Source: Planctomycetota bacterium
Lineage (GTDB): Bacteria; Planctomycetota; UBA1135; GCA-002686595
Reading direction: 5' to 3'
DNA length: 64,000 nt
Assembly (NCBI GenBank): GCA_009691855.1
Contig: SIAI01000006.1
Span: forward strand, 1 to 64,000
The notes under the pieces were generated by a model, which saw only the letters and a program-made list of their open reading frames with translations, was not told the origin of the DNA and made no database searches. This document shows positions 1 through 64,000 of the stretch, piece after piece. How positions within the stretch are numbered: the first letter of the stretch is position 1; each line of letters begins with the position of its first letter. The translations under genes and the position numbers were made by a program.

Positions 1-37
1 TGGCTTCTCCAGATCGCCTGGAATCGCCGTAGCCGTG

Positions 38-107
38 GGCTTTCTCGGGCCTTCGAAAGCGGAGCGTGGTTCCTCCACGCGAGCATTTCGAAGGTTCGAG
101 AAAGGCC
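38..107. repeat. Imperfect inverted repeat / hairpin
   Basis: ggctttctcgggccttcgaaagcggagcgtgg pairs with tccacgcgagcatttcgaaggttcgagaaaggcc around a short loop. Confidence 0.7.
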
Positions 108-187
108 GCGGATGCGGTGAGTCCGGGCGAAGCGCAGCGCTCTGGGGAGTCAAGCGCTTGTTCTGGGACTAGGCGTCTCGCGCGCCG

Positions 188-658
188 CTACTCGGCCAGG
201 ATGCGTCCGGTGGCGAGCAGCAGCGCGACCTCGGGCTCGCTGAAGATGCGCTCGGCGCGATTGGCGATGCCCAGCGCGCCCACGACCTCCGCCGCCCGCA
301 ACATGGGCACCACGATCGAGCCCTGCAGGCCGGTCGCCTTGGCGCCGGGACGCACGTCGCCGCTCGTGTCCGTCTGTAGGTTGCAGGCCGTCACCGGCGC
401 CTTGCGCTCGACCGCGAGGCCGGCCATGCCCTTGCCGATCGGGATGCGGCGGATGATCTCCAGCACCGGCGGCGGCATGCCGGCCGAGTGTGCGCGGAGC
501 TCGAGCAGGCCGCCCGCCAGGCGGTGGAGCGTGCCGGATTCGGCGCGGAAATGGGCCAGCGTGAGTGCCAAGGCGGCATCGTCGCGCGCCGGCCCCGCCG
601 GCAGCGCGCGCAGGCGCTCCAGGAAGGCCGCGTCGGCGGGGGAGTGGGCCGTGCTCAT
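188..658 (-). CDS. GAF-domain protein
   Basis: ORF MSTAHSPADAAFLERL...GKGMAGLAVERKAPVTACNLQTD...GSIVVPMLRAAEVVGALGIANR...F; GAF-like pattern (GxxGxA, xxVPMLRxxxVVGALGIAN). Confidence 0.7.
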   Translation of the reverse strand: MSTAHSPADAAFLERLRALPAGPARDDAALALTLAHFRAESGTLHRLAGGLLELRAHSAGMPPPVLEIIRRIPIGKGMAGLAVERKAPVTACNLQTDTSGDVRPGAKATGLQGSIVVPMLRAAEVVGALGIANRAERIFSEPEVALLLATGRILAE

Positions 659-734
659 GGGCCCGAGTGTAGCGCCGGGTGCGAGGTGGGGAAGCGTGAC
701 GCGGAGCGGAGAAGATCGGACGTAGAGAGAAGAG

Positions 735-897
735 CAGAAAGTGAAGCGAGGCGCCGAGGGTGCAGAGGAAGAGGAGCAAGCAAGGCGAAGGCCTGCGGGG
801 CTTCGAGTTTTAGGCACTCGAAGCCCCGCAGGCCCCTTCCTCTCCCTCTCGCGCCTTCTGCGCCTCTCTTCCTTCTTCTTCTTTGCTTCGCCTGGGA
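735..897. repeat. Inverted repeat with perfect 19-bp core stem (790-808 / 816-834) and purine-rich outer arms
   Basis: ggcctgcggggcttcgagt / actcgaagccccgcaggcc, 7-nt loop; outer arms gaagcgaggcgccgagggtgcagagg vs revcomp gaagagaggcgcagaaggcgcgagagg. Confidence 0.8.
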
Positions 898-920
898 ACG
901 CCCGAGACTTCCCGTGCCTC

Positions 921-2120
921 TCAATCCTGCGCGCGCATCCACTGCAGCAGCTCGTGCGCCACGACGGCGTTGCCGCTGTACGAGAGGTGCCCGCCGGAGT
1001 ACAGACTCTTGGCCGGCGGATCCTCGCCCATCTCGCTGGACTTGCCGGCCAGGGCCGAGACGAGGTCGAGGTAGGGGATCTCCTGGCGCTCGAGCTCGGC
1101 GTAGAGCGCGCTCCAGTAGGGCTTGCCGCGCAAGGCGTACTCGCGCAGGTCGTCCTTGGCCGGGAAGATCAGCACCGGCGCGAGCCGCGCGCCCAGGGCC
1201 AACGCCTCGCGGCGAAACTGCTGCACCAGCGCCAACGTCACGCGGAAGGGTTCTTCCTCGGGTTCCTGCCAGAGCAGGGCCGGCGTGCGCGCGCGATAGG
1301 CGAAGTAGCCGGCGCCCAGACGCAGCAGCGCGGAGAGTTTGCCGGTCGGGAGCGTGGGTCGGCCGAGCCAGTACTCGTGCTCGGCCACGCGCTCCAGCAC
1401 CGAGCCGTCCAGGATCGCCGCGTGCAGCTCCTCGCGCGTGGCGAAGGGTTGCGGCACGAGCTCCAGTCGCCCTTGCGCGTCGAGCACGAAGCGCGGCTTG
1501 GTGACGCACACGCCCGTGCGCGTGGCCCACAGCGGGCGATAGCGATTCACGTTGCGCCCGATGTTCTCCAGCATCAGCCCGAGGCACACGACCTCCGCGC
1601 CCAGGCCGGGGGCGACGCGCCGGAAGCGCAGCAGGGCCTGATCCGTGCCGTAGCCGCTGACGCCGAAGTTCAGCACCTCGAGCGCGGGCTCGAGCCGCTC
1701 CAGCTGCACCTGGAAGGTGGCCTCGGCCGGAACCTCGTCGCAGAAGGTGAAGGAGTCGCCGAAGGTCAGCACGCGCCGCGTGCCGCTGGCCGGCGCGCGC
1801 GCGTACTCGCGCGGACCGCGCGCGGCGAGCGCGTTGGTCGTGTACAGGCCGTCCTCGGAGGCGCTGGAGGGGCGCCAGGTCCAGCCCAGCTCGGCATCGA
1901 AGGTCCACGTGCCGACCGGCTCGGCCACCATCTTGTCCAGCGTTTCGACCTGCTTGGGATGCGTGATCGCGCCGAAGGGGGGCAGCGGCCGATCGAACAG
2001 CAGGCCATCGCGGATGAAGAAGGTCGAGAGGCCGAGGTCGGCCAGCGCGGTCGCCGCGGCGAGCACCAGCAGGATGCGCAGGGAGCGGGAGGACACGAGT
2101 GCGCAGGACACCATAGGCAC
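921..2120 (-). CDS. SGNH/GDSL-like hydrolase family protein, N-terminal membrane anchor
   Basis: VLTFGDSFTFCDEV block I, GVSGYGTDQ block, GGHLSYSGNAVVA C-terminal block; N-terminal hydrophobic segment. Confidence 0.75.
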   Translation of the reverse strand: MPMVSCALVSSRSLRILLVLAAATALADLGLSTFFIRDGLLFDRPLPPFGAITHPKQVETLDKMVAEPVGTWTFDAELGWTWRPSSASEDGLYTTNALAARGPREYARAPASGTRRVLTFGDSFTFCDEVPAEATFQVQLERLEPALEVLNFGVSGYGTDQALLRFRRVAPGLGAEVVCLGLMLENIGRNVNRYRPLWATRTGVCVTKPRFVLDAQGRLELVPQPFATREELHAAILDGSVLERVAEHEYWLGRPTLPTGKLSALLRLGAGYFAYRARTPALLWQEPEEEPFRVTLALVQQFRREALALGARLAPVLIFPAKDDLREYALRGKPYWSALYAELERQEIPYLDLVSALAGKSSEMGEDPPAKSLYSGGHLSYSGNAVVAHELLQWMRAQD

Positions 2121-2202
2121 CGGGTGCGGGCAAGGCGCTGCCGTGCAACTCGCGCGGCAGGAGGTGGGAGCGTGGCGAGCCCCCTGCTACGCTCTCTGGC
2201 TC

Positions 2203-2988
2203 ATGTACAGCGCCGCGGATGCGCCTCCCCTTGTGGTCGAGGATCTCGGCCGCTCCTACGACCAGACGCGCGCGCTGACGGGGCTCTCGTTCGCCGTGCG
2301 CGCGGGCGAGATCGTCGGGCTGGTGGGGCTGAACGGCGCCGGCAAGACCACCGCGCTGCGCTCCATCGCCGGCATCCTGCCGATCCAGGAGGGCCGCGTG
2401 CTCGTGTGCGGCCACGACGTGACGCGCGACGAGGTCGCCGCCAAGCGCGGCCTCGCCTGGGTCCCGGACGATCCGCAGCCGTTCGATTCGCTCACCGTCG
2501 AGGAGCACCTCGAGTTCACCGCCGCGCTGTACGGTATGCGCGACTGGCGCGCGCGCGCCGAGGAGCTGCTGGTGCGCTTCGAGCTGGTGGAGAAGCGCAA
2601 GGCCCTGGGCGGCGAGCTGTCGCGCGGCATGCGTCAGAAGCTCGCCTGCGCCCAGGCCTGGCTGCCCAGCCCGCGCCTGATGCTGCTGGACGAGCCGCTC
2701 TCGGGCCTCGATCCGCGCGGCATCCGTTCCGCGCGCGAGGCGATCCGCACGCTGGCCGAGGGCGGGACGGCGGTGCTGCTCTCCTCGCACCAGCTGGAGC
2801 TGATCGAGGCTCTGGCCGAGCGCATCCTGATCCTCGACCGCGGCAAGCGCGTGTTCCTGGGCACGCTGGACGAGGCCCGCGCGACGCTCTCGCCGAGTTC
2901 GGCCGGCACCAGCCTGGAGCAGGTCTTCCTGGCTGCGACCGGCGCGCTGGAGCCCGAGGCGGGCGGTCCGCGCCCGTCGGAGCCTTAG
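2203..2988 (+). CDS. ABC transporter ATP-binding protein
   Basis: Walker A GLNGAGKTT, signature LSRGMRQKLACAQ, Walker B LMLLDEPLSGLD; start ATG at 2203. Confidence 0.95.
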   Translation: MYSAADAPPLVVEDLGRSYDQTRALTGLSFAVRAGEIVGLVGLNGAGKTTALRSIAGILPIQEGRVLVCGHDVTRDEVAAKRGLAWVPDDPQPFDSLTVEEHLEFTAALYGMRDWRARAEELLVRFELVEKRKALGGELSRGMRQKLACAQAWLPSPRLMLLDEPLSGLDPRGIRSAREAIRTLAEGGTAVLLSSHQLELIEALAERILILDRGKRVFLGTLDEARATLSPSSAGTSLEQVFLAATGALEPEAGGPRPSEP

Positions 2989-3164
2989 CCCGACCTATTC
3001 ATGAGCTTTCGGCTGCAACGTCGCGACTGGCTGCATCTGCAGCGCTTTGCTCCCTGTGAGGTCTCGACGACCTGCCAGAGGTCGTCTGCGCTGCTCTCGG
3101 TCGCGAATCGCTGCATCTGCAGCCACTCGCGACGTTTCGCTCGAAACCTCACGAATAGGTCGGG
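2989..3164. repeat. Long imperfect palindrome (~176 nt) filling the ATPase-permease intergenic gap
   Basis: cccgacctattcatgagctttcggctgcaacgtcgcgactggctgcatctgcagcg vs revcomp of 3108-3164 cccgacctattcgtgaggtttcgagcgaaacgtcgcgagtggctgcagatgcagcg; inner stem gacgacct/aggtcgtc at 3066-3086. Confidence 0.9.
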
Positions 3165-3167
3165 CCA

Positions 3168-4877
3168 GTGAACCTCGGCTTCGGCTCGCCGGCGCTGGGC
3201 TTGTTGCTGGCGCTGAAGCTGCGCGGCGCGCTGCGGCGCCAGTGGCGGCGCATGCGCACGCCCAAGGGCTTCGTGCTGACGCTGATCGGCACCGCGGCGT
3301 TCGTGATCTGGATCGGCTATCTGAGCTTCTGGTCCCACGCGCGGGCGGAGCCGCCCCTGACGCCCATGGCCGCCGAGCTGCGCACGCGCGCCTTCGCCGG
3401 CATGCTGGTGGTGTTCTCGCTCTCGAACGCGCTCTCCAACCGCGGCCTGTTCCTGCCCAAGGCCGAGATCGAGCGTCTGTTCAGCGCGCCCGTGTCGCGC
3501 GCGGACCTGGTGCGCTACCGCCTGCTCTCGAATGGTCTGCGCAGTTTGCTGGGCGGCCTCGTGCTCGGCCTCTACGGCGCGCGCCGCATGCCTGGCCCGG
3601 TGTGGGCTTTCCTGGGCATCCTGCTGGCGATGCAGACGTTGCCGGTCGTGAACCAGTTCGTGGCCATCGTCCTGGCGGGTCTGGGGCCGAAGACGGCGCA
3701 GCGCCTGAAGCGCGCGGGGAGCTTTCTGCTCACGGCTTTCCTGCTGCTGCTCGCGGCCGTGGCCTACGCGCTCGTCAGTCGGCGGCCGATGGCCGAGCTC
3801 CCGCTGGTCGGCGCCTGGCTCGCGCCGTCCTTCGCGCCCGACGCCGACCCCTTCGCCCATCCGCTGCTCGAGCTCGTGACCTGGCCGCTGGCGCCCTGGG
3901 CACGCATGATCCGCGCCGAGACGTTGGGCGCCTTCCTGCCCTGGTTCCTCGGGTGCCTGGCGGTGCACGTTTTGTTGGTGGAGCTGTGCGCGCGCGTGCC
4001 GATCGACTTCCGTGAGCTCTCGCTGGCGACCTCGGTGCGCGCCGCGGCGCGCGTGGCGCGCCTGCGCCGCGGCGGAGGAGTCGCCGCGACGCGCGCCAGT
4101 ACCAGCGCGGCACTGTGGCGCATCCCCTGGTTCTTCGGGCGCGGCCCGCTGGGCGCGATCGCCTGGCGCAAGAGCGCGGGCATGGCGCGCAAGGCCAAGG
4201 GCGCGTTCTGGGTGGCGCTGGTGGCGCTCTTGTTCATCACCATCTTAGTCAGCGTGATGCTCGACGGCGCAGAGGAGGGGCCGGCGCTGCTCGCCCCGGC
4301 GCTGATCGGCGTGCTGGGTACGGTCTACCTGTGCTCGGGCCTGCGCTTCGACTTCCGCGAGGAGCTCGAACGCATGGACGTGATCCGCTCCTGGCCGCTC
4401 GCGCCAGCGCGCGTGTTCCTGGCCACGATCCTGCCCGAGGTCGTGCTGGTGGCCGTGCTCGTCGCCGGAACGGTGCTGCTCGCGGGCGCACTGTCGCAGG
4501 GCCTCACGACGCAGGTCGTGCTCGTCGCGTTGTGCGTGCCGTTCGCGGTGTTCACCTGGGTGGGGCTCGACAACCTCGTGTTCCTGGTGGCGCCGGTGCG
4601 CTTCGTGCCGGGGCAGGACGGCTTCGTGCAGAACGCCGGACGGCGCATGATCCAAATGGCGCTGCTCACGGCGCTGGCCGTCGTGTTCGGGAGCGCGGGC
4701 GGGGCCGGGTTCGTCGGCGCGGGCTGGGTGGCGGGGGCGCTGGGTGCGCCGGAGAGCGTCGCGCTCGTGGCCAGCTTCATCGGCCTGGCTCTGTTGCTGG
4801 GCGCCGGCGACGCGTTGCTGGTGCGCCTGGGCGGCTTCGCGCTGCGGCGCTTCGACGTGGCGCGCGACCGCGGGTAG
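3168..4877 (+). CDS. ABC exporter permease-like multi-TM protein
   Basis: 569 aa, many hydrophobic segments, immediately downstream of the ABC ATPase; GTG start at 3168. Confidence 0.75.
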   Translation: MNLGFGSPALGLLLALKLRGALRRQWRRMRTPKGFVLTLIGTAAFVIWIGYLSFWSHARAEPPLTPMAAELRTRAFAGMLVVFSLSNALSNRGLFLPKAEIERLFSAPVSRADLVRYRLLSNGLRSLLGGLVLGLYGARRMPGPVWAFLGILLAMQTLPVVNQFVAIVLAGLGPKTAQRLKRAGSFLLTAFLLLLAAVAYALVSRRPMAELPLVGAWLAPSFAPDADPFAHPLLELVTWPLAPWARMIRAETLGAFLPWFLGCLAVHVLLVELCARVPIDFRELSLATSVRAAARVARLRRGGGVAATRASTSAALWRIPWFFGRGPLGAIAWRKSAGMARKAKGAFWVALVALLFITILVSVMLDGAEEGPALLAPALIGVLGTVYLCSGLRFDFREELERMDVIRSWPLAPARVFLATILPEVVLVAVLVAGTVLLAGALSQGLTTQVVLVALCVPFAVFTWVGLDNLVFLVAPVRFVPGQDGFVQNAGRRMIQMALLTALAVVFGSAGGAGFVGAGWVAGALGAPESVALVASFIGLALLLGAGDALLVRLGGFALRRFDVARDRG

Positions 4878-4890
4878 GCTCTCGGCCCGC

Positions 4891-5448
4891 ATGACGAAGG
4901 AGCGCGTTCCGCCGGGTCAAGGCGTCACCAAGGGCTGGCCGCTCTTGCACGTGGGCGAGGTGCCGACGACGCCCGCGGCCGACTGGCGCATCCGCGTCGC
5001 CGGCGAGGTCGCAAGCTCGCTGGAGCTCTCCTGGAGCGAGTTCCTGGCGCTGCGGCAGACGCGGCTGCACGCCGACTTCCACTGCGTCACGGGCTGGAGC
5101 AAGCTCGACAACGACTGGCAGGGCGTGCGCCTCGACGAGCTCGCGCGCGCCGCTGGAGTGAAGGCCAGCGCGCGCTTCGTGCGCTTCGCGGACCCGCAGG
5201 GGTACGACACGACCGTGCCGCTGGCGCTGGCGCTCGACGAGGGCTTGCTCGCCCACCGTCACGGCGGCGCGGAGCTCGCGAGCGAGCACGGCGGGCCGCT
5301 GCGCGCCGTGGTGCCCTCGTTGTACGCCTGGAAATCGTGCAAGTGGGTCACGACGATCGAGTTTCTCGCCGCCGAGCAGCTCGGCTTCTGGGAGCAGCGC
5401 GGCTACCACAACGGCGCCGACCCGTGGCGCGAAGAACGCCTGGTGTAG
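4891..5448 (+). CDS. Oxidoreductase molybdopterin-binding domain protein (sulfite-oxidase/YedY-like fold)
   Basis: RIRVAGEVASSLELSWSEFLAL...ADFHCVTGWSKLDNDWQGVRLDELAR...YAWKSCKWVTTIEFL; C in HCVTGWS at the expected Mo ligand position. Confidence 0.85.
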   Translation: MTKERVPPGQGVTKGWPLLHVGEVPTTPAADWRIRVAGEVASSLELSWSEFLALRQTRLHADFHCVTGWSKLDNDWQGVRLDELARAAGVKASARFVRFADPQGYDTTVPLALALDEGLLAHRHGGAELASEHGGPLRAVVPSLYAWKSCKWVTTIEFLAAEQLGFWEQRGYHNGADPWREERLV

Positions 5449-5454
5449 CGGGGG

Positions 5455-5471
5455 GCGCGAGGGGCTCGCGC
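5455..5471. terminator. Possible bidirectional terminator hairpin between convergent genes
   Basis: Perfect gcgcgag-ggg-ctcgcgc stem between convergent CDS 4891-5448 and 5536-5835; no clear T-tract. Confidence 0.4.
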
Positions 5472-5535
5472 CGCGGTCATTCGCGCGCGAGCCGGAGTGT
5501 CCGCGCTCGAAACGCTGGCACTGCGCCACGCGCGC

Positions 5536-5835
5536 TCAGCGTTCGTACTCGGCCACGATCGTCGTCGCGTGCACGGACGTCTCGAAGAAGCGTGACTTGA
5601 TGCGCTTGTACTCCGGATCGGCGAAGAACGCGTCCTTCGCCGCGCGGTCGCGGAAGTGGATCGTGAACACGCGCGTGAGCGGGTGCGCGGCCTCGCTCCG
5701 CAGCGTGCGCGCGACCTCGAAGTCGTAGCGAAAGCCGCCGCCGGCAGCCTCCAGCAGCGGACGCATCGCCGCGCGGTATTGCTGGTAGACCTGCGCGTCG
5801 GCCACGTGCAGGGCGACCACCATCTCGAAGGTCAT
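5536..5835 (-). CDS. Small DUF1330/Dabb-like ferredoxin-fold protein
   Basis: [45 protein letters not shown]...RVFTIHFRDRAAKDAFFADPEYKRIKSRFFE; overlaps upstream gene by ATGA. Confidence 0.7.
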   Translation of the reverse strand: MTFEMVVALHVADAQVYQQYRAAMRPLLEAAGGGFRYDFEVARTLRSEAAHPLTRVFTIHFRDRAAKDAFFADPEYKRIKSRFFETSVHATTIVAEYER

Positions 5836-6869
5836 GGCAACGCTCCCGTTTCGGCTGCGGCCAGCGTGCGCAGCCAGTGCGGCTCCAGGCGTCGCTGCGT
5901 GGCGGCGTTGGCGTAGCCCGCCCAGCCCACCGGCGTCGTGGCGTCGATGGGGAAGTCGAGCGCGCCGCCCTCGGCCGCGGTGACGATCACGCCCGCCGCG
6001 CGCGCGCACACCACCGCGCCGGCGAGGTCGTAGGGCTTGCTGGTGACGCCGTGGAGGCGAAAGCGGCGGCGCACGAGCTCGCGCGGATCGACGAGCATGC
6101 GGTAGCGGCCGAGCGCCAGCAGCATCAGCTGGCCGGCGCTGGAGATGTACTGGTCGTCGTAGATCGCGCGCGCCTCCGCGCCCTCTTCGCGCACCAGGCG
6201 CGCGAAGAAATCGGCCTCCAGGCGCGCGATGAGCGGGCGCTGCGCGGGCTCGTAGCGGAAGAAGGGGAAGTAGCCGTGGTCGGGGCGGTCGTCGGCGTCC
6301 ACGCGCAGCGCCTGCGTGCGCAGCGCCGCGCCGCCCTCGAGCGCGTGCAGCGTCAGCGCACAGCGCTCGCCGTCCGACACGAAGCGCCGGTAGCGCGCGG
6401 CCAGCGTGCCCGGGATCTCGGACACGATCCCGCCGCTGCACTCCGCGAGGCGCGGCTGGGTCGAGCCGCTCGGCGCGAAGGCGACCACGCTCCAGGCCGA
6501 GCGCAGGTCGGCCATCAGGTTGCGTGTGCCGTCCACCGGATCGATGGCGATGCGCGGGCCGCCGTGGTCGAAGCCGTCGAGCGCGCGCGCGCCGCCGCGC
6601 CCGTCGGGGCCCAGGTGGCGCCAGCCCGCGTCCTCGGTCAGGACCGAGAGCGGCTCGCGCCGCGCCTGCTCGCGCTGCCACTCCTCGATGCGGGCCTCGC
6701 TGGGCAGGTCCAGGCCGAAGGTCACGTCGCCCTGGCCCATGCCGTGCGGGCGCGCCAGCTCCGCGCTCGTGCCCGCGGCCTCGGCTTCGAGCAGGGCGGC
6801 GCGCGTCACCGTGCGTAGCTCGTCGCACAGGGCGAGGAGCCGCTCCCGCCACAGCTCGAAGGTCGTCAT
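5832..6869 (-). CDS. Inositol monophosphatase-family protein
   Basis: [23 protein letters not shown] (metal-binding DPxDGT motif); start ATG at 6869. Confidence 0.8.
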
Positions 6870-6970
6870 CGGCGCGAGTAGAGCGGCCGCTCGGCGGCGC
6901 GGCAAGCGCGCTTCTACCGGGCCCATGCTCGCCCTACACTGCTCGCCCTCCAAAGCGAGAGCGATACCCC

Positions 6971-7906
6971 ATGAGCGAAGTGCGCGACGTCGTGATCATC
7001 GGTTCGGGCCCGGCCGGCTACACCGCCGCGCTGTACGCGGCGCGAGCCAACCTGAAGCCCGTGGTGGTCGAGGGCCTGCAGCCCGGCGGTCAGCTGACCA
7101 TCACCAGCGACGTCGAGAACTACCCCGGCTATCCGCAGGGCATCCTCGGCCCGAAGATGATGGACGACTTCCGTGCCCAGGCGCAGCGCTTCGGGGCCGA
7201 GATCCAGCTGGGTATGGTGACGGACCTGGATGTCACGCAGCGCCCGTTCGTGGTCACGACCGAGTTCGATACCCTGCGCGCGCGCGCGGTGATCATCAGC
7301 ACGGGCGCCAGTGCCAAGCTGCTCGGGCTGGAGAAGGAGCGCGTGCTCATGTCCACCGGCGGCGGCGTTTCGGCCTGTGCCACCTGCGACGGCGCCTTCT
7401 TCCCCGACAAGGAGCTGGTGATCGTCGGCGGCGGCGACACGGCCATGGAGGAGGCCAACTTCCTGACGCGCTACGCGCGCAAGGTGACCGTGTTCCACCG
7501 CCGCGACGTGTTCCGCGCCTCGAAAATCATGCTCGAGCGCGCGCAGCGCAACAAGAAGATCGAGTTCCGGGTCCCGGTCGAGATCGAGGACATCCTGGTG
7601 GGGGACAAGGGCAAGATCCGCGGCGTGCGCGCCAAGGACACGGCGACCGGCAAGAGCTTCGACTTCCCCTGCGACGGCCTGTTCGTGGCCATCGGCCACG
7701 AGCCGAACTCGAAGATCTTCCGCGGCAAGCTGGCCATGGACGAGAGCGGCTACATCCTGGTGCACGAGGGCACGCGCAGCTCGGTCGATGGCGTGTTCGT
7801 CGCCGGCGACGTGTGCGACAAGCGCTACCGCCAGGCCGTCACCGCCGCCGGCATGGGCTGCATGGCCGCGATCGACGCCGAGCGCTGGCTCGAAGCGCAG
7901 GACTGA
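6971..7906 (+). CDS. trxB: Thioredoxin-disulfide reductase
   Basis: [27 protein letters not shown] redox centre, [53 protein letters not shown]. Confidence 0.97.
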
Positions 7907-7949
7907 GCTTCTGCTCGCGGAAGTCCTCGTCTGGCGCGAGCCTTTCAGC

Positions 7950-8105
7950 ACCGGAAGAGCAAGGCGCACCGCGGAGGCGCGGAGGACGCGGAGAGGCGCG
8001 GAGGAGGAGGGAAGAAGGAAGGAGGGCCTCCCGGGCTTCACCCCGTTTTTCCTACGCCGCGTATCCCCGCGTCTCCGCGGTGCGCTTTTTCCTCTGCTTG
8101 GGTTG
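7950..8105. repeat. Inverted repeat of 'aagcgcaccgcggaggcgcggag' type between convergent genes
   Basis: agcaaggcgcaccgcggaggcgcggaggacgcgg (left) vs revcomp of right arm cagaggaaaaagcgcaccgcggagacgcggggatacgcgg. Confidence 0.85.
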
Positions 8106-8140
8106 CGGGCAAGGCCCGCGCTGAGAATCCGGCGCGCGGT

Positions 8141-10105
8141 TCAGGGCTGCCGGCCTTGTGCCTGATAGAGCGCGCGCGCCTCGGCGTAGCACCTGCGCGC
8201 TTCCTCCATGCGCCCCTGGCGCTCCAGCGCGACGCCCAGGTTGTTGAGCGCGTCGGCGTAGTCCGCGTCGAGCTCCACCGCGCGCCGGAAGCAGCGTTCG
8301 GCTTCCACGGCGTCGCCCGCCTGCAGCGCCAGTGCTCCGAGGCCGTTCCAGGCGCCGGCGTGCTGCGCGTCCAGCGCCAGCGCGTGCTCGAAGCTCGCCC
8401 GCGCACTGGCCGCGTCATTCAGGTTGAAGCGCGCCTGCCCGAGGTTGAAGTGCGCGTCCACGAGCGACGGATCGAGCGCCAACGCGGCCTCGAACTCCTT
8501 CGCCGCGCGCGGCAGATCGTTCTGCTTCACGCGCAGCCGTCCGAGCTGGTAGCGCACCCACTTCGTGGCCACCAGGCGCTTGGCGAGCTCGAGCTCGCGC
8601 TCGGCGGCCTCCAGCTCGCCCGCGTCGATGTGCAGGCGCGCCAGCGAGGTCAGCGCGTTGGGGTCGAGCGCGCACAGCTCCAGCGCGGAACGCAGCTCAC
8701 GCTCGGCGCGCTCGCGATCGCCACGCTCGAGCCAGTAGGCGCCCAGGGCCGCGTGTGCGAGGTGGTTCTTCTCCGTCACCGTCAGCGCGTGCTCGAACAA
8801 CGTGGGCGTGTCCTGCCAGGTGGCGAGCTGCGTGCGCGTGGCGAACGTGAGCATGCCCAGCGCCGCCAGCGCGAGCGCGCCGAGGCCGAAGCGCGCGCGC
8901 GGCCAGGCGCGCCCGAGCTCGAGCCCGAGCCCGCCGACGATCCAGGCCACCCCGATCAGGGGCAGGTACGTGTAGCGATCCGCGTGCGCCTGCGTGCCGA
9001 CCTGCTTCAGGCCGATCACCGGCACGAGAGTGCCCAGGAACCACAGCCAGCCCACCAGGAACCAGGGCCAACGCGCGCGCGCGCGCCAGGCCGCGAGGCT
9101 GACGCCGACGAGCACCAGCGCGCCGAGCAGCGCGGGCACGAGCAGCACGCGCAGCGGGTCCGCCTCGACCATCGAGGCCAGCGGGTGGTAGACGGCGAGC
9201 CGCGCCGGCCAGAAGCTCTCGCGCAGGTACACGCCGTAGGAGGCCAGCGCGTTCAAGAGGCGCTGGCCGAGCGGCACCGCCCCGCTCCCGCTCGCCGCGC
9301 CGCCGACCTCCTGCGCGTACCAGGTGGCGAGCGCGCCCAGCGCGGCCAGCGCGACCAGCGGGAGTTTTTCCAGCAATAGGCCGTACCGAAAACTCGCCGG
9401 GGGTCCCTTCGCGCGCGTCTCCCCTGGGTGGGCGGGGGTTAGGGATGGGGCGAGCGCCGGCGGTTTCCGTACTCCTCCGCCAAACCTCTGCAACGGCCAG
9501 AGGTCGAGCAGCAGCAGCACGCACGGAAACGTCACCGCCATGGGCTTGGCCAGCAGCGACAGCGCGAACAAGAGCAGCACCCACGCATAGCGCCCGACGG
9601 ACGGCGCGCGGCCGTAGCGCAGGTACGCCAGCAGCGCTGCCAGGAAGAACGCCGCGCACAGGACGTCCTTGCGCTCGCTGGCCCAGGCGACCGACTCGAC
9701 GCGCAGTGGGTGCAGCGCGAACAGCGCCGCCGCCAGGGCCGCGGACCATGGGTTCACGAGCAGCGCCCGGCACAGAAAGAACACCAGCACCGCGTTGAGC
9801 GCGTGCAGCGCCGCATTCACGAGGTGGTGCGGCCCGGGCTCGAGCTCGAACAGCTCGACGTCGAGCATATGCGACACCCAGGTCAGCGGGTGGTAGTTGG
9901 CCGCATAGTGCTCGAAGCCGAAGGCCCAGCGGATCTCCTCCCAGTCGAGCCCCTTGGCGACGTGCGGGTTGTTGACCAGGTAGACCTCGTCGTCGTAGGA
10001 GACGAAGTCGTGCCCGCGCACCGGCCAGTAGAGCGCGAACACCGCCAGCGCCAGGCCGAGTGCGAGCGCGAACGTGCGCAGCCGAGAGGAACCCACGCGC
10101 TCCAC
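8141..10105 (-). CDS. GT-C/TMTC-like multi-TM protein with C-terminal TPRs (paralog P1)
   Basis: YDDEVYLVNNPHV...YHPLTWVSHMLDVELFELEPGPHHLVNAALHALNAV...FALHPLRVESVAWASERKDVL; TPRs such as VDAHFNLGQARFNLNDAASARASFEHALALD. Confidence 0.88.
   Translation of the reverse strand: MERVGSSRLRTFALALGLALAVFALYWPVRGHDFVSYDDEVYLVNNPHVAKGLDWEEIRWAFGFEHYAANYHPLTWVSHMLDVELFELEPGPHHLVNAALHALNAVLVFFLCRALLVNPWSAALAAALFALHPLRVESVAWASERKDVLCAAFFLAALLAYLRYGRAPSVGRYAWVLLLFALSLLAKPMAVTFPCVLLLLDLWPLQRFGGGVRKPPALAPSLTPAHPGETRAKGPPASFRYGLLLEKLPLVALAALGALATWYAQEVGGAASGSGAVPLGQRLLNALASYGVYLRESFWPARLAVYHPLASMVEADPLRVLLVPALLGALVLVGVSLAAWRARARWPWFLVGWLWFLGTLVPVIGLKQVGTQAHADRYTYLPLIGVAWIVGGLGLELGRAWPRARFGLGALALAALGMLTFATRTQLATWQDTPTLFEHALTVTEKNHLAHAALGAYWLERGDRERAERELRSALELCALDPNALTSLARLHIDAGELEAAERELELAKRLVATKWVRYQLGRLRVKQNDLPRAAKEFEAALALDPSLVDAHFNLGQARFNLNDAASARASFEHALALDAQHAGAWNGLGALALQAGDAVEAERCFRRAVELDADYADALNNLGVALERQGRMEEARRCYAEARALYQAQGRQP
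9405..9452. repeat. In-frame insertion element copy 1 with G4 motif
   Basis: ccttcgcgcgcgtctcccctgggtgggcgggggttagggatggggcg, matching 11396-11441 with 2 mismatches; absent from P3-P7 at the homologous position. Confidence 0.75.
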
Positions 10106-12094
10106 TTATCCTCCCGAGCCGGCCGCGTGAAGGGCCTGGCGCGCGGGCTCGAGCTCGGGGTCGAGCTCCAGCGCACGCGTGAAGCTGGCGCGCGCCCCGG
10201 CCGCGTCGCCCTGCGCGCGGCGCGCGATGCCCAGGTTGAAGTGCGCCACGGGGTCGGCGGGGGTCAGAGCGACCACGCGCTCGAAGGCGGCCAGGGCCTC
10301 CGCCACCCGCCGTGCGCCGAGGCGCACCTGGCCGAGGTTGCTCCAGGCCTCGGCGTACTCGGGGCGCAGCTCGAGGGCTCGCAGGTAGCGCTCCTCGGCA
10401 GCCGCCGCGTTCCCCTGGCCATGTTCCAGGTGCCCGAGGTCGAAGTGCAGCTCGGCGTCGCTGGGGCGCCGCTCCAGGCAGCGCGCGAACAGCGCACGCG
10501 CGGCGGCGAAGTTCTGCTGTTCGAGCTCGACCACACCGAGGTTGATCCAGGTGCCGTAGTCCTGTGGATCGATGCGCTGGGCACGCTCCAGCACGCGGCG
10601 CGCGGCGTCGTACTCGCCCAGCTGGATGTGGCACAGCGCCAGGTTGTTGAGCGCCTCCGGCGAGCCCGCATGGATCGCCAGCGAGCGCTCGAAGGCCGTG
10701 CGCGCACTCGGAATGTCGCCCTCGGCCAGCGCGACCTCGCCGAGCTTCATCTGCGCCAGATAGTTGCGCGGTTCGAGCTCCAGAGCGTGCGCGAAGAGCG
10801 CGCGCGTGTCCTGCCAGAAGCCGAGCTGTGTTCGCGTGAGTCCGGCGCACAGCAACGCGGCCACGAGTCCGAGGGCGAGCAGCGCACGCGCCGCGCGCGG
10901 CCCGAGCGCGAGGCCCGCACCGGCCAGCGCCGCGACCAGCCCGAGCGAGGGCAAGTAGGTGTAGCGGTCGGCATGCGCCTGGGTCCCGACCTGGATGATT
11001 CCGATGACAGGCGCGAGCAGCACCAGGAACCACACGAGCCCCAGGGCGAAGGCTGGCACCGAGCGTCGCAAGCGCCAGGCGAGCGCGAGCAGCGCGAGGA
11101 GGACCAGGCTCGCGACCGCGGCCGGCAGCGCGAGCTCGCGCGCGGGGGAACTCGTGAGGATCGCGGCGTGGGGATAGAAGACCGAGAGCCGCGCGGGCCA
11201 CACGCTTTGCCACAGGTACAGGCCCACCGCGCGCAGCGCGTTCAGCGCGCGCACGCCGAGGGCGAGCGTGTCCACCGTGCTGGTCGCGCCGCCGCGCGAC
11301 TGCACCAGGACCGTGGCCAGGGCCGACAGACCGGCCAGCGCGAAGAGCGGGAGTTTTTCGAGAAAAAGTCCGTACCGAAGTTGCGCGCGAGGCTCCTTCG
11401 CGCGCGTCTCCCCTGGGTGGGTGGGGGCTAGGGATGGGGCGGGCGCGAGCGGTTTCCACGCGCCTCTGGAAAACCTCCGCAACGGCCACAAGTCGAGCAA
11501 CCCCACCACGCAAGGAAACGTCACCGCCATCGGCTTGGCCAGCAGCGCGAGCACGAACAGCAACACCATCCCTGCATACCGCCCGAGCGACGGCGCGCGC
11601 CCGTAGCGCAGGTACGCCAGCGTCGCGGCCAGGAAGAACGTCGCGCACAGGACGTCCTTGCGCTCCGCCGCCCACGCCACCGACTCGACGCGCAGTGGGT
11701 GCAGCGCGAACAGCGTCGCGCCGATGCCCGCCGCCCAGGCGTTCCCGAGCAGGGCCAGCAGGACGTACAGCGCCAGCACCGCGTTCAGCGCGTGCAGCCC
11801 CACGCTCACCAGGTGATGCCCGGCCGGGCGAAACTCGAAGCACTCCACGTCGACGATGTGCGACAGCCACGTCAGCGGGTGGTAGTTCGCCGCGTAGCCG
11901 TCGAAGGAGAACGCCCAGCGCAGCGCCTCCGCGTCCAGTCCGCGCGCCACGTGCGGGTTCTCGAGCAGGTACACGTCGTCGTCGTAGCGCACCCAGTCGT
12001 GCCCGGCCACGGGCAGGTACACGAGCACCACGCCGAGCGCCAGGCACAGCGCGAGCACCAGCGCCGTGCGCCGCTGTCGCGCGCCGCTATCCAC
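10106..12094 (-). CDS. GT-C/TMTC-like multi-TM protein with TPRs (paralog P2)
   Basis: YDDDVYLLENPHVARGL...NYHPLTWLSHIVDVECFEFRPAGHHLVSVGLHALNA...FALHPLRVESVAWAAERKDVL; multiple TPRs. Confidence 0.88.
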   Translation of the reverse strand: MDSGARQRRTALVLALCLALGVVLVYLPVAGHDWVRYDDDVYLLENPHVARGLDAEALRWAFSFDGYAANYHPLTWLSHIVDVECFEFRPAGHHLVSVGLHALNAVLALYVLLALLGNAWAAGIGATLFALHPLRVESVAWAAERKDVLCATFFLAATLAYLRYGRAPSLGRYAGMVLLFVLALLAKPMAVTFPCVVGLLDLWPLRRFSRGAWKPLAPAPSLAPTHPGETRAKEPRAQLRYGLFLEKLPLFALAGLSALATVLVQSRGGATSTVDTLALGVRALNALRAVGLYLWQSVWPARLSVFYPHAAILTSSPARELALPAAVASLVLLALLALAWRLRRSVPAFALGLVWFLVLLAPVIGIIQVGTQAHADRYTYLPSLGLVAALAGAGLALGPRAARALLALGLVAALLCAGLTRTQLGFWQDTRALFAHALELEPRNYLAQMKLGEVALAEGDIPSARTAFERSLAIHAGSPEALNNLALCHIQLGEYDAARRVLERAQRIDPQDYGTWINLGVVELEQQNFAAARALFARCLERRPSDAELHFDLGHLEHGQGNAAAAEERYLRALELRPEYAEAWSNLGQVRLGARRVAEALAAFERVVALTPADPVAHFNLGIARRAQGDAAGARASFTRALELDPELEPARQALHAAGSGG
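11396..11441. repeat. In-frame insertion element copy 2 with G4 motif
   Basis: ccttcgcgcgcgtctcccctgggtgggtgggggctagggatggggcg; see copy 1. Confidence 0.75.
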
Positions 12095-13691
12095 CGCCGA
12101 GTCCCTTCGCGAGCTCCTGCCCCAGGCGCCGCGCGGACTCGTCGTTCACCAGCCGCGGGTCGCACTCCAGGGCGCGCGTGAGCTGCGCGTCCGCCGCGGC
12201 GTGCTCGTCCGAGCGGAACAGTGCCCAGGCCAGACTCAGGTGTGCATCCGCGCTCGCGGGCCGCAGCGCGACCGCGCGCTCGAGCGCCGTCCGCGCTGCC
12301 GCCCAGTCGTCGCGCAGATAGAGCGCCTTGCCGAGGTTCAGCTGGGCCTCGAAGAAGCGCGGCGAGATCGCCGCCGCGGCCTCGAAGTGCTCCTCGGCCT
12401 CCTCGAAACGGCGCTCCTGCGCCAGGGCCAGGCCGAGGTTGTTGTGCGCGACGAAGTTGCGCTCGGTGTGCGCGAGGGCGTTCTGGAACAGCGCCTCGGA
12501 GCTCTGCCACACCGCGACCTGGCGCACGCTCTGCAGCGTTAGCGCGGCGAGCGCCAGCATGCCGAGGCCGAGGAGCGCGCCGCGCCAAGCGGGCCGCGCG
12601 TGCACCAGCTCTGCCGCGCTCCACACCAGCGCGAGTTCGAGCCCCAGCGCGGCGAGGTACGCGTAGCGGTCGGCGTGGGCCAGGGTGCCGGCTTGCACGA
12701 GGCCGATCATCGGCACGAGCAGGCCGAGGAACCAGCACCAACCGACGAGCAGCCACGGCATGCGTCGGCGCAGGCGCAGCGCGCCCCACGTCAGCCCCGC
12801 GAGCAAGGCGAGCGCCAGCAGCGCCGGCACGAGGCGCGACTCCTCCGGCGCGACCAGCGCCGGGTGCGGGTAGTACACGGCGAGCCCGACCGGCCACAGG
12901 TACTGTCCGAGGTAGGTCGCGTAGGCGGCGAGCGCGTTCGCGAGGCGCGCGCCGAGCGCGATGGGCGCGTCGAGCGCGCCACCGGCGCGCTGCGCTTCGA
13001 GCGTGAGCGCGATCGAGGCCGCCGCGAGCGCGGCCAGCGGGACCTTCTCCAGCACGAGCGCGCGCCAGCCCCAGCGGCGCTCGAGCGGCCAGACGTCGAG
13101 CACCAGCAGCAAGCACGGCACCGTCACCAGCGTGGGCTTCGCCATCAAGCCCGCTCCCAGCGCCAGCGCGACCCAGGAATAGTTCCGGCGCGACGGTGCC
13201 CGCGCATAGCGCGCGTAGGCCAGCAGCGTCAGCGCGAAGAACGTCCCCGCGAGCACGTCCTTGCGTTCCGCGATCCACGCCACCGACTCCACGCGCAGCG
13301 GGTGCAGCGCGAACAGCGCGGCGACGAAGGCGCTCGGCCACGCCCGGCCCGTGAGCGCGCGCAGCGCCAGGAACAGCAGCGCCGCGTTGAGCGCGTGCAG
13401 CAACGCGTTCACCAGGTGGTGCTTGCCCGCGTCGAACGCGAACAGCTCGACGTCGAGCGCGTGCGACAGCCATGTCAGCGGGTGCCAGTTGTACTGGTAG
13501 TCCGTGCTGGTGAAGGCCCAGCGCACGCTCGCGCCCGTGAGGCCGCTCTCGATGTGCGTGTTGCGCAGCACGTAGCCCGGATCGTCGTATTCGACGAAGG
13601 GGAAGCCCGCCGTGCAGAAGTAGAGCGCGAGCGCGACGCCGAACAGCGCCAGCGCGACGAGCAGCGGATTCGGATGCGACCTCTCCGCCAC
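12087..13691 (-). CDS. GT-C/TMTC-like multi-TM protein with TPRs (paralog P3)
   Basis: YDDPGYVLRNTHI...NWHPLTWLSHALDVELFAFDAGKHHLVNALLHALNAALLF...FALHPLRVESVAWIAERKDVLAG; overlaps the P2 start. Confidence 0.88.
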   Translation of the reverse strand: MAERSHPNPLLVALALFGVALALYFCTAGFPFVEYDDPGYVLRNTHIESGLTGASVRWAFTSTDYQYNWHPLTWLSHALDVELFAFDAGKHHLVNALLHALNAALLFLALRALTGRAWPSAFVAALFALHPLRVESVAWIAERKDVLAGTFFALTLLAYARYARAPSRRNYSWVALALGAGLMAKPTLVTVPCLLLVLDVWPLERRWGWRALVLEKVPLAALAAASIALTLEAQRAGGALDAPIALGARLANALAAYATYLGQYLWPVGLAVYYPHPALVAPEESRLVPALLALALLAGLTWGALRLRRRMPWLLVGWCWFLGLLVPMIGLVQAGTLAHADRYAYLAALGLELALVWSAAELVHARPAWRGALLGLGMLALAALTLQSVRQVAVWQSSEALFQNALAHTERNFVAHNNLGLALAQERRFEEAEEHFEAAAAISPRFFEAQLNLGKALYLRDDWAAARTALERAVALRPASADAHLSLAWALFRSDEHAAADAQLTRALECDPRLVNDESARRLGQELAKGLGGG

Positions 13692-13701
13692 GACGCGCGA
13701 G

Positions 13702-15219
13702 CTACTCGCCCTCCTTCTGCTCCTCTTTCTTGTCCTCTTTTTTCTTGGGCGGCGCGGCGGACGGCTGCGAGGAATCGTCGCCGGTGTAGCCGAGGCTGCG
13801 CAGCGCCTCCTTCTCGTCGTCCGAGAGCGGCTCCACGATGCCCACGTCGCCCGGCTTCGGCCACAGCTTGCGATAGCCCTCGAGCTCGTCGAGCATGTGC
13901 TTGGCGCGCTCAGGCTGCGCGCCGTAGAGGTTGGTGAGCTCGCCCGGATCTTTGGCGAGGTCGATCAGGTAGTGCGTGCCGTTCGAGCTCCAGCCGAACT
14001 TGTGCTGGTCCTCGAGCAGCACGCGCCAGTCGCCCCGGTTGCGCCAGTCCTTGGGGTTCTTCTCCGAGCCGACGCTCATCATCGGCAGCTTGTAGAGCTC
14101 GGCCACGACCGGGTGGTGCTGGCCGAAGGGCCGGCCCTGCACGTGCGGGGGGAGCTCGATGCCCAGGCGCTCGAGGATCGTCGGCAGCACGTCCACCTGC
14201 TGCACGAAGGTCGCGTCCTGGCCCTTGCGCGCGTTCGCGCCGGGCTCCTTCACGAAGAACGGGATGTGGATCTCGGGCTCGCTGAGCGAGTCGCCGTGGC
14301 CCCACAAGCCTTGATCGACCTCGGCCTTGGGATCGCCGAGCACCGGCTCGCCGATCAGCTCGCCGTGGTCGGCGAGCACGATGATCCAGGTGTTCTCGTA
14401 CAGCCCGCTCAGCTTGAGGTGGTCGAGCAGCTTGCCGATCTCCGCGTCCATGTGGCGGATCTCGGCGTCGTAGCAGATGTTGGCGAAGGTGCGATAGTCC
14501 ATCCGCGACGGATCGAAGCCCGGCGGCAGCACGGGGCGGACGTCCTGCAGCGGCTTCGGTGGCTCGGTGGGCTTGCCTTCGGCGTCGAGCTTCGGATCGG
14601 TGAACCACGGGCTGTGCGGGTCGTAGTAGTTCAGGAACAGGAAGAACCCGGCGTCGCGGTGCTCGTCCACGTACTCGATCGCCGCGCGCGTCACGTCCTC
14701 GGCCGGGCGACCGTTGAGCGCGGTCACGCCGTCGTCGTCGTAGTGCTCGAAGCCCTTGTTCAGGCGGAAGCGCTTCTTCATCCACGGCCCGGCGATGATC
14801 CCGGCCGTGGCGTAGCCGTTCTCGGAGAGGATCTGCGCCAGGGTGGTCTCGTCCTCGGCGATCGGCCGCGCGCGGTAGCCGCCGTACTGCGCGCCGATCT
14901 CCTCGCCCAGGATCAGCGGCCCTTGGGGGTCGTAGTTCGCGCCGTGCGCGCTCGGGAATTTTCCCGTGAAAATCGAGGCGTGCGTGGGCATGGTCCAGCT
15001 CGAGACCGCGTAGGCGTTCGTGTACACGAGCGAGTCCTGCGCCAGGCGGTCGAGGTTGGGCGAGGTCGGAATCTTGTGCCCGTACATCCCCAGGTGGTCG
15101 CGGCGCGTCGTGTCCAGCGTGATCAGCAGGATGTTCGGGCCGTCGACGCGCTTGCCGCAGCCCGGCGAAAGCGCGAGCAGGAGGGCGAGGGCGAGCGGCG
15201 GGGCGGAGATGAAGCGCAT
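13702..15219 (-). CDS. Sulfatase/alkaline-phosphatase superfamily lipoprotein with Thr at the nucleophile position
   Basis: Lipobox LALSPGCGK; NILLITLDTTRRDHLGMYG; SSWTMPTHASIFTG in place of CxPxR; ADHGELIGEP; C-terminal K/E-rich tail. Confidence 0.88.
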   Translation of the reverse strand: MRFISAPPLALALLLALSPGCGKRVDGPNILLITLDTTRRDHLGMYGHKIPTSPNLDRLAQDSLVYTNAYAVSSWTMPTHASIFTGKFPSAHGANYDPQGPLILGEEIGAQYGGYRARPIAEDETTLAQILSENGYATAGIIAGPWMKKRFRLNKGFEHYDDDGVTALNGRPAEDVTRAAIEYVDEHRDAGFFLFLNYYDPHSPWFTDPKLDAEGKPTEPPKPLQDVRPVLPPGFDPSRMDYRTFANICYDAEIRHMDAEIGKLLDHLKLSGLYENTWIIVLADHGELIGEPVLGDPKAEVDQGLWGHGDSLSEPEIHIPFFVKEPGANARKGQDATFVQQVDVLPTILERLGIELPPHVQGRPFGQHHPVVAELYKLPMMSVGSEKNPKDWRNRGDWRVLLEDQHKFGWSSNGTHYLIDLAKDPGELTNLYGAQPERAKHMLDELEGYRKLWPKPGDVGIVEPLSDDEKEALRSLGYTGDDSSQPSAAPPKKKEDKKEEQKEGE

Positions 15220-15331
15220 GCGGAGGCGGGGCGAGGGGCCGGCAGGATACCGAGACGCGGCGCGCGCTTCGCGTTCCCCGTGGCGCTCGTCGGGTGGGCG
15301 TGCCTACGGGCGGCGGCGCGTCCCGTTGGGC

Positions 15332-17155
15332 TCAGGGCGACTTCAGGTAGACCTCGCCGGAGCGGTAGAGGTCGAGGCGCCGGGCGAGCTCGGCGCGGTA
15401 CGCCGCCGGCACGCGCTCGAGCGCGCGCTGCTCGGCGGCGCTGGCTTCGGCGAAGCGTCCGAGGCGCGCCAGCGCGGCGGCCTGGGTCTCCAGGTAGGCG
15501 GCCTGCGCGCCGCTGCTCGCCGCCACGAGGGACTCGGCGAGGGCCAGGGCCTCCTGCGGGGCGGCGCTCGTGCGGCTCGTGGCGAGCACCCAAGCGAGAT
15601 TGTTGAGCTGGACCGGATCGGCGGGCGCGAGCTCGAGCGCGCGGCGTAGATGCGCCAGCGCCTCGGTATCGCGCCCCTGTGCCTGGAGCAGCCAGCCGAG
15701 GCTCGCGTGGGCCGCGCCGAGGGTCTCGTCGGCGGCCAGCGCGCGCGCGAGCTCGGCCTCGGCCTCCTGCGGGCGACCGCCGGCCTCCAGCACGCGCGCC
15801 AGGTTCACGCGCACGCCGGCCAGCGACGGGCGCAGCTCGAGCGCGCGGCGGTAGTGGCGCTCGGCGTCGGCCGGCACCTGCGCGACTTCGAGCGCCTGCC
15901 CGAGCTGCACGTGCGCGACCGGGTTCGCCTCCTCGACCGCCAGCGCGTGCGCGAACAGGCTCAGGTCGCTGCGCCAAACGCTGAGCTGGCGCGCACTCGT
16001 GAAGCCGAGCACGACGAGCCAGCCCGCGATCAGCGCGTTGCGCTGTGCCAGCGAGCGCGGCAGCGCGTCCAGGCCCCACACCAGCGCCAGCGCGAGTCCG
16101 ACCGAGGGCAGGTAGCTGTAGCGCTCGGCCCAGCCCTGCAGCCCGACCTGCAGCAGGCCGATCACGGGCACGAGCGTGCCCAGGAACCACAGCCAGCCGA
16201 CCAGCGCGTACGGCGCGCGCCGGCGCACGGCGACGACGAACACCGTCACGGCGATCAGGAAAGCCAGCGCTACGAACACGCCAGCGGTCCAAATCGACGG
16301 CGCGGGCTCGGCCAGCGCCGGATGCGGATGGTGCACCGCGAGCCCGCTCGGCCAGAAGGTCTTCCACACGTAGAGCGCGTAGGCGTGCACGGCGTTGGCG
16401 ACGCGCGCCGCCAATCCGATGCGTTCGTGCTCGCCGAAGGCGCCGCCCGCGCGCTGCACGACGACGGTGATCGCGCTCGAAGCCGCAGCCAGCGCGAGGA
16501 AGGGCAGCTTCTCGAGCCACACGCGCTTCGCGGCGAGGCGTTTCAGCGGCCACGCGTCCAGCAACAGCAACACGCAAGGAAGCGTGACCAGCATCGGCTT
16601 CGACAGGAGCCCGAGCGCGAACAGCCCGAGCGCGAGCGCGTAGTGCCGCGCGCCGCCGCGCCGCGCGTAGCCCGCGTAGGCCCACAGGCACGCGAAGGCG
16701 AAGCCAGCCGCCAGGAGGTCCTTGCGCTCGGCGATCCAGGCCACCGACTCGACGCGCAGTGGGTGCAGCGCGAACAGCGCCGCGACCAGCGCGCTCTTGT
16801 CCGGCGCCTGCGTCAGCGCGCGCAGCGCGAAGTACAGCAGCGCCGCGTTGAGCGCGTGCAGCACGGCGTTCACGCGATGATGCGCGCCCGCGTTGAGGTC
16901 GAAGAGCTGCACGTCGAGCTGGTGCGAGAGCCAGGTCAGCGGATGCCAGTTGGCGGCGTGGCCGGTGGTGAAGGCCCAGCGCACGCCCTCCCACGAGAGC
17001 CCGCCGAGCACGCCGTCGTTTTTCGTGACGTAGTCGGTGTCGTCGTAGTTCAGGAACGCGAACTCACCCGTGCGCCAGTACAGCGCCAGCACCAGCAAAG
17101 CGAGCCACGCGCCGCGGCCGGCCGGACGTGCGAGGAGGGCGCGCAGCCAGGCCAT
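15332..17155 (-). CDS. GT-C/TMTC-like multi-TM protein with TPRs (paralog P4)
   Basis: YDDTDYVTKNDGV...NWHPLTWLSHQLDVQLFDLNAGAHHRVNAVLHALNAALLY...FALHPLRVESVAWIAERKDLL; start at 17155. Confidence 0.88.
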   Translation of the reverse strand: MAWLRALLARPAGRGAWLALLVLALYWRTGEFAFLNYDDTDYVTKNDGVLGGLSWEGVRWAFTTGHAANWHPLTWLSHQLDVQLFDLNAGAHHRVNAVLHALNAALLYFALRALTQAPDKSALVAALFALHPLRVESVAWIAERKDLLAAGFAFACLWAYAGYARRGGARHYALALGLFALGLLSKPMLVTLPCVLLLLDAWPLKRLAAKRVWLEKLPFLALAAASSAITVVVQRAGGAFGEHERIGLAARVANAVHAYALYVWKTFWPSGLAVHHPHPALAEPAPSIWTAGVFVALAFLIAVTVFVVAVRRRAPYALVGWLWFLGTLVPVIGLLQVGLQGWAERYSYLPSVGLALALVWGLDALPRSLAQRNALIAGWLVVLGFTSARQLSVWRSDLSLFAHALAVEEANPVAHVQLGQALEVAQVPADAERHYRRALELRPSLAGVRVNLARVLEAGGRPQEAEAELARALAADETLGAAHASLGWLLQAQGRDTEALAHLRRALELAPADPVQLNNLAWVLATSRTSAAPQEALALAESLVAASSGAQAAYLETQAAALARLGRFAEASAAEQRALERVPAAYRAELARRLDLYRSGEVYLKSP

Positions 17156-17157
17156 GC

Positions 17158-19212
17158 TCAGCGCTCCAGCGCGCGGCCGGCCTGGTAGCTCGCGAGCTCG
17201 GCCTTCAGTCGCTCCCATTGCGCGCGCGGCGCGGCGGCAAAGGCCTCGGCCTGGGCCGCGGCGGCCTGCTTGAACTGGCCCTGCGCCGCCAGCACCGCGG
17301 CCTGCACGCGCTGGTGCGTCCAGTGCGCGCCGTCGCGGGCCGCGCAGCGTTGCAGCAGCGCCGCCGCGCGCGCCGGGTCGCGCAGCTCGCCGGCGCGCGT
17401 CGCGCGCAGCCAGGCCTCGCCGTGCAGCGCGCGCGCGAGCTCGGGCGCGCGGCGCTGAGCCGCCGAGAAGTGCGCCAGCGCCGCGCGCGCGTCACCGAGT
17501 TCGTCGAGCGCGCTGCCGAGGTCGCATTCGGCCTCGGCCGAGCCAGGCTCGCGCTCCAGCGCGCGCTCGAAGGCCGTGCGCGCCTCGGCCAGGCGTCCGA
17601 GCGTGAGCAACACGCCGCCGCATTGCCTCCAGGCCTCGGCCGACTCGGGGTGCTCGCGCACGGCGCGCTGATAGTGCTCGAGCGCAGCGGCGAGGTCGCC
17701 CTCGCGCTCCAGCAAGAGGCCCCACGAGAGGCGCGCGTCGAGGAAGTCCGGTACCAGGCGCAGCGCCTCACGGAACTCGGCCACGGCCAGCTCGCGCTGT
17801 CCCTGCTGCGCGTACAGCGCGCCCAGGTTGCCGTGCGCGCTGTACAGGTCGGGCACGATCGCCAGCGCGGCCTGGTAGTGCTCGCGCGCACCCACCAGCT
17901 CGCCGCGGCCCTGCAGGTACATGCCGAGGTTCTGGTGCGCGACGTAATTGCGCTCGGTGACCTCCAGCGCGCGCGCATACAGCGTCGGGTCGTCCTTCCA
18001 GGTCCCGACCTGACGGTAGGTGAGCGTCGCGCAGGCCGCGCCGGCGACGAGGCCGAGCGCGAACAGCGCGCGCTGCAGGGCCACGGCCCGCACGAGTTCA
18101 CGCAGGCCGAAGACGAGCGCGATCGTCAGCCCGAGCAGCGGCAGGTACGCATAGCGATCGGCGTAGAACTGCGAGCCGACCTGCACCAGGCCGATCACGG
18201 GCGCCAGCATGAGCCCCATCCAGCTCCAGCCCACGAACAACGCCGGCGCCCGCGCGCGCAGGCGCCAGGCGCCATAGGTCAGCGCCACGAGCGCGACCGC
18301 GGCGAGCCACACGCGCGTGCCCAGCGGCGCGAACTCCTGCGGCGTGACGAAGGCCGGGTGCGGATAGAAGAAGGCCAGCTCCAGCGGCCAAAAGGCCTTG
18401 CCCACGTAGGCGAAGGTGCCCAGCACCGCGGTGGCGACGCGCGCGTCGAGGGGCAGCACCTCGATCGAGCGCACGGCGTTGCCCGCGCGCTGGGCGTAGA
18501 GCGTGACCAGTGCCGAGGCCAGCGCCAGCGCCAGGAAGGGCAGCTTCTCCAGCACGCGCGCGCGCAGCGGGCGCGGCGGCGTCTGCGCCAGCGGCCAGAG
18601 GTCGAGCAGCACGAGCACCAGTGGCAGCGTGACGAGCATGGGCTTCGCCAGGAGGCCGAGCGCGAAGCAGCCGAGCGCGAGCGCGTGACGTCCGCGCGAG
18701 GGCGCGCGCGCGTAGCGCAGGTAGGCCAGCAGCGTCAGGAAGAAGAACGTCGCGCACAGCACGTCCTTGCGCTCGGCGGCCCAAGCCACGGATTCGACGC
18801 GCTGCGGGTGCACCGCAAAGAGCAGCGCGACCAGCGCGCTCGCCCACAGACTGCCCGTCGCGCGGCGCAGGAACAGGAAGCACAGCACCGCGTTCAGCGC
18901 GTGCAGCGCGCCGCTCATCAGGTGATGGGGGCCAGCCGCCAGGGCGAACAGCTGCACGTCGAGCTGGTGCGAGAGCCAGGTCAGCGGATGCCAGTTGGCC
19001 GAGTGGAACTCGCTGAAGGCCCAGCGCGCGTTCTCCAGGCTCAGGCCGCTGTTCACGTGCGGGTTCTTGGCGATGTACGAGCCGTCGTCGAAGCTGACGA
19101 AGCCATGCTGTCTCGTCTGCACGTACAGCGCGCCGACCACCAGCACCAGAGCGACGGCGACGAGGAGCTCGATGCGCGCGCCGGCACCGCGTGCTCGCTC
19201 GGCCGTGCTCAT
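17158..19212 (-). CDS. GT-C/TMTC-like multi-TM protein with TPRs (paralog P5)
   Basis: FDDGSYIAKNPHV...NWHPLTWLSHQLDVQLFALAAGPHHLMSGALHALNAV...FAVHPQRVESVAWAAERKDVLCATFF; start at 19212 overlaps P6 stop (ATGA). Confidence 0.88.
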   Translation of the reverse strand: MSTAERARGAGARIELLVAVALVLVVGALYVQTRQHGFVSFDDGSYIAKNPHVNSGLSLENARWAFSEFHSANWHPLTWLSHQLDVQLFALAAGPHHLMSGALHALNAVLCFLFLRRATGSLWASALVALLFAVHPQRVESVAWAAERKDVLCATFFFLTLLAYLRYARAPSRGRHALALGCFALGLLAKPMLVTLPLVLVLLDLWPLAQTPPRPLRARVLEKLPFLALALASALVTLYAQRAGNAVRSIEVLPLDARVATAVLGTFAYVGKAFWPLELAFFYPHPAFVTPQEFAPLGTRVWLAAVALVALTYGAWRLRARAPALFVGWSWMGLMLAPVIGLVQVGSQFYADRYAYLPLLGLTIALVFGLRELVRAVALQRALFALGLVAGAACATLTYRQVGTWKDDPTLYARALEVTERNYVAHQNLGMYLQGRGELVGAREHYQAALAIVPDLYSAHGNLGALYAQQGQRELAVAEFREALRLVPDFLDARLSWGLLLEREGDLAAALEHYQRAVREHPESAEAWRQCGGVLLTLGRLAEARTAFERALEREPGSAEAECDLGSALDELGDARAALAHFSAAQRRAPELARALHGEAWLRATRAGELRDPARAAALLQRCAARDGAHWTHQRVQAAVLAAQGQFKQAAAAQAEAFAAAPRAQWERLKAELASYQAGRALER

Positions 19213-21659
19213 TTCTTGCGCGTGTAGGGTTTCTGCGCGCGGTAGAGCTCGAGGCGTTCGCTCTGCTCCTGCTTGTGCGCCGCGCTGCGCTCGACCTGCA
19301 CGGCCTGCTCCTGCACCTGCACGGCCTTGGCGAAGTCGCCCGCACGCGCCTGCGCGGCGGCCAGGACCTCCAGCGCGTTGGCGGCCTTGCGCTGCATGGC
19401 GTAGGTGGCGAGCTCGAGCGCGCGCGCGCCGTCCAGCAGCGCCTCGTCCGGGCCCGTGGCCAGGATCCAGGCCGCGGCGCAGGCCGCGTCGGGATCCGGC
19501 GTGCCGGCGGCGAAGGCCTTGTCGTAGCACTCCAGCGCCTTGGCCCACTGGCCGGTCTGCTCGTAGGCCGCGGCCAGGTTGCTCAGCGCCAGCGGGAAGT
19601 CGGGCAGGCGCTTCAGCGCGTCCTGCAGGAGCCGGATCGCTTCCTCCGGCTTCTTCTCGTCCATGGCGATCGCGGCCAGCGCGATCAGCGCCTGCGGATC
19701 GCCGGGGCGGATGTCGTTGACGGCCTGGAACTGGCTGCGCGCGGCTTCGCGCTCGCCGGCGCTGAGCAGCAGCGTGCCGAGGTCGTAGCGCGCGCGCGAG
19801 GAACTCGGGTCGAGCGCCACCGCGCGCTCCAGGGCCTTGCGCGCGGTCGGCACGTCGCCCTTCTGCAGCGCGAGGCGTCCGCGCAGCGCGCACAGCTCGG
19901 CGGTCTCGCCGCTCAGCGCCTGCGCGGACTGCAGGCGCTGGCTGGCCTCGGCCGCGTCGCCGCCACGCATGGCGATCTCGGCCAGCACCACCTGCGCGTC
20001 GGCCAGCGAGGCGTCGAGCTTGAGCGCGCTGGTGGCGAGGTTCGCCGCGCGCTCCAGATCGCCCTGCTCCAGCAGGAAACGCGCGAAGGCCGCCCACAGC
20101 CCGCCGTGAGCGGGGTTCTTTTCGAGCGCCTGCTCGAAGAACGTGCGCGCCTGCTCGACGTTGCCCTGCGCGCGCGCCAGCGCGGCCAGGCGCAGCAGCG
20201 TCTCGGGGTGTCCGGGGTGGACCTCCAGCGCGGACAGGTAGACCTGCACCGCCTGCCCGAACTCGCGCTCGGCTTCGAACGCCAGGCCGAGGTTGTAGCG
20301 CGCCTGCACGAAGCTCGGGCGCACGCGACTGGCCGCGGCGAAGTGCTCGCGCGCGGGCGCGGTCTCGCGCCGTGCCAGGTACACCAGGCCGAGGTTGTTG
20401 TGCGCCAGCCAGTTCTGGTCGTTGACCGACAGGGCGTGCTCGTACAACGAGCGATCGTCGCGCCAGTGCGGCAAGGTGCGCGCGCTCACGACGGCCAGGG
20501 CGCCGGCCATGGCGAGGCCGCCCAGCGTCAGGCCCACCAGCAGGTTCTCGTGCGCGCGCCAGGCCTCGGCGAGGCCGAAGGCCAGCGCCACGTACAGGCC
20601 GATCGTCGGCAGGTAGGCGTAGCGATCGGCCCAGGCCTGGTCGCCGACCTGCACCAGGCCCAGCACCGGCACGAGCATGCCCAGGAACCAGAACCAACCG
20701 CTGAAGAACGCCGGACAGCAGGCGCGCGAGCGCCAGGCGAGCGCCGATACGCCCAGCGCCAGCACGACTCCGGCGACGCCGGTCGCGAGCACGTTCTGCC
20801 CGATCAAGAGCGGGTGCGGATAGAAGAACGTCAGCTCCGCCGGCCACAGCGTGGCGCGCAGATAGGCGAGCAGACCCGAGCCCGCGCTCCACACGCGCTC
20901 CAGCAGCGACAGCTGGCTCAGGTCGCCGACCGCGCCGCCCGCGCGCTGCGCCAGCAGCGTCAGCACACACGAGCCCGCGGCCAGCGCGAGGTGTGGCAGC
21001 TTTTCGAGCACGAGGCCGCGCCAGGTGGCGCCGTTCTGCGTGCGCTTCAGCGGCCAGAGGTCGAGCAGCAACAGCACGAACGGCGCCGTGACCAGCGTGG
21101 GCTTGGCCATCAGGCCCAGCGCCAGCAGCGCGAGCGTGGCGAGGTACGCGCCGCGTCCGCGCGTGCGTGCGTAGCGTGCGTAGGCGAGCAGGAGGCCGAA
21201 GAAGCAGACGGCCGCGAGGAGCTCCTTGCGCTCGCTGACCCAGGCCACGCACTGCACGCGCAGCGGGTGCGCGGCGAACAGCGCGGCGACGACGAAGCTC
21301 GGCCAGAAGCGCGCGCACAGCGCCACGAGCGCGGCGAACAGGAGCGCCGCGCCGAGCGCGTGCAAGCCCGCGTTCTCGAGGTGCATGGCGCCGCTCGCGC
21401 CGTGGAAGCGGTCCGCGTCGGCCATCAGCGACACCCACGTCAGCGGGTGCCAGTTGGCGGCGTGGAAGCCGAAGGCCCAGCGCAGCCCCTCGGCCGAGAG
21501 TCCGCGCGCGATGACCGGGTTCGCGGTGACGTAGTCCGGGTCGTCGAAGTTCAGGAACTCGAAGCCGCCGACCGGCAGGTACAGCACGAATGTCAGTGCG
21601 GCCAGGAGCAAGGCAGCCCAGAGCACACGGCCCCGCGCGGGAGTCTCTTCGGCGATCAT
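19209..21659 (-). CDS. GT-C/TMTC-like multi-TM protein with extended TPR region (paralog P6)
   Basis: FDDPDYVTANPVI...NWHPLTWVSLMADADRF...FAAHPLRVQCVAWVSERKELLA; many TPRs, C-terminal ERLELYRAQKPYTRKK. Confidence 0.88.
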   Translation of the reverse strand: MIAEETPARGRVLWAALLLAALTFVLYLPVGGFEFLNFDDPDYVTANPVIARGLSAEGLRWAFGFHAANWHPLTWVSLMADADRFHGASGAMHLENAGLHALGAALLFAALVALCARFWPSFVVAALFAAHPLRVQCVAWVSERKELLAAVCFFGLLLAYARYARTRGRGAYLATLALLALGLMAKPTLVTAPFVLLLLDLWPLKRTQNGATWRGLVLEKLPHLALAAGSCVLTLLAQRAGGAVGDLSQLSLLERVWSAGSGLLAYLRATLWPAELTFFYPHPLLIGQNVLATGVAGVVLALGVSALAWRSRACCPAFFSGWFWFLGMLVPVLGLVQVGDQAWADRYAYLPTIGLYVALAFGLAEAWRAHENLLVGLTLGGLAMAGALAVVSARTLPHWRDDRSLYEHALSVNDQNWLAHNNLGLVYLARRETAPAREHFAAASRVRPSFVQARYNLGLAFEAEREFGQAVQVYLSALEVHPGHPETLLRLAALARAQGNVEQARTFFEQALEKNPAHGGLWAAFARFLLEQGDLERAANLATSALKLDASLADAQVVLAEIAMRGGDAAEASQRLQSAQALSGETAELCALRGRLALQKGDVPTARKALERAVALDPSSSRARYDLGTLLLSAGEREAARSQFQAVNDIRPGDPQALIALAAIAMDEKKPEEAIRLLQDALKRLPDFPLALSNLAAAYEQTGQWAKALECYDKAFAAGTPDPDAACAAAWILATGPDEALLDGARALELATYAMQRKAANALEVLAAAQARAGDFAKAVQVQEQAVQVERSAAHKQEQSERLELYRAQKPYTRKK

Positions 21660-21728
21660 GCGGGGGAAGGGGGCGGGGCCGGACCGATCAGCGTGGGCTC
21701 GCGGGGTACGTCAGGGGACCCGCAGCGT

Positions 21729-21749
21729 TGGAATCGGGCCGGGATTCCA
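21729..21749. terminator. Short hairpin in the gap between P7 and P6
   Basis: tggaatc-gggccgg-gattcca within the 164-nt gap. Confidence 0.35.
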
Positions 21750-21823
21750 GCACACGCCGCGCGCGCCGTCCATCGGAAGAATGCGCCCTCGTCGCTCCCG
21801 CGCCGTTCGCGCCGCGCGCGGGC

Positions 21824-23869
21824 TCAATGAGCGTGGTGGTAGGGCGCGTCGCGCCGGTAGAGCTCGAGACGTTCGCGCGCCGCGCCCTGCTGGTTCGGCG
21901 GCAGGAGGCGCAGCGCTTCTTCCTGCACGGCGACGGCGCGCTCGAAGTCGCCGCCGGCGGCGAGCGCGGCGGCCAGCGCCTCGAGCGTCGGCGGATCGCG
22001 GCGCTGCGTGGCCTGCACCGCTCGGCGGGCGAGCTCCAGCGCGCGCTGCGGATCGCGTAGCTCGTCCTCGGCGGCCGAGGCGAGGATCCAGGCGGCGAGG
22101 CGCGCGGCGTTCGTGCGCGTCGGATCGGCGAGCGCGCGCTCCAGCGCCGCGAGCGCGGCCCGGTGCTCGCCCTGGGCCTCGCGCACCTCGCCGAGCTTCT
22201 CCCAGGCCGCGGCGGCGCCCGGGTTCGCGCGCACGGCGGCCTCGAGGTGCTCGGCGGCGGGCTCGTACTGGCGGTGCAGCAGCAGCAGCAGCGCGAGGTC
22301 GTAGTGCGCGTCGGGGTGCTCGGGGAAGAGCTCGAGCACGCGCTCGAAGGCCTGCGCGGCCTCGACCTCGTCGCCGCGCTCCGCGAGCAGCATGCCGAGG
22401 TTCAGTTGTGCTGCGGCGAGCCCCGGCAGCGCCTCGCTCGCGCGGCGGTAGAGCGCGAGCGCGCGCTCCGCGTCGCCGTGCTCCTGCTCGAGCAGGCCGA
22501 GGCCGTACAGCGCTGGCGCGTAGCTGGCGCGGATCGCCAGCGCTTCCTCGTAGGCCGTGCGCGCGCCCGCGACCTCGCCGCGCGCCGCGCGTTCGTTGGC
22601 CAGGCCGACCCAGGCCGGATAGTTCTGCTCGGTGACCGCCAGCGCGTGCGTGAACAGCGCTTCGGAGTCGTGCCACACGCGCGCCTGGCGCGCGCTGGCC
22701 ACGCCGCAGGCGACGAGCGCGAGCGCAGCGCCCGCGCCGAGCGGCAAGCGCACGCGCGTCTGGCGGCGCGCGAGCTCGCCCAGCGCGAACACCAGCACGA
22801 GCTGCACGCCCACCAGCGGCAGGTACGCGTAGCGATCGGCCAGGGCCTGCTCGCCGACCTGCACGATGCCGATCACCGGCACGAGCATGCCCAGGAACCA
22901 GAACCAGCCGCAGAAGAATGCGCCGCTGCGCCGGCGCACGGCCCAGGCGAGCGCGCTCAGCGTGAGCACGCCGCCGAGCGCGCTCAGTGCCCCCAGCGTC
23001 CACGGCGTGGCGCGGGCGGCCACCAGCGCGGGGTGCGGATAGAAGTAGGAGAGCTCGCTCGGCCAGACGAAGTGCGCGAGGTAGCGCAGCACCGCCACGG
23101 GTGCGTTGGCCAGGCGCGCGTCGAGTGGCAGTACTTCCAGCGTGTACAGCGAGCCGCCCGCGCGCTGGCTCCACACCGTGGCCGCGCAGGACAGCGCCGC
23201 CAGCGCGAGCAGCGGCAGCTTCTCGAGCCACACCTTGGCGTTCAGGCGTCCATCCGCCGCGCGCAGCCGCGCCAGCGGCCAGAAGTCGAGCAAGAGCAGC
23301 ACGCACGGCGCCGTGACCAGCATCGGCTTGGCCAGCAAGCCGAGCGCGAAGCACGCCAGCAGCAGCGCATAGCGGCCGGCGCTCGGCGCGCGCGCGTAGC
23401 GCGCGTAGGCCAGGAGCAGCGCGAAGAACGCCGAGCCCGAGAGCACGTCCTTGCGCTCGCTGACCCAGGCCACGGACTCGACGCGCAGCGGGTGCAGCGC
23501 GAACAGCGCCGCGACCGCCGCGCTCTCCCACGGCCGTGCGCTGAGCGCGCGCAGCGCGAGGAAGCACAGCACCGCGGCCAGCGCGTGCCAGGCGACGCTG
23601 ACCCCGTGGTGCCCGGCGGGAGCGAGCTGGAACAGCTCGACGTCCAGCATGTGCGCGAGCCACGTCAGCGGGTGCCAGTTCGAGGCGTGGGCCGCGCTGA
23701 AGGCCCAGCGCAGCCCGGCCAGGGAGAGGCCGCCGCGCACGGCCGGGTTCTCGAGCACGTAGTCGGGGTCGTCGTAGCGTACGAACTCGAAGCCCAGGAC
23801 CTGCGCGTACACGGCCGCCACCGCGCCCACCAGCGCCAGCACGACCCAGCCCGTGCGCGGCGCGCTCAT
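21824..23869 (-). CDS. GT-C/TMTC-like multi-TM protein with TPRs (paralog P7)
   Basis: YDDPDYVLENPAVRGGL...NWHPLTWLAHMLDVELFQLAPAGHHGVSVAWHALAAV...FALHPLRVESVAWVSERKDVL; C-term ERLELYRRDAPYHHAH; start 23869 overlaps P8 stop. Confidence 0.88.
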   Translation of the reverse strand: MSAPRTGWVVLALVGAVAAVYAQVLGFEFVRYDDPDYVLENPAVRGGLSLAGLRWAFSAAHASNWHPLTWLAHMLDVELFQLAPAGHHGVSVAWHALAAVLCFLALRALSARPWESAAVAALFALHPLRVESVAWVSERKDVLSGSAFFALLLAYARYARAPSAGRYALLLACFALGLLAKPMLVTAPCVLLLLDFWPLARLRAADGRLNAKVWLEKLPLLALAALSCAATVWSQRAGGSLYTLEVLPLDARLANAPVAVLRYLAHFVWPSELSYFYPHPALVAARATPWTLGALSALGGVLTLSALAWAVRRRSGAFFCGWFWFLGMLVPVIGIVQVGEQALADRYAYLPLVGVQLVLVFALGELARRQTRVRLPLGAGAALALVACGVASARQARVWHDSEALFTHALAVTEQNYPAWVGLANERAARGEVAGARTAYEEALAIRASYAPALYGLGLLEQEHGDAERALALYRRASEALPGLAAAQLNLGMLLAERGDEVEAAQAFERVLELFPEHPDAHYDLALLLLLHRQYEPAAEHLEAAVRANPGAAAAWEKLGEVREAQGEHRAALAALERALADPTRTNAARLAAWILASAAEDELRDPQRALELARRAVQATQRRDPPTLEALAAALAAGGDFERAVAVQEEALRLLPPNQQGAARERLELYRRDAPYHHAH

Positions 23870-25890
23870 CGCTGCTGGCGTTGCTCGAGTTCCTCGAGCA
23901 GCGCGCGCGCCTCGGCCTGCTCGGAGTTGAAGCGCAGCACGGCCTCCAGGCGCGCGCGCGCCAGCTCGTCCTCGTCGCGCTGCATGTGCAGGCGCGCGCT
24001 GGCGTTGTGCGCGCGGAAGTGCGGCGTGGCGCGCGGCAGCTCGCACACGCGGTCGTAATAGCGCAAGGCTTCGTCCGCGCGCTGCGAACGATTGCACAGC
24101 TCGGCCAGGGCGAACAGCGCTTCGGCCGAGTCCGGGTTCACGCCGATGGCCCGGCGGTAGGCCGCCTCGGCCGCGGTCCGGTCGCCCTCGTCCTCCAGGA
24201 TCCGCCCGAGCGCCGAGCGCGCGTCGGGGTGGTCGGGCTCGAGGGCGAGCGCACGCTCGAAGCATTCTCGCGCCCGCACAGTGTCCTTGTCCTGGGCCAG
24301 GCCGAGGCCGCACCAGGCTTCCGCGGAGCGCGGATCGAGCTCGCTGGCGCGCGCGAAGGCCGCGCGCGCTCCGGCCGCGTCTCCCAGGTTGCGCCGACAC
24401 ATGCCGAGGCGCGTCCAGGCGAGGAGCTCGTCGGGTTCGTCGGCGAGCGCGCTCTCGAGCAGCGCGCGTGCCGCCACGTCGTCGTGCAGACGCTGGTGGA
24501 CCTCCGCCAGGCGCGCGCGCGCCCGTGGCAGCACCTCGGCGCGCTGCAGGAACGGCACGGCGGCCAGCAGGTGCGCCTCCTCGCCCGGGATCAGTCCGCG
24601 GCGCAGCTCGAGTTCGCCGCGGTGCAGCCAGGCCTGGGCGTCGTCGGCGCGCGCGGCCAGGGCAGCTTCGTAGGCGCGCTGCGCGGCGGAGAGTCGGCCG
24701 TGGGCCAGGTGCCACTGGCCCAGCGCGTCGTGCGCGCGCACGTCGGCGGGGTTCACGCCGAGCGCGCTCGCCTGCAGCGAGGGTTCGTCGCGCCAGTCGG
24801 CCAGACGCGCGTGCGTGCGCGCGGCGCAGGCCAGGAACGCCAGCGCACCCAGCGCGAGCCCCGCGCGGCGCAGGGGCGCGAGCGCGTCGAGCAGCGCCAG
24901 CACGAGCCCGAGGCTGGCGAGGAGTACGCTGGCCTCGGCGAAGACGCCATCACCGTTCGGGAACAGCACCGCGGCCGAGCCCACCAGTGCGAACAGCGCC
25001 GCGCCCAGCGCCGCCCAGGGGCGACGTCGTCCGAGCCGCCAACCGAGTGCGAGCATGCCGGCCAGGGCGAGCCAGCTCACACCCAGCAGCCACGCCGGCA
25101 CGGACTCGCTCAGCGCGCGCTGGGGCGTGAGCGCCGCGGGCCACAGCCATGAACCGAGCAGCGAGCCCAGCGCGAGCGGCAGGCGCGCGAGCCCGTCGAG
25201 CGCGGGGCGGCCGCCGCCGAGGCCCGCCGCCAACCCCGCCAGGCCGAGCGCCAGCAGGATCCCGTCCATCCAGCCGAGCCGGCGTGGCGCGCGGCCCGCG
25301 GCCCGTGCGTGTTGGCGCTCGAGCCCCAGCAACCACGGCAGCGCGCACACCAGCGGCGGCGCGGCCACGAGCGCGACGAAGAGCGCCGCGCTTGCGGTCG
25401 GGGAGCGCGTCGCGCGTCCGCGGTCCAGCGCCAGGCAGGCGCCGAGCAGGAACGCGAACGCGCCCAGCAGCGCGCCGCGCTGCGACAGCCAGGCCAGGCT
25501 CTCGACGCCCAACGGGTGGCAGGCGAACAGCAGCGCGCCCAGCGCCGCGAAGGTGCGCGCGAAGCCCAGGCGCAGGAAGAGCACGAGAACGAGCGCGCTC
25601 GCGCCGGCGTGCAGAGCCAGGGCGAACCCGCGCGCGAGGAGTGCCGAATCGTGCAGGCCCTCGATGTACAGGCTCGACCCGCCCAGGCCGGCGAGGCGCC
25701 AGGCCTGGCCCAGGCTGCGCGCGGCGGCCAGCGGCGCATCGCCGATCGAGAGCGCCTCCCAGCGCAGCGTGGGCCCGAAGAGCGCCAGCTCGGCCGCGGC
25801 TAGCCCCAGCAGCGGGCCGAGCATGCCGGCCGGTTGCGAGCTGCGCGGCGCGAGCGGGGAGGGGGCGGGGGACGACAAGGGCCGCAGCAT
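23866..25890 (-). CDS. Divergent TPR multi-TM protein lacking DD and HPLTW motifs (paralog P8)
   Basis: Retains FACHPLGVESLAWLSQRGALLGA, TM segments and TPRs; N-terminal region has no [YF]DD or NWHPLTW. Confidence 0.8.
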   Translation of the reverse strand: MLRPLSSPAPSPLAPRSSQPAGMLGPLLGLAAAELALFGPTLRWEALSIGDAPLAAARSLGQAWRLAGLGGSSLYIEGLHDSALLARGFALALHAGASALVLVLFLRLGFARTFAALGALLFACHPLGVESLAWLSQRGALLGAFAFLLGACLALDRGRATRSPTASAALFVALVAAPPLVCALPWLLGLERQHARAAGRAPRRLGWMDGILLALGLAGLAAGLGGGRPALDGLARLPLALGSLLGSWLWPAALTPQRALSESVPAWLLGVSWLALAGMLALGWRLGRRRPWAALGAALFALVGSAAVLFPNGDGVFAEASVLLASLGLVLALLDALAPLRRAGLALGALAFLACAARTHARLADWRDEPSLQASALGVNPADVRAHDALGQWHLAHGRLSAAQRAYEAALAARADDAQAWLHRGELELRRGLIPGEEAHLLAAVPFLQRAEVLPRARARLAEVHQRLHDDVAARALLESALADEPDELLAWTRLGMCRRNLGDAAGARAAFARASELDPRSAEAWCGLGLAQDKDTVRARECFERALALEPDHPDARSALGRILEDEGDRTAAEAAYRRAIGVNPDSAEALFALAELCNRSQRADEALRYYDRVCELPRATPHFRAHNASARLHMQRDEDELARARLEAVLRFNSEQAEARALLEELEQRQQR

Positions 25891-26009
25891 CGTTCGGCCC
25901 TACGGGCGCGAAATCAACTTGGCAGCCTGGCGCGGAGGGTTTTCGGCGCGAAGGTCGGCACGAGACCTTGGCCCGGAACGGCGCGGATGCCGAAGAACGT
26001 TCGCTCTCC

Positions 26010-27947
26010 ATGTTTTTCCATCCGTCGTCTCCGCACCCGTCCCCGAAGCCGTCTCTGGACCCAGCCCAGGCACCGCGGCTGCGGCGCCTGGAGTGGCTGC
26101 TGCCGCTCGCGCTCGGCCTCGGCTTCGTGCTGACCGGCGTGCGCGCCACGCCCTTCGCGCACTCGCCGCTCGCGCTGGGCGGCATCGCCGTGCTGTACGG
26201 CGAGCTGGCGCTGCTGCTGTTCTTCGCGGCGCGCTTCGCCGTGCGCGCCGGGACCGTGCCGGGCGTCGCGGCCTGCTTGGGCTTGGCTCTGGCACCCGCG
26301 GCGCAGCTGCGCATGGACGCCGAGCTGCTGCAGCGTTGGCCCATGTTCGCGCTGTTCGTCGTGGCCCTGGCCGGCCTCGCCTTCGGCCTGCTGCGCCTGT
26401 GCGCGCCGCGCGCGCGCCAAGCCGCGCCGCGGCTCCTGTACCAGGCCTACGGCGCGCTGTTCGCGCTGCTGGCGAGCACGCTCGTCGGCGCGCACGCTAG
26501 CGCGGAGCTGCGCTGGCACCTCTTCGCGCACCACCGTCTGTTCGGCACGCCGCTGTACTGGTTCGACGCGCCGCCGCTGCTTTCCGCGCGCGACGGCCTG
26601 TGGACCCGTCAGGGACGCCTGGCGCAGCCGGCCGAGGAGGAAGCCGTGCGCTTCCAGGGCGCGCCGGTGCTGTTCGCGCGGCCGCCGCACATCGTGTTCT
26701 TGATGCTGGACACGCTGCGCGCCGACGCGCTGGCGCCCTACGGCGGCGCGGCCAACGTGATGCCGGCCATGAACGAGCTCGCGCAGCACTCGGTGGTGTT
26801 CGCCGACGTGCACTCGAACGCCAGCTGGACGCGCGCCTCGTGTGCCTCGATCTTCACCGGGCTCCTGCCCGAGGAGCACGGCGCGGCGCGCTTCCACGAG
26901 AAGCTCTCCGAGAGCTGGGTCACGCTGCCCGAGCAGCTCGCCGCCGCCGGCTACCAGACCGCGGCCTTCGTCGCCAACTGGGTGCAGGTCGGCTACGACA
27001 CCGGCTTCGCGCAGGGCTTCGCGCGCGAGGACTTCAACGAGCTGATGAGCGGCCAGCAGATCCTGGACCAGGCGGGCGAGGGCGCCGACGCCAACGAGGT
27101 ACGCGGCGCCTACGCGCGCGCGGCGAGCGTGAACAAGGCCGCGCTCGAGTGGCTGGGCAGCGAGGCGCGCGACCCGTACAAGCCGCTGTTCCTGTATCTG
27201 CACTACCTCGATCCGCACTCGCCCTACCTCGAGCCGCCCGAGCCGGGCACGCTGAGCGATCCCGAGGAGCGCAAGCGCGGGCTCTACCGCCAGCAGCTGC
27301 GCTACCTCGACCGCCAGCTGGCGCAGCTGTTCGCCGAGCTCGACGAGGCCCTGGCCGGCCCGAAGGTGATCGTGCTGACCTCGGACCACGGCGAGGAGTT
27401 CTTCGAGCACGACGATTGGGGCCACGGCCACTCGCTGTATAAGGAGCTCCTGCACGTGCCGCTGTTCGTGCACCTGCCGAGCGGGCGCGCGCAGCGCGTC
27501 GAGCACGCGCTCGAGTCGCGCGACCTGTACATGCTGGTGCAGGATCTGGCTGCCGATCCCGCGCTCGACTTCGAGGCCTGGGGCGCCGCGCACGCGCGTT
27601 CGGTGCGCTACTCCTCGCAGTACCTCGACCGCGTCGAGGACGCGCGGCCCGACAAGAAGTGGACCGGCCTGCGGCGCGTCGAGAAGGGTGGGTTGAGCCT
27701 GATCTGGTCCGCCTTCGGGCCGAGCTGGCAGCTCTACGACGAGCGCACCGATCCGGGGGAGCTCGACAATCGGATCGATCGCGATCCGGCGCGGGCCGCC
27801 GAGCTGCGCGCCGAGCTCGAGGCCGCGGTGCGCTTCTGGAGCGCGCCCAGCGAGGTCACGCGCACGCCCGAGGAGAACGAGTTCCTGCGTGCCCTCGGCT
27901 ACGTCGGCGGCGTCGACGAGAGCCCGCCGAAGAAGCGCGAGCCCTAG
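26010..27947 (+). CDS. Membrane-bound sulfatase/phosphatase-superfamily protein (N-terminal TM region + catalytic domain), Thr at nucleophile position
   Basis: HIVFLMLDTLRADALAPYG; SNASWTRASCASIFTGLLPEEHG; VIVLTSDHGEEFFEHDDWGHGHSL; several N-terminal hydrophobic segments. Confidence 0.87.
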   Translation: MFFHPSSPHPSPKPSLDPAQAPRLRRLEWLLPLALGLGFVLTGVRATPFAHSPLALGGIAVLYGELALLLFFAARFAVRAGTVPGVAACLGLALAPAAQLRMDAELLQRWPMFALFVVALAGLAFGLLRLCAPRARQAAPRLLYQAYGALFALLASTLVGAHASAELRWHLFAHHRLFGTPLYWFDAPPLLSARDGLWTRQGRLAQPAEEEAVRFQGAPVLFARPPHIVFLMLDTLRADALAPYGGAANVMPAMNELAQHSVVFADVHSNASWTRASCASIFTGLLPEEHGAARFHEKLSESWVTLPEQLAAAGYQTAAFVANWVQVGYDTGFAQGFAREDFNELMSGQQILDQAGEGADANEVRGAYARAASVNKAALEWLGSEARDPYKPLFLYLHYLDPHSPYLEPPEPGTLSDPEERKRGLYRQQLRYLDRQLAQLFAELDEALAGPKVIVLTSDHGEEFFEHDDWGHGHSLYKELLHVPLFVHLPSGRAQRVEHALESRDLYMLVQDLAADPALDFEAWGAAHARSVRYSSQYLDRVEDARPDKKWTGLRRVEKGGLSLIWSAFGPSWQLYDERTDPGELDNRIDRDPARAAELRAELEAAVRFWSAPSEVTRTPEENEFLRALGYVGGVDESPPKKREP

Positions 27948-27981
27948 CACTTCGCGCGCTGCCCACGGCTACCATGGCGCC

Positions 27982-28656
27982 GTGTTCGAGCGCTTTCCGA
28001 CTCCCGCGCGCGGGCAGCTCCTCGTGCTCGGCGTGTGCGCGCTGGCCGGTGCGCTGGGCGAGCTGAGCGGCGCGGGCGGCGCCGAGGATCCGCTGGCGCT
28101 GCTCGGCTGGCTCGCGTTCCTGGCCCCGGCCGGAGGCGCCCTGTGCGCTGGCGCGCGCATCGCGCTCTTCCCCTTCGGCTTGTGCGTGCCGGCGGCGTGG
28201 ATGTTCCTGCTGACGCTGAGCGTGGCGCGCGCGGCGCGCGGGCCGGAGACGCCGTTGTGGGCGGCCTGCGCGCTGGCCGGGCTGTTCGCCCTGGGCTGGG
28301 CGCTGGGCGCGCATTCGGCGGTGCCCGTGCGCGCGGCCGGCGTGCTGTTCCTCGTGGGCCTCCTGCTCGCGGGAGCCTCCACAGGTTTCGGGGTCTTGGC
28401 GGGTGGGGCCGAGCTCGCCCGGCGCCACCCGCACGCGGCCGCGCGCCTGTTCGAGCTCTCGCCGCTGGTGCTGGTGTTCGATTGCGCGGGGCTGGACTGG
28501 GGCCACGCGCAGCCCGAGATCTACGCGCGTTCGGGGGTGGAGTGGTTCCAGCGCCGGCCTTACCCCGGAAACCTTGCGGGGCCGACGGTGCTTGTGGTGG
28601 GATGCGCTCTCGCGTGGCTCGCATCGCGCCGCGGTGCGGCGGTTCCAGCGCGCTGA
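27982..28656 (+). CDS. Hypothetical multi-TM membrane protein
   Basis: GTG start VFERFPTPARGQLLVLGVCALAGALGELSG...; repeated hydrophobic stretches. Confidence 0.55.
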   Translation: MFERFPTPARGQLLVLGVCALAGALGELSGAGGAEDPLALLGWLAFLAPAGGALCAGARIALFPFGLCVPAAWMFLLTLSVARAARGPETPLWAACALAGLFALGWALGAHSAVPVRAAGVLFLVGLLLAGASTGFGVLAGGAELARRHPHAAARLFELSPLVLVFDCAGLDWGHAQPEIYARSGVEWFQRRPYPGNLAGPTVLVVGCALAWLASRRGAAVPAR

Positions 28657-28675
28657 AGCCCACCTCCACCGAATC

Positions 28676-28924
28676 ATGGCCCTGCGCAAGTACTTCTGCA
28701 CGTTCCCCCAGGAGCTGATCAAGGAACCGATCATCAGCCACATCCTGAACGCGCAGTTCGGGGTCATCCCTAACATCCGCGCGGCCAGCATCACCGAGCA
28801 CGTGGCCCTGGTGGCGGTCGAGATCGAGGGCGCGCCGGAGAAGATCGATCAGTCGGTGACCTACCTGCGCGAGCGCGGCGTCACGGTCGAGCCGATCGGC
28901 GAGGACGACGCGCGCAACTCGTGA
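28676..28924 (+). CDS. NIL-domain small protein
   Basis: MALRKYFCTFPQELIKEPIISHILNAQFGVIPNIRAASITEHVALVAVEIEGAPEKIDQSVTYLRERGVTVEPI. Confidence 0.8.
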   Translation: MALRKYFCTFPQELIKEPIISHILNAQFGVIPNIRAASITEHVALVAVEIEGAPEKIDQSVTYLRERGVTVEPIGEDDARNS

Positions 28925-30684
28925 ACGGGCGGGCGCCCGTGTTCGCCCTGCTGCTGGCGGGCGCACTCGCGGCCTGCAGCGGGCCGCGCTTCGATGAGGG
29001 CGGGCTGTGGCCGCCGCCGCGTGCGGGCATGGTCGTGTGCGAGCAAGCGCTCGCGACCGAGGTGGGGGTCGAGATCTTGGAGCGCGGCGGCAATGCGGCC
29101 GACGCAGCCGTGGCCGTGGCCTTGGCGCTGGCCGTGGTCCATCCGCAGGCCGGCAACCTCGGCGGCGGTGGCTTCGCGCTGTGGGTCGCGCACGATCCGA
29201 CGGCCGAGCCGTTGTTCCTCGACTTCCGCGAGTGCGCGCCGGCCGCGCTGAAGGCCGAGCTGTTCCTGGACGAGCAGGGCCGAAGCGTGCCCGCGCGCTC
29301 GCTCGAGAGCGGGCTTGCGGTGGGCGTGCCCGGCAGTCCGCGCGGCCTCTACGAGTTCCACAAGAAGCTCGGGCGCCTGCCGTTCCGCGAGCTCGTCGCG
29401 CCGGCCATCGCGCTGGCGCGCGACGGCTTCGTGGTCGATCGCTGGCTGGCCGCGGACCTGGCCGAGGAGCGCGACAAGCTGGCCGCCCATCCCGGCACGA
29501 AGGCGCTGTTCTTCGCCGGCGAGGCGCCCCTGCCCACGGGCGCGCGGCTGGTGCAGCGTGAGCTCGCGCGCACGCTGGAACGCTACGCCGCCGACGGCGC
29601 GGACGGTTTCTACCTGGGCGAGGTGGCGCAGCGCGTGGTGGCCGAGATCGGTCACGAAGATGGCGTGACGACGCTGGCCGACTTCGCCGAGTACAAGGCG
29701 CAGTGGCGCACGCCGCTGCGCGGCTGGTTCCGGGGCCTCGAGGTCGTCACCGCGCCGCCGCCGTCCTCGGGCGGGATCGCGCTCCTGCAGATGCTCTCCA
29801 TGCTGCAAGGCTTTCCGCTGGACGAGGAACTCGTGCGTGAGCGCGCCGATGCTCCCGCCGATCCGGTGGGGCTCTCCAGCCGCGCGCTGCACTGGTGGGT
29901 GGAGGGCATGCGCCTGGCCTTCGCCGACCGCGCCGAATACCTGGGCGACCCGGACTTCTTCTCCGTGCCGGTCGAGGCCCTGCTCTCGCCGGCGCGCGTG
30001 AACCGCCTGCGCATGCGCATCGGCGAGCAAGCCAACCCGCGCATCACGCCCCTGCCGGTCGCTGCCGCTGCGGCGCGCGAGGGCGGGCAGACGACGCACC
30101 TCTCGGTGCTCGACGCCGAGGGCAACGCGGTGAGCCTGACGACCACGCTCAACACCACCTTCGGCTCGGGGATCCTCGCGCGCGGCGCCGGGGTCCTGCT
30201 CAACTGCGAGATCGACGACTTCGCCATCGTGGCCGGCGTGCCCAACGAGTACGGCCTGGTGGGTGGTGAAGCCAACGCCTTGCGCCCGCGCAAGCGTCCG
30301 CTGTCCTCGATGACGCCGGTGATCGTGCGCGACGGCGGCCAAGTGGTGAAGTACGTGCTCGGCAGCCCCGGCGGCCCGCGCATCATCACCACCGTGCTCG
30401 AGGTCCTGCTGCGCACGGTGGTCTACGGCCAGGACCTCGCCAGCGCCGTGGCCGCGCCGCGCCTGCACCAACAGTGGCGTCCGCGCAGCACGAAGGTCGA
30501 GCCGGGCTGGAGCGAGCTGCTCATGCAGGGGCTCAAGAACCGCGGGCACGAGCTCGAGCTCGAGGGTGCCTGGGGCAGCGTGCAGGCGATCGCGGTGGAG
30601 GTCGGCGGCGAACCGCAGGGCGTCAGCGACCCGCGCAGTGGCGGGTCGGCGCGGCGGGCCGAGCCGGCGAAGCGTCGCAAGTGA
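28921..30684 (+). CDS. ggt: Gamma-glutamyltransferase (lipoprotein)
   Basis: Lipobox LAGALAACS; GGNAADAAVAVALALAVVHPQAGNLGGGGF; TTHLSVLDAEGNAVSLTTTLNTTFGSG; RPLSSMTPVIV; GTGA overlap with upstream gene. Confidence 0.93.
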   Translation: MNGRAPVFALLLAGALAACSGPRFDEGGLWPPPRAGMVVCEQALATEVGVEILERGGNAADAAVAVALALAVVHPQAGNLGGGGFALWVAHDPTAEPLFLDFRECAPAALKAELFLDEQGRSVPARSLESGLAVGVPGSPRGLYEFHKKLGRLPFRELVAPAIALARDGFVVDRWLAADLAEERDKLAAHPGTKALFFAGEAPLPTGARLVQRELARTLERYAADGADGFYLGEVAQRVVAEIGHEDGVTTLADFAEYKAQWRTPLRGWFRGLEVVTAPPPSSGGIALLQMLSMLQGFPLDEELVRERADAPADPVGLSSRALHWWVEGMRLAFADRAEYLGDPDFFSVPVEALLSPARVNRLRMRIGEQANPRITPLPVAAAAAREGGQTTHLSVLDAEGNAVSLTTTLNTTFGSGILARGAGVLLNCEIDDFAIVAGVPNEYGLVGGEANALRPRKRPLSSMTPVIVRDGGQVVKYVLGSPGGPRIITTVLEVLLRTVVYGQDLASAVAAPRLHQQWRPRSTKVEPGWSELLMQGLKNRGHELELEGAWGSVQAIAVEVGGEPQGVSDPRSGGSARRAEPAKRRK

Positions 30685-30705
30685 GGCGGCGCGCGGCGCG
30701 CACGC

Positions 30706-31830
30706 TCACTCGCCCTGCTCGAGCGAGGACGACTTGCCCGTCGCGCCGACGCCGAAGGCCGCGCGTAGCCGCGCCGCTTCCGCGGCATCGAGTTCGTCCA
30801 GCCGCGCCAGCGTGATCCACGCCTCCACGTCCTGCGTGCAGCGCTGCCAGGCGCGCGTCCACTCCAGGAGCGCGAGCTTGCAGGCGTAATCGTCGGCGCC
30901 GTTGGCCGCGTGCGCCACGGGCCAGCCGAAGTCTGTGCCGTTCGACACGCGCTTCAGGAACGGCAGCGCAAGGTCGCCGGCGTGGCGCCCCTCCTCGCCG
31001 GCCAAGTTCTGCCGTTTGACGAAATTCAGCAGCGCCGGCACGGCCTTGCGGCCCTGCGTCTCGAGCTCCTTGCGCGCCAGTTCACCGGCCGGCCCGGCAT
31101 CGTGGTCGAGCCATTGTGCGACCCATTCCTCGAGCGCCAACCACTCCGCGGTCGAGGTGTCGGCAGACGGTTCGAGCGCGGGCAGCGCGCGCAGGTCGAT
31201 CGAGCGCGGATCGCCCTGCGCGGAGGCAGAGGCGGGCCCGTCGGCGCGCGCGCTCTGGAGCTCCTCACGCGCCGCGCCCGGCGGCGGGCGGACCAGCCCC
31301 GTCTTTGTCTTGGGCGTCGCGGCCGGCTCCGGCTTCCCGGCGGGCGCGTCCGAGTGCGGCGCGGGCTCTACCGCCGGGCCACCGAAGAGCTTCCCGCGCA
31401 ACAGGAACAGCACCAGCGCCAGCAGGCCGATTCCGAGCAGCGCGTAGAGTCCGAGCGGCGCGCGCGAGATCGGCGCCGGGGCCGGCGCGGGGCGCGGAGC
31501 CAGCGGCTCCTCGTCCGGGAGCAGGGGGGCGCGCTCCTCGCTCCGTACGGCGGGCCGCGGCGCGGGCGCTGCGCTCGCGCGCGCGGGCGCCGGACGCGGA
31601 GCGCTCTCGGCTTCCACGCTCGCCGCCGGGCGCGGCGGGCGCCCGGGAGCGGCCGGCGCGGGCCTGGCGGTTTCCTTGGCGGCCCCGCCGGCCGCGGCGC
31701 TCGCGCCCTTGTTCGGGGCGAGGTGCACGACGCCCTTGCACAGCTTGCAGCGCGCGACGTTGTGCGCGAACGAGGCGGGCACCTGGTACTCGGCTCCGCA
31801 CTGGGAGCACTTGCCGATCCGGTATTCCAT
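30706..31830 (-). CDS. Zinc-ribbon protein with Ala/Pro-rich linker and TM segment
   Basis: N-terminal CSQCGAEYQVPASFAHNVARCKLCKGVVHL; later LGLYALLGIGLLALVLFLL TM. Confidence 0.6.
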   Translation of the reverse strand: MEYRIGKCSQCGAEYQVPASFAHNVARCKLCKGVVHLAPNKGASAAAGGAAKETARPAPAAPGRPPRPAASVEAESAPRPAPARASAAPAPRPAVRSEERAPLLPDEEPLAPRPAPAPAPISRAPLGLYALLGIGLLALVLFLLRGKLFGGPAVEPAPHSDAPAGKPEPAATPKTKTGLVRPPPGAAREELQSARADGPASASAQGDPRSIDLRALPALEPSADTSTAEWLALEEWVAQWLDHDAGPAGELARKELETQGRKAVPALLNFVKRQNLAGEEGRHAGDLALPFLKRVSNGTDFGWPVAHAANGADDYACKLALLEWTRAWQRCTQDVEAWITLARLDELDAAEAARLRAAFGVGATGKSSSLEQGE

Positions 31831-31846
31831 GGGACAGCGGGGACGA

Positions 31847-32074
31847 TCAGGGGTGACGGCCTTGGCAGGCGCTCGAATCGATGAAGAACAGGAGCAGCAG
31901 CAGGGCCACGACGAACAGGAACCCGCCGATCAGCACGCGCCGCTCGCGCGCACCGCGCCAGCGGCTGGCGCGCGCGAGGTACACGCGCCCGCACTCGGCG
32001 CAACGGACCTTGGTGCCGTCCTGGTCGCCGGCGAGCGTGGCGCGCGCGTGGCAGCTCGGGCACTGGGTCAGCAT
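31847..32074 (-). CDS. Small zinc-ribbon membrane protein
   Basis: MLTQCPSCHARATLAGDQDGTKVRCAECGRVYLA + C-terminal TM IGGFLFVVALLLLLFFI. Confidence 0.6.
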   Translation of the reverse strand: MLTQCPSCHARATLAGDQDGTKVRCAECGRVYLARASRWRGARERRVLIGGFLFVVALLLLLFFIDSSACQGRHP

Positions 32075-32230
32075 GCGGTGGCGGCGAGATCGGAGACTGC
32101 ACGGGCCGGGACTCCTCGACACCTCGACGAAAGCGGCCGCGCGAAGCGCAGCAGGGTACGCGCTCGGGCCGGCGTCGCGCAACGGCGCGCGGGCCCTCCC
32201 GCGCCGCCCATCGGGTAGTCTGCCGGGCGG

Positions 32231-34246
32231 ATGAGCTCGACCTTCGAACTGGCCGCGCCCTTCGAGCCCATGGGCGACCAGCCCAGCGCGATCCGCGCCC
32301 TGGCGGAGTGGCTGCGCGGCGGCGCGCCGGCCGCGACCCTGCTGGGCATCACCGGCTCGGGCAAGACCTTCACCGTGGCCAAGGTCGTGGCCGAGCTGGG
32401 CCGGCCGACGCTGGTGCTGTCGCCCAACAAGACCCTGGCGGCGCAGCTGTACTCCGAGTTCAAGGCGCTGTTCCCCAAGAACGCGGTCGAGTACTTCGTC
32501 AGCTACTACGACTACTACCAGCCCGAGGCCTACGTGGCTTCGAGCGACACGTACATCGAGAAGGACGCCAGCCGCAACGAGAACCTCGAGCGTCTGCGCA
32601 ACAGCGCCACGCGCTCCTTGCTCGAGCGCCGCGACGTGTTGATCGTGGCCTCGGTCTCGTGCATCTACGGTCTGGGCTCGCCGCAGAGCTACGCCGAGAT
32701 GGCCCTGCCGCTGGTCAAGGGTGAGACGCTCGAGCGCGACGCGCTGCTGCGGCGCCTGACGAAGATGCAGTACTCGCGCAACAACCTCGACTTCCGCCGC
32801 GGCACGTTCCGCGCGCGCGGCGACGTGATCGAGGTGTTCCCCGCCTACGAGGAGGACCGCGTGATCCGCCTCGAGCTGTTCGGCGACGAGCTGGAGACCA
32901 TCCTGGAGGTCGACCCGCTACGCGGCGAGGTCCTCGGTGAGCTAGAGCGCACCACGATCTATCCCTCGGGGCACTACGTCACGCCGCAGGAACGCCTGCA
33001 GCGCGCGATCCAGGGCATCGAGGACGAGCTCGAGCAGCGCCTGGCCGAGCTCGTGCGCGACAACAAGCTGGTCGAGAAGCAACGCCTGGAGCAGCGCACG
33101 CGCTACGACCTCGAGCTCCTGCGCGCTACCGGCGTGTGCCCGGGCATCGAGAACTACTCGCGCTGGATGGACGGGCGCGCGGCCGGCGAGTCGCCCTTCA
33201 CGCTGCTCAACTACTTCCCCGAGGACTTCTTGGTGGTGGTCGACGAGAGCCACGTCTCCATGCCGCAGGTGGGCGGGATGTGGAAGGGCGACCGCTCGCG
33301 CAAGTCGACGCTGGTGGACTTCGGCTTCCGCCTGCCGAGCGCGCTCGACAATCGGCCGTTGCGCTTCGACGAGTGGGAGCAGCTCACGCGCCAGGTGCTG
33401 TACGTCTCGGCCACGCCCGCGGCCTACGAGATGGCGCGCTCGACCACGCGCGTGGCCGAGCAGATCGTGCGCCCCACGGGCCTGCTGGATCCGAAGATCG
33501 AGCTGCGTCCGGCGCGCACGCAGGTCGACGACCTGCTGCACGAGATCAAGGCCACCACGGCCGCCGGCTGGCGCACGCTGGTGACCACCCTGACCAAGCG
33601 CTCGGCCGAGGAACTGACGCACTATCTCACCGAGCTCGGTATTCGCGTGCGCTACCTGCACTCCGAGGTCGACGCCATCGAGCGCGCGCAGATCCTGCGC
33701 GACCTGCGCCTGGGGCTGTTCGACGTGCTGGTGGGCATCAACCTCTTGCGCGAGGGCCTGGACCTGCCGGAGGTCGCGCTGGTGGCCGTGCTGGACGCCG
33801 ACAAGGAGGGCTTCCTGCGCTCGGCCACCTCGCTGATCCAGACCTGCGGCCGCGCCGCGCGCAACGCCGCGGGCCGCGTGATCTTCTACGCCGAGACGCG
33901 CACGGCCTCGATCGAGGCCACGCTGGCGACCGTCGAGCGCCGGCGCGAGAAGCAGACGCTCTACAACCAGGAACGCGGCATCGTGCCGCGCACGATCCTC
34001 AAGCCCGTGCGCGACTCGATCGAGGCGCTGTACGAGATGGACTACAGCGGTCCCGAGCTGGACGACGAGGAGCGCGATGAGGCCGAGGTGCAGCCCGAGT
34101 CCGGCTGGGACGCGGACACGCTGCGCGCCGAACTGGCGCGCCTGCGCGACGACATGCAGCGCGCCGCCAGCGAGCTGCGCTTCGAGGAGGCCGCGCGCAC
34201 GCGCGACCGCATCAAGCGCCTGGAGAAGCTCGAGCTGGCGCGCTGA
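32231..34246 (+). CDS. uvrB: Excinuclease ABC subunit B
   Basis: [67 protein letters not shown]-terminal UVR motif. Confidence 0.98.
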
Positions 34247-34252
34247 GCTCGA

Positions 34253-34306
34253 GCGCGTGAACGAGAACTCCGCGCCGACACGGCGCAGTTCATCCCGTTC
34301 ACGCGC
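34253..34306. terminator. Hairpin between convergent uvrB and VWA/TSP3 gene, possible bidirectional terminator
   Basis: gcgcgtgaacgagaactccgcgccg-aca-cggcgcagttcatcccgttcacgcgc. Confidence 0.65.
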
Positions 34307-34321
34307 GCAGCGCCCGGGTGG

Positions 34322-36916
34322 CTACCTGCAGAACACCAGCTCGTCCATCGCGCCCAGGCCGGTCATGTGCACGACGACGCGCACCACGTTGGCCTGCTGG
34401 AAGCCGGGGTCCTCGCTGGCGGTGGCCAGGCGCGCTCCGGCGCCGGGCTGCGCGGCGAGGGTGCTGAGGTCGAGGATGCGGAATCCGCTCACCCCATAGG
34501 TCCCGGTCCAGCCCGGCGGCACGCTGTACACGCGCCGGCGGCCGGCGCCGTCGGTCAGGGTCACGCTGGCGCCCGCGTTCGGCGGCGGATCGAGGTCGGT
34601 CAGGAGCACGCTGCGCGGATCGATCGGCGGGGCGAAGTCGAAGGCGAGGTCGCCGCCCTGCGGGTCGTCCACGGGCGTGGCGAAGGTGCCGGGCCCGCTC
34701 AGCGAGGCGTGCGCGTCGTCCTGCAGCAGCAGCAGGTTGCCGTGCCCGATCAAGAGGTCCGTATCCAGACCGGGGTCGTTCGGTCCGCCGACCTGCGAGT
34801 CGAACAGGGCCGCGCCCGCGTTCGCGCCCGTGGAAGAGATCGTCACGCCCTGGCCGGCGAAGTCGGCGGGGCTCACCCCGTGGCCGTTGGCGAGGCCATC
34901 GAAGGTCAGCGTGGAGCAGCCGATGTCCACGTGGACGCGCTGGGTGCCGAGCAGCACGCGGTCCGCGATCACGCGCACACCGCAGTCGATCGAGGTCACG
35001 TCCCCCGGCAGATCGAGGGGCACGGTGATCGTCTCCTCGACCTCGATCCGCGCGCCGAAGGTCACGTCGATCGGGCCCACGACGGGCGGGTCGAAGGTGA
35101 TTTGCAGGGCGCAGTTGCCAGGGTCGAAGCTCACCTGTTCGACGACCGTGTCGGCGATGCCCTGCAGCAGGATCGCGGCCAAGTCCGTCCCCGGTGGCAG
35201 GATCCCGGACGGGCTGGCCTGCACGAGCTGGCCGCCGGTGCTCTCCGTCCATTGCGTCCAGGCGCAGGTCTGGGCGTCGCTGAAGATCGTGAACAGGCGC
35301 GTGTCGCGCGCCACCAGGGGCGCGAGCGCGTCGTCCTGGAAGTCGATGTCGTCCGCGTTCAGGACGTGCTCGTCGCGGCCGGGGTCCCAGCCGGTCGTGC
35401 CGATGATGCAGCCGCCCGGGAGGCCGGCGCCGACCTGGCAGTCGTGCGGGATGTTGTCGCAGGCGTTGAGCACGACCCGGCGCGCCCCGGGGCGAAAGCC
35501 AATGCCTGAATCGGGCTGGTTGAACTCCCACAGCACGCGCGAGTAGGACTCCGGCCCGTCGAAGCCGTCGTGCGTGAACACCGAGTTGATCGCGGCGATC
35601 ACCTCGGCGTCGCTCGCGCCCACGGGCGCTTCCACGCGGAAGGCGTAGTCGATCCCGCCGCCATAACTCTGGCTGTAGCCGCACGAACTGTAGAAGTGCG
35701 GATAGTCGGCATAGCTCACCAGACCGAAGCGGATGTCGCTGTCGGGCGCGAGCTCGCGCACGCGCCGCGCGAAGAACCGGAAGTTCTCCTGCATCTGGTT
35801 GATCTCGCCACCCATGCTGCCGGTCACGTCGATGGCCATCACGAAGTCGACCTTGGGCGGCGAGCGCGGGATGCAGACGTGCTTGGTCAGGGTCACGGAT
35901 TCGCCGCGCCGCAGCGCGAAGGTCACCTCTTGCGGCTCGAGCAGGGTCGTGTCGCACACGTCGCCCACGCCGTCCGAGTCGCAGTCCGCCTGGTCGGGGT
36001 TGGCCGTGTTGGGGCAGTTGTCGAGCCCGTCGGGGATGCCGTCGCCGTCCGAGTCGATGCCCAGCGGGCAGGAGTCGCACGCGTCGCCGATGCCGTCGCC
36101 GTCGGCGTCGCCCTGCAGCGGATCGTAGCTGAGCGGGCAGTCGTCGATGTCCGCGCCGAGTCCGTCGCCATCCAGGTCATTCTGCGCATCGGCGGGGAAG
36201 GGATCGCACGCGTCGCCCAGGCCGTCGCCGTCGAGCTGCAGGCTGTCGCGCCGGCCGGGGCACAGGTCGACGAAGTCGAGTACGCCGTCGTTGTCGCGAT
36301 CGCGCAGGTCGGTCTCGAACCACAGCTCGTCGAGGCTGAAGGCTCCGTGCGGCGGATTCGTGAAGGCCAGGCGTACCTCGTCGAAGGGTAGCGAGCTCTC
36401 CAGGCCGACGACCCGGAACCCGGCTTCGAGATCGAAGAAGCACGCGCCGACGCGCCGGCCCGCGTGCAGCGCCGAGAGGACGAGGTTTGCGTGCTCGTCA
36501 CGCACCGTGCGCAGCTCGAAGGCGATGCGCGTCACCGGCAGCGCGAAGGCGAGGCGCAGCAGGCCTGCGTCGTCGGCGCCGCGCGGCGCGAGCTGGAAGT
36601 GACCCCCCGTGCCGGAGCGGAAGTTGTTCAGCGCGTGGCCCGAGGGCGCGCTGGCCGTGCGCGGCATGCCGTCGAGCCAGATCTCACCCGGCGCGCCGCC
36701 GGCGAACTCGAAGCCCACGCCCAGCGCCGCCGTGGCCGGGCCGACGAGCGTGCCGACGGGCAGGCTCTCGAAGTCTGCGCGCAGCGCGTGCGCGCCGAAG
36801 TCGGCGAAGTCCACGACCGGCTCGACGCGCGCGGGGATCACGCGGCTGGAACTCTGGGTCGCCGCGGGTGTCGAGAGGACGAGACCCAGGAAGAGCGAAG
36901 AAACCAGAACCTTCAA
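34322..36916 (-). CDS. Secreted VWA-domain protein with thrombospondin type-3 calcium repeats (paralog 1)
   Basis: Probable TTG start after GGAGG; signal peptide; DRDNDGVLDFVDLCPG...DADGDGIGDACDSCPLGIDSDGDGIPDGLDNCP; VWA DFVMAIDVTGSMGGE. Confidence 0.85.
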   Translation of the reverse strand: MKVLVSSLFLGLVLSTPAATQSSSRVIPARVEPVVDFADFGAHALRADFESLPVGTLVGPATAALGVGFEFAGGAPGEIWLDGMPRTASAPSGHALNNFRSGTGGHFQLAPRGADDAGLLRLAFALPVTRIAFELRTVRDEHANLVLSALHAGRRVGACFFDLEAGFRVVGLESSLPFDEVRLAFTNPPHGAFSLDELWFETDLRDRDNDGVLDFVDLCPGRRDSLQLDGDGLGDACDPFPADAQNDLDGDGLGADIDDCPLSYDPLQGDADGDGIGDACDSCPLGIDSDGDGIPDGLDNCPNTANPDQADCDSDGVGDVCDTTLLEPQEVTFALRRGESVTLTKHVCIPRSPPKVDFVMAIDVTGSMGGEINQMQENFRFFARRVRELAPDSDIRFGLVSYADYPHFYSSCGYSQSYGGGIDYAFRVEAPVGASDAEVIAAINSVFTHDGFDGPESYSRVLWEFNQPDSGIGFRPGARRVVLNACDNIPHDCQVGAGLPGGCIIGTTGWDPGRDEHVLNADDIDFQDDALAPLVARDTRLFTIFSDAQTCAWTQWTESTGGQLVQASPSGILPPGTDLAAILLQGIADTVVEQVSFDPGNCALQITFDPPVVGPIDVTFGARIEVEETITVPLDLPGDVTSIDCGVRVIADRVLLGTQRVHVDIGCSTLTFDGLANGHGVSPADFAGQGVTISSTGANAGAALFDSQVGGPNDPGLDTDLLIGHGNLLLLQDDAHASLSGPGTFATPVDDPQGGDLAFDFAPPIDPRSVLLTDLDPPPNAGASVTLTDGAGRRRVYSVPPGWTGTYGVSGFRILDLSTLAAQPGAGARLATASEDPGFQQANVVRVVVHMTGLGAMDELVFCR

Positions 36917-37081
36917 GCAAGCCTCCTTAGAAAACGAATCGCCGGCGCGGCATGCGTCGGCTGCGCCGAGGCTACGCCCACCCGCGCCAATCGACAGGGT
37001 GGCCCGAGGCGTCATCCCCGACGAACAGAGCCGCCCCGTCGCTCGGGCATCACCAGCACGGTAGGCGGCTGGGCCACCCGC

Positions 37082-39766
37082 TCAGCGGCAGAACACGAGC
37101 TCGTCCAGCGCCCCGTAGCCGGTCATGTGCACGACGATGCGCACGACGTCGGTCTGCGCGAAGCCCTCGTCCTCGGAGGCCGTGGCGAAGCGCGGCGTGC
37201 CGTTGCCCGGTTGGGCGGCGAGCGTGGTCAGGTCGAGGCGGTGCGGTCCGGCGTTGCCGTAGGTGCCGGTCCAGCCGGGCTGGACCGAATACACGCGGCG
37301 GCGGTCGGAGCCGTCGATCAGGGTCACGCTGGCGCCCAGGTTCGGCGGGGGATTGATGTCGGCCAGCAGCAGGCTCTTCGGATCCACCGGCGCGGTGAAG
37401 TCGAAGATCATGTCGCCGCCGTCCGGATCGTCCGTGACGCTGTCGAAGAAGCCCGGCACCGTCTGGCGCCCCAGGCGGTTGTCCTGCAGCAAGAGCAGGT
37501 TGCCGTGGCCGATGAGCATGTCCGAGTTGATGCTCGGGTCGTTCGGTCCGCCGGGCGTGGAATCGAAGGTCGCGCAGCCGAGGTTGCTGCCCGCGCTGGA
37601 GATGCGCACCAGGCGCCCGAACTCGGGCGGGGTCGTGACCGTCTGCCCGTTGCCGAGCGGCCGGACGAAATCGTCCTCGGTCTCGAAGTCCAGCGTGTAC
37701 AGCGAACAGCCGACGTCGACGTGGATGGACTGCACGCCCAGCAGCACGTCGTCGGCGAAGATGCGCACCTCGCAGTCGAGCGGCCCGGCCGGCAGGCCGG
37801 CGGGCACGCAGATCGTCTCCACGAAGCTCACCTGGGCCCCGAAGGAGACGTCGATCGGGCCCAGGATCACCGGCGGTTCGAAGCTCACGTCCAGCCCGCA
37901 GGGGTTTTCGGCGCGGATCGACACCTGGTTGACGATGGGCGTGCGGATGAGGTCGACCAGCTCTTGCACCAGGTCGGTGCCCGGCGGGAGCACGCCCGAG
38001 GGGCTGCCGACGATGGTCTTGCCGCCCGTCACCTGGGTCCAGCGCTGCCAGGCGCAGAACCCGGTCAGGCCGGTGAACAGCATCAAGACGCGCGTGTGCG
38101 AGCTCACCAGCCCGCGCAGCGCGTCGTCCTGGAAGTCCACGTCGTCGGGCGTGAACAGCAGGCCGTCGCGACCGGGATCGCGGCCCAGCGAGGCCTGCGG
38201 CAGGCACCCGGCCAGACCGGCGCCGACGTTGCAGTCGTGCGGCGGAGCGTCGCCCACCAGGATCGCGAAGCGCGCCGAGCCGGGCCGGAAGTTCACGCCC
38301 GAATCGGGTTGCGACAGCTCCCACAGGGCGCGGGCATAGGCCTCGGGCTGGTCCTGGCCGCCCTGCGCCGCGAGCGAGTTCACGGCCTGCACGAGCTGCT
38401 GGTCCGTGCCCCCGATCGGCGTCACGACGGTGAAGGGCGCGTCGGTCGGCAGCGAGTACTGCCCGTTGTAGCCGCACGAGTTGTAGCGCGCCGGGTAGTC
38501 CTTGAAATCCACCAGCGCGAAGCGGATGTCGGACAGCGGCAGCGTCTGGCGCACGCCGTTGACGAAGGACACCAGGTTGTTGCGCAGGGCCGTGATCTCG
38601 CCGCCCATGCTGCCCGTCGTGTCGAACACGATGGCCACGTCGACCACCGGCGGCGCCGGCGGCAGGCACACGCTCTTGGTCACGGTAACGCACTGGCCGG
38701 GGACGAGACTGAAACTCACCGCGGCCGGATCGATCAGGGTCGGATCGCACACGTCGCCGACGCCGTCCAGGTCGCAGTCGGCCTGCTCGGGGTTGAAGGT
38801 CGTCGGGCAGTTGTCGAGGCTGTCCTGGATGCTGTCGCCGTCGAGGTCGCTGCCCAAGAGATCGTCGCAGACGTCGCCCAGGCCGTCGCCGTCGCTGTCG
38901 TGCTGGTCGGGGTTGTAGAGCAGCGGGCAATTGTCGTTGCGCTTGCCCAGGCCGTCGTGGTCGAGGTCGTTGTCCTCGTCGAGCGGGAACGGGTCGCACT
39001 CGTCGCCCAGGCCGTCGCCGTCGCTGTCGATGCCGCTCGCGCCGGGGACATCGGGACAGAAGTCCGCGAAGTCGGGCACGCCGTCGTGGTCGCGGTCGCG
39101 CTGGTCGAGCTCGTGGCGCAGGTTGTCGATGCTGAACAGCGCCAGCGAGGGGTTGGTGAGGTCGATGCGCAGCTCGTCGAACGGCTCGGTGCTCTGCACG
39201 CCGACCAGGCGGAAGTCCGCGCTCACGTCGAAGAACTCTCGCCCGAGTTCGAGGCCGCCGCGCAGGCAGTGCACGACCACGTTGAGCTCGTCGCCGTCCG
39301 TGCGGCGCATCTCCCAGGCCGCGCGGTTCACCGGCACGGCGAAGGTCGCCACCAGGGCGCACTCCTCGTCCGGGTTCTTCACGATCGCGCGCGGGTCGCT
39401 GACGATGTCCTGTGTGTTGTGGTTGGAGAGCGCGGCGCGCCCGAGCGGGGGGAAGTTGCGCGGCCTGAAGTCGCGCCACATCCCAGGCGTGCCGCCCTGG
39501 CCGAGGCGCAGGCGCAGGCCATACAGCCCGATCATCTCATTCAGGCTCTTGTCCCCCTGGGCGTCGAAGCCCTCGAAGTTGACGTTGACCGAGTGGCGCG
39601 AGAACTCGTTGAGCTGTCGCAGCGGCCAGACGCGCACCTGCTTGCCGGGGGTGGGCGGCAGATCGGGCACGGCAGGGCCCGAGCGCGAGGTCTGGGCCGC
39701 GAGGGGTGCCGAGAAAACCAGCAGGGCGAGAGTGAGCAGGAACAAGGGGCGAGGGGACTGAGACAT
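37082..39766 (-). CDS. Secreted VWA-domain protein with thrombospondin type-3 calcium repeats (paralog 2)
   Basis: Signal peptide; DRDHDGVPDFADFCPDVPGASGIDSDGDGLGDECDPFP...; VAIVFDTTGSMGGEITALRNN; same C-terminal module ending DELVFCR. Confidence 0.87.
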   Translation of the reverse strand: MSQSPRPLFLLTLALLVFSAPLAAQTSRSGPAVPDLPPTPGKQVRVWPLRQLNEFSRHSVNVNFEGFDAQGDKSLNEMIGLYGLRLRLGQGGTPGMWRDFRPRNFPPLGRAALSNHNTQDIVSDPRAIVKNPDEECALVATFAVPVNRAAWEMRRTDGDELNVVVHCLRGGLELGREFFDVSADFRLVGVQSTEPFDELRIDLTNPSLALFSIDNLRHELDQRDRDHDGVPDFADFCPDVPGASGIDSDGDGLGDECDPFPLDEDNDLDHDGLGKRNDNCPLLYNPDQHDSDGDGLGDVCDDLLGSDLDGDSIQDSLDNCPTTFNPEQADCDLDGVGDVCDPTLIDPAAVSFSLVPGQCVTVTKSVCLPPAPPVVDVAIVFDTTGSMGGEITALRNNLVSFVNGVRQTLPLSDIRFALVDFKDYPARYNSCGYNGQYSLPTDAPFTVVTPIGGTDQQLVQAVNSLAAQGGQDQPEAYARALWELSQPDSGVNFRPGSARFAILVGDAPPHDCNVGAGLAGCLPQASLGRDPGRDGLLFTPDDVDFQDDALRGLVSSHTRVLMLFTGLTGFCAWQRWTQVTGGKTIVGSPSGVLPPGTDLVQELVDLIRTPIVNQVSIRAENPCGLDVSFEPPVILGPIDVSFGAQVSFVETICVPAGLPAGPLDCEVRIFADDVLLGVQSIHVDVGCSLYTLDFETEDDFVRPLGNGQTVTTPPEFGRLVRISSAGSNLGCATFDSTPGGPNDPSINSDMLIGHGNLLLLQDNRLGRQTVPGFFDSVTDDPDGGDMIFDFTAPVDPKSLLLADINPPPNLGASVTLIDGSDRRRVYSVQPGWTGTYGNAGPHRLDLTTLAAQPGNGTPRFATASEDEGFAQTDVVRIVVHMTGYGALDELVFCR

Positions 39767-39990
39767 GCCTAAACCACGCCGGACCGATGGCAGCCGGTCC
39801 GCACGGCAATGGAGGACTCGATGGAAGGCAACCGAGAATACGTTTCCGCTTCGATTTTGGGGCCCGGATCTTGAAAACCTTGCGCTCCCCTGGCGCCTTC
39901 CCCTGGGGCTGTTCGTCGCCCGGGACTCCAGACCTGGGGCCCCGGCCGCGACGGGAGCCCAGTCGGGCGGATAGCGTCTGATCTCTGCCC

Positions 39991-41838
39991 ATGAGCCTGT
40001 TCGACTGGAACACGACCGACCTCGGCGAGGTGCCCGAGCGCCCCGGGGTCTACGTCTTCCGCGACCGCGCCGGCCAGGTGCTCTACGTGGGCAAGGCGCG
40101 CGTCCTGCGCCAGCGCCTGGCCACCTATCGCGCCGGCGGGGACGGGCGCATCAACCTGCGCTTCCTGGAGCGCGACGCGGCCACGGTCGAGACGGTGGTG
40201 ACGCGTACCGAGCAGGAGGCGCTGCTGCTCGAGGACGAGCTGATCAAGCGCCACCAGCCGCTGCACAACGTGCGCCTGAAGGACGACAAGTCGTTCCTGA
40301 TGATCCGCGTGGACCTGGACGAGCGCTTCCCGCGCCTGAAGTTCGTGCGCGCGCACCGCCCCAAGGAGGGCAAGTCCCCCGGACGCTCGCGCCTGTTCGG
40401 GCCCTACGCCTCGGCCCGCGCGGTGCGGCGCGCGATCGCCGACCTGCACCATGTGGTGCCGCTGCGCGACTGCGCCGACCAGGTCATGAACCACCGCTCG
40501 CGGCCGTGCCTCAAGCACCAGCTGGGGCTGTGCGCCGCGCCCTGCGTGGGCTTGATCGACGAGCCGAACTACGCCGCCAACGTCGCGCGCGCGCTGCGCA
40601 TCCTGGCCGGCGACATCGAGGAGCTGGAGCACGATCTCGACGCGCGCATGCAGCTAGCGTCCGCGCGCCAGGAGTTCGAACTGGCGGGCATCTTCCGTGA
40701 TCGCCTGGCCGCCCTGCGGCGCACGGTCGAGCGCCAGGGCGTGCTCTCCGCCGCCGGCACCGAGCGCGACGTCCTGGCCCTGGCGCGCTCCGGCGATCGC
40801 GTGCTGGTGCACCGCCTGTGCATCCGTCGCGGCAAGCTGGCCGAGAGCCGCGCCTACGCCTTCCGCTCCGAGCTGCCCGACGCGGAGTGCCTGCACGGCG
40901 TCCTGACCACGCTGTACGCCGGGGACCAGGAGCGACCGCGTGAGATCGTGCTGCCGGTCCTGCCGGTCGAGGATGCGCTGCTGAGCGCGCTGCTGGGCGG
41001 CGTCGAGCTCTGCGTCCCGCGCGGCGGCGAGCGCGCCCGTCAGCTCGCCCTGGCGTGCGAGAACGCGGTCCTCGAGCTGGCGCGCGCCGAGGCCGCGCGC
41101 GAGAACGCGGACGAGGCCGAGGACGCCCTGGCGCGCCTGTGCGGCCTGGAGCGCGGCGAGGCGCCGCTGGTGATCGATTGCTTCGACATCTCGAACTTCC
41201 AGGGCGCGCACGTGGTCGCGAGCCGCGTGCGCTTCCGCGGCGGACACCCGGACCGCTCCGGCTACCGACGTTTCCGCGTGCGCGGCGTGCAAAACCAGAA
41301 TGACTTCCAGTCCATGCACGAGGTCGTGGGCCGCAGCCTGCGGCGCGGGGTGGACGAGGGCGAGCTGCCCGACCTGGTGGTGATCGACGGCGGCGCGCAG
41401 CAGCTCGCCAGCGCGCTCTCCGCGCGCGAGGACGCCGGCGCCTGGGAGGTGCGCATCGTCTCCCTGGCCAAGGCGCGCTCCGAGCGCCGTGTGCGCGGCG
41501 TGACCAAGGCCGCCAGCGAAGAGCGCCTGTACCTCACGCCGGACTCCGCAGCGTTGGTGCTCGAGCGCCACACCGCGCTGCGCCACCTGCTGCAGCGCAT
41601 TCGCGACGAGGCGCACCGCTTCGCCATCACCTACCACCGCAAGGAGCGCGGCAAGCTGCGCTCGCGCCTGGATTCGATCGCCGGCCTGGGGCCGGTCAAG
41701 CGCAAGGCGCTGCTGGCGCGCTTCGGCAGCGTGCAGGGCATCCAGGCCGTCAGCGTGGAGCAGCTGGCGACCGTCCCGGGCATCTCGGCCGCGCTGGCGC
41801 GCGCGATCCTGGACGAGCTGCAACGCGCGCCCGGTTAG
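39991..41838 (+). CDS. uvrC: Excinuclease ABC subunit C
   Basis: PGVYVFRDRAGQVLYVGKARVLRQRL (GIY-YIG), CLKHQLGLCAAPC, ECFDISNFQG-like block, C-terminal HhH. Confidence 0.97.
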   Translation: MSLFDWNTTDLGEVPERPGVYVFRDRAGQVLYVGKARVLRQRLATYRAGGDGRINLRFLERDAATVETVVTRTEQEALLLEDELIKRHQPLHNVRLKDDKSFLMIRVDLDERFPRLKFVRAHRPKEGKSPGRSRLFGPYASARAVRRAIADLHHVVPLRDCADQVMNHRSRPCLKHQLGLCAAPCVGLIDEPNYAANVARALRILAGDIEELEHDLDARMQLASARQEFELAGIFRDRLAALRRTVERQGVLSAAGTERDVLALARSGDRVLVHRLCIRRGKLAESRAYAFRSELPDAECLHGVLTTLYAGDQERPREIVLPVLPVEDALLSALLGGVELCVPRGGERARQLALACENAVLELARAEAARENADEAEDALARLCGLERGEAPLVIDCFDISNFQGAHVVASRVRFRGGHPDRSGYRRFRVRGVQNQNDFQSMHEVVGRSLRRGVDEGELPDLVVIDGGAQQLASALSAREDAGAWEVRIVSLAKARSERRVRGVTKAASEERLYLTPDSAALVLERHTALRHLLQRIRDEAHRFAITYHRKERGKLRSRLDSIAGLGPVKRKALLARFGSVQGIQAVSVEQLATVPGISAALARAILDELQRAPG

Positions 41839-42022
41839 AAGACAGATAGCTGCACGGAAGCGCTTTCACGGCCGGCGCCGAAGGCCTTTCGGAGTGTGTG
41901 CGGGGCGCGCGAATCCCGCGAAAGAGCTGAGTTTGGGAGCGAGCGGTTCCGAAATGGGTGGCGACTCGTCCGGCGGAGGGAACCGGCCGCGACGAGGTTC
42001 CTGGGGAAGCGCCAAACCGGAC

Positions 42023-44110
42023 ATGGTTTTCATGGGGAAGCTCCGCTCGTCGTTCGCTCTCGTCTCCACCTTGCTCGCCCTCGCGCCGACGCCCGCTTCG
42101 GCGGGCGAGCTCGAGGTGCCGTCGCTGACGCGCGCGCCGGTCGTGTTCGCGGTCAACGCGGGCCAGTGCTCGAGCGAGGTGCGTTTCCAGGCGCGCTCGG
42201 CCGGCCTGGTGGTCAGCGTGCTGGCCGACGGCTTGCACCTCGAACTGGGCGGGGCTGCGCTGCAGCTGCGCTTCCACGGCGCGAGCACGACGCGCGCCGA
42301 GGGCCTCGAGCCGCGCGCCGCGCGCGCACACTTTCTGGGCGGCGCGCGCGCCACGCACGACGTGGCCACCTTCGGCCGCGTGCGCCTGGTGGGCCTGTAT
42401 CGCGGCGTCGATCTCGAGCTGTACGAGCGCGACGGGCGCCTGGAGTATGACCTCCTGCTGGCCCCGGGCGCCGAGCTCGAGGCCGTGGCGCTGGAGGTCG
42501 AGGGCGCGGACGCGCTCGCGCTGGACGAGTCGGGCAGCCTGGTCGCCACGCTTTCCGGGCGCAGCTTCCGGCAGCGCGCGCCGGTTGCCTGGCAGACCTT
42601 GCCCGACGGCACGCGCCGCGCGCTGGCCTGCGCCTGGCAGCGCCGCGCCGACGGCTGCTTCGGCTTCGCCCTCGAGCGCGCCGCGCCGGGCGCGGCGGTG
42701 ATGATCGACCCCGTGCTCGAGTACGAGAGCTTCGTGGGCGGCTCGAACGCCGACGAGGCGCGCGACGTGTTCGTGGACGAGCAGGGCAGCGTGTACATCA
42801 CCGGCTGGGCGCGCTCGGTGGACTTCCCCGGCGCACAGACGCCCCCGGCCACGCGCGGCAAGGAGTGCGTCGTGTTCAAGCTCGCGCCGAATGGCAAGGA
42901 GCTGGTCTACGCCACCTACCTCGGCGGGCGTGGCGACGACATCGGCACGGCGATCCAGGTGAACCGCGCGGGCCAGGTCTTCGTGGCCGGCACCACGCAG
43001 AGCGCCGACTTCCCGACCAGCTCGAACGCCTACGATGCGCGCCTCGGGGGTGGCACGGACGGCTTCCTGCTCGCGCTGACGGCCGACGGGGCGACGCTCA
43101 CCTTCGCCACGCTGCTGGGGGGCTCGCTCGACGATACCGTCACCGGCCTGGAGCTGGCCTCGGGCGGCGAGCCCACGCTGGCCGGCACCACGCGCTCGCG
43201 CGACTTCCCGGTCAGCGCGGGCAGCTACGGAACCGAGGCGCGCGGGGGGCGCGATGCCTTCGTCGCGCGCTTCGATCCGCACGGCGAGCGCCTGGTGTTC
43301 TCGACGCGCGTCGGCGGCAGCGCCGACGACGAGGCCAACGCCCTGGCGCTGGACGCGGAGGGCTGCGTCTACTTGACCGGCAGCACCCAGTCGAGCGACT
43401 TCCCGACCACCCTGGCGGCGCTCGATCGCGAGCACTGCGGCGTGGACGGCTTCGTCACCAAGCTCTCCGCTGGCGGCCGTTCGCTCTTGTACTCGACCTT
43501 CCTGGGCGGGACCGGTCAGGACGCCTGCGCCGACCTGGCCGTGGACGCCGAGGGACGCGCGGTCGTCGTGGGCTGGACGCAGTCGCTGGACTTCCCCTTC
43601 GACGCGGGGCGCAAGGCTCCGGGGCGCAAGGATGGTTTCGCCGTGCGCCTGTCGAGCACGGGCAACGCGCTGTCCTACGCCACGCCGCTGGGCGGCGGCA
43701 GCGCCGACGAGGCGCGCGGCGTGTGCCTCGACGCGCTGGGCGCCGCCTGGATCGTCGGCTGCACGCGCTCGGAGGACCTGCCGCTCAGCGCCGACGCGCG
43801 TAACCGGCGCATGGCGGGGGCCGCGGACGCGTTTCTGGTCGAGCTCTCGGCCGAGAGCGGCGCCGCGCTCTACGCGACCTTCCTGGGCGGCGAGGGCGAA
43901 GACGAGCTGTGCCGCGTGCACATGGATCGCTCCGGCTCGGCGCTTTCCCTGTGTGGCTTCGCCACCGGCATCCCGCTGCGCCAGCGCGGCGCCCTGACCG
44001 GCAAGCGCTGCGGGCCGGCCGACGCCTTCGTGCTGTGCTTCGATCCGCGCGGCACGCACCCGCTCACGCCAGCCGACGGGCTCGAGGCCGGGCTGGGGCT
44101 CGGGTTCTGA
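42023..44110 (+). CDS. Secreted SBBP-repeat beta-propeller protein
   Basis: Signal peptide; N-terminal domain VFAVNAGQCSSEVRFQARSAG...; seven repeats of xxYATxLGGxxxDEAxxxxxDxxGxxxxxGxTxSxDFP. Confidence 0.87.
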   Translation: MVFMGKLRSSFALVSTLLALAPTPASAGELEVPSLTRAPVVFAVNAGQCSSEVRFQARSAGLVVSVLADGLHLELGGAALQLRFHGASTTRAEGLEPRAARAHFLGGARATHDVATFGRVRLVGLYRGVDLELYERDGRLEYDLLLAPGAELEAVALEVEGADALALDESGSLVATLSGRSFRQRAPVAWQTLPDGTRRALACAWQRRADGCFGFALERAAPGAAVMIDPVLEYESFVGGSNADEARDVFVDEQGSVYITGWARSVDFPGAQTPPATRGKECVVFKLAPNGKELVYATYLGGRGDDIGTAIQVNRAGQVFVAGTTQSADFPTSSNAYDARLGGGTDGFLLALTADGATLTFATLLGGSLDDTVTGLELASGGEPTLAGTTRSRDFPVSAGSYGTEARGGRDAFVARFDPHGERLVFSTRVGGSADDEANALALDAEGCVYLTGSTQSSDFPTTLAALDREHCGVDGFVTKLSAGGRSLLYSTFLGGTGQDACADLAVDAEGRAVVVGWTQSLDFPFDAGRKAPGRKDGFAVRLSSTGNALSYATPLGGGSADEARGVCLDALGAAWIVGCTRSEDLPLSADARNRRMAGAADAFLVELSAESGAALYATFLGGEGEDELCRVHMDRSGSALSLCGFATGIPLRQRGALTGKRCGPADAFVLCFDPRGTHPLTPADGLEAGLGLGF

Positions 44111-44113
44111 TCG

Positions 44114-45055
44114 TCAGCCGCGCGGGTGATACAGACGGTGCAGGCTGAGCACGTGCTCGGCGTCGAGGTGCGTGTAGATCTCGGTCGTGGCGATCGAGGC
44201 GTGGCCGAGCATCTCCTGCACCGCGCGCAGATCGGCTCCGCCCTCGAGCAGGTGCGAGGCGAAGGAGTGCCGCAGCCAGTGCGGCGAGACGTCTCCCGAG
44301 AGCTCGGCGCGCGCGGCCGCGGCCTTGACCACGCGCCAACCGCTGCCGCGGTCGAAGGGCCGCCCGCTGCGCGACAGGAACACGGCCTCGCTCTTGCGTC
44401 CGCGCAGCACCGCGGGCCGGCCCTCGCGCAGCCATTGCTCGAGCGCCGTCCGCGCCCGCGCGCCGAGCGGTACGACGCGCGTCTTGCCACCCTTGCCACG
44501 CAGCACCAGCACGCGCAGCGAGGGCTCGATGGCGGTGGTGGCCAGGTTCACGGCCTCGCTGATGCGTGCGCCGCAGGCGTAGAGCACCTCCAGCAGCGCC
44601 CGGTCGCGCAACGCGCGCCAGGAGCTGCCCGGCACGGCCAGCAGCCGTTCCACTTCTAGGCGGTCGAGCACGTGCGGCAGGCTGCGCCGCAGGCGCGGGC
44701 CCGCCAGGCGCGCCAGGGGGTCGGCCGCGAGCTGGTTCTCCTGCAGCAGGTGGCGCATGCACATGCGCAGCGCGGACAGCGCGCGCGCCACGCTGGCCTC
44801 GGCCGCGCCGCGCGCGCGCAGCTCTTCCAGGTGCGCGACGACGAGTTCCGTGTCCACCTGCCGCCAGCGCCGCACGCCGGCGTCCCGGGCGCTGCGCAGG
44901 AAGCGCGACACGTCCCCGCGGTAGGCGCTGAGGGTGTTCTTGGCGAGGCCGGATTCGACCCGCAGGGCCTCCAGGAAGTCGTCCAGCCCGCGCGCCAGCT
45001 CGGGCGGCAGCGCTTCCTCCGCGGTCTCTTTCGTGCTCGCCCGCGCTCGACCCAT
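44114..45055 (-). CDS. Tyrosine recombinase XerC/XerD-type
   Basis: RDRALLEVLYACGARISEAVNL; SPHWLRHSFASHLLEGGADLRAVQEMLGHASIATTEIYTHLD (R..HxxR..H..Y all present). Confidence 0.93.
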   Translation of the reverse strand: MGRARASTKETAEEALPPELARGLDDFLEALRVESGLAKNTLSAYRGDVSRFLRSARDAGVRRWRQVDTELVVAHLEELRARGAAEASVARALSALRMCMRHLLQENQLAADPLARLAGPRLRRSLPHVLDRLEVERLLAVPGSSWRALRDRALLEVLYACGARISEAVNLATTAIEPSLRVLVLRGKGGKTRVVPLGARARTALEQWLREGRPAVLRGRKSEAVFLSRSGRPFDRGSGWRVVKAAAARAELSGDVSPHWLRHSFASHLLEGGADLRAVQEMLGHASIATTEIYTHLDAEHVLSLHRLYHPRG

Positions 45056-45180
45056 GCTCCTACCCTCGCTCGGATCGGCCCCGAGAGACAAGCAGCATCT
45101 GCTTGAGAGCCTGCGCACCCGTACCTATACTCCCGCCCCTCCAAAACCGAGCCGACCACCGAGCCAGCCACCCTCGACGC

Positions 45181-45549
45181 ATGTCCAAGAAGCTCAACGC
45201 CCGGGATCTGGAGACCTACCGCGGGCTCCTGACGCAGCTGCGCCGCGAGCTGTCGGGCGACATCACCTCGCTCGAAGCCGACGCCTTCTCGACCGACGGC
45301 GACCGCCTTTCGGTCGACAACCCCGCCGACATCGGCTCGGAGAGCTTCGCCCAGGAGTTCAGCCTCGAGCTGTTGCAGCGCGACGAGGCGACCCTGACGG
45401 AGATCGACGAAGCCCTCGGGCGCGTGGTGGCCGGCACCTACGGCCTGTGCGAGGGCTGCGCGGAGCCGATCCCCAAGGTGCGCCTCAACGCGGTGCCGCA
45501 CGCGCGCTTCTGCGTGGAGTGCCAGCGCAAGACCGAGCGTCGCCGCTAG
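45181..45549 (+). CDS. DksA/TraR-type C4 zinc finger protein
   Basis: GTYGLCEGCAEPIPKVRLNAVPHARFCVECQRKTE preceded by helical coiled-coil region. Confidence 0.92.
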   Translation: MSKKLNARDLETYRGLLTQLRRELSGDITSLEADAFSTDGDRLSVDNPADIGSESFAQEFSLELLQRDEATLTEIDEALGRVVAGTYGLCEGCAEPIPKVRLNAVPHARFCVECQRKTERRR

Positions 45550-45559
45550 CGCACCCAGG

Positions 45560-46108
45560 ATGGCGCTGTGGCAGGGCTCGCCGCTGGTGCGCTTCGGCGC
45601 GGTGGCGTCGCTGGTCGTGTTCGACCTGTGGTCGAAGGCGGTGGTGTTCGAGTGGCCGCCCGTGCGCCGGCCGCTCTTCGGTACGAGCTGGCTCAGCTTC
45701 TGGAGCTCGTGCAACGGCGGCGCCGCCTTCGGGCAGTTCAGTCAGTTCCCGCACGTGCTGGTGATCGGGCGCGCGCTGGCGGTCGCGTTCCTGAGCTGGC
45801 TGCTGTTGCGCGCCGACTCGCGCCCGCGCCTGGTGTTGACGGCCATGACGCTGGTGCTGGCGGGCGCCTTCGGCAACCTGATCGACAACCTCGGCGCCGG
45901 CTGCGCGGTGCCGGACCATCCGTTCCTCGGCGTGCGCGACTTCATCGACATCGATTTCCAGCCGCTGATCGGCTGGGCGGAGCACTTCCCGGCCTTCAAC
46001 GTGGCCGACTCGTGCATCACGGTCGGCGCCTGCGCCTGGATTCTGGCTGGCTTCCTGCACAAGGCGGCGCCGCCCGCGGCTAGCGAAGCGGGGCCTGCGC
46101 CCCGCTGA
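45560..46108 (+). CDS. lspA: Lipoprotein signal peptidase II
   Basis: CNGGAAFGQF, AGAFGNLIDN, HFPAFNVADSCITVGA. Confidence 0.9.
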   Translation: MALWQGSPLVRFGAVASLVVFDLWSKAVVFEWPPVRRPLFGTSWLSFWSSCNGGAAFGQFSQFPHVLVIGRALAVAFLSWLLLRADSRPRLVLTAMTLVLAGAFGNLIDNLGAGCAVPDHPFLGVRDFIDIDFQPLIGWAEHFPAFNVADSCITVGACAWILAGFLHKAAPPAASEAGPAPR

Positions 46109-46116
46109 GGACTGGA

Positions 46117-46275
46117 GTAGCGCGGAGGAGGCGGAGGGAAGACGCGGAGGGCGCGGAGCGGAACGGGAGGGAGCTGATCGAGGGCGCACGGCTCGCGTTC
46201 GTGCTCATTCCGGTCCATCCGTCCTCCTTCATCCTCCGCAGCCCCCGCGTCTTCCCCCCGTGTCCTCCGCGCTAC
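46117..46275. repeat. Inverted repeat of the 'cgcggagg' hairpin family between lspA and pyrD
   Basis: agtagcgcggaggaggcggagggaagacgcggagggcgcggag vs revcomp of right arm agtagcgcggaggacacggggggaagacgcgggggctgcggag. Confidence 0.88.
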
Positions 46276-46310
46276 TCTCTTCCACGCGCGGACACTAGGC
46301 TTGTCGCCCC

Positions 46311-47261
46311 GTGGCGTCCTGCGATCTCTCGCTGCGTATCGGCCCGCTCGAGCTGCGCAACCCGCTGCTCTCGGCTTCCGGTACCTACGGGCACGGCCTG
46401 GAGATGGAGTTCTTCACCGCGCCCACCGAGCTCGGCGGCTGGGTCAGCAAGACGGTCACGCTGCGCCCGCGCGGCGGCAACGCCTCGCCGCGCATCTGCG
46501 AGACCGAGGCGGGGCTGCTGAACTCGATCGGCCTGGAGAACCGCGGACTCGAGCACTACCTCGCGCACACCCTGCCGGTGATGGCGCGCGCCGATACCGT
46601 GGTGGTCACGAACATCGGCGGCGAGAGCGTCGAGGACTTCGTCGAGATGGCGCGGCGCCTGGATGGCGAGAGCGCGACCGACGCCTTCGAGGTCAACCTC
46701 TCCTGTCCCAACGTGCAGGGCGGCAAGCTGCCCTTCGCCACCAGTCCCGCGCTCGCCGCCGAGGTGATCCGCGCGGTGCGCGCGGTCACGCACAAGCCGC
46801 TGTTCGCCAAGCTCTCGCCCAACACCGCGCAGCTCGGCGAGATCGCGCGTGCGGTCGAGGGCGCGGGCGCGGACGCGATCACGGCCGTCAACACGCTGCT
46901 GGGGCTCGCGCTCGACTGGCGCACGCGCCGCCCGGGGCTGGCCACGGTGCAGGGCGGCTACTCGGGCCCCGGCATCAAGCCGGTGGCGCTGCGCTGCGCC
47001 TGGGAGTGCGCGCGCTCGGTGGCGATCCCGGTCATCGGCTGCGGCGGCATCCAGAGCGCGAGCGACGCGCTCGAGTACTTGGTGGCCGGCTGCGCCGCGG
47101 TGCAGATCGGCACGGCGTCGTTCTCCGATCCGGCCGTGCCCGGGCGCATCGCGCGCGAGATGGGCGCGTTGCTGTCCGCCGCCGGTATCGCGCGCGTGGG
47201 CGACATCGTCGGCACGCTCCACGACGGGCGCGAGACCCTGCAGGGCGCTCGCTCGCGCTGA
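46311..47261 (+). CDS. pyrD: Dihydroorotate dehydrogenase (class 1B-like catalytic subunit)
   Basis: NPLLSASGTYG, EVNLSCPNVQGG, KLSPNTAQLGEIARAVEGAGADAITAVNT, IPVIGCGGIQSASDALEYLVAGCAAVQIGTA; GTG start. Confidence 0.95.
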   Translation: MASCDLSLRIGPLELRNPLLSASGTYGHGLEMEFFTAPTELGGWVSKTVTLRPRGGNASPRICETEAGLLNSIGLENRGLEHYLAHTLPVMARADTVVVTNIGGESVEDFVEMARRLDGESATDAFEVNLSCPNVQGGKLPFATSPALAAEVIRAVRAVTHKPLFAKLSPNTAQLGEIARAVEGAGADAITAVNTLLGLALDWRTRRPGLATVQGGYSGPGIKPVALRCAWECARSVAIPVIGCGGIQSASDALEYLVAGCAAVQIGTASFSDPAVPGRIAREMGALLSAAGIARVGDIVGTLHDGRETLQGARSR

Positions 47262-47276
47262 GCTGAGAAGGAGTCC

Positions 47277-48122
47277 ATGCGCCTCGAACACCTGACCCCG
47301 GCCCATGTGCGACGCGCGCTGGACATCTATCTGGCCGCGGCCTGGCCGCGCGGCACGGGCGCGACGCCCGCGCTGTCGCTGGACGAGCTGCGCGGGCAGT
47401 CGGAGCTCGAGGGCCTGTTTGCGCGCTTCGAGAAGGTCGAGGGCGGCGGCGGGGGCCTGAAGCGTTACGCGCTGCGCTTGGGCAACGACCGCTACCCGTT
47501 CATGAAGTTCGTGGTGCAGGAGCACCTCGTGAACGGCGAGTACTTCTTCTCGGTCGACACCCACGACCAGCTCGACATCCGCCCGGACAACCCCGAGTAC
47601 GCCGAGTGGACCCGGCTCAAGACCTTCAACCGACGCCTGAAGCTCGACATCGAGGAGCAGTGGGATCGCGCCGGCCTGCCGACCCACGCCGACCTGCGCG
47701 TCCTGATGGAGGAGCTGGCGCGCTTCGAGCGCGAGGAGAAGAAGCGCAAGAGCATCCTGCTGGTGGACGACGAGGCCGACGTGGCCCAGGGGCTGGCGGC
47801 GCTCTTGCGCGCGCGCGGCTACGAGGTCGAGCTGGCGCGTGACGGTCTGGAGGCGTTGGCGCGCCTCGAACAGGATCCGCTTCCGGATCTGGTGCTGCTC
47901 GACTACGAGATGCCGCAACTCGACGGCGAGGAGGTCCTGGCGCGCTTGCGGCGCGACCCGCGCACGCTGAACCTGCTGGTGCTGCTGGCGACCGCCTCGA
48001 CCATCGACCTCTCGCGCCTGCGCAAGGTCTCGGGCCTCCTGCGCAAGCCCTACCCGCGCCACGTCCTGTTCGCCATGATCGCGCGCCTGCTCGAGGCGCC
48101 ACGCGCCGAAGCGCTGCCGTGA
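47277..48122 (+). CDS. Response-regulator receiver protein with uncharacterised N-terminal domain
   Basis: C-terminal REC: SILLVDDEADVAQGLAALLRARGYEVELARDGLEAL...PDLVLLDYEMPQLDGEEVL; ~155-aa N-terminal region not recognised. Confidence 0.8.
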   Translation: MRLEHLTPAHVRRALDIYLAAAWPRGTGATPALSLDELRGQSELEGLFARFEKVEGGGGGLKRYALRLGNDRYPFMKFVVQEHLVNGEYFFSVDTHDQLDIRPDNPEYAEWTRLKTFNRRLKLDIEEQWDRAGLPTHADLRVLMEELARFEREEKKRKSILLVDDEADVAQGLAALLRARGYEVELARDGLEALARLEQDPLPDLVLLDYEMPQLDGEEVLARLRRDPRTLNLLVLLATASTIDLSRLRKVSGLLRKPYPRHVLFAMIARLLEAPRAEALP

Positions 48123-48308
48123 GCGCCACGCGCCCGGCCTCCGCCCCGAGCCGCCGGACCCCGCGGGCGGCCCGCCGTGGCCGGAATCGTGCGCGCGAGC
48201 GGCAGCGGAAGGGGTAGCCCCTTTCTCCCCGGGGCGTGCGGCCGTCTAATGTCGCGCTCGTCCGCGCGGCGAACCGCGCGCGGAACGGCCCTTCAGAAGC
48301 ACAGCGAC

Positions 48309-51212
<2,904 letters not shown>

Positions 51213-51391
51213 GCCCCCGCGCGCGGCAGCCGCGCCGGAACGGCGCGCCGCCGTGCAAGGGCGCCAAGGTTCCAGGGCGCGAATCCCGCGCGCCCCGCAC
51301 GCGCGGCTCGGCCGCAGGCTTCTGGTGAGCACGCCCTCGGCCACGCGCGCGCTTTACTTCGCCTCGGCGCGGGGCAACGATCGCGTCACGC

Positions 51392-52792
51392 ATGACTCGC
51401 GCCACGTCCACGGCCGGCAATCCGAGCGCGGCCACGCCGCGGCGCTTCCCGCCGGCGATCCGCCACGATCCGGATCCGGGCCTGCTGCGCACGCTGTTGC
51501 ACGCGCTGTACGACGCGGCCTGGGTTGCGGCGGCGCTGCTGGGCTCGCCCTGGCTGCTGTGGATGAGCGTGCGCCGCGAGGGCTTCGCGCGCATGGTGCG
51601 CGAGCGCCTCGGGCGCGGCCTCGCCCGCGTGCCGCGCCCGACGCGCCCACGCATCCTGGTGCACGGTGTCTCGGTGGGCGAGGTCAAGGCCGCGCGCTCG
51701 CTGGTGACGCTGCTCGCCGAGCGCCACCCGGAGTTCGAGGTCGTGCTCTCGTCTACCACCAACACCGGCCTGGAGGTGGCGCAGAAGCTGTACCCGCAGC
51801 ACCTGTGCGTGCGTTTCCCCTTCGATCTGCGCCCGATCGTGGGGCACTTCCTGCGCCGCGTGGATCCGCGTCTGGTGATCCTGGTCGAGCTCGAGGTCTG
51901 GCCCAACTTCCTGCGCGTGTGCAACCGCCAGGGCCGCGCGGTGACGGTGGTGAACGGGCGCATCACGCGCGAGAGCCACGGGCGCTACGTGTACTTCAAG
52001 CGCTGGCTGCCGGAGTTCAACCGCATCTCGCTGTTCTGCGTGCAGAGCGCCGAGTACGCGCGGCGCTTCGGCGTGCTGGGCATCGATCCGGCGCGCGTGT
52101 GCGTGACCGGCAACGTGAAGTTCGACGGCCTGCGCACGGGGCCGGTGGAGACCAGCGAGGAGCTGGCGCGCTTCGTGGCTCCGCGCGCCGGGCAGAGCGT
52201 GCTGGTGGCGGGCTCGACGCACGCGCCCGAGGAGGCGCAGGTCGCGCGCGCGGCGCGGCACGCGGTGCCGCAGGCGCGCTTGGTGCTCGTGCCCCGGCAC
52301 CCCAACCGCGCGGGCGAGATCGTCGAGCAGCTGGCGGCCGCGGGCTGCTCCGTGCAGAGGTTGACGGAGCTGCGTGCGGGAAGACGGGTCGACGAGCAGC
52401 TGCCGTTGCTCGTGGACACGATCGGCGAGCTGGAGCGCATCTACGCCCTGGCCGACCTGGTCTTCGTGGGCGGCAGCCTGGTGCCGCACGGCGGGCAGAA
52501 CATGCTCGAGCCGGCGGCCCAGGGCAAGGCCGTCCTGTTCGGGCCGCACGTCGAGAACTTCGACCAGGAGGCCACGCTGCTGCTGGCCGCCGGTGCGTGC
52601 CGTAAGGTGGCCGACGAGCGCGAGCTCGAAGCGCAGTTCGCGCGCCTCTTGGCCGATCCCCTCGAGCGCGAGCGCATGGGCTGCGCAGGCATCGCGGCCG
52701 TGGCCGCCCAACGCGGGGCCACGCAGCTCACGCTGGATGCCTTGCGTGACCTGGGGCTCGAAGCGCTGGCGGCTCGCGACAGCTCGGGATAG
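51392..52792 (+). CDS. waaA: 3-deoxy-D-manno-octulosonic acid transferase
   Basis: [75 protein letters not shown]. Confidence 0.95.
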
Positions 52793-52842
52793 CCTCTGCG
52801 ACTCCCCTTCCCTCCCGCGACACCGCCCCGGCTGCCCCGCGC

Positions 52843-54036
52843 ATGTCCCGACACCTCTTCACGTCCGAGTCCGTCTCCATGGGTCACCCCGACAAGGTGG
52901 CCGACCAGATCTCCGACTCCGTCCTGGATGCCTGCCTGGCGCAGGATCCGGAGTCGCGCGTGGCCTGTGAGGTGCTGGTCACCACCGGGCTGTGCGTGGT
53001 CGCCGGGGAGATCACGACGAGCGCGCACGTGGACTACGCGCAGGTCGCGCGCGAGACGATCCAGCGCATCGGCTACACGAACGACGACTGGGGCATCAAC
53101 GGCAAGACCTGCGCGGTGATGGTCGCGCTCGACCGCCAGTCGCCCGACATCTCCCAGGGCGTCACGCGCACGGAGAAGGAGAAGGATGAGCAGGGTGCCG
53201 GCGACCAGGGCCTGATGTTCGGCTTCGCCTGCGACGAGACGCCGGTGCTCATGCCCGCGCCGATCTACTATTCGCACAAGCTGGTCGAGCGCCAGGCCGA
53301 GCTGCGCGTGGCCAAGACGATCCCCTGGTTGCGCCCCGACGCCAAGTCGCAGGTCACGATCGAGTACGAGGGCGACAAGGTCGTGCGCGTGCACACCGTG
53401 GTGCTCTCGACCCAGCACGACCCCGACGTGGACCAGGCCACGATCCGGCGCGAGGTGATCGAGAAGATCATCAAGCCCGTGTTCCCGAGCCACCTGCTCG
53501 ACGCGCAGACGATCTACCACGTCAACCCGACCGGGCGCTTCGTGGTCGGCGGCCCGCACGGCGACTGCGGCCTGACCGGGCGCAAGATCATCGTCGACAC
53601 CTACGGCGGCATGGGCCGCCACGGCGGCGGCGCCTTCAGCGGCAAGGACCCCTCCAAGGTCGACCGCTCGGCGGCCTACGCCGCGCGCTGGGTGGCCAAG
53701 AACGTGGTCGCCGCCAAGCTGGCGCGGCGCTGCGAGGTGCAGGTGGCCTACGCCATCGGCGTGGCCAAGCCGCTCTCGGTGAGCGTCGACACCTTCGGCA
53801 CCGGCTCGGCCACGAACGAGATCCTGGTCGAGGCCATCGGCCAGGTCTTCGACCTGCGCCCGGCGCGCATCATCCGCGACCTCGACCTCAAGCGCCCGAT
53901 CTACGCCAAGACCGCCTTCCACGGGCACTTCGGCCGCGACGGCGTCTCCTGGGAGGACACGGGCAAGAAGGACGCCCTGCGCGCGGCCGTGGCCAAGCTC
54001 GGCAGCGGGCAAGCTGTGACCGGCACCGCGCGCTGA
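52843..54036 (+). CDS. metK: S-adenosylmethionine synthetase
   Basis: [61 protein letters not shown]. Confidence 0.98.
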
Positions 54037-54074
54037 GGTAGGGAGTTCCAGTTCCCCGAGGAGTCGCCCCGCCC

Positions 54075-54725
54075 ATGAAGAAGTCCTCCCTTGCCCGTAT
54101 CGCTCGCCGCGGCTTCACGCTGATCGAGCTCCTGGCGGTGATCCTGATCATCTCCATCCTCGTGGCCACGCTGACGCCGATGGTCAACGACGCCATCGAG
54201 AGCGCCAAGGTCACCGGCTGCCAGGCGAACCTGCGCGAGATCTACAAGGGCCTGGTGCTCTACAACACGAAGTACGGCGGCATCCCCAACGAGAGCGGGG
54301 TCAAGTTCTTCGCCTCCTTGATCTCCAAGGGCGCGATCGACAACACCAAGACCAATGCCGAGCGCCTGACCTGCAAGGCGGTCGACAAGTCCTCGCTGGC
54401 CATCGGCACGATGGAATGGCAGGAATGGTGGAACGACCTCTCGCGCGTGGACGGCACGTACTCCGCCTACGCCGGGCGCGACCTGAAGGGCTTCCCGCTG
54501 CGCCAGGGCCTGTCCTCCTCGGGCCGTGAACCGCTGGTGTGCGACGACAACGATCCCACGCTCAACCACCGCACGACCACCAACGTGCTGTACGTCGATG
54601 GCAGCGTGCAGACCTTCGAGTTCAAGGCCCTGAAGGAAGAGGGCAAGCTCACCAAGGACGAGACGGTGCTGCGCGTCGGGCCGGACTCGCCGATCGAGGA
54701 CCTGACCAAGTTCTCGCTCGACTGA
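54075..54725 (+). CDS. Prepilin-type N-methylation domain protein (orphan pseudopilin)
   Basis: [27 protein letters not shown] class III signal; C-terminal [14 protein letters not shown]. Confidence 0.88.
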
Positions 54726-54863
54726 TCCGCGCGTCGCGCGAGTCCGCGCGCGACCCGGCCTGTGCTCCTGCAACCGGTTCGCCGCCGGATTCCAGTCCGC
54801 ACGCCTGAGCTCCAGCGGTCGGCCCTCCCATGGGTCGGGCGCGGCCCCGCTCGCGCTGGTGTC

Positions 54864-55014
54864 CCTTCCCCGAAGTAGCGCCAACAATCCGCCGCACTGA
54901 ATCGCCGCTGGCGGCGTTGCGCCTCCTCCGAGGATTGCAGCGAATACGCGTCGTCGGCGCGCCTTGCCAGCGACGATCCATCACGGCGCCTTGTCGGCGC
55001 TACTGCGGGGAAGG
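54864..55014. repeat. Long imperfect palindrome (~151 nt) in intergenic region
   Basis: ccttccccgaagtagcgccaaca (54864-54886) vs revcomp of 54992-55014 ccttccccgcagtagcgccgaca; inner pairing tgaatcgccgctggc vs tggatcgtcgctggc. Confidence 0.85.
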
Positions 55015-55257
55015 AACACTGGCCAGCTCGTGCTCCAGGCGGAACAGCAGCTGTGGCGCCAGACCCTTCACGGTCGTGACCTGGCGTGGTCGAGTTCGAG
55101 AGGCGCGTCTGGGGCAGCGTGCGCTCGCGGTTGACCTTGCGGCGCAAGGCCTTCGAGGGCGAAGCCCTTGCGCGCGCGCCACAGTCCGCGAAGGAAGTGA
55201 CCGATACTCGCGTGCTCGTTCTGCCGTGAGGGCCCGCTTCCTATACTGCTGCGCTCG

Positions 55258-57651
55258 ATGAGGATCTGCCTGGTCGTGCACGGGTTCCCGCCGGTCGAAC
55301 GCACCGGGGTGGAGCAGTACACCCTGGGGCTGTGCCGGGCCCTGGCCCGCGCCGGCCACCGCGTCGAGGTCTTCGTACCGCGCAAGGACCCGCAGCTGGC
55401 GGACCTGGCCCTGCGGCGCGAGGAGCACGGCGGCTACGCGATCAACTGGATCACCAACAACCAGGATCCGACCAGCCCGCGCGAGGCGTTGCTCGTGCCC
55501 CAGCTGCGCAACGCCTTCGCCGCCTTCCTGGAGCGCGAGCGGCCGGAGGTGGTGCATTTCCACCACCTGATCAAGCTCGGTCTCGAGCTGGTGGAGGTGG
55601 CGCGCGAGCGCGGCCTGCCCACGGTCTACACGGCCCACGACTACTACCCCGTGTGCCACCGCTACACGCTGCTGCGCCCGGACCTCTCGCGCTGCGACGT
55701 GCGCGGCGACTCGCGCGCCTGCGCGCGCTGCGACCTGGCGCTGTCGCACCTGAACGCGCAGCCGGCGCTGGGCGACTACCACTCCGGCGCGCTGCGCGCG
55801 CAGCTCTCGGCGGAGGCCTGGAGCGGCCTGCAGGCGATCCTGGCGGACCGCGCGAGCGAGGCCGGTTTCACGCCCGAGGCCGTGCAGGAGGCGAGCGAGC
55901 AGCGCGCCGACCTCGACCGCCTGCGCGCCGCCGCCTACCGCGGCTTCGACCTGGTGCTGGCGCCCTCGCGATTCCTGATCGACGAGCTAGTGCGCGGCGG
56001 CTTCGCGCGCGAGCGCATCGAGTACGCACCGTATGGCTTCGACAACGCCGACCTCGCCGCCCTTCCGCCGCCGCGCCGCGAGCCCGGACGTGCACCGCGC
56101 TTCGCGTTCCTGGGCGGCGTGGCCAAGCACAAGGGCGTGCACGTGCTGCTGGACGCGTGCGCGCAGCTCGCCGGGCGCGCGGAGGTGTCCGTGTGGGGCG
56201 GCTCGTCGGACAAGCGCTACGTGGAACTCGTGCGCCAGCGCTGCGGCGAGGTCGGCGCCCAGTGGCGCGGCCCCTACGAGCGCGCCGAGCTGCCCGAGAT
56301 CCTGGCCACGGTCGATGCGCTGGTCGTGCCCTCGATCTGGGTCGAGAACTACCCGCTGGTCATCCACGAGGCCCTCGCCGCCGGCCGGCCCGTGCTGGCC
56401 AGTCGCGTGGGGGCTCTGCCCGAGAGCGTGCAGGACGGCGTGAACGGCCTGTTGTTCGCGCCCGGCGACGCCGACGACCTGGCGCGCGCGCTGCGCCGCT
56501 GCTGCGACGAGCCCGAGCTGCTGGAGCAGCTGGCGCGCGGCATCACGCCGGGGCGCACGATGGAACTGGAGGCGCACGAGCTTGCCGCGCGCTATGCCGC
56601 CCTGCGCGCGCGCCGCGCCGCGCCGCCCGCGGCCACGACGCTGCCGCCCTCGCTGGTGTCGATCCTGGCTCGCTACGAGGAGTTTTCCGCGCTCCCGGCG
56701 CGCGAGCTGTTCGTGCGCGTGCTCTCGGGCCTCGACGACCTGCGCGAGGAGTGGGCCGGCGAGCTCGGCCCGGTGGAGGCCGTCGATCTCCTGGCCATCG
56801 GCCTAGGCGAGGGCTCCGAGGCCCAGGACCGGCTGCGCGAGGCGCGCAACGAGATCGCCTGGCTGCGCACCAAGAAGGAAGAGCTCGACGAGGGTCGCGA
56901 AGAGCTGATGACCCTGTTCGAGGACCTGGACAAGCTGCTGAACGACACGCGCACGGGCTCGAAGCGCCAGGCCGAACACCTGGAGTCGGCCGGGACCTAC
57001 GTGCGCCAGAAGGAGGGCGAGGTCAGCGAGGCCCACGCGCGCCTGCGCGAGCTCGAGGCGGTGATCGCCGACAAGAACCGCCACATCGGCCAGGTCGAGG
57101 GCCATCTGCAGGACGCGGGGCGCTACATCCGCCACAAGGAGCAGGAGTACCGCGACGTCGAGAGCGAGCTGCACAAGGCGGCCGAGTTCGCACGCACCAA
57201 GGAAGAGGAGCTGCGCGCCGTGCGCGCGGCCGGCGAGGCGGGCCAGCAGAAGGAGCGCTCGCTCGAGCTCAGCGCGCGCAGCGCGTCGCAGGTCGGACTG
57301 CTGGCCGTGCAGGCCCAGGAGCGCCTGCTCAACGAGTCGCTACGGCCCATCCTGAGCAGCCTGCACCGCATCTTCGCGCCGCAGACCGAGCTCTTGCTAC
57401 CCAAGCAGGGCACGCCCTTCGTCGACCTCCTGGGCGCCCTGGCGCAAGTGCGCAACGCGCTGGAAGTGCTCGAGAAAGAGGTCTCCTGGCGCCGGCAGCT
57501 GGCAGACGAGCTCAACTGGCGCCGAGGGCGCATGGAGAAGATGCGCATGCTGGTGAACTTCTGGCTGTGGCGTCTGCCGCTGGCGCTCTCGCCGCTCGGG
57601 CGCGAGGTGAAGAAGTGGGACGCGCCGCCGAACCGGGAGCCGCAGCCGTGA
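55258..57651 (+). CDS. GT4-family glycosyltransferase fused to long coiled-coil C-terminal region
   Basis: GT4: RICLVVHGFPPVERTGVEQYTLGL..., FLGGVAKHKGVHVLLDA, PSIWVENYPLVIHEALAAGRPVLASRVGALPE; then ~300 aa coiled coil. Confidence 0.9.
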   Translation: MRICLVVHGFPPVERTGVEQYTLGLCRALARAGHRVEVFVPRKDPQLADLALRREEHGGYAINWITNNQDPTSPREALLVPQLRNAFAAFLERERPEVVHFHHLIKLGLELVEVARERGLPTVYTAHDYYPVCHRYTLLRPDLSRCDVRGDSRACARCDLALSHLNAQPALGDYHSGALRAQLSAEAWSGLQAILADRASEAGFTPEAVQEASEQRADLDRLRAAAYRGFDLVLAPSRFLIDELVRGGFARERIEYAPYGFDNADLAALPPPRREPGRAPRFAFLGGVAKHKGVHVLLDACAQLAGRAEVSVWGGSSDKRYVELVRQRCGEVGAQWRGPYERAELPEILATVDALVVPSIWVENYPLVIHEALAAGRPVLASRVGALPESVQDGVNGLLFAPGDADDLARALRRCCDEPELLEQLARGITPGRTMELEAHELAARYAALRARRAAPPAATTLPPSLVSILARYEEFSALPARELFVRVLSGLDDLREEWAGELGPVEAVDLLAIGLGEGSEAQDRLREARNEIAWLRTKKEELDEGREELMTLFEDLDKLLNDTRTGSKRQAEHLESAGTYVRQKEGEVSEAHARLRELEAVIADKNRHIGQVEGHLQDAGRYIRHKEQEYRDVESELHKAAEFARTKEEELRAVRAAGEAGQQKERSLELSARSASQVGLLAVQAQERLLNESLRPILSSLHRIFAPQTELLLPKQGTPFVDLLGALAQVRNALEVLEKEVSWRRQLADELNWRRGRMEKMRMLVNFWLWRLPLALSPLGREVKKWDAPPNREPQP

Positions 57652-58598
57652 GCCGTCCCGTCTCGGTGGTCATGCCCTCGCTCGAAGACCTGGATCTCTT
57701 CGAGCGCCACATGCCCGCGCTGCTGGCGGAGCTGGAGCGCCGCGACGCCAAGGACGAGGTCGTGGTGGTGGACGACACCGGCCGCGACGTGCTGGCCGGC
57801 CCGCTGGGCGCGCGCTGGCCGGGCGTGCGCGTGGTCGCGAACAAGGAGAACGTAGGCTTCGCGCGCGCCATGACGGCCGGCATCCAGGCCGCGCGCCACG
57901 AGCTCGTGTTCGCCATGAATCCCGACGTGCTGGTGCGCCGCGGCTTCCTGGATCCGCTGGTCGCGTGCCTGGCGGAGCCCGACGTGTGGGCCGTGGTGCC
58001 GCGCATCCTGCTGGGCGGCAAGGAGGACAAGATCGAGTCGTGGGCCTTCCTGCGCGAGCGCAACGGCCTGCTCGAGCTCGACCAGCCGGCACTCTCCGGC
58101 GCGGCCAACCCCGGGGCCTTGCGGCTCTCGCCGGTCGCCTTCGCGGTGGGCGGCGCGTGCCTGTACCGCCGTGCGGACTTCCTGGCGCAGGGCTTCGATC
58201 CGCTGTACGAGCCCTTCTACTGGGAAGACATCGACTGGAGCTGGGTCGGCTGGCGCGCGGGCAAGCGCGTCTTGTACCAGCCGGCCAGCGTGGTCGAGCA
58301 CCAGCACCGCGGCACGATCGGCCGGCGCGTGCCGCCGGGCTTCGTGCGCGCGATGGTGGAGCGCAACCGGTTGCTGTTCGCCTGGAAGCACTTGGACGAG
58401 CCCGAGCTGCAACGCCGACACCTGGCGGCGCTGTACCGCTGGGCGCTCGACACGTACCTCGAGGACCGGCGCGAGGATCTGGTGTGGCTGGCCTTCGCGC
58501 TCGACCGCGTGCGCGCGGCGCTGGACTCGCGCAAGACCCTGCCGCCGGCGTTGCTCTCGGTCAGCGAGATCCTGCGCCGCTCGCGGCCGGAGGAATAG
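57648..58598 (+). CDS. GT2-family glycosyltransferase
   Basis: GTG start SRPVSVVMPSLEDLDLFERHMPALL...NKENVGFARAMTAGIQAARHELVFAMNPDVLVRRGFLDPLV...YEPFYWEDIDWSWVGWRAGKRVLYQP. Confidence 0.92.
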   Translation: MSRPVSVVMPSLEDLDLFERHMPALLAELERRDAKDEVVVVDDTGRDVLAGPLGARWPGVRVVANKENVGFARAMTAGIQAARHELVFAMNPDVLVRRGFLDPLVACLAEPDVWAVVPRILLGGKEDKIESWAFLRERNGLLELDQPALSGAANPGALRLSPVAFAVGGACLYRRADFLAQGFDPLYEPFYWEDIDWSWVGWRAGKRVLYQPASVVEHQHRGTIGRRVPPGFVRAMVERNRLLFAWKHLDEPELQRRHLAALYRWALDTYLEDRREDLVWLAFALDRVRAALDSRKTLPPALLSVSEILRRSRPEE

Positions 58599-58652
58599 GG
58601 GCCCGGGGCCCAGCGTGGAATGGACCGACCGGCTCGTCGAGCGCCGCGCGCG

Positions 58653-60164
58653 CTACGAACCGATGGTCATCAGGAACTCGCCGTTGATCTTGGTGCGCTT
58701 CATCTTCTGGATGAGCATTTCCATGGCTTCGACCGGGTCGAGCTCGTTGAGCACCTTGCGCAACATCCAGATGCGCTTGATCTCTTCCTCGGTGAACAGG
58801 AGCTCTTCCTTGCGCGTGCCCGAGCGGTTGATGTCGATGGCCGGGAAGATGCGCCGATCGGAGAGGCGCCGGTCGAGCACGAGCTCCATGTTGCCAGTGC
58901 CCTTGAACTCCTCGAAGATCACCTCGTCCATGCGCGAGCCGGTCTCGATCAGGGCCGTGCCGAGGATGGTCAGCGAGCCGCCCTCCTCGATGTTGCGCGC
59001 CGAGCCAAAGAAGCGCTTGGGGAACTGCAGCGCGGTGGCCTCGATGCCGCCCGAGAGCAGCTTGCCGTTCGAGGGCGCCTCGTTGTTGGAGGAGCGCGCC
59101 AGACGCGTGATCGAGTCCAGCAGGATGGCCACGTCCTTCTTGGCCTCGACCAAGCTGCGCGCCTTCTCGATCACCATGTGCGCGACCTTGACGTGGCGCG
59201 ACGAGGACTCGTCGAAGGTCGAGCTGATGACCTCGCACGAGCCCTTGGGCAGCGAGCGCTCGAAGTCGGTGACCTCCTCGGGACGCTCGTCGACCAGCAG
59301 GATGATCAGGTGCACGTCGGGCGCGTTCTCCACGATCGAGCGCGCGATCTGGTGCAACAGCACGGTCTTGCCCGTGCGCGGCGGAGCCACGATCAGGCCG
59401 CGCTGGCCGCGCCCGATGGGCGTGATCAGGTCGGAGATGCGCATCTCCATCGGGTTCTCGCCGGCGCCCTCGAGCATCAGGCGCTTGGTGGGGTAGAGCG
59501 GCGTCAGCTCCTTGAACGGCGTGCGGTTCAGGACCTCGTCCGGATCGTCGCCGTCCACGGTCGCGATCGACTTCAGCGCGAAGTACTTCTCGCCCTCGCG
59601 CGGCAGGCGCAGCTCGCCGGCCACGGTCATGCCCGTGCGCAGGCCGTAGCGCTGCACCATGGAGGGCGGCAGGAACACGTCCTCGTCGGTCGCCAGGTAG
59701 GAGTTCTGGCCCTCGCGCAGGAAGGCGTGGTTGTCGCGGGTGAGCTCGAACAGGCCGGTGACCTGCACGGGCACGTGCTTCTGCAGGCGCGCCAGCGTGA
59801 TGTGCCACACGAAATCGCGCCGGCGGCGCAGGGGCTCGGCCGTCTCGACCTTCTCCTTCTCGGCCGTCTCGGCCAGGTCGGTCAGGTTCGAGCGCATCAG
59901 CTCGCCGTAGTCGACGGGCTTGATCTTGGTCTTCTTGGCCGGCGCGGGCAGGGCCGCCACGAGCGCCTCGATCTCGCTCTCCGAGAGGTCCGCGGGCAGC
60001 GCGGCAGAATCCACGCGCAGCTCCTCGAGCACGGCCGTGGCCGGGCTCCCGCCGCCTCCGCCGTGGCCTCCGCCTCCGCCTCCGCCAAAGCCTCCACCGC
60101 CTCCGCCGCCGCTACCAAAGGGACGGAACTTCTTCCTCTTCTGCCAATTGCGCTTCTTCGACAT
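58653..60164 (-). CDS. rho: Transcription termination factor Rho with glycine-rich N-terminal extension
   Basis: [92 protein letters not shown]-term [24 protein letters not shown]. Confidence 0.97.
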
Positions 60165-60173
60165 GGCTTCGAT

Positions 60174-60851
60174 CTAGGGGGCCTGATTGTGTTCGCTGTG
60201 GTCGCGGACCGTGAGCTTGGCGAGCAACTCGGCGACGGAGCGCTCGAGTTCGCCTGGGCCGCGATGGTTGGGGAGGACGTGGTGCGCGCGTTTTTTCTTG
60301 TCGGCCAGCGAGAGCTGCGCGGCTTCGCGGCGTGCGACCTCGCCGGGAGGCCAGCCGCGCTCGCGTTGCGCCCGTCGTTCGCGCTCCTCCGCGGGGGCGT
60401 CCACGAAGACGAGCACAGCGCACAGCTGCGCCAGTCCGTGCTGAGCGTCGTTCTCGAGCAGCAGCGGAACGTCCAGGACCACGCGCGGGGTCCCAGCGGC
60501 TCGCGCCTGGCTCAAGCGTTCCCTGATCCTGTCACGAACGAGCGGGTGGGTCCAGCTTTCCAGTTCAGCGCGCAGCCCGGCGCCGTGCTGCGGATCGAAC
60601 ACCGCCCGCGCCAGGAGCGCGCGATCCGCGCGTCCGTCGGGGCCGATCGAGCTCGGCCCGAAGCGCGCGCGCACCCGCTCCAGCACGGCCGGCGCGTCCA
60701 GAGCCTCGCGCGCCAGCTCGTCGGCCGAGAGCACCAGGCCGTCGGGCCCGGCCAGGAGGCGCGCTGCGGCCGACTTTCCGGAGGCGATCCCGCCCAGGAT
60801 CCCCAGGATCAGCGGCCCGCGCGCGGTGGCGTCTTCGCTCGACACGGCCAT
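60174..60851 (-). CDS. coaE: Dephospho-CoA kinase
   Basis: ILGILGGIASGKSAAARLL, SADELAREAL, THPLVRDRIRERL, VVLDVPLLLENDAQH. Confidence 0.93.
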   Translation of the reverse strand: MAVSSEDATARGPLILGILGGIASGKSAAARLLAGPDGLVLSADELAREALDAPAVLERVRARFGPSSIGPDGRADRALLARAVFDPQHGAGLRAELESWTHPLVRDRIRERLSQARAAGTPRVVLDVPLLLENDAQHGLAQLCAVLVFVDAPAEERERRAQRERGWPPGEVARREAAQLSLADKKKRAHHVLPNHRGPGELERSVAELLAKLTVRDHSEHNQAP

Positions 60852-61129
60852 TCCTGAAAGGGGGGCGAAACCGGCTGCGGAAGGGGGGGTAGAGGGCGCG
60901 AACCCAGACTCGAAACCTCGAGCCCTGGGGGCGACGACATGGCGAGCGTACGGCTCGGTGCGGCGTGGTCAAGGGCGCGAAATCCCATGCGGACCTTGCG
61001 GAAACTGCGCGCGCCGGGGTATCACGTCGCGCTCTCCATCCCCTGCAGAGAGGCCCCGCTGCGCAGGAGAGTCGATCCGGGGCCGCATCTTCAATCCGCC
61101 TCACCCTTCTTCCTCCCTCGGAAGCTCGT

Positions 61130-62398
61130 ATGGTGCGCAGTATCGCCGGGAAGGCCCGCGTCAGCGTCGTCTGGATGGTCACGGTCGGGGTTCTATTCCT
61201 GATCGCCCTCTTCCTCGCGTTCGTGACCCAAGGTCACGTCAAAGAGAAGGACACCGAGGTTGCCAACGCCAAGACCGAGCTGGAGGCGGCCAAGGCCAGC
61301 GTGCGTCAGCTCGAAGACGCGCGCACGAACCTCTCCAGGGTGCTCGGTTGGTACAACCGCGAGACCAACGACTACCAGTCCAGCCCCGAGGCGGCCAAGG
61401 CCGCGCTCGAGGAGCTCAAGAACACCTTCCCTGACCTCGGCGTCTCCGAGCCGGACGTCGAGACGTCCCTGCCGAAGATCCTGGCGGCCTTCAACGTCAA
61501 GACGAGCAAGATCGCCGAGCTCGAGACGCACATCAAGGGCCTCGAGAGCGAGGTCGGCGCGGCGCAGAGCGCGACCAGCACCGTCACGGCCGAGAAGGAC
61601 TCGACCATCGCCGGCCTGCGGCAGCAGATCGCCGACGAGACCAAGAACGCCGAAGGTCGCGTGGCCGAGCTCGAGAGCAGTCTGGAGCAGACACGCACCC
61701 AGCTGTCCGAACGCGATGGCGAGCTGCGTAAGACGCGCGACGACTCGGTCAGCGAGCGCCGCAAGCACGAGGGCCAGAAGGCCATCGACGACGCGCGCAT
61801 CAACCAGCTGGCGCGCGACACGACCTTCGCCCGCGACCCGCACTGGACCAAGCCTGACGGCAGCATCCTCGAGGTCTCCGATCGCCTCGGTACCGGGTGG
61901 ATCGACATCGGCGCGAACCAACGCGTGGTGCGCGGGATCGTGTTCGAGGTCCGCTCCGGACGCCCGGGCGACAACGCGGTCAAGGCCCTGGCCGAAGTCA
62001 CCAGCGTCAAGGGCGGCTCGGCCGAGGTGCTGTTCAGCGCCATCGCCGACCGCTTCAGCCCGCCGGTCGCCGGCGACGTGATCTCCAACCGTCTGTTCGA
62101 CCCGGCCGGCGGTCGCAACGCCGTGCTGGTGGGGCGCTTCTCGGGCGGCTACAACAACGCCGACCTGAAGATCCTGCTCGAGAAGATGGGCATCCACGTG
62201 CAGCCGAAGGTCGACAAGACCACGCACTTCCTGATCGTGGGCTCCGAGCTGTGGAATGACCCCTCGACCGGCGAGCCGCTGGCCGAGCCCATGCAGGTCT
62301 CGGATCTGGCCGAGTACAAGCAGGCCGAGTCGCTGGGCGTGCAGGTCATCCCGCTGCAGGATCTGCGCGAGTTCTTCCGCCTCGGCGTGGGGCAGTAG
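61130..62398 (+). CDS. Membrane-anchored coiled-coil protein with beta domain and BRCT-like C-terminus
   Basis: N-terminal TM VVWMVTVGVLFLIALFLAFV; coiled coil; C-terminal NAVLVGRFSGGYNNADLKILLEKMGIHVQPKVDKTTHFLIVGSE...YKQAESLGVQVIPLQDLREFF. Confidence 0.75.
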   Translation: MVRSIAGKARVSVVWMVTVGVLFLIALFLAFVTQGHVKEKDTEVANAKTELEAAKASVRQLEDARTNLSRVLGWYNRETNDYQSSPEAAKAALEELKNTFPDLGVSEPDVETSLPKILAAFNVKTSKIAELETHIKGLESEVGAAQSATSTVTAEKDSTIAGLRQQIADETKNAEGRVAELESSLEQTRTQLSERDGELRKTRDDSVSERRKHEGQKAIDDARINQLARDTTFARDPHWTKPDGSILEVSDRLGTGWIDIGANQRVVRGIVFEVRSGRPGDNAVKALAEVTSVKGGSAEVLFSAIADRFSPPVAGDVISNRLFDPAGGRNAVLVGRFSGGYNNADLKILLEKMGIHVQPKVDKTTHFLIVGSELWNDPSTGEPLAEPMQVSDLAEYKQAESLGVQVIPLQDLREFFRLGVGQ

Positions 62399-62493
62399 CC
62401 CTTCCCCAGACGACAACCGCTCGAGCCGGCCTCCGCTGCGGCGGACGCCGGCTCGCTTCGTTCTCGGCGGATCCCTTCGCATAAGATCCCCGG

Positions 62494-63372
62494 ATGTCCG
62501 CCCTTGCCGGTGCCCAGTCCGACGACCCGTTCGCGCACACGCGCATGTCGCTGGGCGAGCACCTGAACGAGCTGCGCAAGCGGCTCTTCCGCGGGGTCCT
62601 GGGCCTGGCCGTGTCACTCGGCGTGTGTCTGTACTTCAACGAGCAGATCGTGGCCGTGGTGCTGCAGCCGTACCACCAGATGGTCGCGCGGCTGAACGAC
62701 TTCTATCGCACGAAGTACGAGGAGCGCGTCCAGCAGCATCCCGAGCAGCGCGAGAAGTTCTTCGCGCCCGACGGCAGCTTCCGCTTCGAGATCGACGAGC
62801 GCCTGGTGGCTCTGGCGCCGACCGAGTCGATGTGGTTCGTGCTCAAAGTCGCCGGCTACGCCTCGCTGGTGCTCGGCGGGCCGTTCTTGTTGTGGCAGCT
62901 GTGGCAGTTCGTGGCCGCCGGGCTGTACTCGCGCGAGCGCCGCTGGGTGGTGTACTTCTTCCCCCCAGCCCTGTTCCTGTTCGCGGTCGGCGTGCTGTTC
63001 AGCTACTACGTGATCGTGCCCTACGGGATGTTCTACTCCCTGCAGAGCGTGGATCTCGAGTTCGTCAAGCCCACCCTGGGCCTCGACTTCTACTTCGACT
63101 TCCTGTTCACGCTGTGCCTCAGCATGGGGCTCGTGTTCCAGCTGCCGATCCTGATGACCTTCGTCGGTCTGGTCGGCCTCGTCCCGGCCGAGGGCTTTGC
63201 CAAGGTGCGCCCGTACTTCGCGGTCGCGGCCTTCGCCATCGCGGCCTTCCTCACGCCGGGCCCCGACGTCTTCTCGCAGGTCGCGATGGCCGCGCCGATG
63301 GTGCTGCTGTACGAGATCGGCATCCTGGGCGCGCGCTTCGCCGGTCGTCGGCGCAGCGCGGTGGCGCGATGA
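62494..63372 (+). CDS. tatC: Sec-independent protein translocase subunit TatC
   Basis: MSLGEHLNELRKRLFRGVLGLAV, LGGPFLLWQLWQFVAAGLYSRERRWV, FGMGLVFQLPIL-like block, LTPGPDVFSQVAMAAPMVLLYE. Confidence 0.95.
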   Translation: MSALAGAQSDDPFAHTRMSLGEHLNELRKRLFRGVLGLAVSLGVCLYFNEQIVAVVLQPYHQMVARLNDFYRTKYEERVQQHPEQREKFFAPDGSFRFEIDERLVALAPTESMWFVLKVAGYASLVLGGPFLLWQLWQFVAAGLYSRERRWVVYFFPPALFLFAVGVLFSYYVIVPYGMFYSLQSVDLEFVKPTLGLDFYFDFLFTLCLSMGLVFQLPILMTFVGLVGLVPAEGFAKVRPYFAVAAFAIAAFLTPGPDVFSQVAMAAPMVLLYEIGILGARFAGRRRSAVAR

Positions 63373-64000
63373 GCGCGTCCGTGCGCGCCGCGCTGATCGC
63401 GGTGGGGGACGAGCTGCTCTCGGGCTCGCAGAGCGACACGAACTCGAGCTACCTCGCGCGCGAGCTGGAAGCGCTGGGCATCGCCGTGCTCTCGATCGAG
63501 ATCGTCGGCGACGACGAGCCCGATATCGCCGCCGCCGTGCTGCGCGCCAGCGCGCGCGCCGAGCTGGTGCTGGTCGGCGGGGGCCTGGGGCCGACGCTGG
63601 ACGACGTCACGCGCCACGGCATCGCCGCCGCCTTCGGACGCGAGCTGCACGAGGACGCGCAGGCCCTGGCCGCGCTGCGCGCGTGGTTCGAGCTGCGGCG
63701 CGTGCCGATGAGCGACACGAACCGCCGCCAGGCGCTGTTTCCGGTCGGCGCGCGCATCCTGCCCAACCGCGCCGGCACCGCGCCGGCCTTCCTGCTCGAG
63801 CACGAGGGCCGCGCGGTCGCCGCACTGCCCGGTCCGCCGCGCGAACTGAGGGTGGTGTGGGCCGAGGAGCTCGTGCCCTGGTTGCGTGCGCGTGGCTGGC
63901 TCGGCGCCCCGATCGACGAGCGCCGCTTCTTCCTGTTCGGGATCCCGGAGAGCACCTTCGCCGAACGCGCGGGCGCGTGGATGGCGCGCGAGGCCGAGCC
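63369..64000 (+). CDS. cinA: CinA-like competence/damage-inducible protein (truncated by window end)
   Basis: ALIAVGDELLSGSQSDTNSSYLARELEALGI...VLVGGGLGPTLDDVTRHGIAAAFGREL; ATGA overlap with tatC stop; runs off the window. Confidence 0.88.
   Translation, partial: MSASVRAALIAVGDELLSGSQSDTNSSYLARELEALGIAVLSIEIVGDDEPDIAAAVLRASARAELVLVGGGLGPTLDDVTRHGIAAAFGRELHEDAQALAALRAWFELRRVPMSDTNRRQALFPVGARILPNRAGTAPAFLLEHEGRAVAALPGPPRELRVVWAEELVPWLRARGWLGAPIDERRFFLFGIPESTFAERAGAWMAREAE

Follow-up and report, generated by a model that had tools for sequence, protein, structure and literature searches.

TMTC proteins, the nearest characterised TPR-bearing relatives of the genes described here, are protein O-mannosyltransferases with lumenal TPR (PMC7801869, PMC6801728), the transferase activity of which had not yet been directly demonstrated at the time of their motif analysis (PMC7801869). 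TMTC1-4 (CAZy GT105, Pfam TMTC_DUF1736) reside in the ER and consist of a GT-C domain with 11 TM helices followed by the TPRs. Other GT-C enzymes, such as PMT/POMT (GT39) and ArnT (GT83), have an acidic pair in loop 1 and are without TPR, and the PMTs carry MIR domains. Here, we describe a bacterial array of related genes found in a window of 64,000 nt, by which we mean the whole stretch of DNA analysed (Planctomycetota bacterium, GCA_009691855.1, contig SIAI01000006.1, positions 1-64,000, forward strand).

A run of GT-C/TPR genes

Seven intact and one degenerate GT-C/TPR paralogs form a single run at 8141-25890 on the minus strand, and their ends, motifs and junctions were verified by translation. 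The genes of the run and its divergent neighbour are the following:

P1, 8141..10105, minus strand: 654 aa; GT-C membrane domain and predicted periplasmic TPR; all motifs present
P2, 10106..12094, minus strand: 662 aa; GT-C/TPR; all motifs present
P3, 12087..13691, minus strand: 534 aa; GT-C/TPR with the shortest TPR part; comes after S1
S1, 13702..15219, minus strand: 505 aa; alkaline-phosphatase superfamily, PF00884 (Sulfatase) 2.6e-42; between P3 and P4
P4, 15332..17155, minus strand: 607 aa; GT-C/TPR; comes before S1
P5, 17158..19212, minus strand: 684 aa; GT-C/TPR
P6, 19209..21659, minus strand: 816 aa; GT-C/TPR with the longest TPR array
P7, 21824..23869, minus strand: 681 aa; GT-C/TPR; paralog chosen for AlphaFold
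P8, 23866..25890, minus strand: 674 aa; degenerate GT-C/TPR; head of the array
S2, 26010..27947, plus strand: divergent neighbour; alkaline-phosphatase-superfamily domain, PF00884 6.2e-38

The original prediction, made from the letters of the window, spoke of eight adjacent minus-strand paralogs; there are indeed eight in one run on one strand, but S1, which had been overlooked, interrupts it between P3 and P4. Every motif quoted for seven of the eight is found in the translations of P1-P7, and the junctions are as had been described: ATGA (-4) at P8/P7 and at P6/P5, an 8 nt overlap at P3/P2, and P2 abutting P1 (0). P5 and P4 are separated by 2 nt. This close packing is consistent with the co-expression that had been thought probable. 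Two gaps, of 164 nt (P7/P6) and 112 nt (P4/S1), have room for internal promoters. Antisense ORFs of comparable length, present in this GC-rich window, were discarded on codon-position GC.

P7 is 52-56% identical to P3-P6 over about 400 aa (E < 1e-108), a similarity far above chance, so that the paralogs are related to one another and not single orthologs placed together fortuitously. The same genome has one further close copy, found on a different contig (C68), and three remote copies. A scan of GTDB genomes returned at least 583 relatives of the family, the best 80 of which belong to Planctomycetota, Verrucomicrobiota, Acidobacteriota, Thermodesulfobacteriota, Hydrogenedentota and Armatimonadota; the cultured Desulfonema magnum (4be13) has an array of four, and nothing in a plasmid collection matched. 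Among curated family models, none matched the membrane domain of the window's proteins above threshold, P3 reaching only 24.7 bits against PMT_2 (cut-off 26.1), and no description of the family or of such arrays was found in the open-licence papers searched.

GT-C fold and kinship with TMTC

A structure search with full-length P7 (AlphaFold pLDDT 86.8) was overrun by TPR proteins, and the membrane domain was therefore modelled separately from a 117-sequence family alignment (pLDDT 96.7). In a Foldseek search of the PDB with this model, 32 of the 33 top ranks were titled as GT-C enzymes or complexes containing them; AglB (4.5e-4) and ArnT (6.8e-4) came first, followed by STT3, PglB, AftB, Pmt4, DPY19 and Pmt1-Pmt2, with modest TM-scores against individual entries (0.36-0.53). 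The predicted structure thus confirms a GT-C fold for the membrane domain of the P1-P7 family, as had originally been proposed together with the AlphaFold comparison. The PMT_2 profile, matched also by PMT/POMT and ArnT, is matched by 62/117 members (best 1.9e-10), and the family sequence profile found no PDB chain up to E = 10. The MIR domains of the PMTs are missing from the family. The model has 11 TM helices, and K+R residues are concentrated in the five cytoplasmic loops (1.7-3.2 per 10 aa, against 0.3-0.7 in the large periplasmic loops), a bias which places the TPR domain outside; from the two together we infer a topology like that of TMTC, with a periplasmic TPR domain.

N41, P67, H126, K140, K181, R346 and Y349 are invariant in 117/117 members, as is the acidic pair D33 D34 of the first external loop, which corresponds to TMTC motif M1. 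The family further shares with TMTC1-4 the loop 2 pattern HP.[HR].E.[VA] with R.D/E.L, the Lys and Thr of loop 3 and the [DE]R..Y of loop 5 (PMC7801869). Motif M3 (RxD, loop 2) appears as ERKD, with R in 116/117 and D in 110/117, and M7 (ERxxY, loop 5) as DRYxY, in which R and Y are found in 117/117 and Glu is mostly replaced by Asp (GER becoming ADR). Other motifs differ: in M2 (SHKSYRP(LT), loop 1) the family has NWHPLT, with Arg changed to His in 114/117 and P-L-T retained (RPLT to HPLT), while in M4 (KE(T/Q)xxT, loop 3) K (117/117) and T (107/117) are kept and the position of the Glu proposed as a metal ligand holds P in 100 members, S in 11 and Q in 5 (KE to KP). In place of M5 (DW, loop 4; ADY/DW), whose Asp is the other proposed ligand, stands [FL]YPHP, in which nothing acidic aligns with that Asp; both proposed metal-binding residues are thus missing.

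The suggested HMM comparison with the TMTC family gave a negative result, TMTC_DUF1736 (PF08409) being matched by 0/117 members and by nothing in the array's own genome. PF08409 matches are present in 30/300 Planctomycetota genomes, and the TPR proteins concerned (L155-L174) have near letter-perfect TMTC motifs (YRPLT, KES, LSADYS, GERLLYLPS), unlike the array family, with which they share membrane-domain homology and, in aligned members, TPR-like C-terminal parts. The array family aligns with PF08409-positive proteins over 398 columns (hhalign E 2e-42), a full-length homology linked via bacterial intermediates. The TMTC likeness originally noted therefore holds for the order of elements, the predicted periplasmic TPR and a true homology to Pfam-TMTC proteins; TMTC proper is ruled out by the absence of PF08409 and by motifs M2, M4 and M5. 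As far as sequences tell, the family is a separate bacterial clade, TMTC-like and not TMTC, which occurs in conserved arrays.

History of the array and its unusual members

Gene order around S1 is identical in related Planctomycetota genera (G008 and G010). In the tree, P3 clusters with the post-S1 genes of G008, G010 and G035 and one G009 gene (95/76), P4 with the pre-S1 genes of G001 and G010 (99/96, starred), and P5 with the same-position genes of G010 and G008 (85/85). Several positions thus predate the split of the genera, which rules out a recent duplication of the entire array and makes it old by this phylogeny; orthologs in the same positions with intact motifs point to selection on it. 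Local duplication, for which a paralog phylogeny had been suggested as a test, holds for P1 and P2, whose clade (100/100) represents the sole well-supported recent duplicate. The array counts eight genes in the window and in G008, at least eight in G010 and five in G025, and similar arrays arose separately in other phyla by independent local expansion. More than one model would predict lineage-specific duplicates and arrays of unequal size. Conservation is lower in the C-terminal part than in the membrane domain, among orthologs just as among paralogs, a pattern that does not distinguish an acceptor specificity set by the TPR from relaxed constraint.

P8 scores 62 bits against the family profile and lacks DD, HPLT(W), ERKD and ADRY, retaining LHAG and FACHPLGVESLAWLSQR; it is probably not catalytic. 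A counterpart at the matching position in G008 is likewise without DD.

S1 has a lipoprotein-like N-terminus and S2 a hydrophobic N-terminal part with about five TM segments by eye, an architecture like that of EptA/LtaS. Neither has the Cys/Ser (formylglycine) nucleophile of [CS]xPxR: S1 (SWTMPTHAS), S2 and their orthologs have Thr at this position, in SWTxP or SWTRA, which rules out S1 as a sulfatase. Metal-site motifs and the Thr nucleophile position are those of the EptA/LtaS-type and NPP-type alkaline-phosphatase superfamily, although both proteins score under every NCBIfam cut-off. The position of S1 is conserved in G008 and G010, and that of S2 in G008. S1 is present in 7/61 relatives, all of them belonging to the 21 in which array-family members are strong (chance 2.7e-4), and in G008 an S1-type gene directly adjoins another GT-C gene.

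Proposed function and rival readings

In other genomes the commonest neighbour of array-family genes is a GT2 family, for which dolichol-P-mannose synthase is the best PDB match (2.1e-6). GT2 is found in 16/21 genomes with a strong array family versus 10/40 others (p 1.6e-4, a value that ignores genome relatedness), and in the window's own genome it lies on a different contig from the array. The likeness of this neighbour to polyprenyl-phosphate-sugar synthases suggests, indirectly, that a polyprenyl-phosphate sugar is the donor of the array enzymes.

That P1-P7 are GT-C enzymes is, in our view, very probable. The whole reading, in which the array is a bank of extracytoplasmic polyprenyl-phosphate-sugar-dependent glycosyltransferases acting on proteins, we favour by a small degree over its negation. 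P1-P7 would be GT-C_A-type membrane glycosyltransferases and form a bacterial sister subfamily of TMTC. Each would draw its sugar off a polyprenyl-phosphate carrier on the periplasmic side of the inner membrane. Catalysis would involve the DD of the first periplasmic loop with the conserved Lys of loop 3 and Arg of loop 5; in PMT the corresponding Lys and Arg bind the lipid phosphate. The sugar would pass to an acceptor held out by the enzyme's own periplasmic TPR superhelix, and the paralogs, co-inherited and co-oriented, most likely divide acceptors or sites between them. P8 would be inactive and retained as a possible partner or scaffold, and S1 probably acts on phosphate esters of the same substrates. 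Of the protein or surface glycosylation system first envisaged, the GT-C fold, the TMTC-like order of elements and the homology are borne out; as for the acceptor, exported proteins are the likeliest, a choice made because of TMTC relatedness and the TPR domain only. Against it, lipids or glycans are the acceptors of many GT-C enzymes.

The array might instead be a glycan assembly line, which we consider possible though rather doubtful: the GT-C enzymes would add successive or branching sugars onto one lipid-linked or surface glycan, like ALG/PIG mannosyltransferases or ArnT, the TPR domains would keep them together, and S1/S2 would attach or strip phospho-substituents, in the manner of the ethanolamine-phosphate transferases that act on GPI, lipid A or teichoic acids. 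An ordered, conserved set with S1 between the pre-S1 and post-S1 genes would suit it, as would the confinement of S1 to strong array-family genomes, the adjacency of an S1-type gene to another GT-C gene in G008 and the Thr position that sets S1/S2 apart from sulfatases; variable array size and new duplicates are unlike a fixed pathway, and the nearest characterised TPR-bearing relatives use proteins as substrates. More speculative, and in our judgement unlikely, is an extracytoplasmic line in which diverged TMTC-like transferases, organised by a dead paralog and joined by two phospho-transferring enzymes, build a phosphate-decorated glycan on bacterial proteins or lipids in parallel to GPI-anchor synthesis.

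The retention of P8 at the array head without its catalytic residues, and the usual role of TPR domains as scaffolds, could suggest that the GT-C domains are no longer enzymatic and serve as TPR-bearing membrane scaffolds, but DD, K181, R346 and Y349 are kept by P1-P7 and 110 other aligned members, making this very improbable. Equally hard to credit is a recent, selectively neutral local duplication burst: the P1/P2 duplicate and the expansions in other phyla are of the kind it predicts, yet the order shared around S1 by G008 and G010, the positional orthologs across genera and the intact catalytic residues oppose it, and the ortholog pattern already contradicts it.

On the reading of the array as a bank of glycosyltransferases, bacterial enzymes are tied to the TMTC family, and bacterial forms are offered for work on structure and mechanism. 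Among these forms, naturally occurring proteins without the proposed TMTC metal ligands would show whether such residues are required. Furthermore, conserved paralog banks, for example in Desulfonema magnum, would allow gene-by-gene tests of the acceptor specificity of TPR-linked transferases.

Gene content and membrane fold

The array (8141-25890, minus strand) had been described as eight adjacent genes, P1-P8, each encoding a GT-C membrane domain with TPRs. Translation upheld their coordinates, the motifs of P1-P7 and the gene junctions, and the genes form one minus-strand run, but an overlooked gene, S1, sits between P3 and P4. A second gene of the same superfamily, S2, is the divergent neighbour.

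13702-15219, same strand as P3 and P4: S1, alkaline-phosphatase superfamily (PF00884, 2.6e-42)
26010-27947, divergent from the array: S2, EptA/LtaS-like, alkaline-phosphatase domain behind a hydrophobic N-terminus, with Thr in the nucleophile's place

Gaps of 164 nt and 112 nt inside the array leave space enough for internal promoters. The draft genome amounts to 4.28 Mb, the window being its contig C38.

Curated models detect the TPRs of P1-P8 and leave the membrane domain nearly blank, the only match there being PMT_2 in P3, below threshold; among 117 aligned diverse members of the P1-P7-type family (the array family), PMT_2 matches 62 (best 1.9e-10). With these sequences AlphaFold modelled the P7 membrane domain at a mean pLDDT of 96.7, and in a Foldseek search of the PDB 32 of ranks 1-33 were by title GT-C enzymes or GT-C-containing complexes (AglB, ArnT, STT3/OST, PglB, PIG-U of GPI transamidase, AftB, AftA, Pmt4, Emb proteins, DPY19, Pmt1-Pmt2), with modest TM-scores (0.36-0.53) against single entries. 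The one exception, 9n9j, is a translocon by title, and its matched chain is presumably STT3. The model suggests 11 TM helices with the TPR domain outside, the membrane side being judged from helix order and charge bias, and on the same grounds the domain shares the 1-6-4 arrangement described for TMTC and POMT (PMC6801728).

Relation to TMTC

TMTC_DUF1736 (PF08409), which matches proteins in 30 of 300 Planctomycetota genomes, matches none of the 117 array-family members. Yet the array-family profile matches all 20 fetched PF08409-positive proteins, 12 along most of the profile and the rest along part of it, several of these loci or hits being partial, and profile-profile comparison with nine of the 20 gives an E of 2e-42 over 398 columns. 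In alignment with PF08409-positive proteins, each motif of the published TMTC set (PMC7801869) has an array-family counterpart, with fixed changes from RPLT to HPLT, KE to KP, ADY to FYPHP and GER to ADR. The Glu and Asp put forward in that work as metal ligands are both missing. In a midpoint-rooted tree with several long rows, a starred branch (97) splits the array family and a few weaker homologs from the PF08409-positive proteins. Given these motif changes, the unmatched Pfam model and this placement, together with the homology, sequence comparison indicates a TMTC-like subfamily of its own. The original reading of the proteins as TMTC-like is supported by homology, motif counterparts and GT-C fold, and the Pfam model and the metal-ligand residues set them apart from TMTC proper; the tie to eukaryotic TMTCs goes via Pfam's model, the comparison proteins being bacterial.

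Separately, loci L155, L156 and others up to L174 encode Planctomycetota proteins with near-verbatim TMTC motifs, above the PF08409 cut-off. These are candidate bacterial TMTCs, useful for tracing the origin of the eukaryotic family.

Order and duplication history

The array of the relative G008 is identical in order to that of the window (divergent S2, a P8-like gene, four GT-C genes, S1, three GT-C genes), and the flanking GGT, X30 and uvrB genes are also common to both. In G010, S1 is flanked on both sides by GT-C genes, and a P8-like TPR fragment lies where the contig ends. A bootstrapped tree clusters array genes by position in several cases: P4 with pre-S1 genes of G001 and G010 (99/96, starred), P3 with post-S1 genes of G008, G010 and G035 and a G009 gene (95/76), P1/P2 with position-2 genes of G008 and G010 (88/98) and P5 with same-position genes (85/85). 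P6 and P7 fall together with first-position genes and the P5 group (88/95). Stars mark the P4 group and some pairs only, the remaining support being moderate, and the G008 pre-S1 gene falls outside the P4 group; orthology by position is therefore upheld for several positions, not all. By these sequence relationships the array is old and ordered. Local duplication, for which paralog phylogeny had been proposed as a test, is borne out for P1/P2, a lineage-specific duplicate (100/100), but not for the several positions that group with genes of other genomes.

P8 (23866-25890) aligns weakly to the family profile (62 bits) and lacks DD, HPLT, ERKD and ADRY; DD is likewise missing from its G008 counterpart (L048:4979-7066), which holds the same position, and a G035 candidate is low-scoring (33 bits) and uncertain. 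At the array head, two genera retain a degenerate GT-C/TPR paralog that has lost its catalytic residues.

Further same-family tandem arrays (L112, L115, L121, L088, L095, L132 and L114) span Verrucomicrobiota, other Planctomycetota, Acidobacteriota, Armatimonadota and Thermodesulfobacteriota, and include cultured Desulfonema magnum (L114). In a wider tree, made by a quick method with SH-aLRT support only, arrays of a Verrucomicrobium (99), a Planctomycetia bin (99), an Acidobacterium (96), an Armatimonadete (94) and L121 (87) each branch alone, which indicates that tandem duplication recurred and that several of these arrays arose independently.

Partner genes and proposed function

The commonest neighbour family over the fetched loci is a GT2, which loose clustering places at 16 loci, with about 10 falling into a single tight clade; one member has dolichol-phosphate-mannose synthase as best PDB match (2.1e-6). 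This GT2 is present as a single copy in 26 of the 61 relatives, and in G002, G008 and G010 it lies directly beside a GT-C gene; the genome of the window carries it on contig C5, apart from the array. By our tally it is enriched in genomes with a strong array-family member (best E below 1e-60; 16/21 vs 10/40, p 1.6e-4, kinship ignored). S1 (E <= 1e-80) occurs in 7 of the 61 relatives, all within the 21 strong genomes. Both S1 and S2 have Thr at the position of the sulfatase Cys or Ser. S2, in the same place in G008, was not seen next to the array fragment of G035.

Elsewhere in the genome, a protein UbiA/DPPR-synthase-like by eye (MRPYQWSKNLFVLAALVFA; L055:3949-4866, contig C68) lies about 1.2 kb from an extra array-family gene and might hint at a pentose donor, and a remote GT-C relative adjoins a GT2 gene on opposite strands (C12:101262-103167). 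In the window, 34322-39766 encodes two large adjoining proteins that carry thrombospondin type 3 repeats and are possible exported substrates; one of them also has a VWA domain.

The best reading is that array-family enzymes would transfer sugar from a polyprenyl-P carrier, active side facing the periplasm, to acceptors presented by the TPR domain, the acceptor, by analogy with TMTC, probably being protein. A rival is a glycan assembly line in which S1 and S2 would add phospho-decoration. That P1-P7 are pure scaffolds is argued against by catalytic residues invariant across all seven. In their C-terminal parts orthologs share 34-54% identity and paralogs 28-48%, compared with 46-65% for membrane domains; this lower identity may reflect specificity set by the TPRs, and would also be expected from weaker constraint. 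The first observation of the array is borne out, and its interpretation stands in part: the array is GT-C and TMTC-like, in a separate subfamily, and the new points are its conservation as an array, its altered metal site and its partnership with S1.
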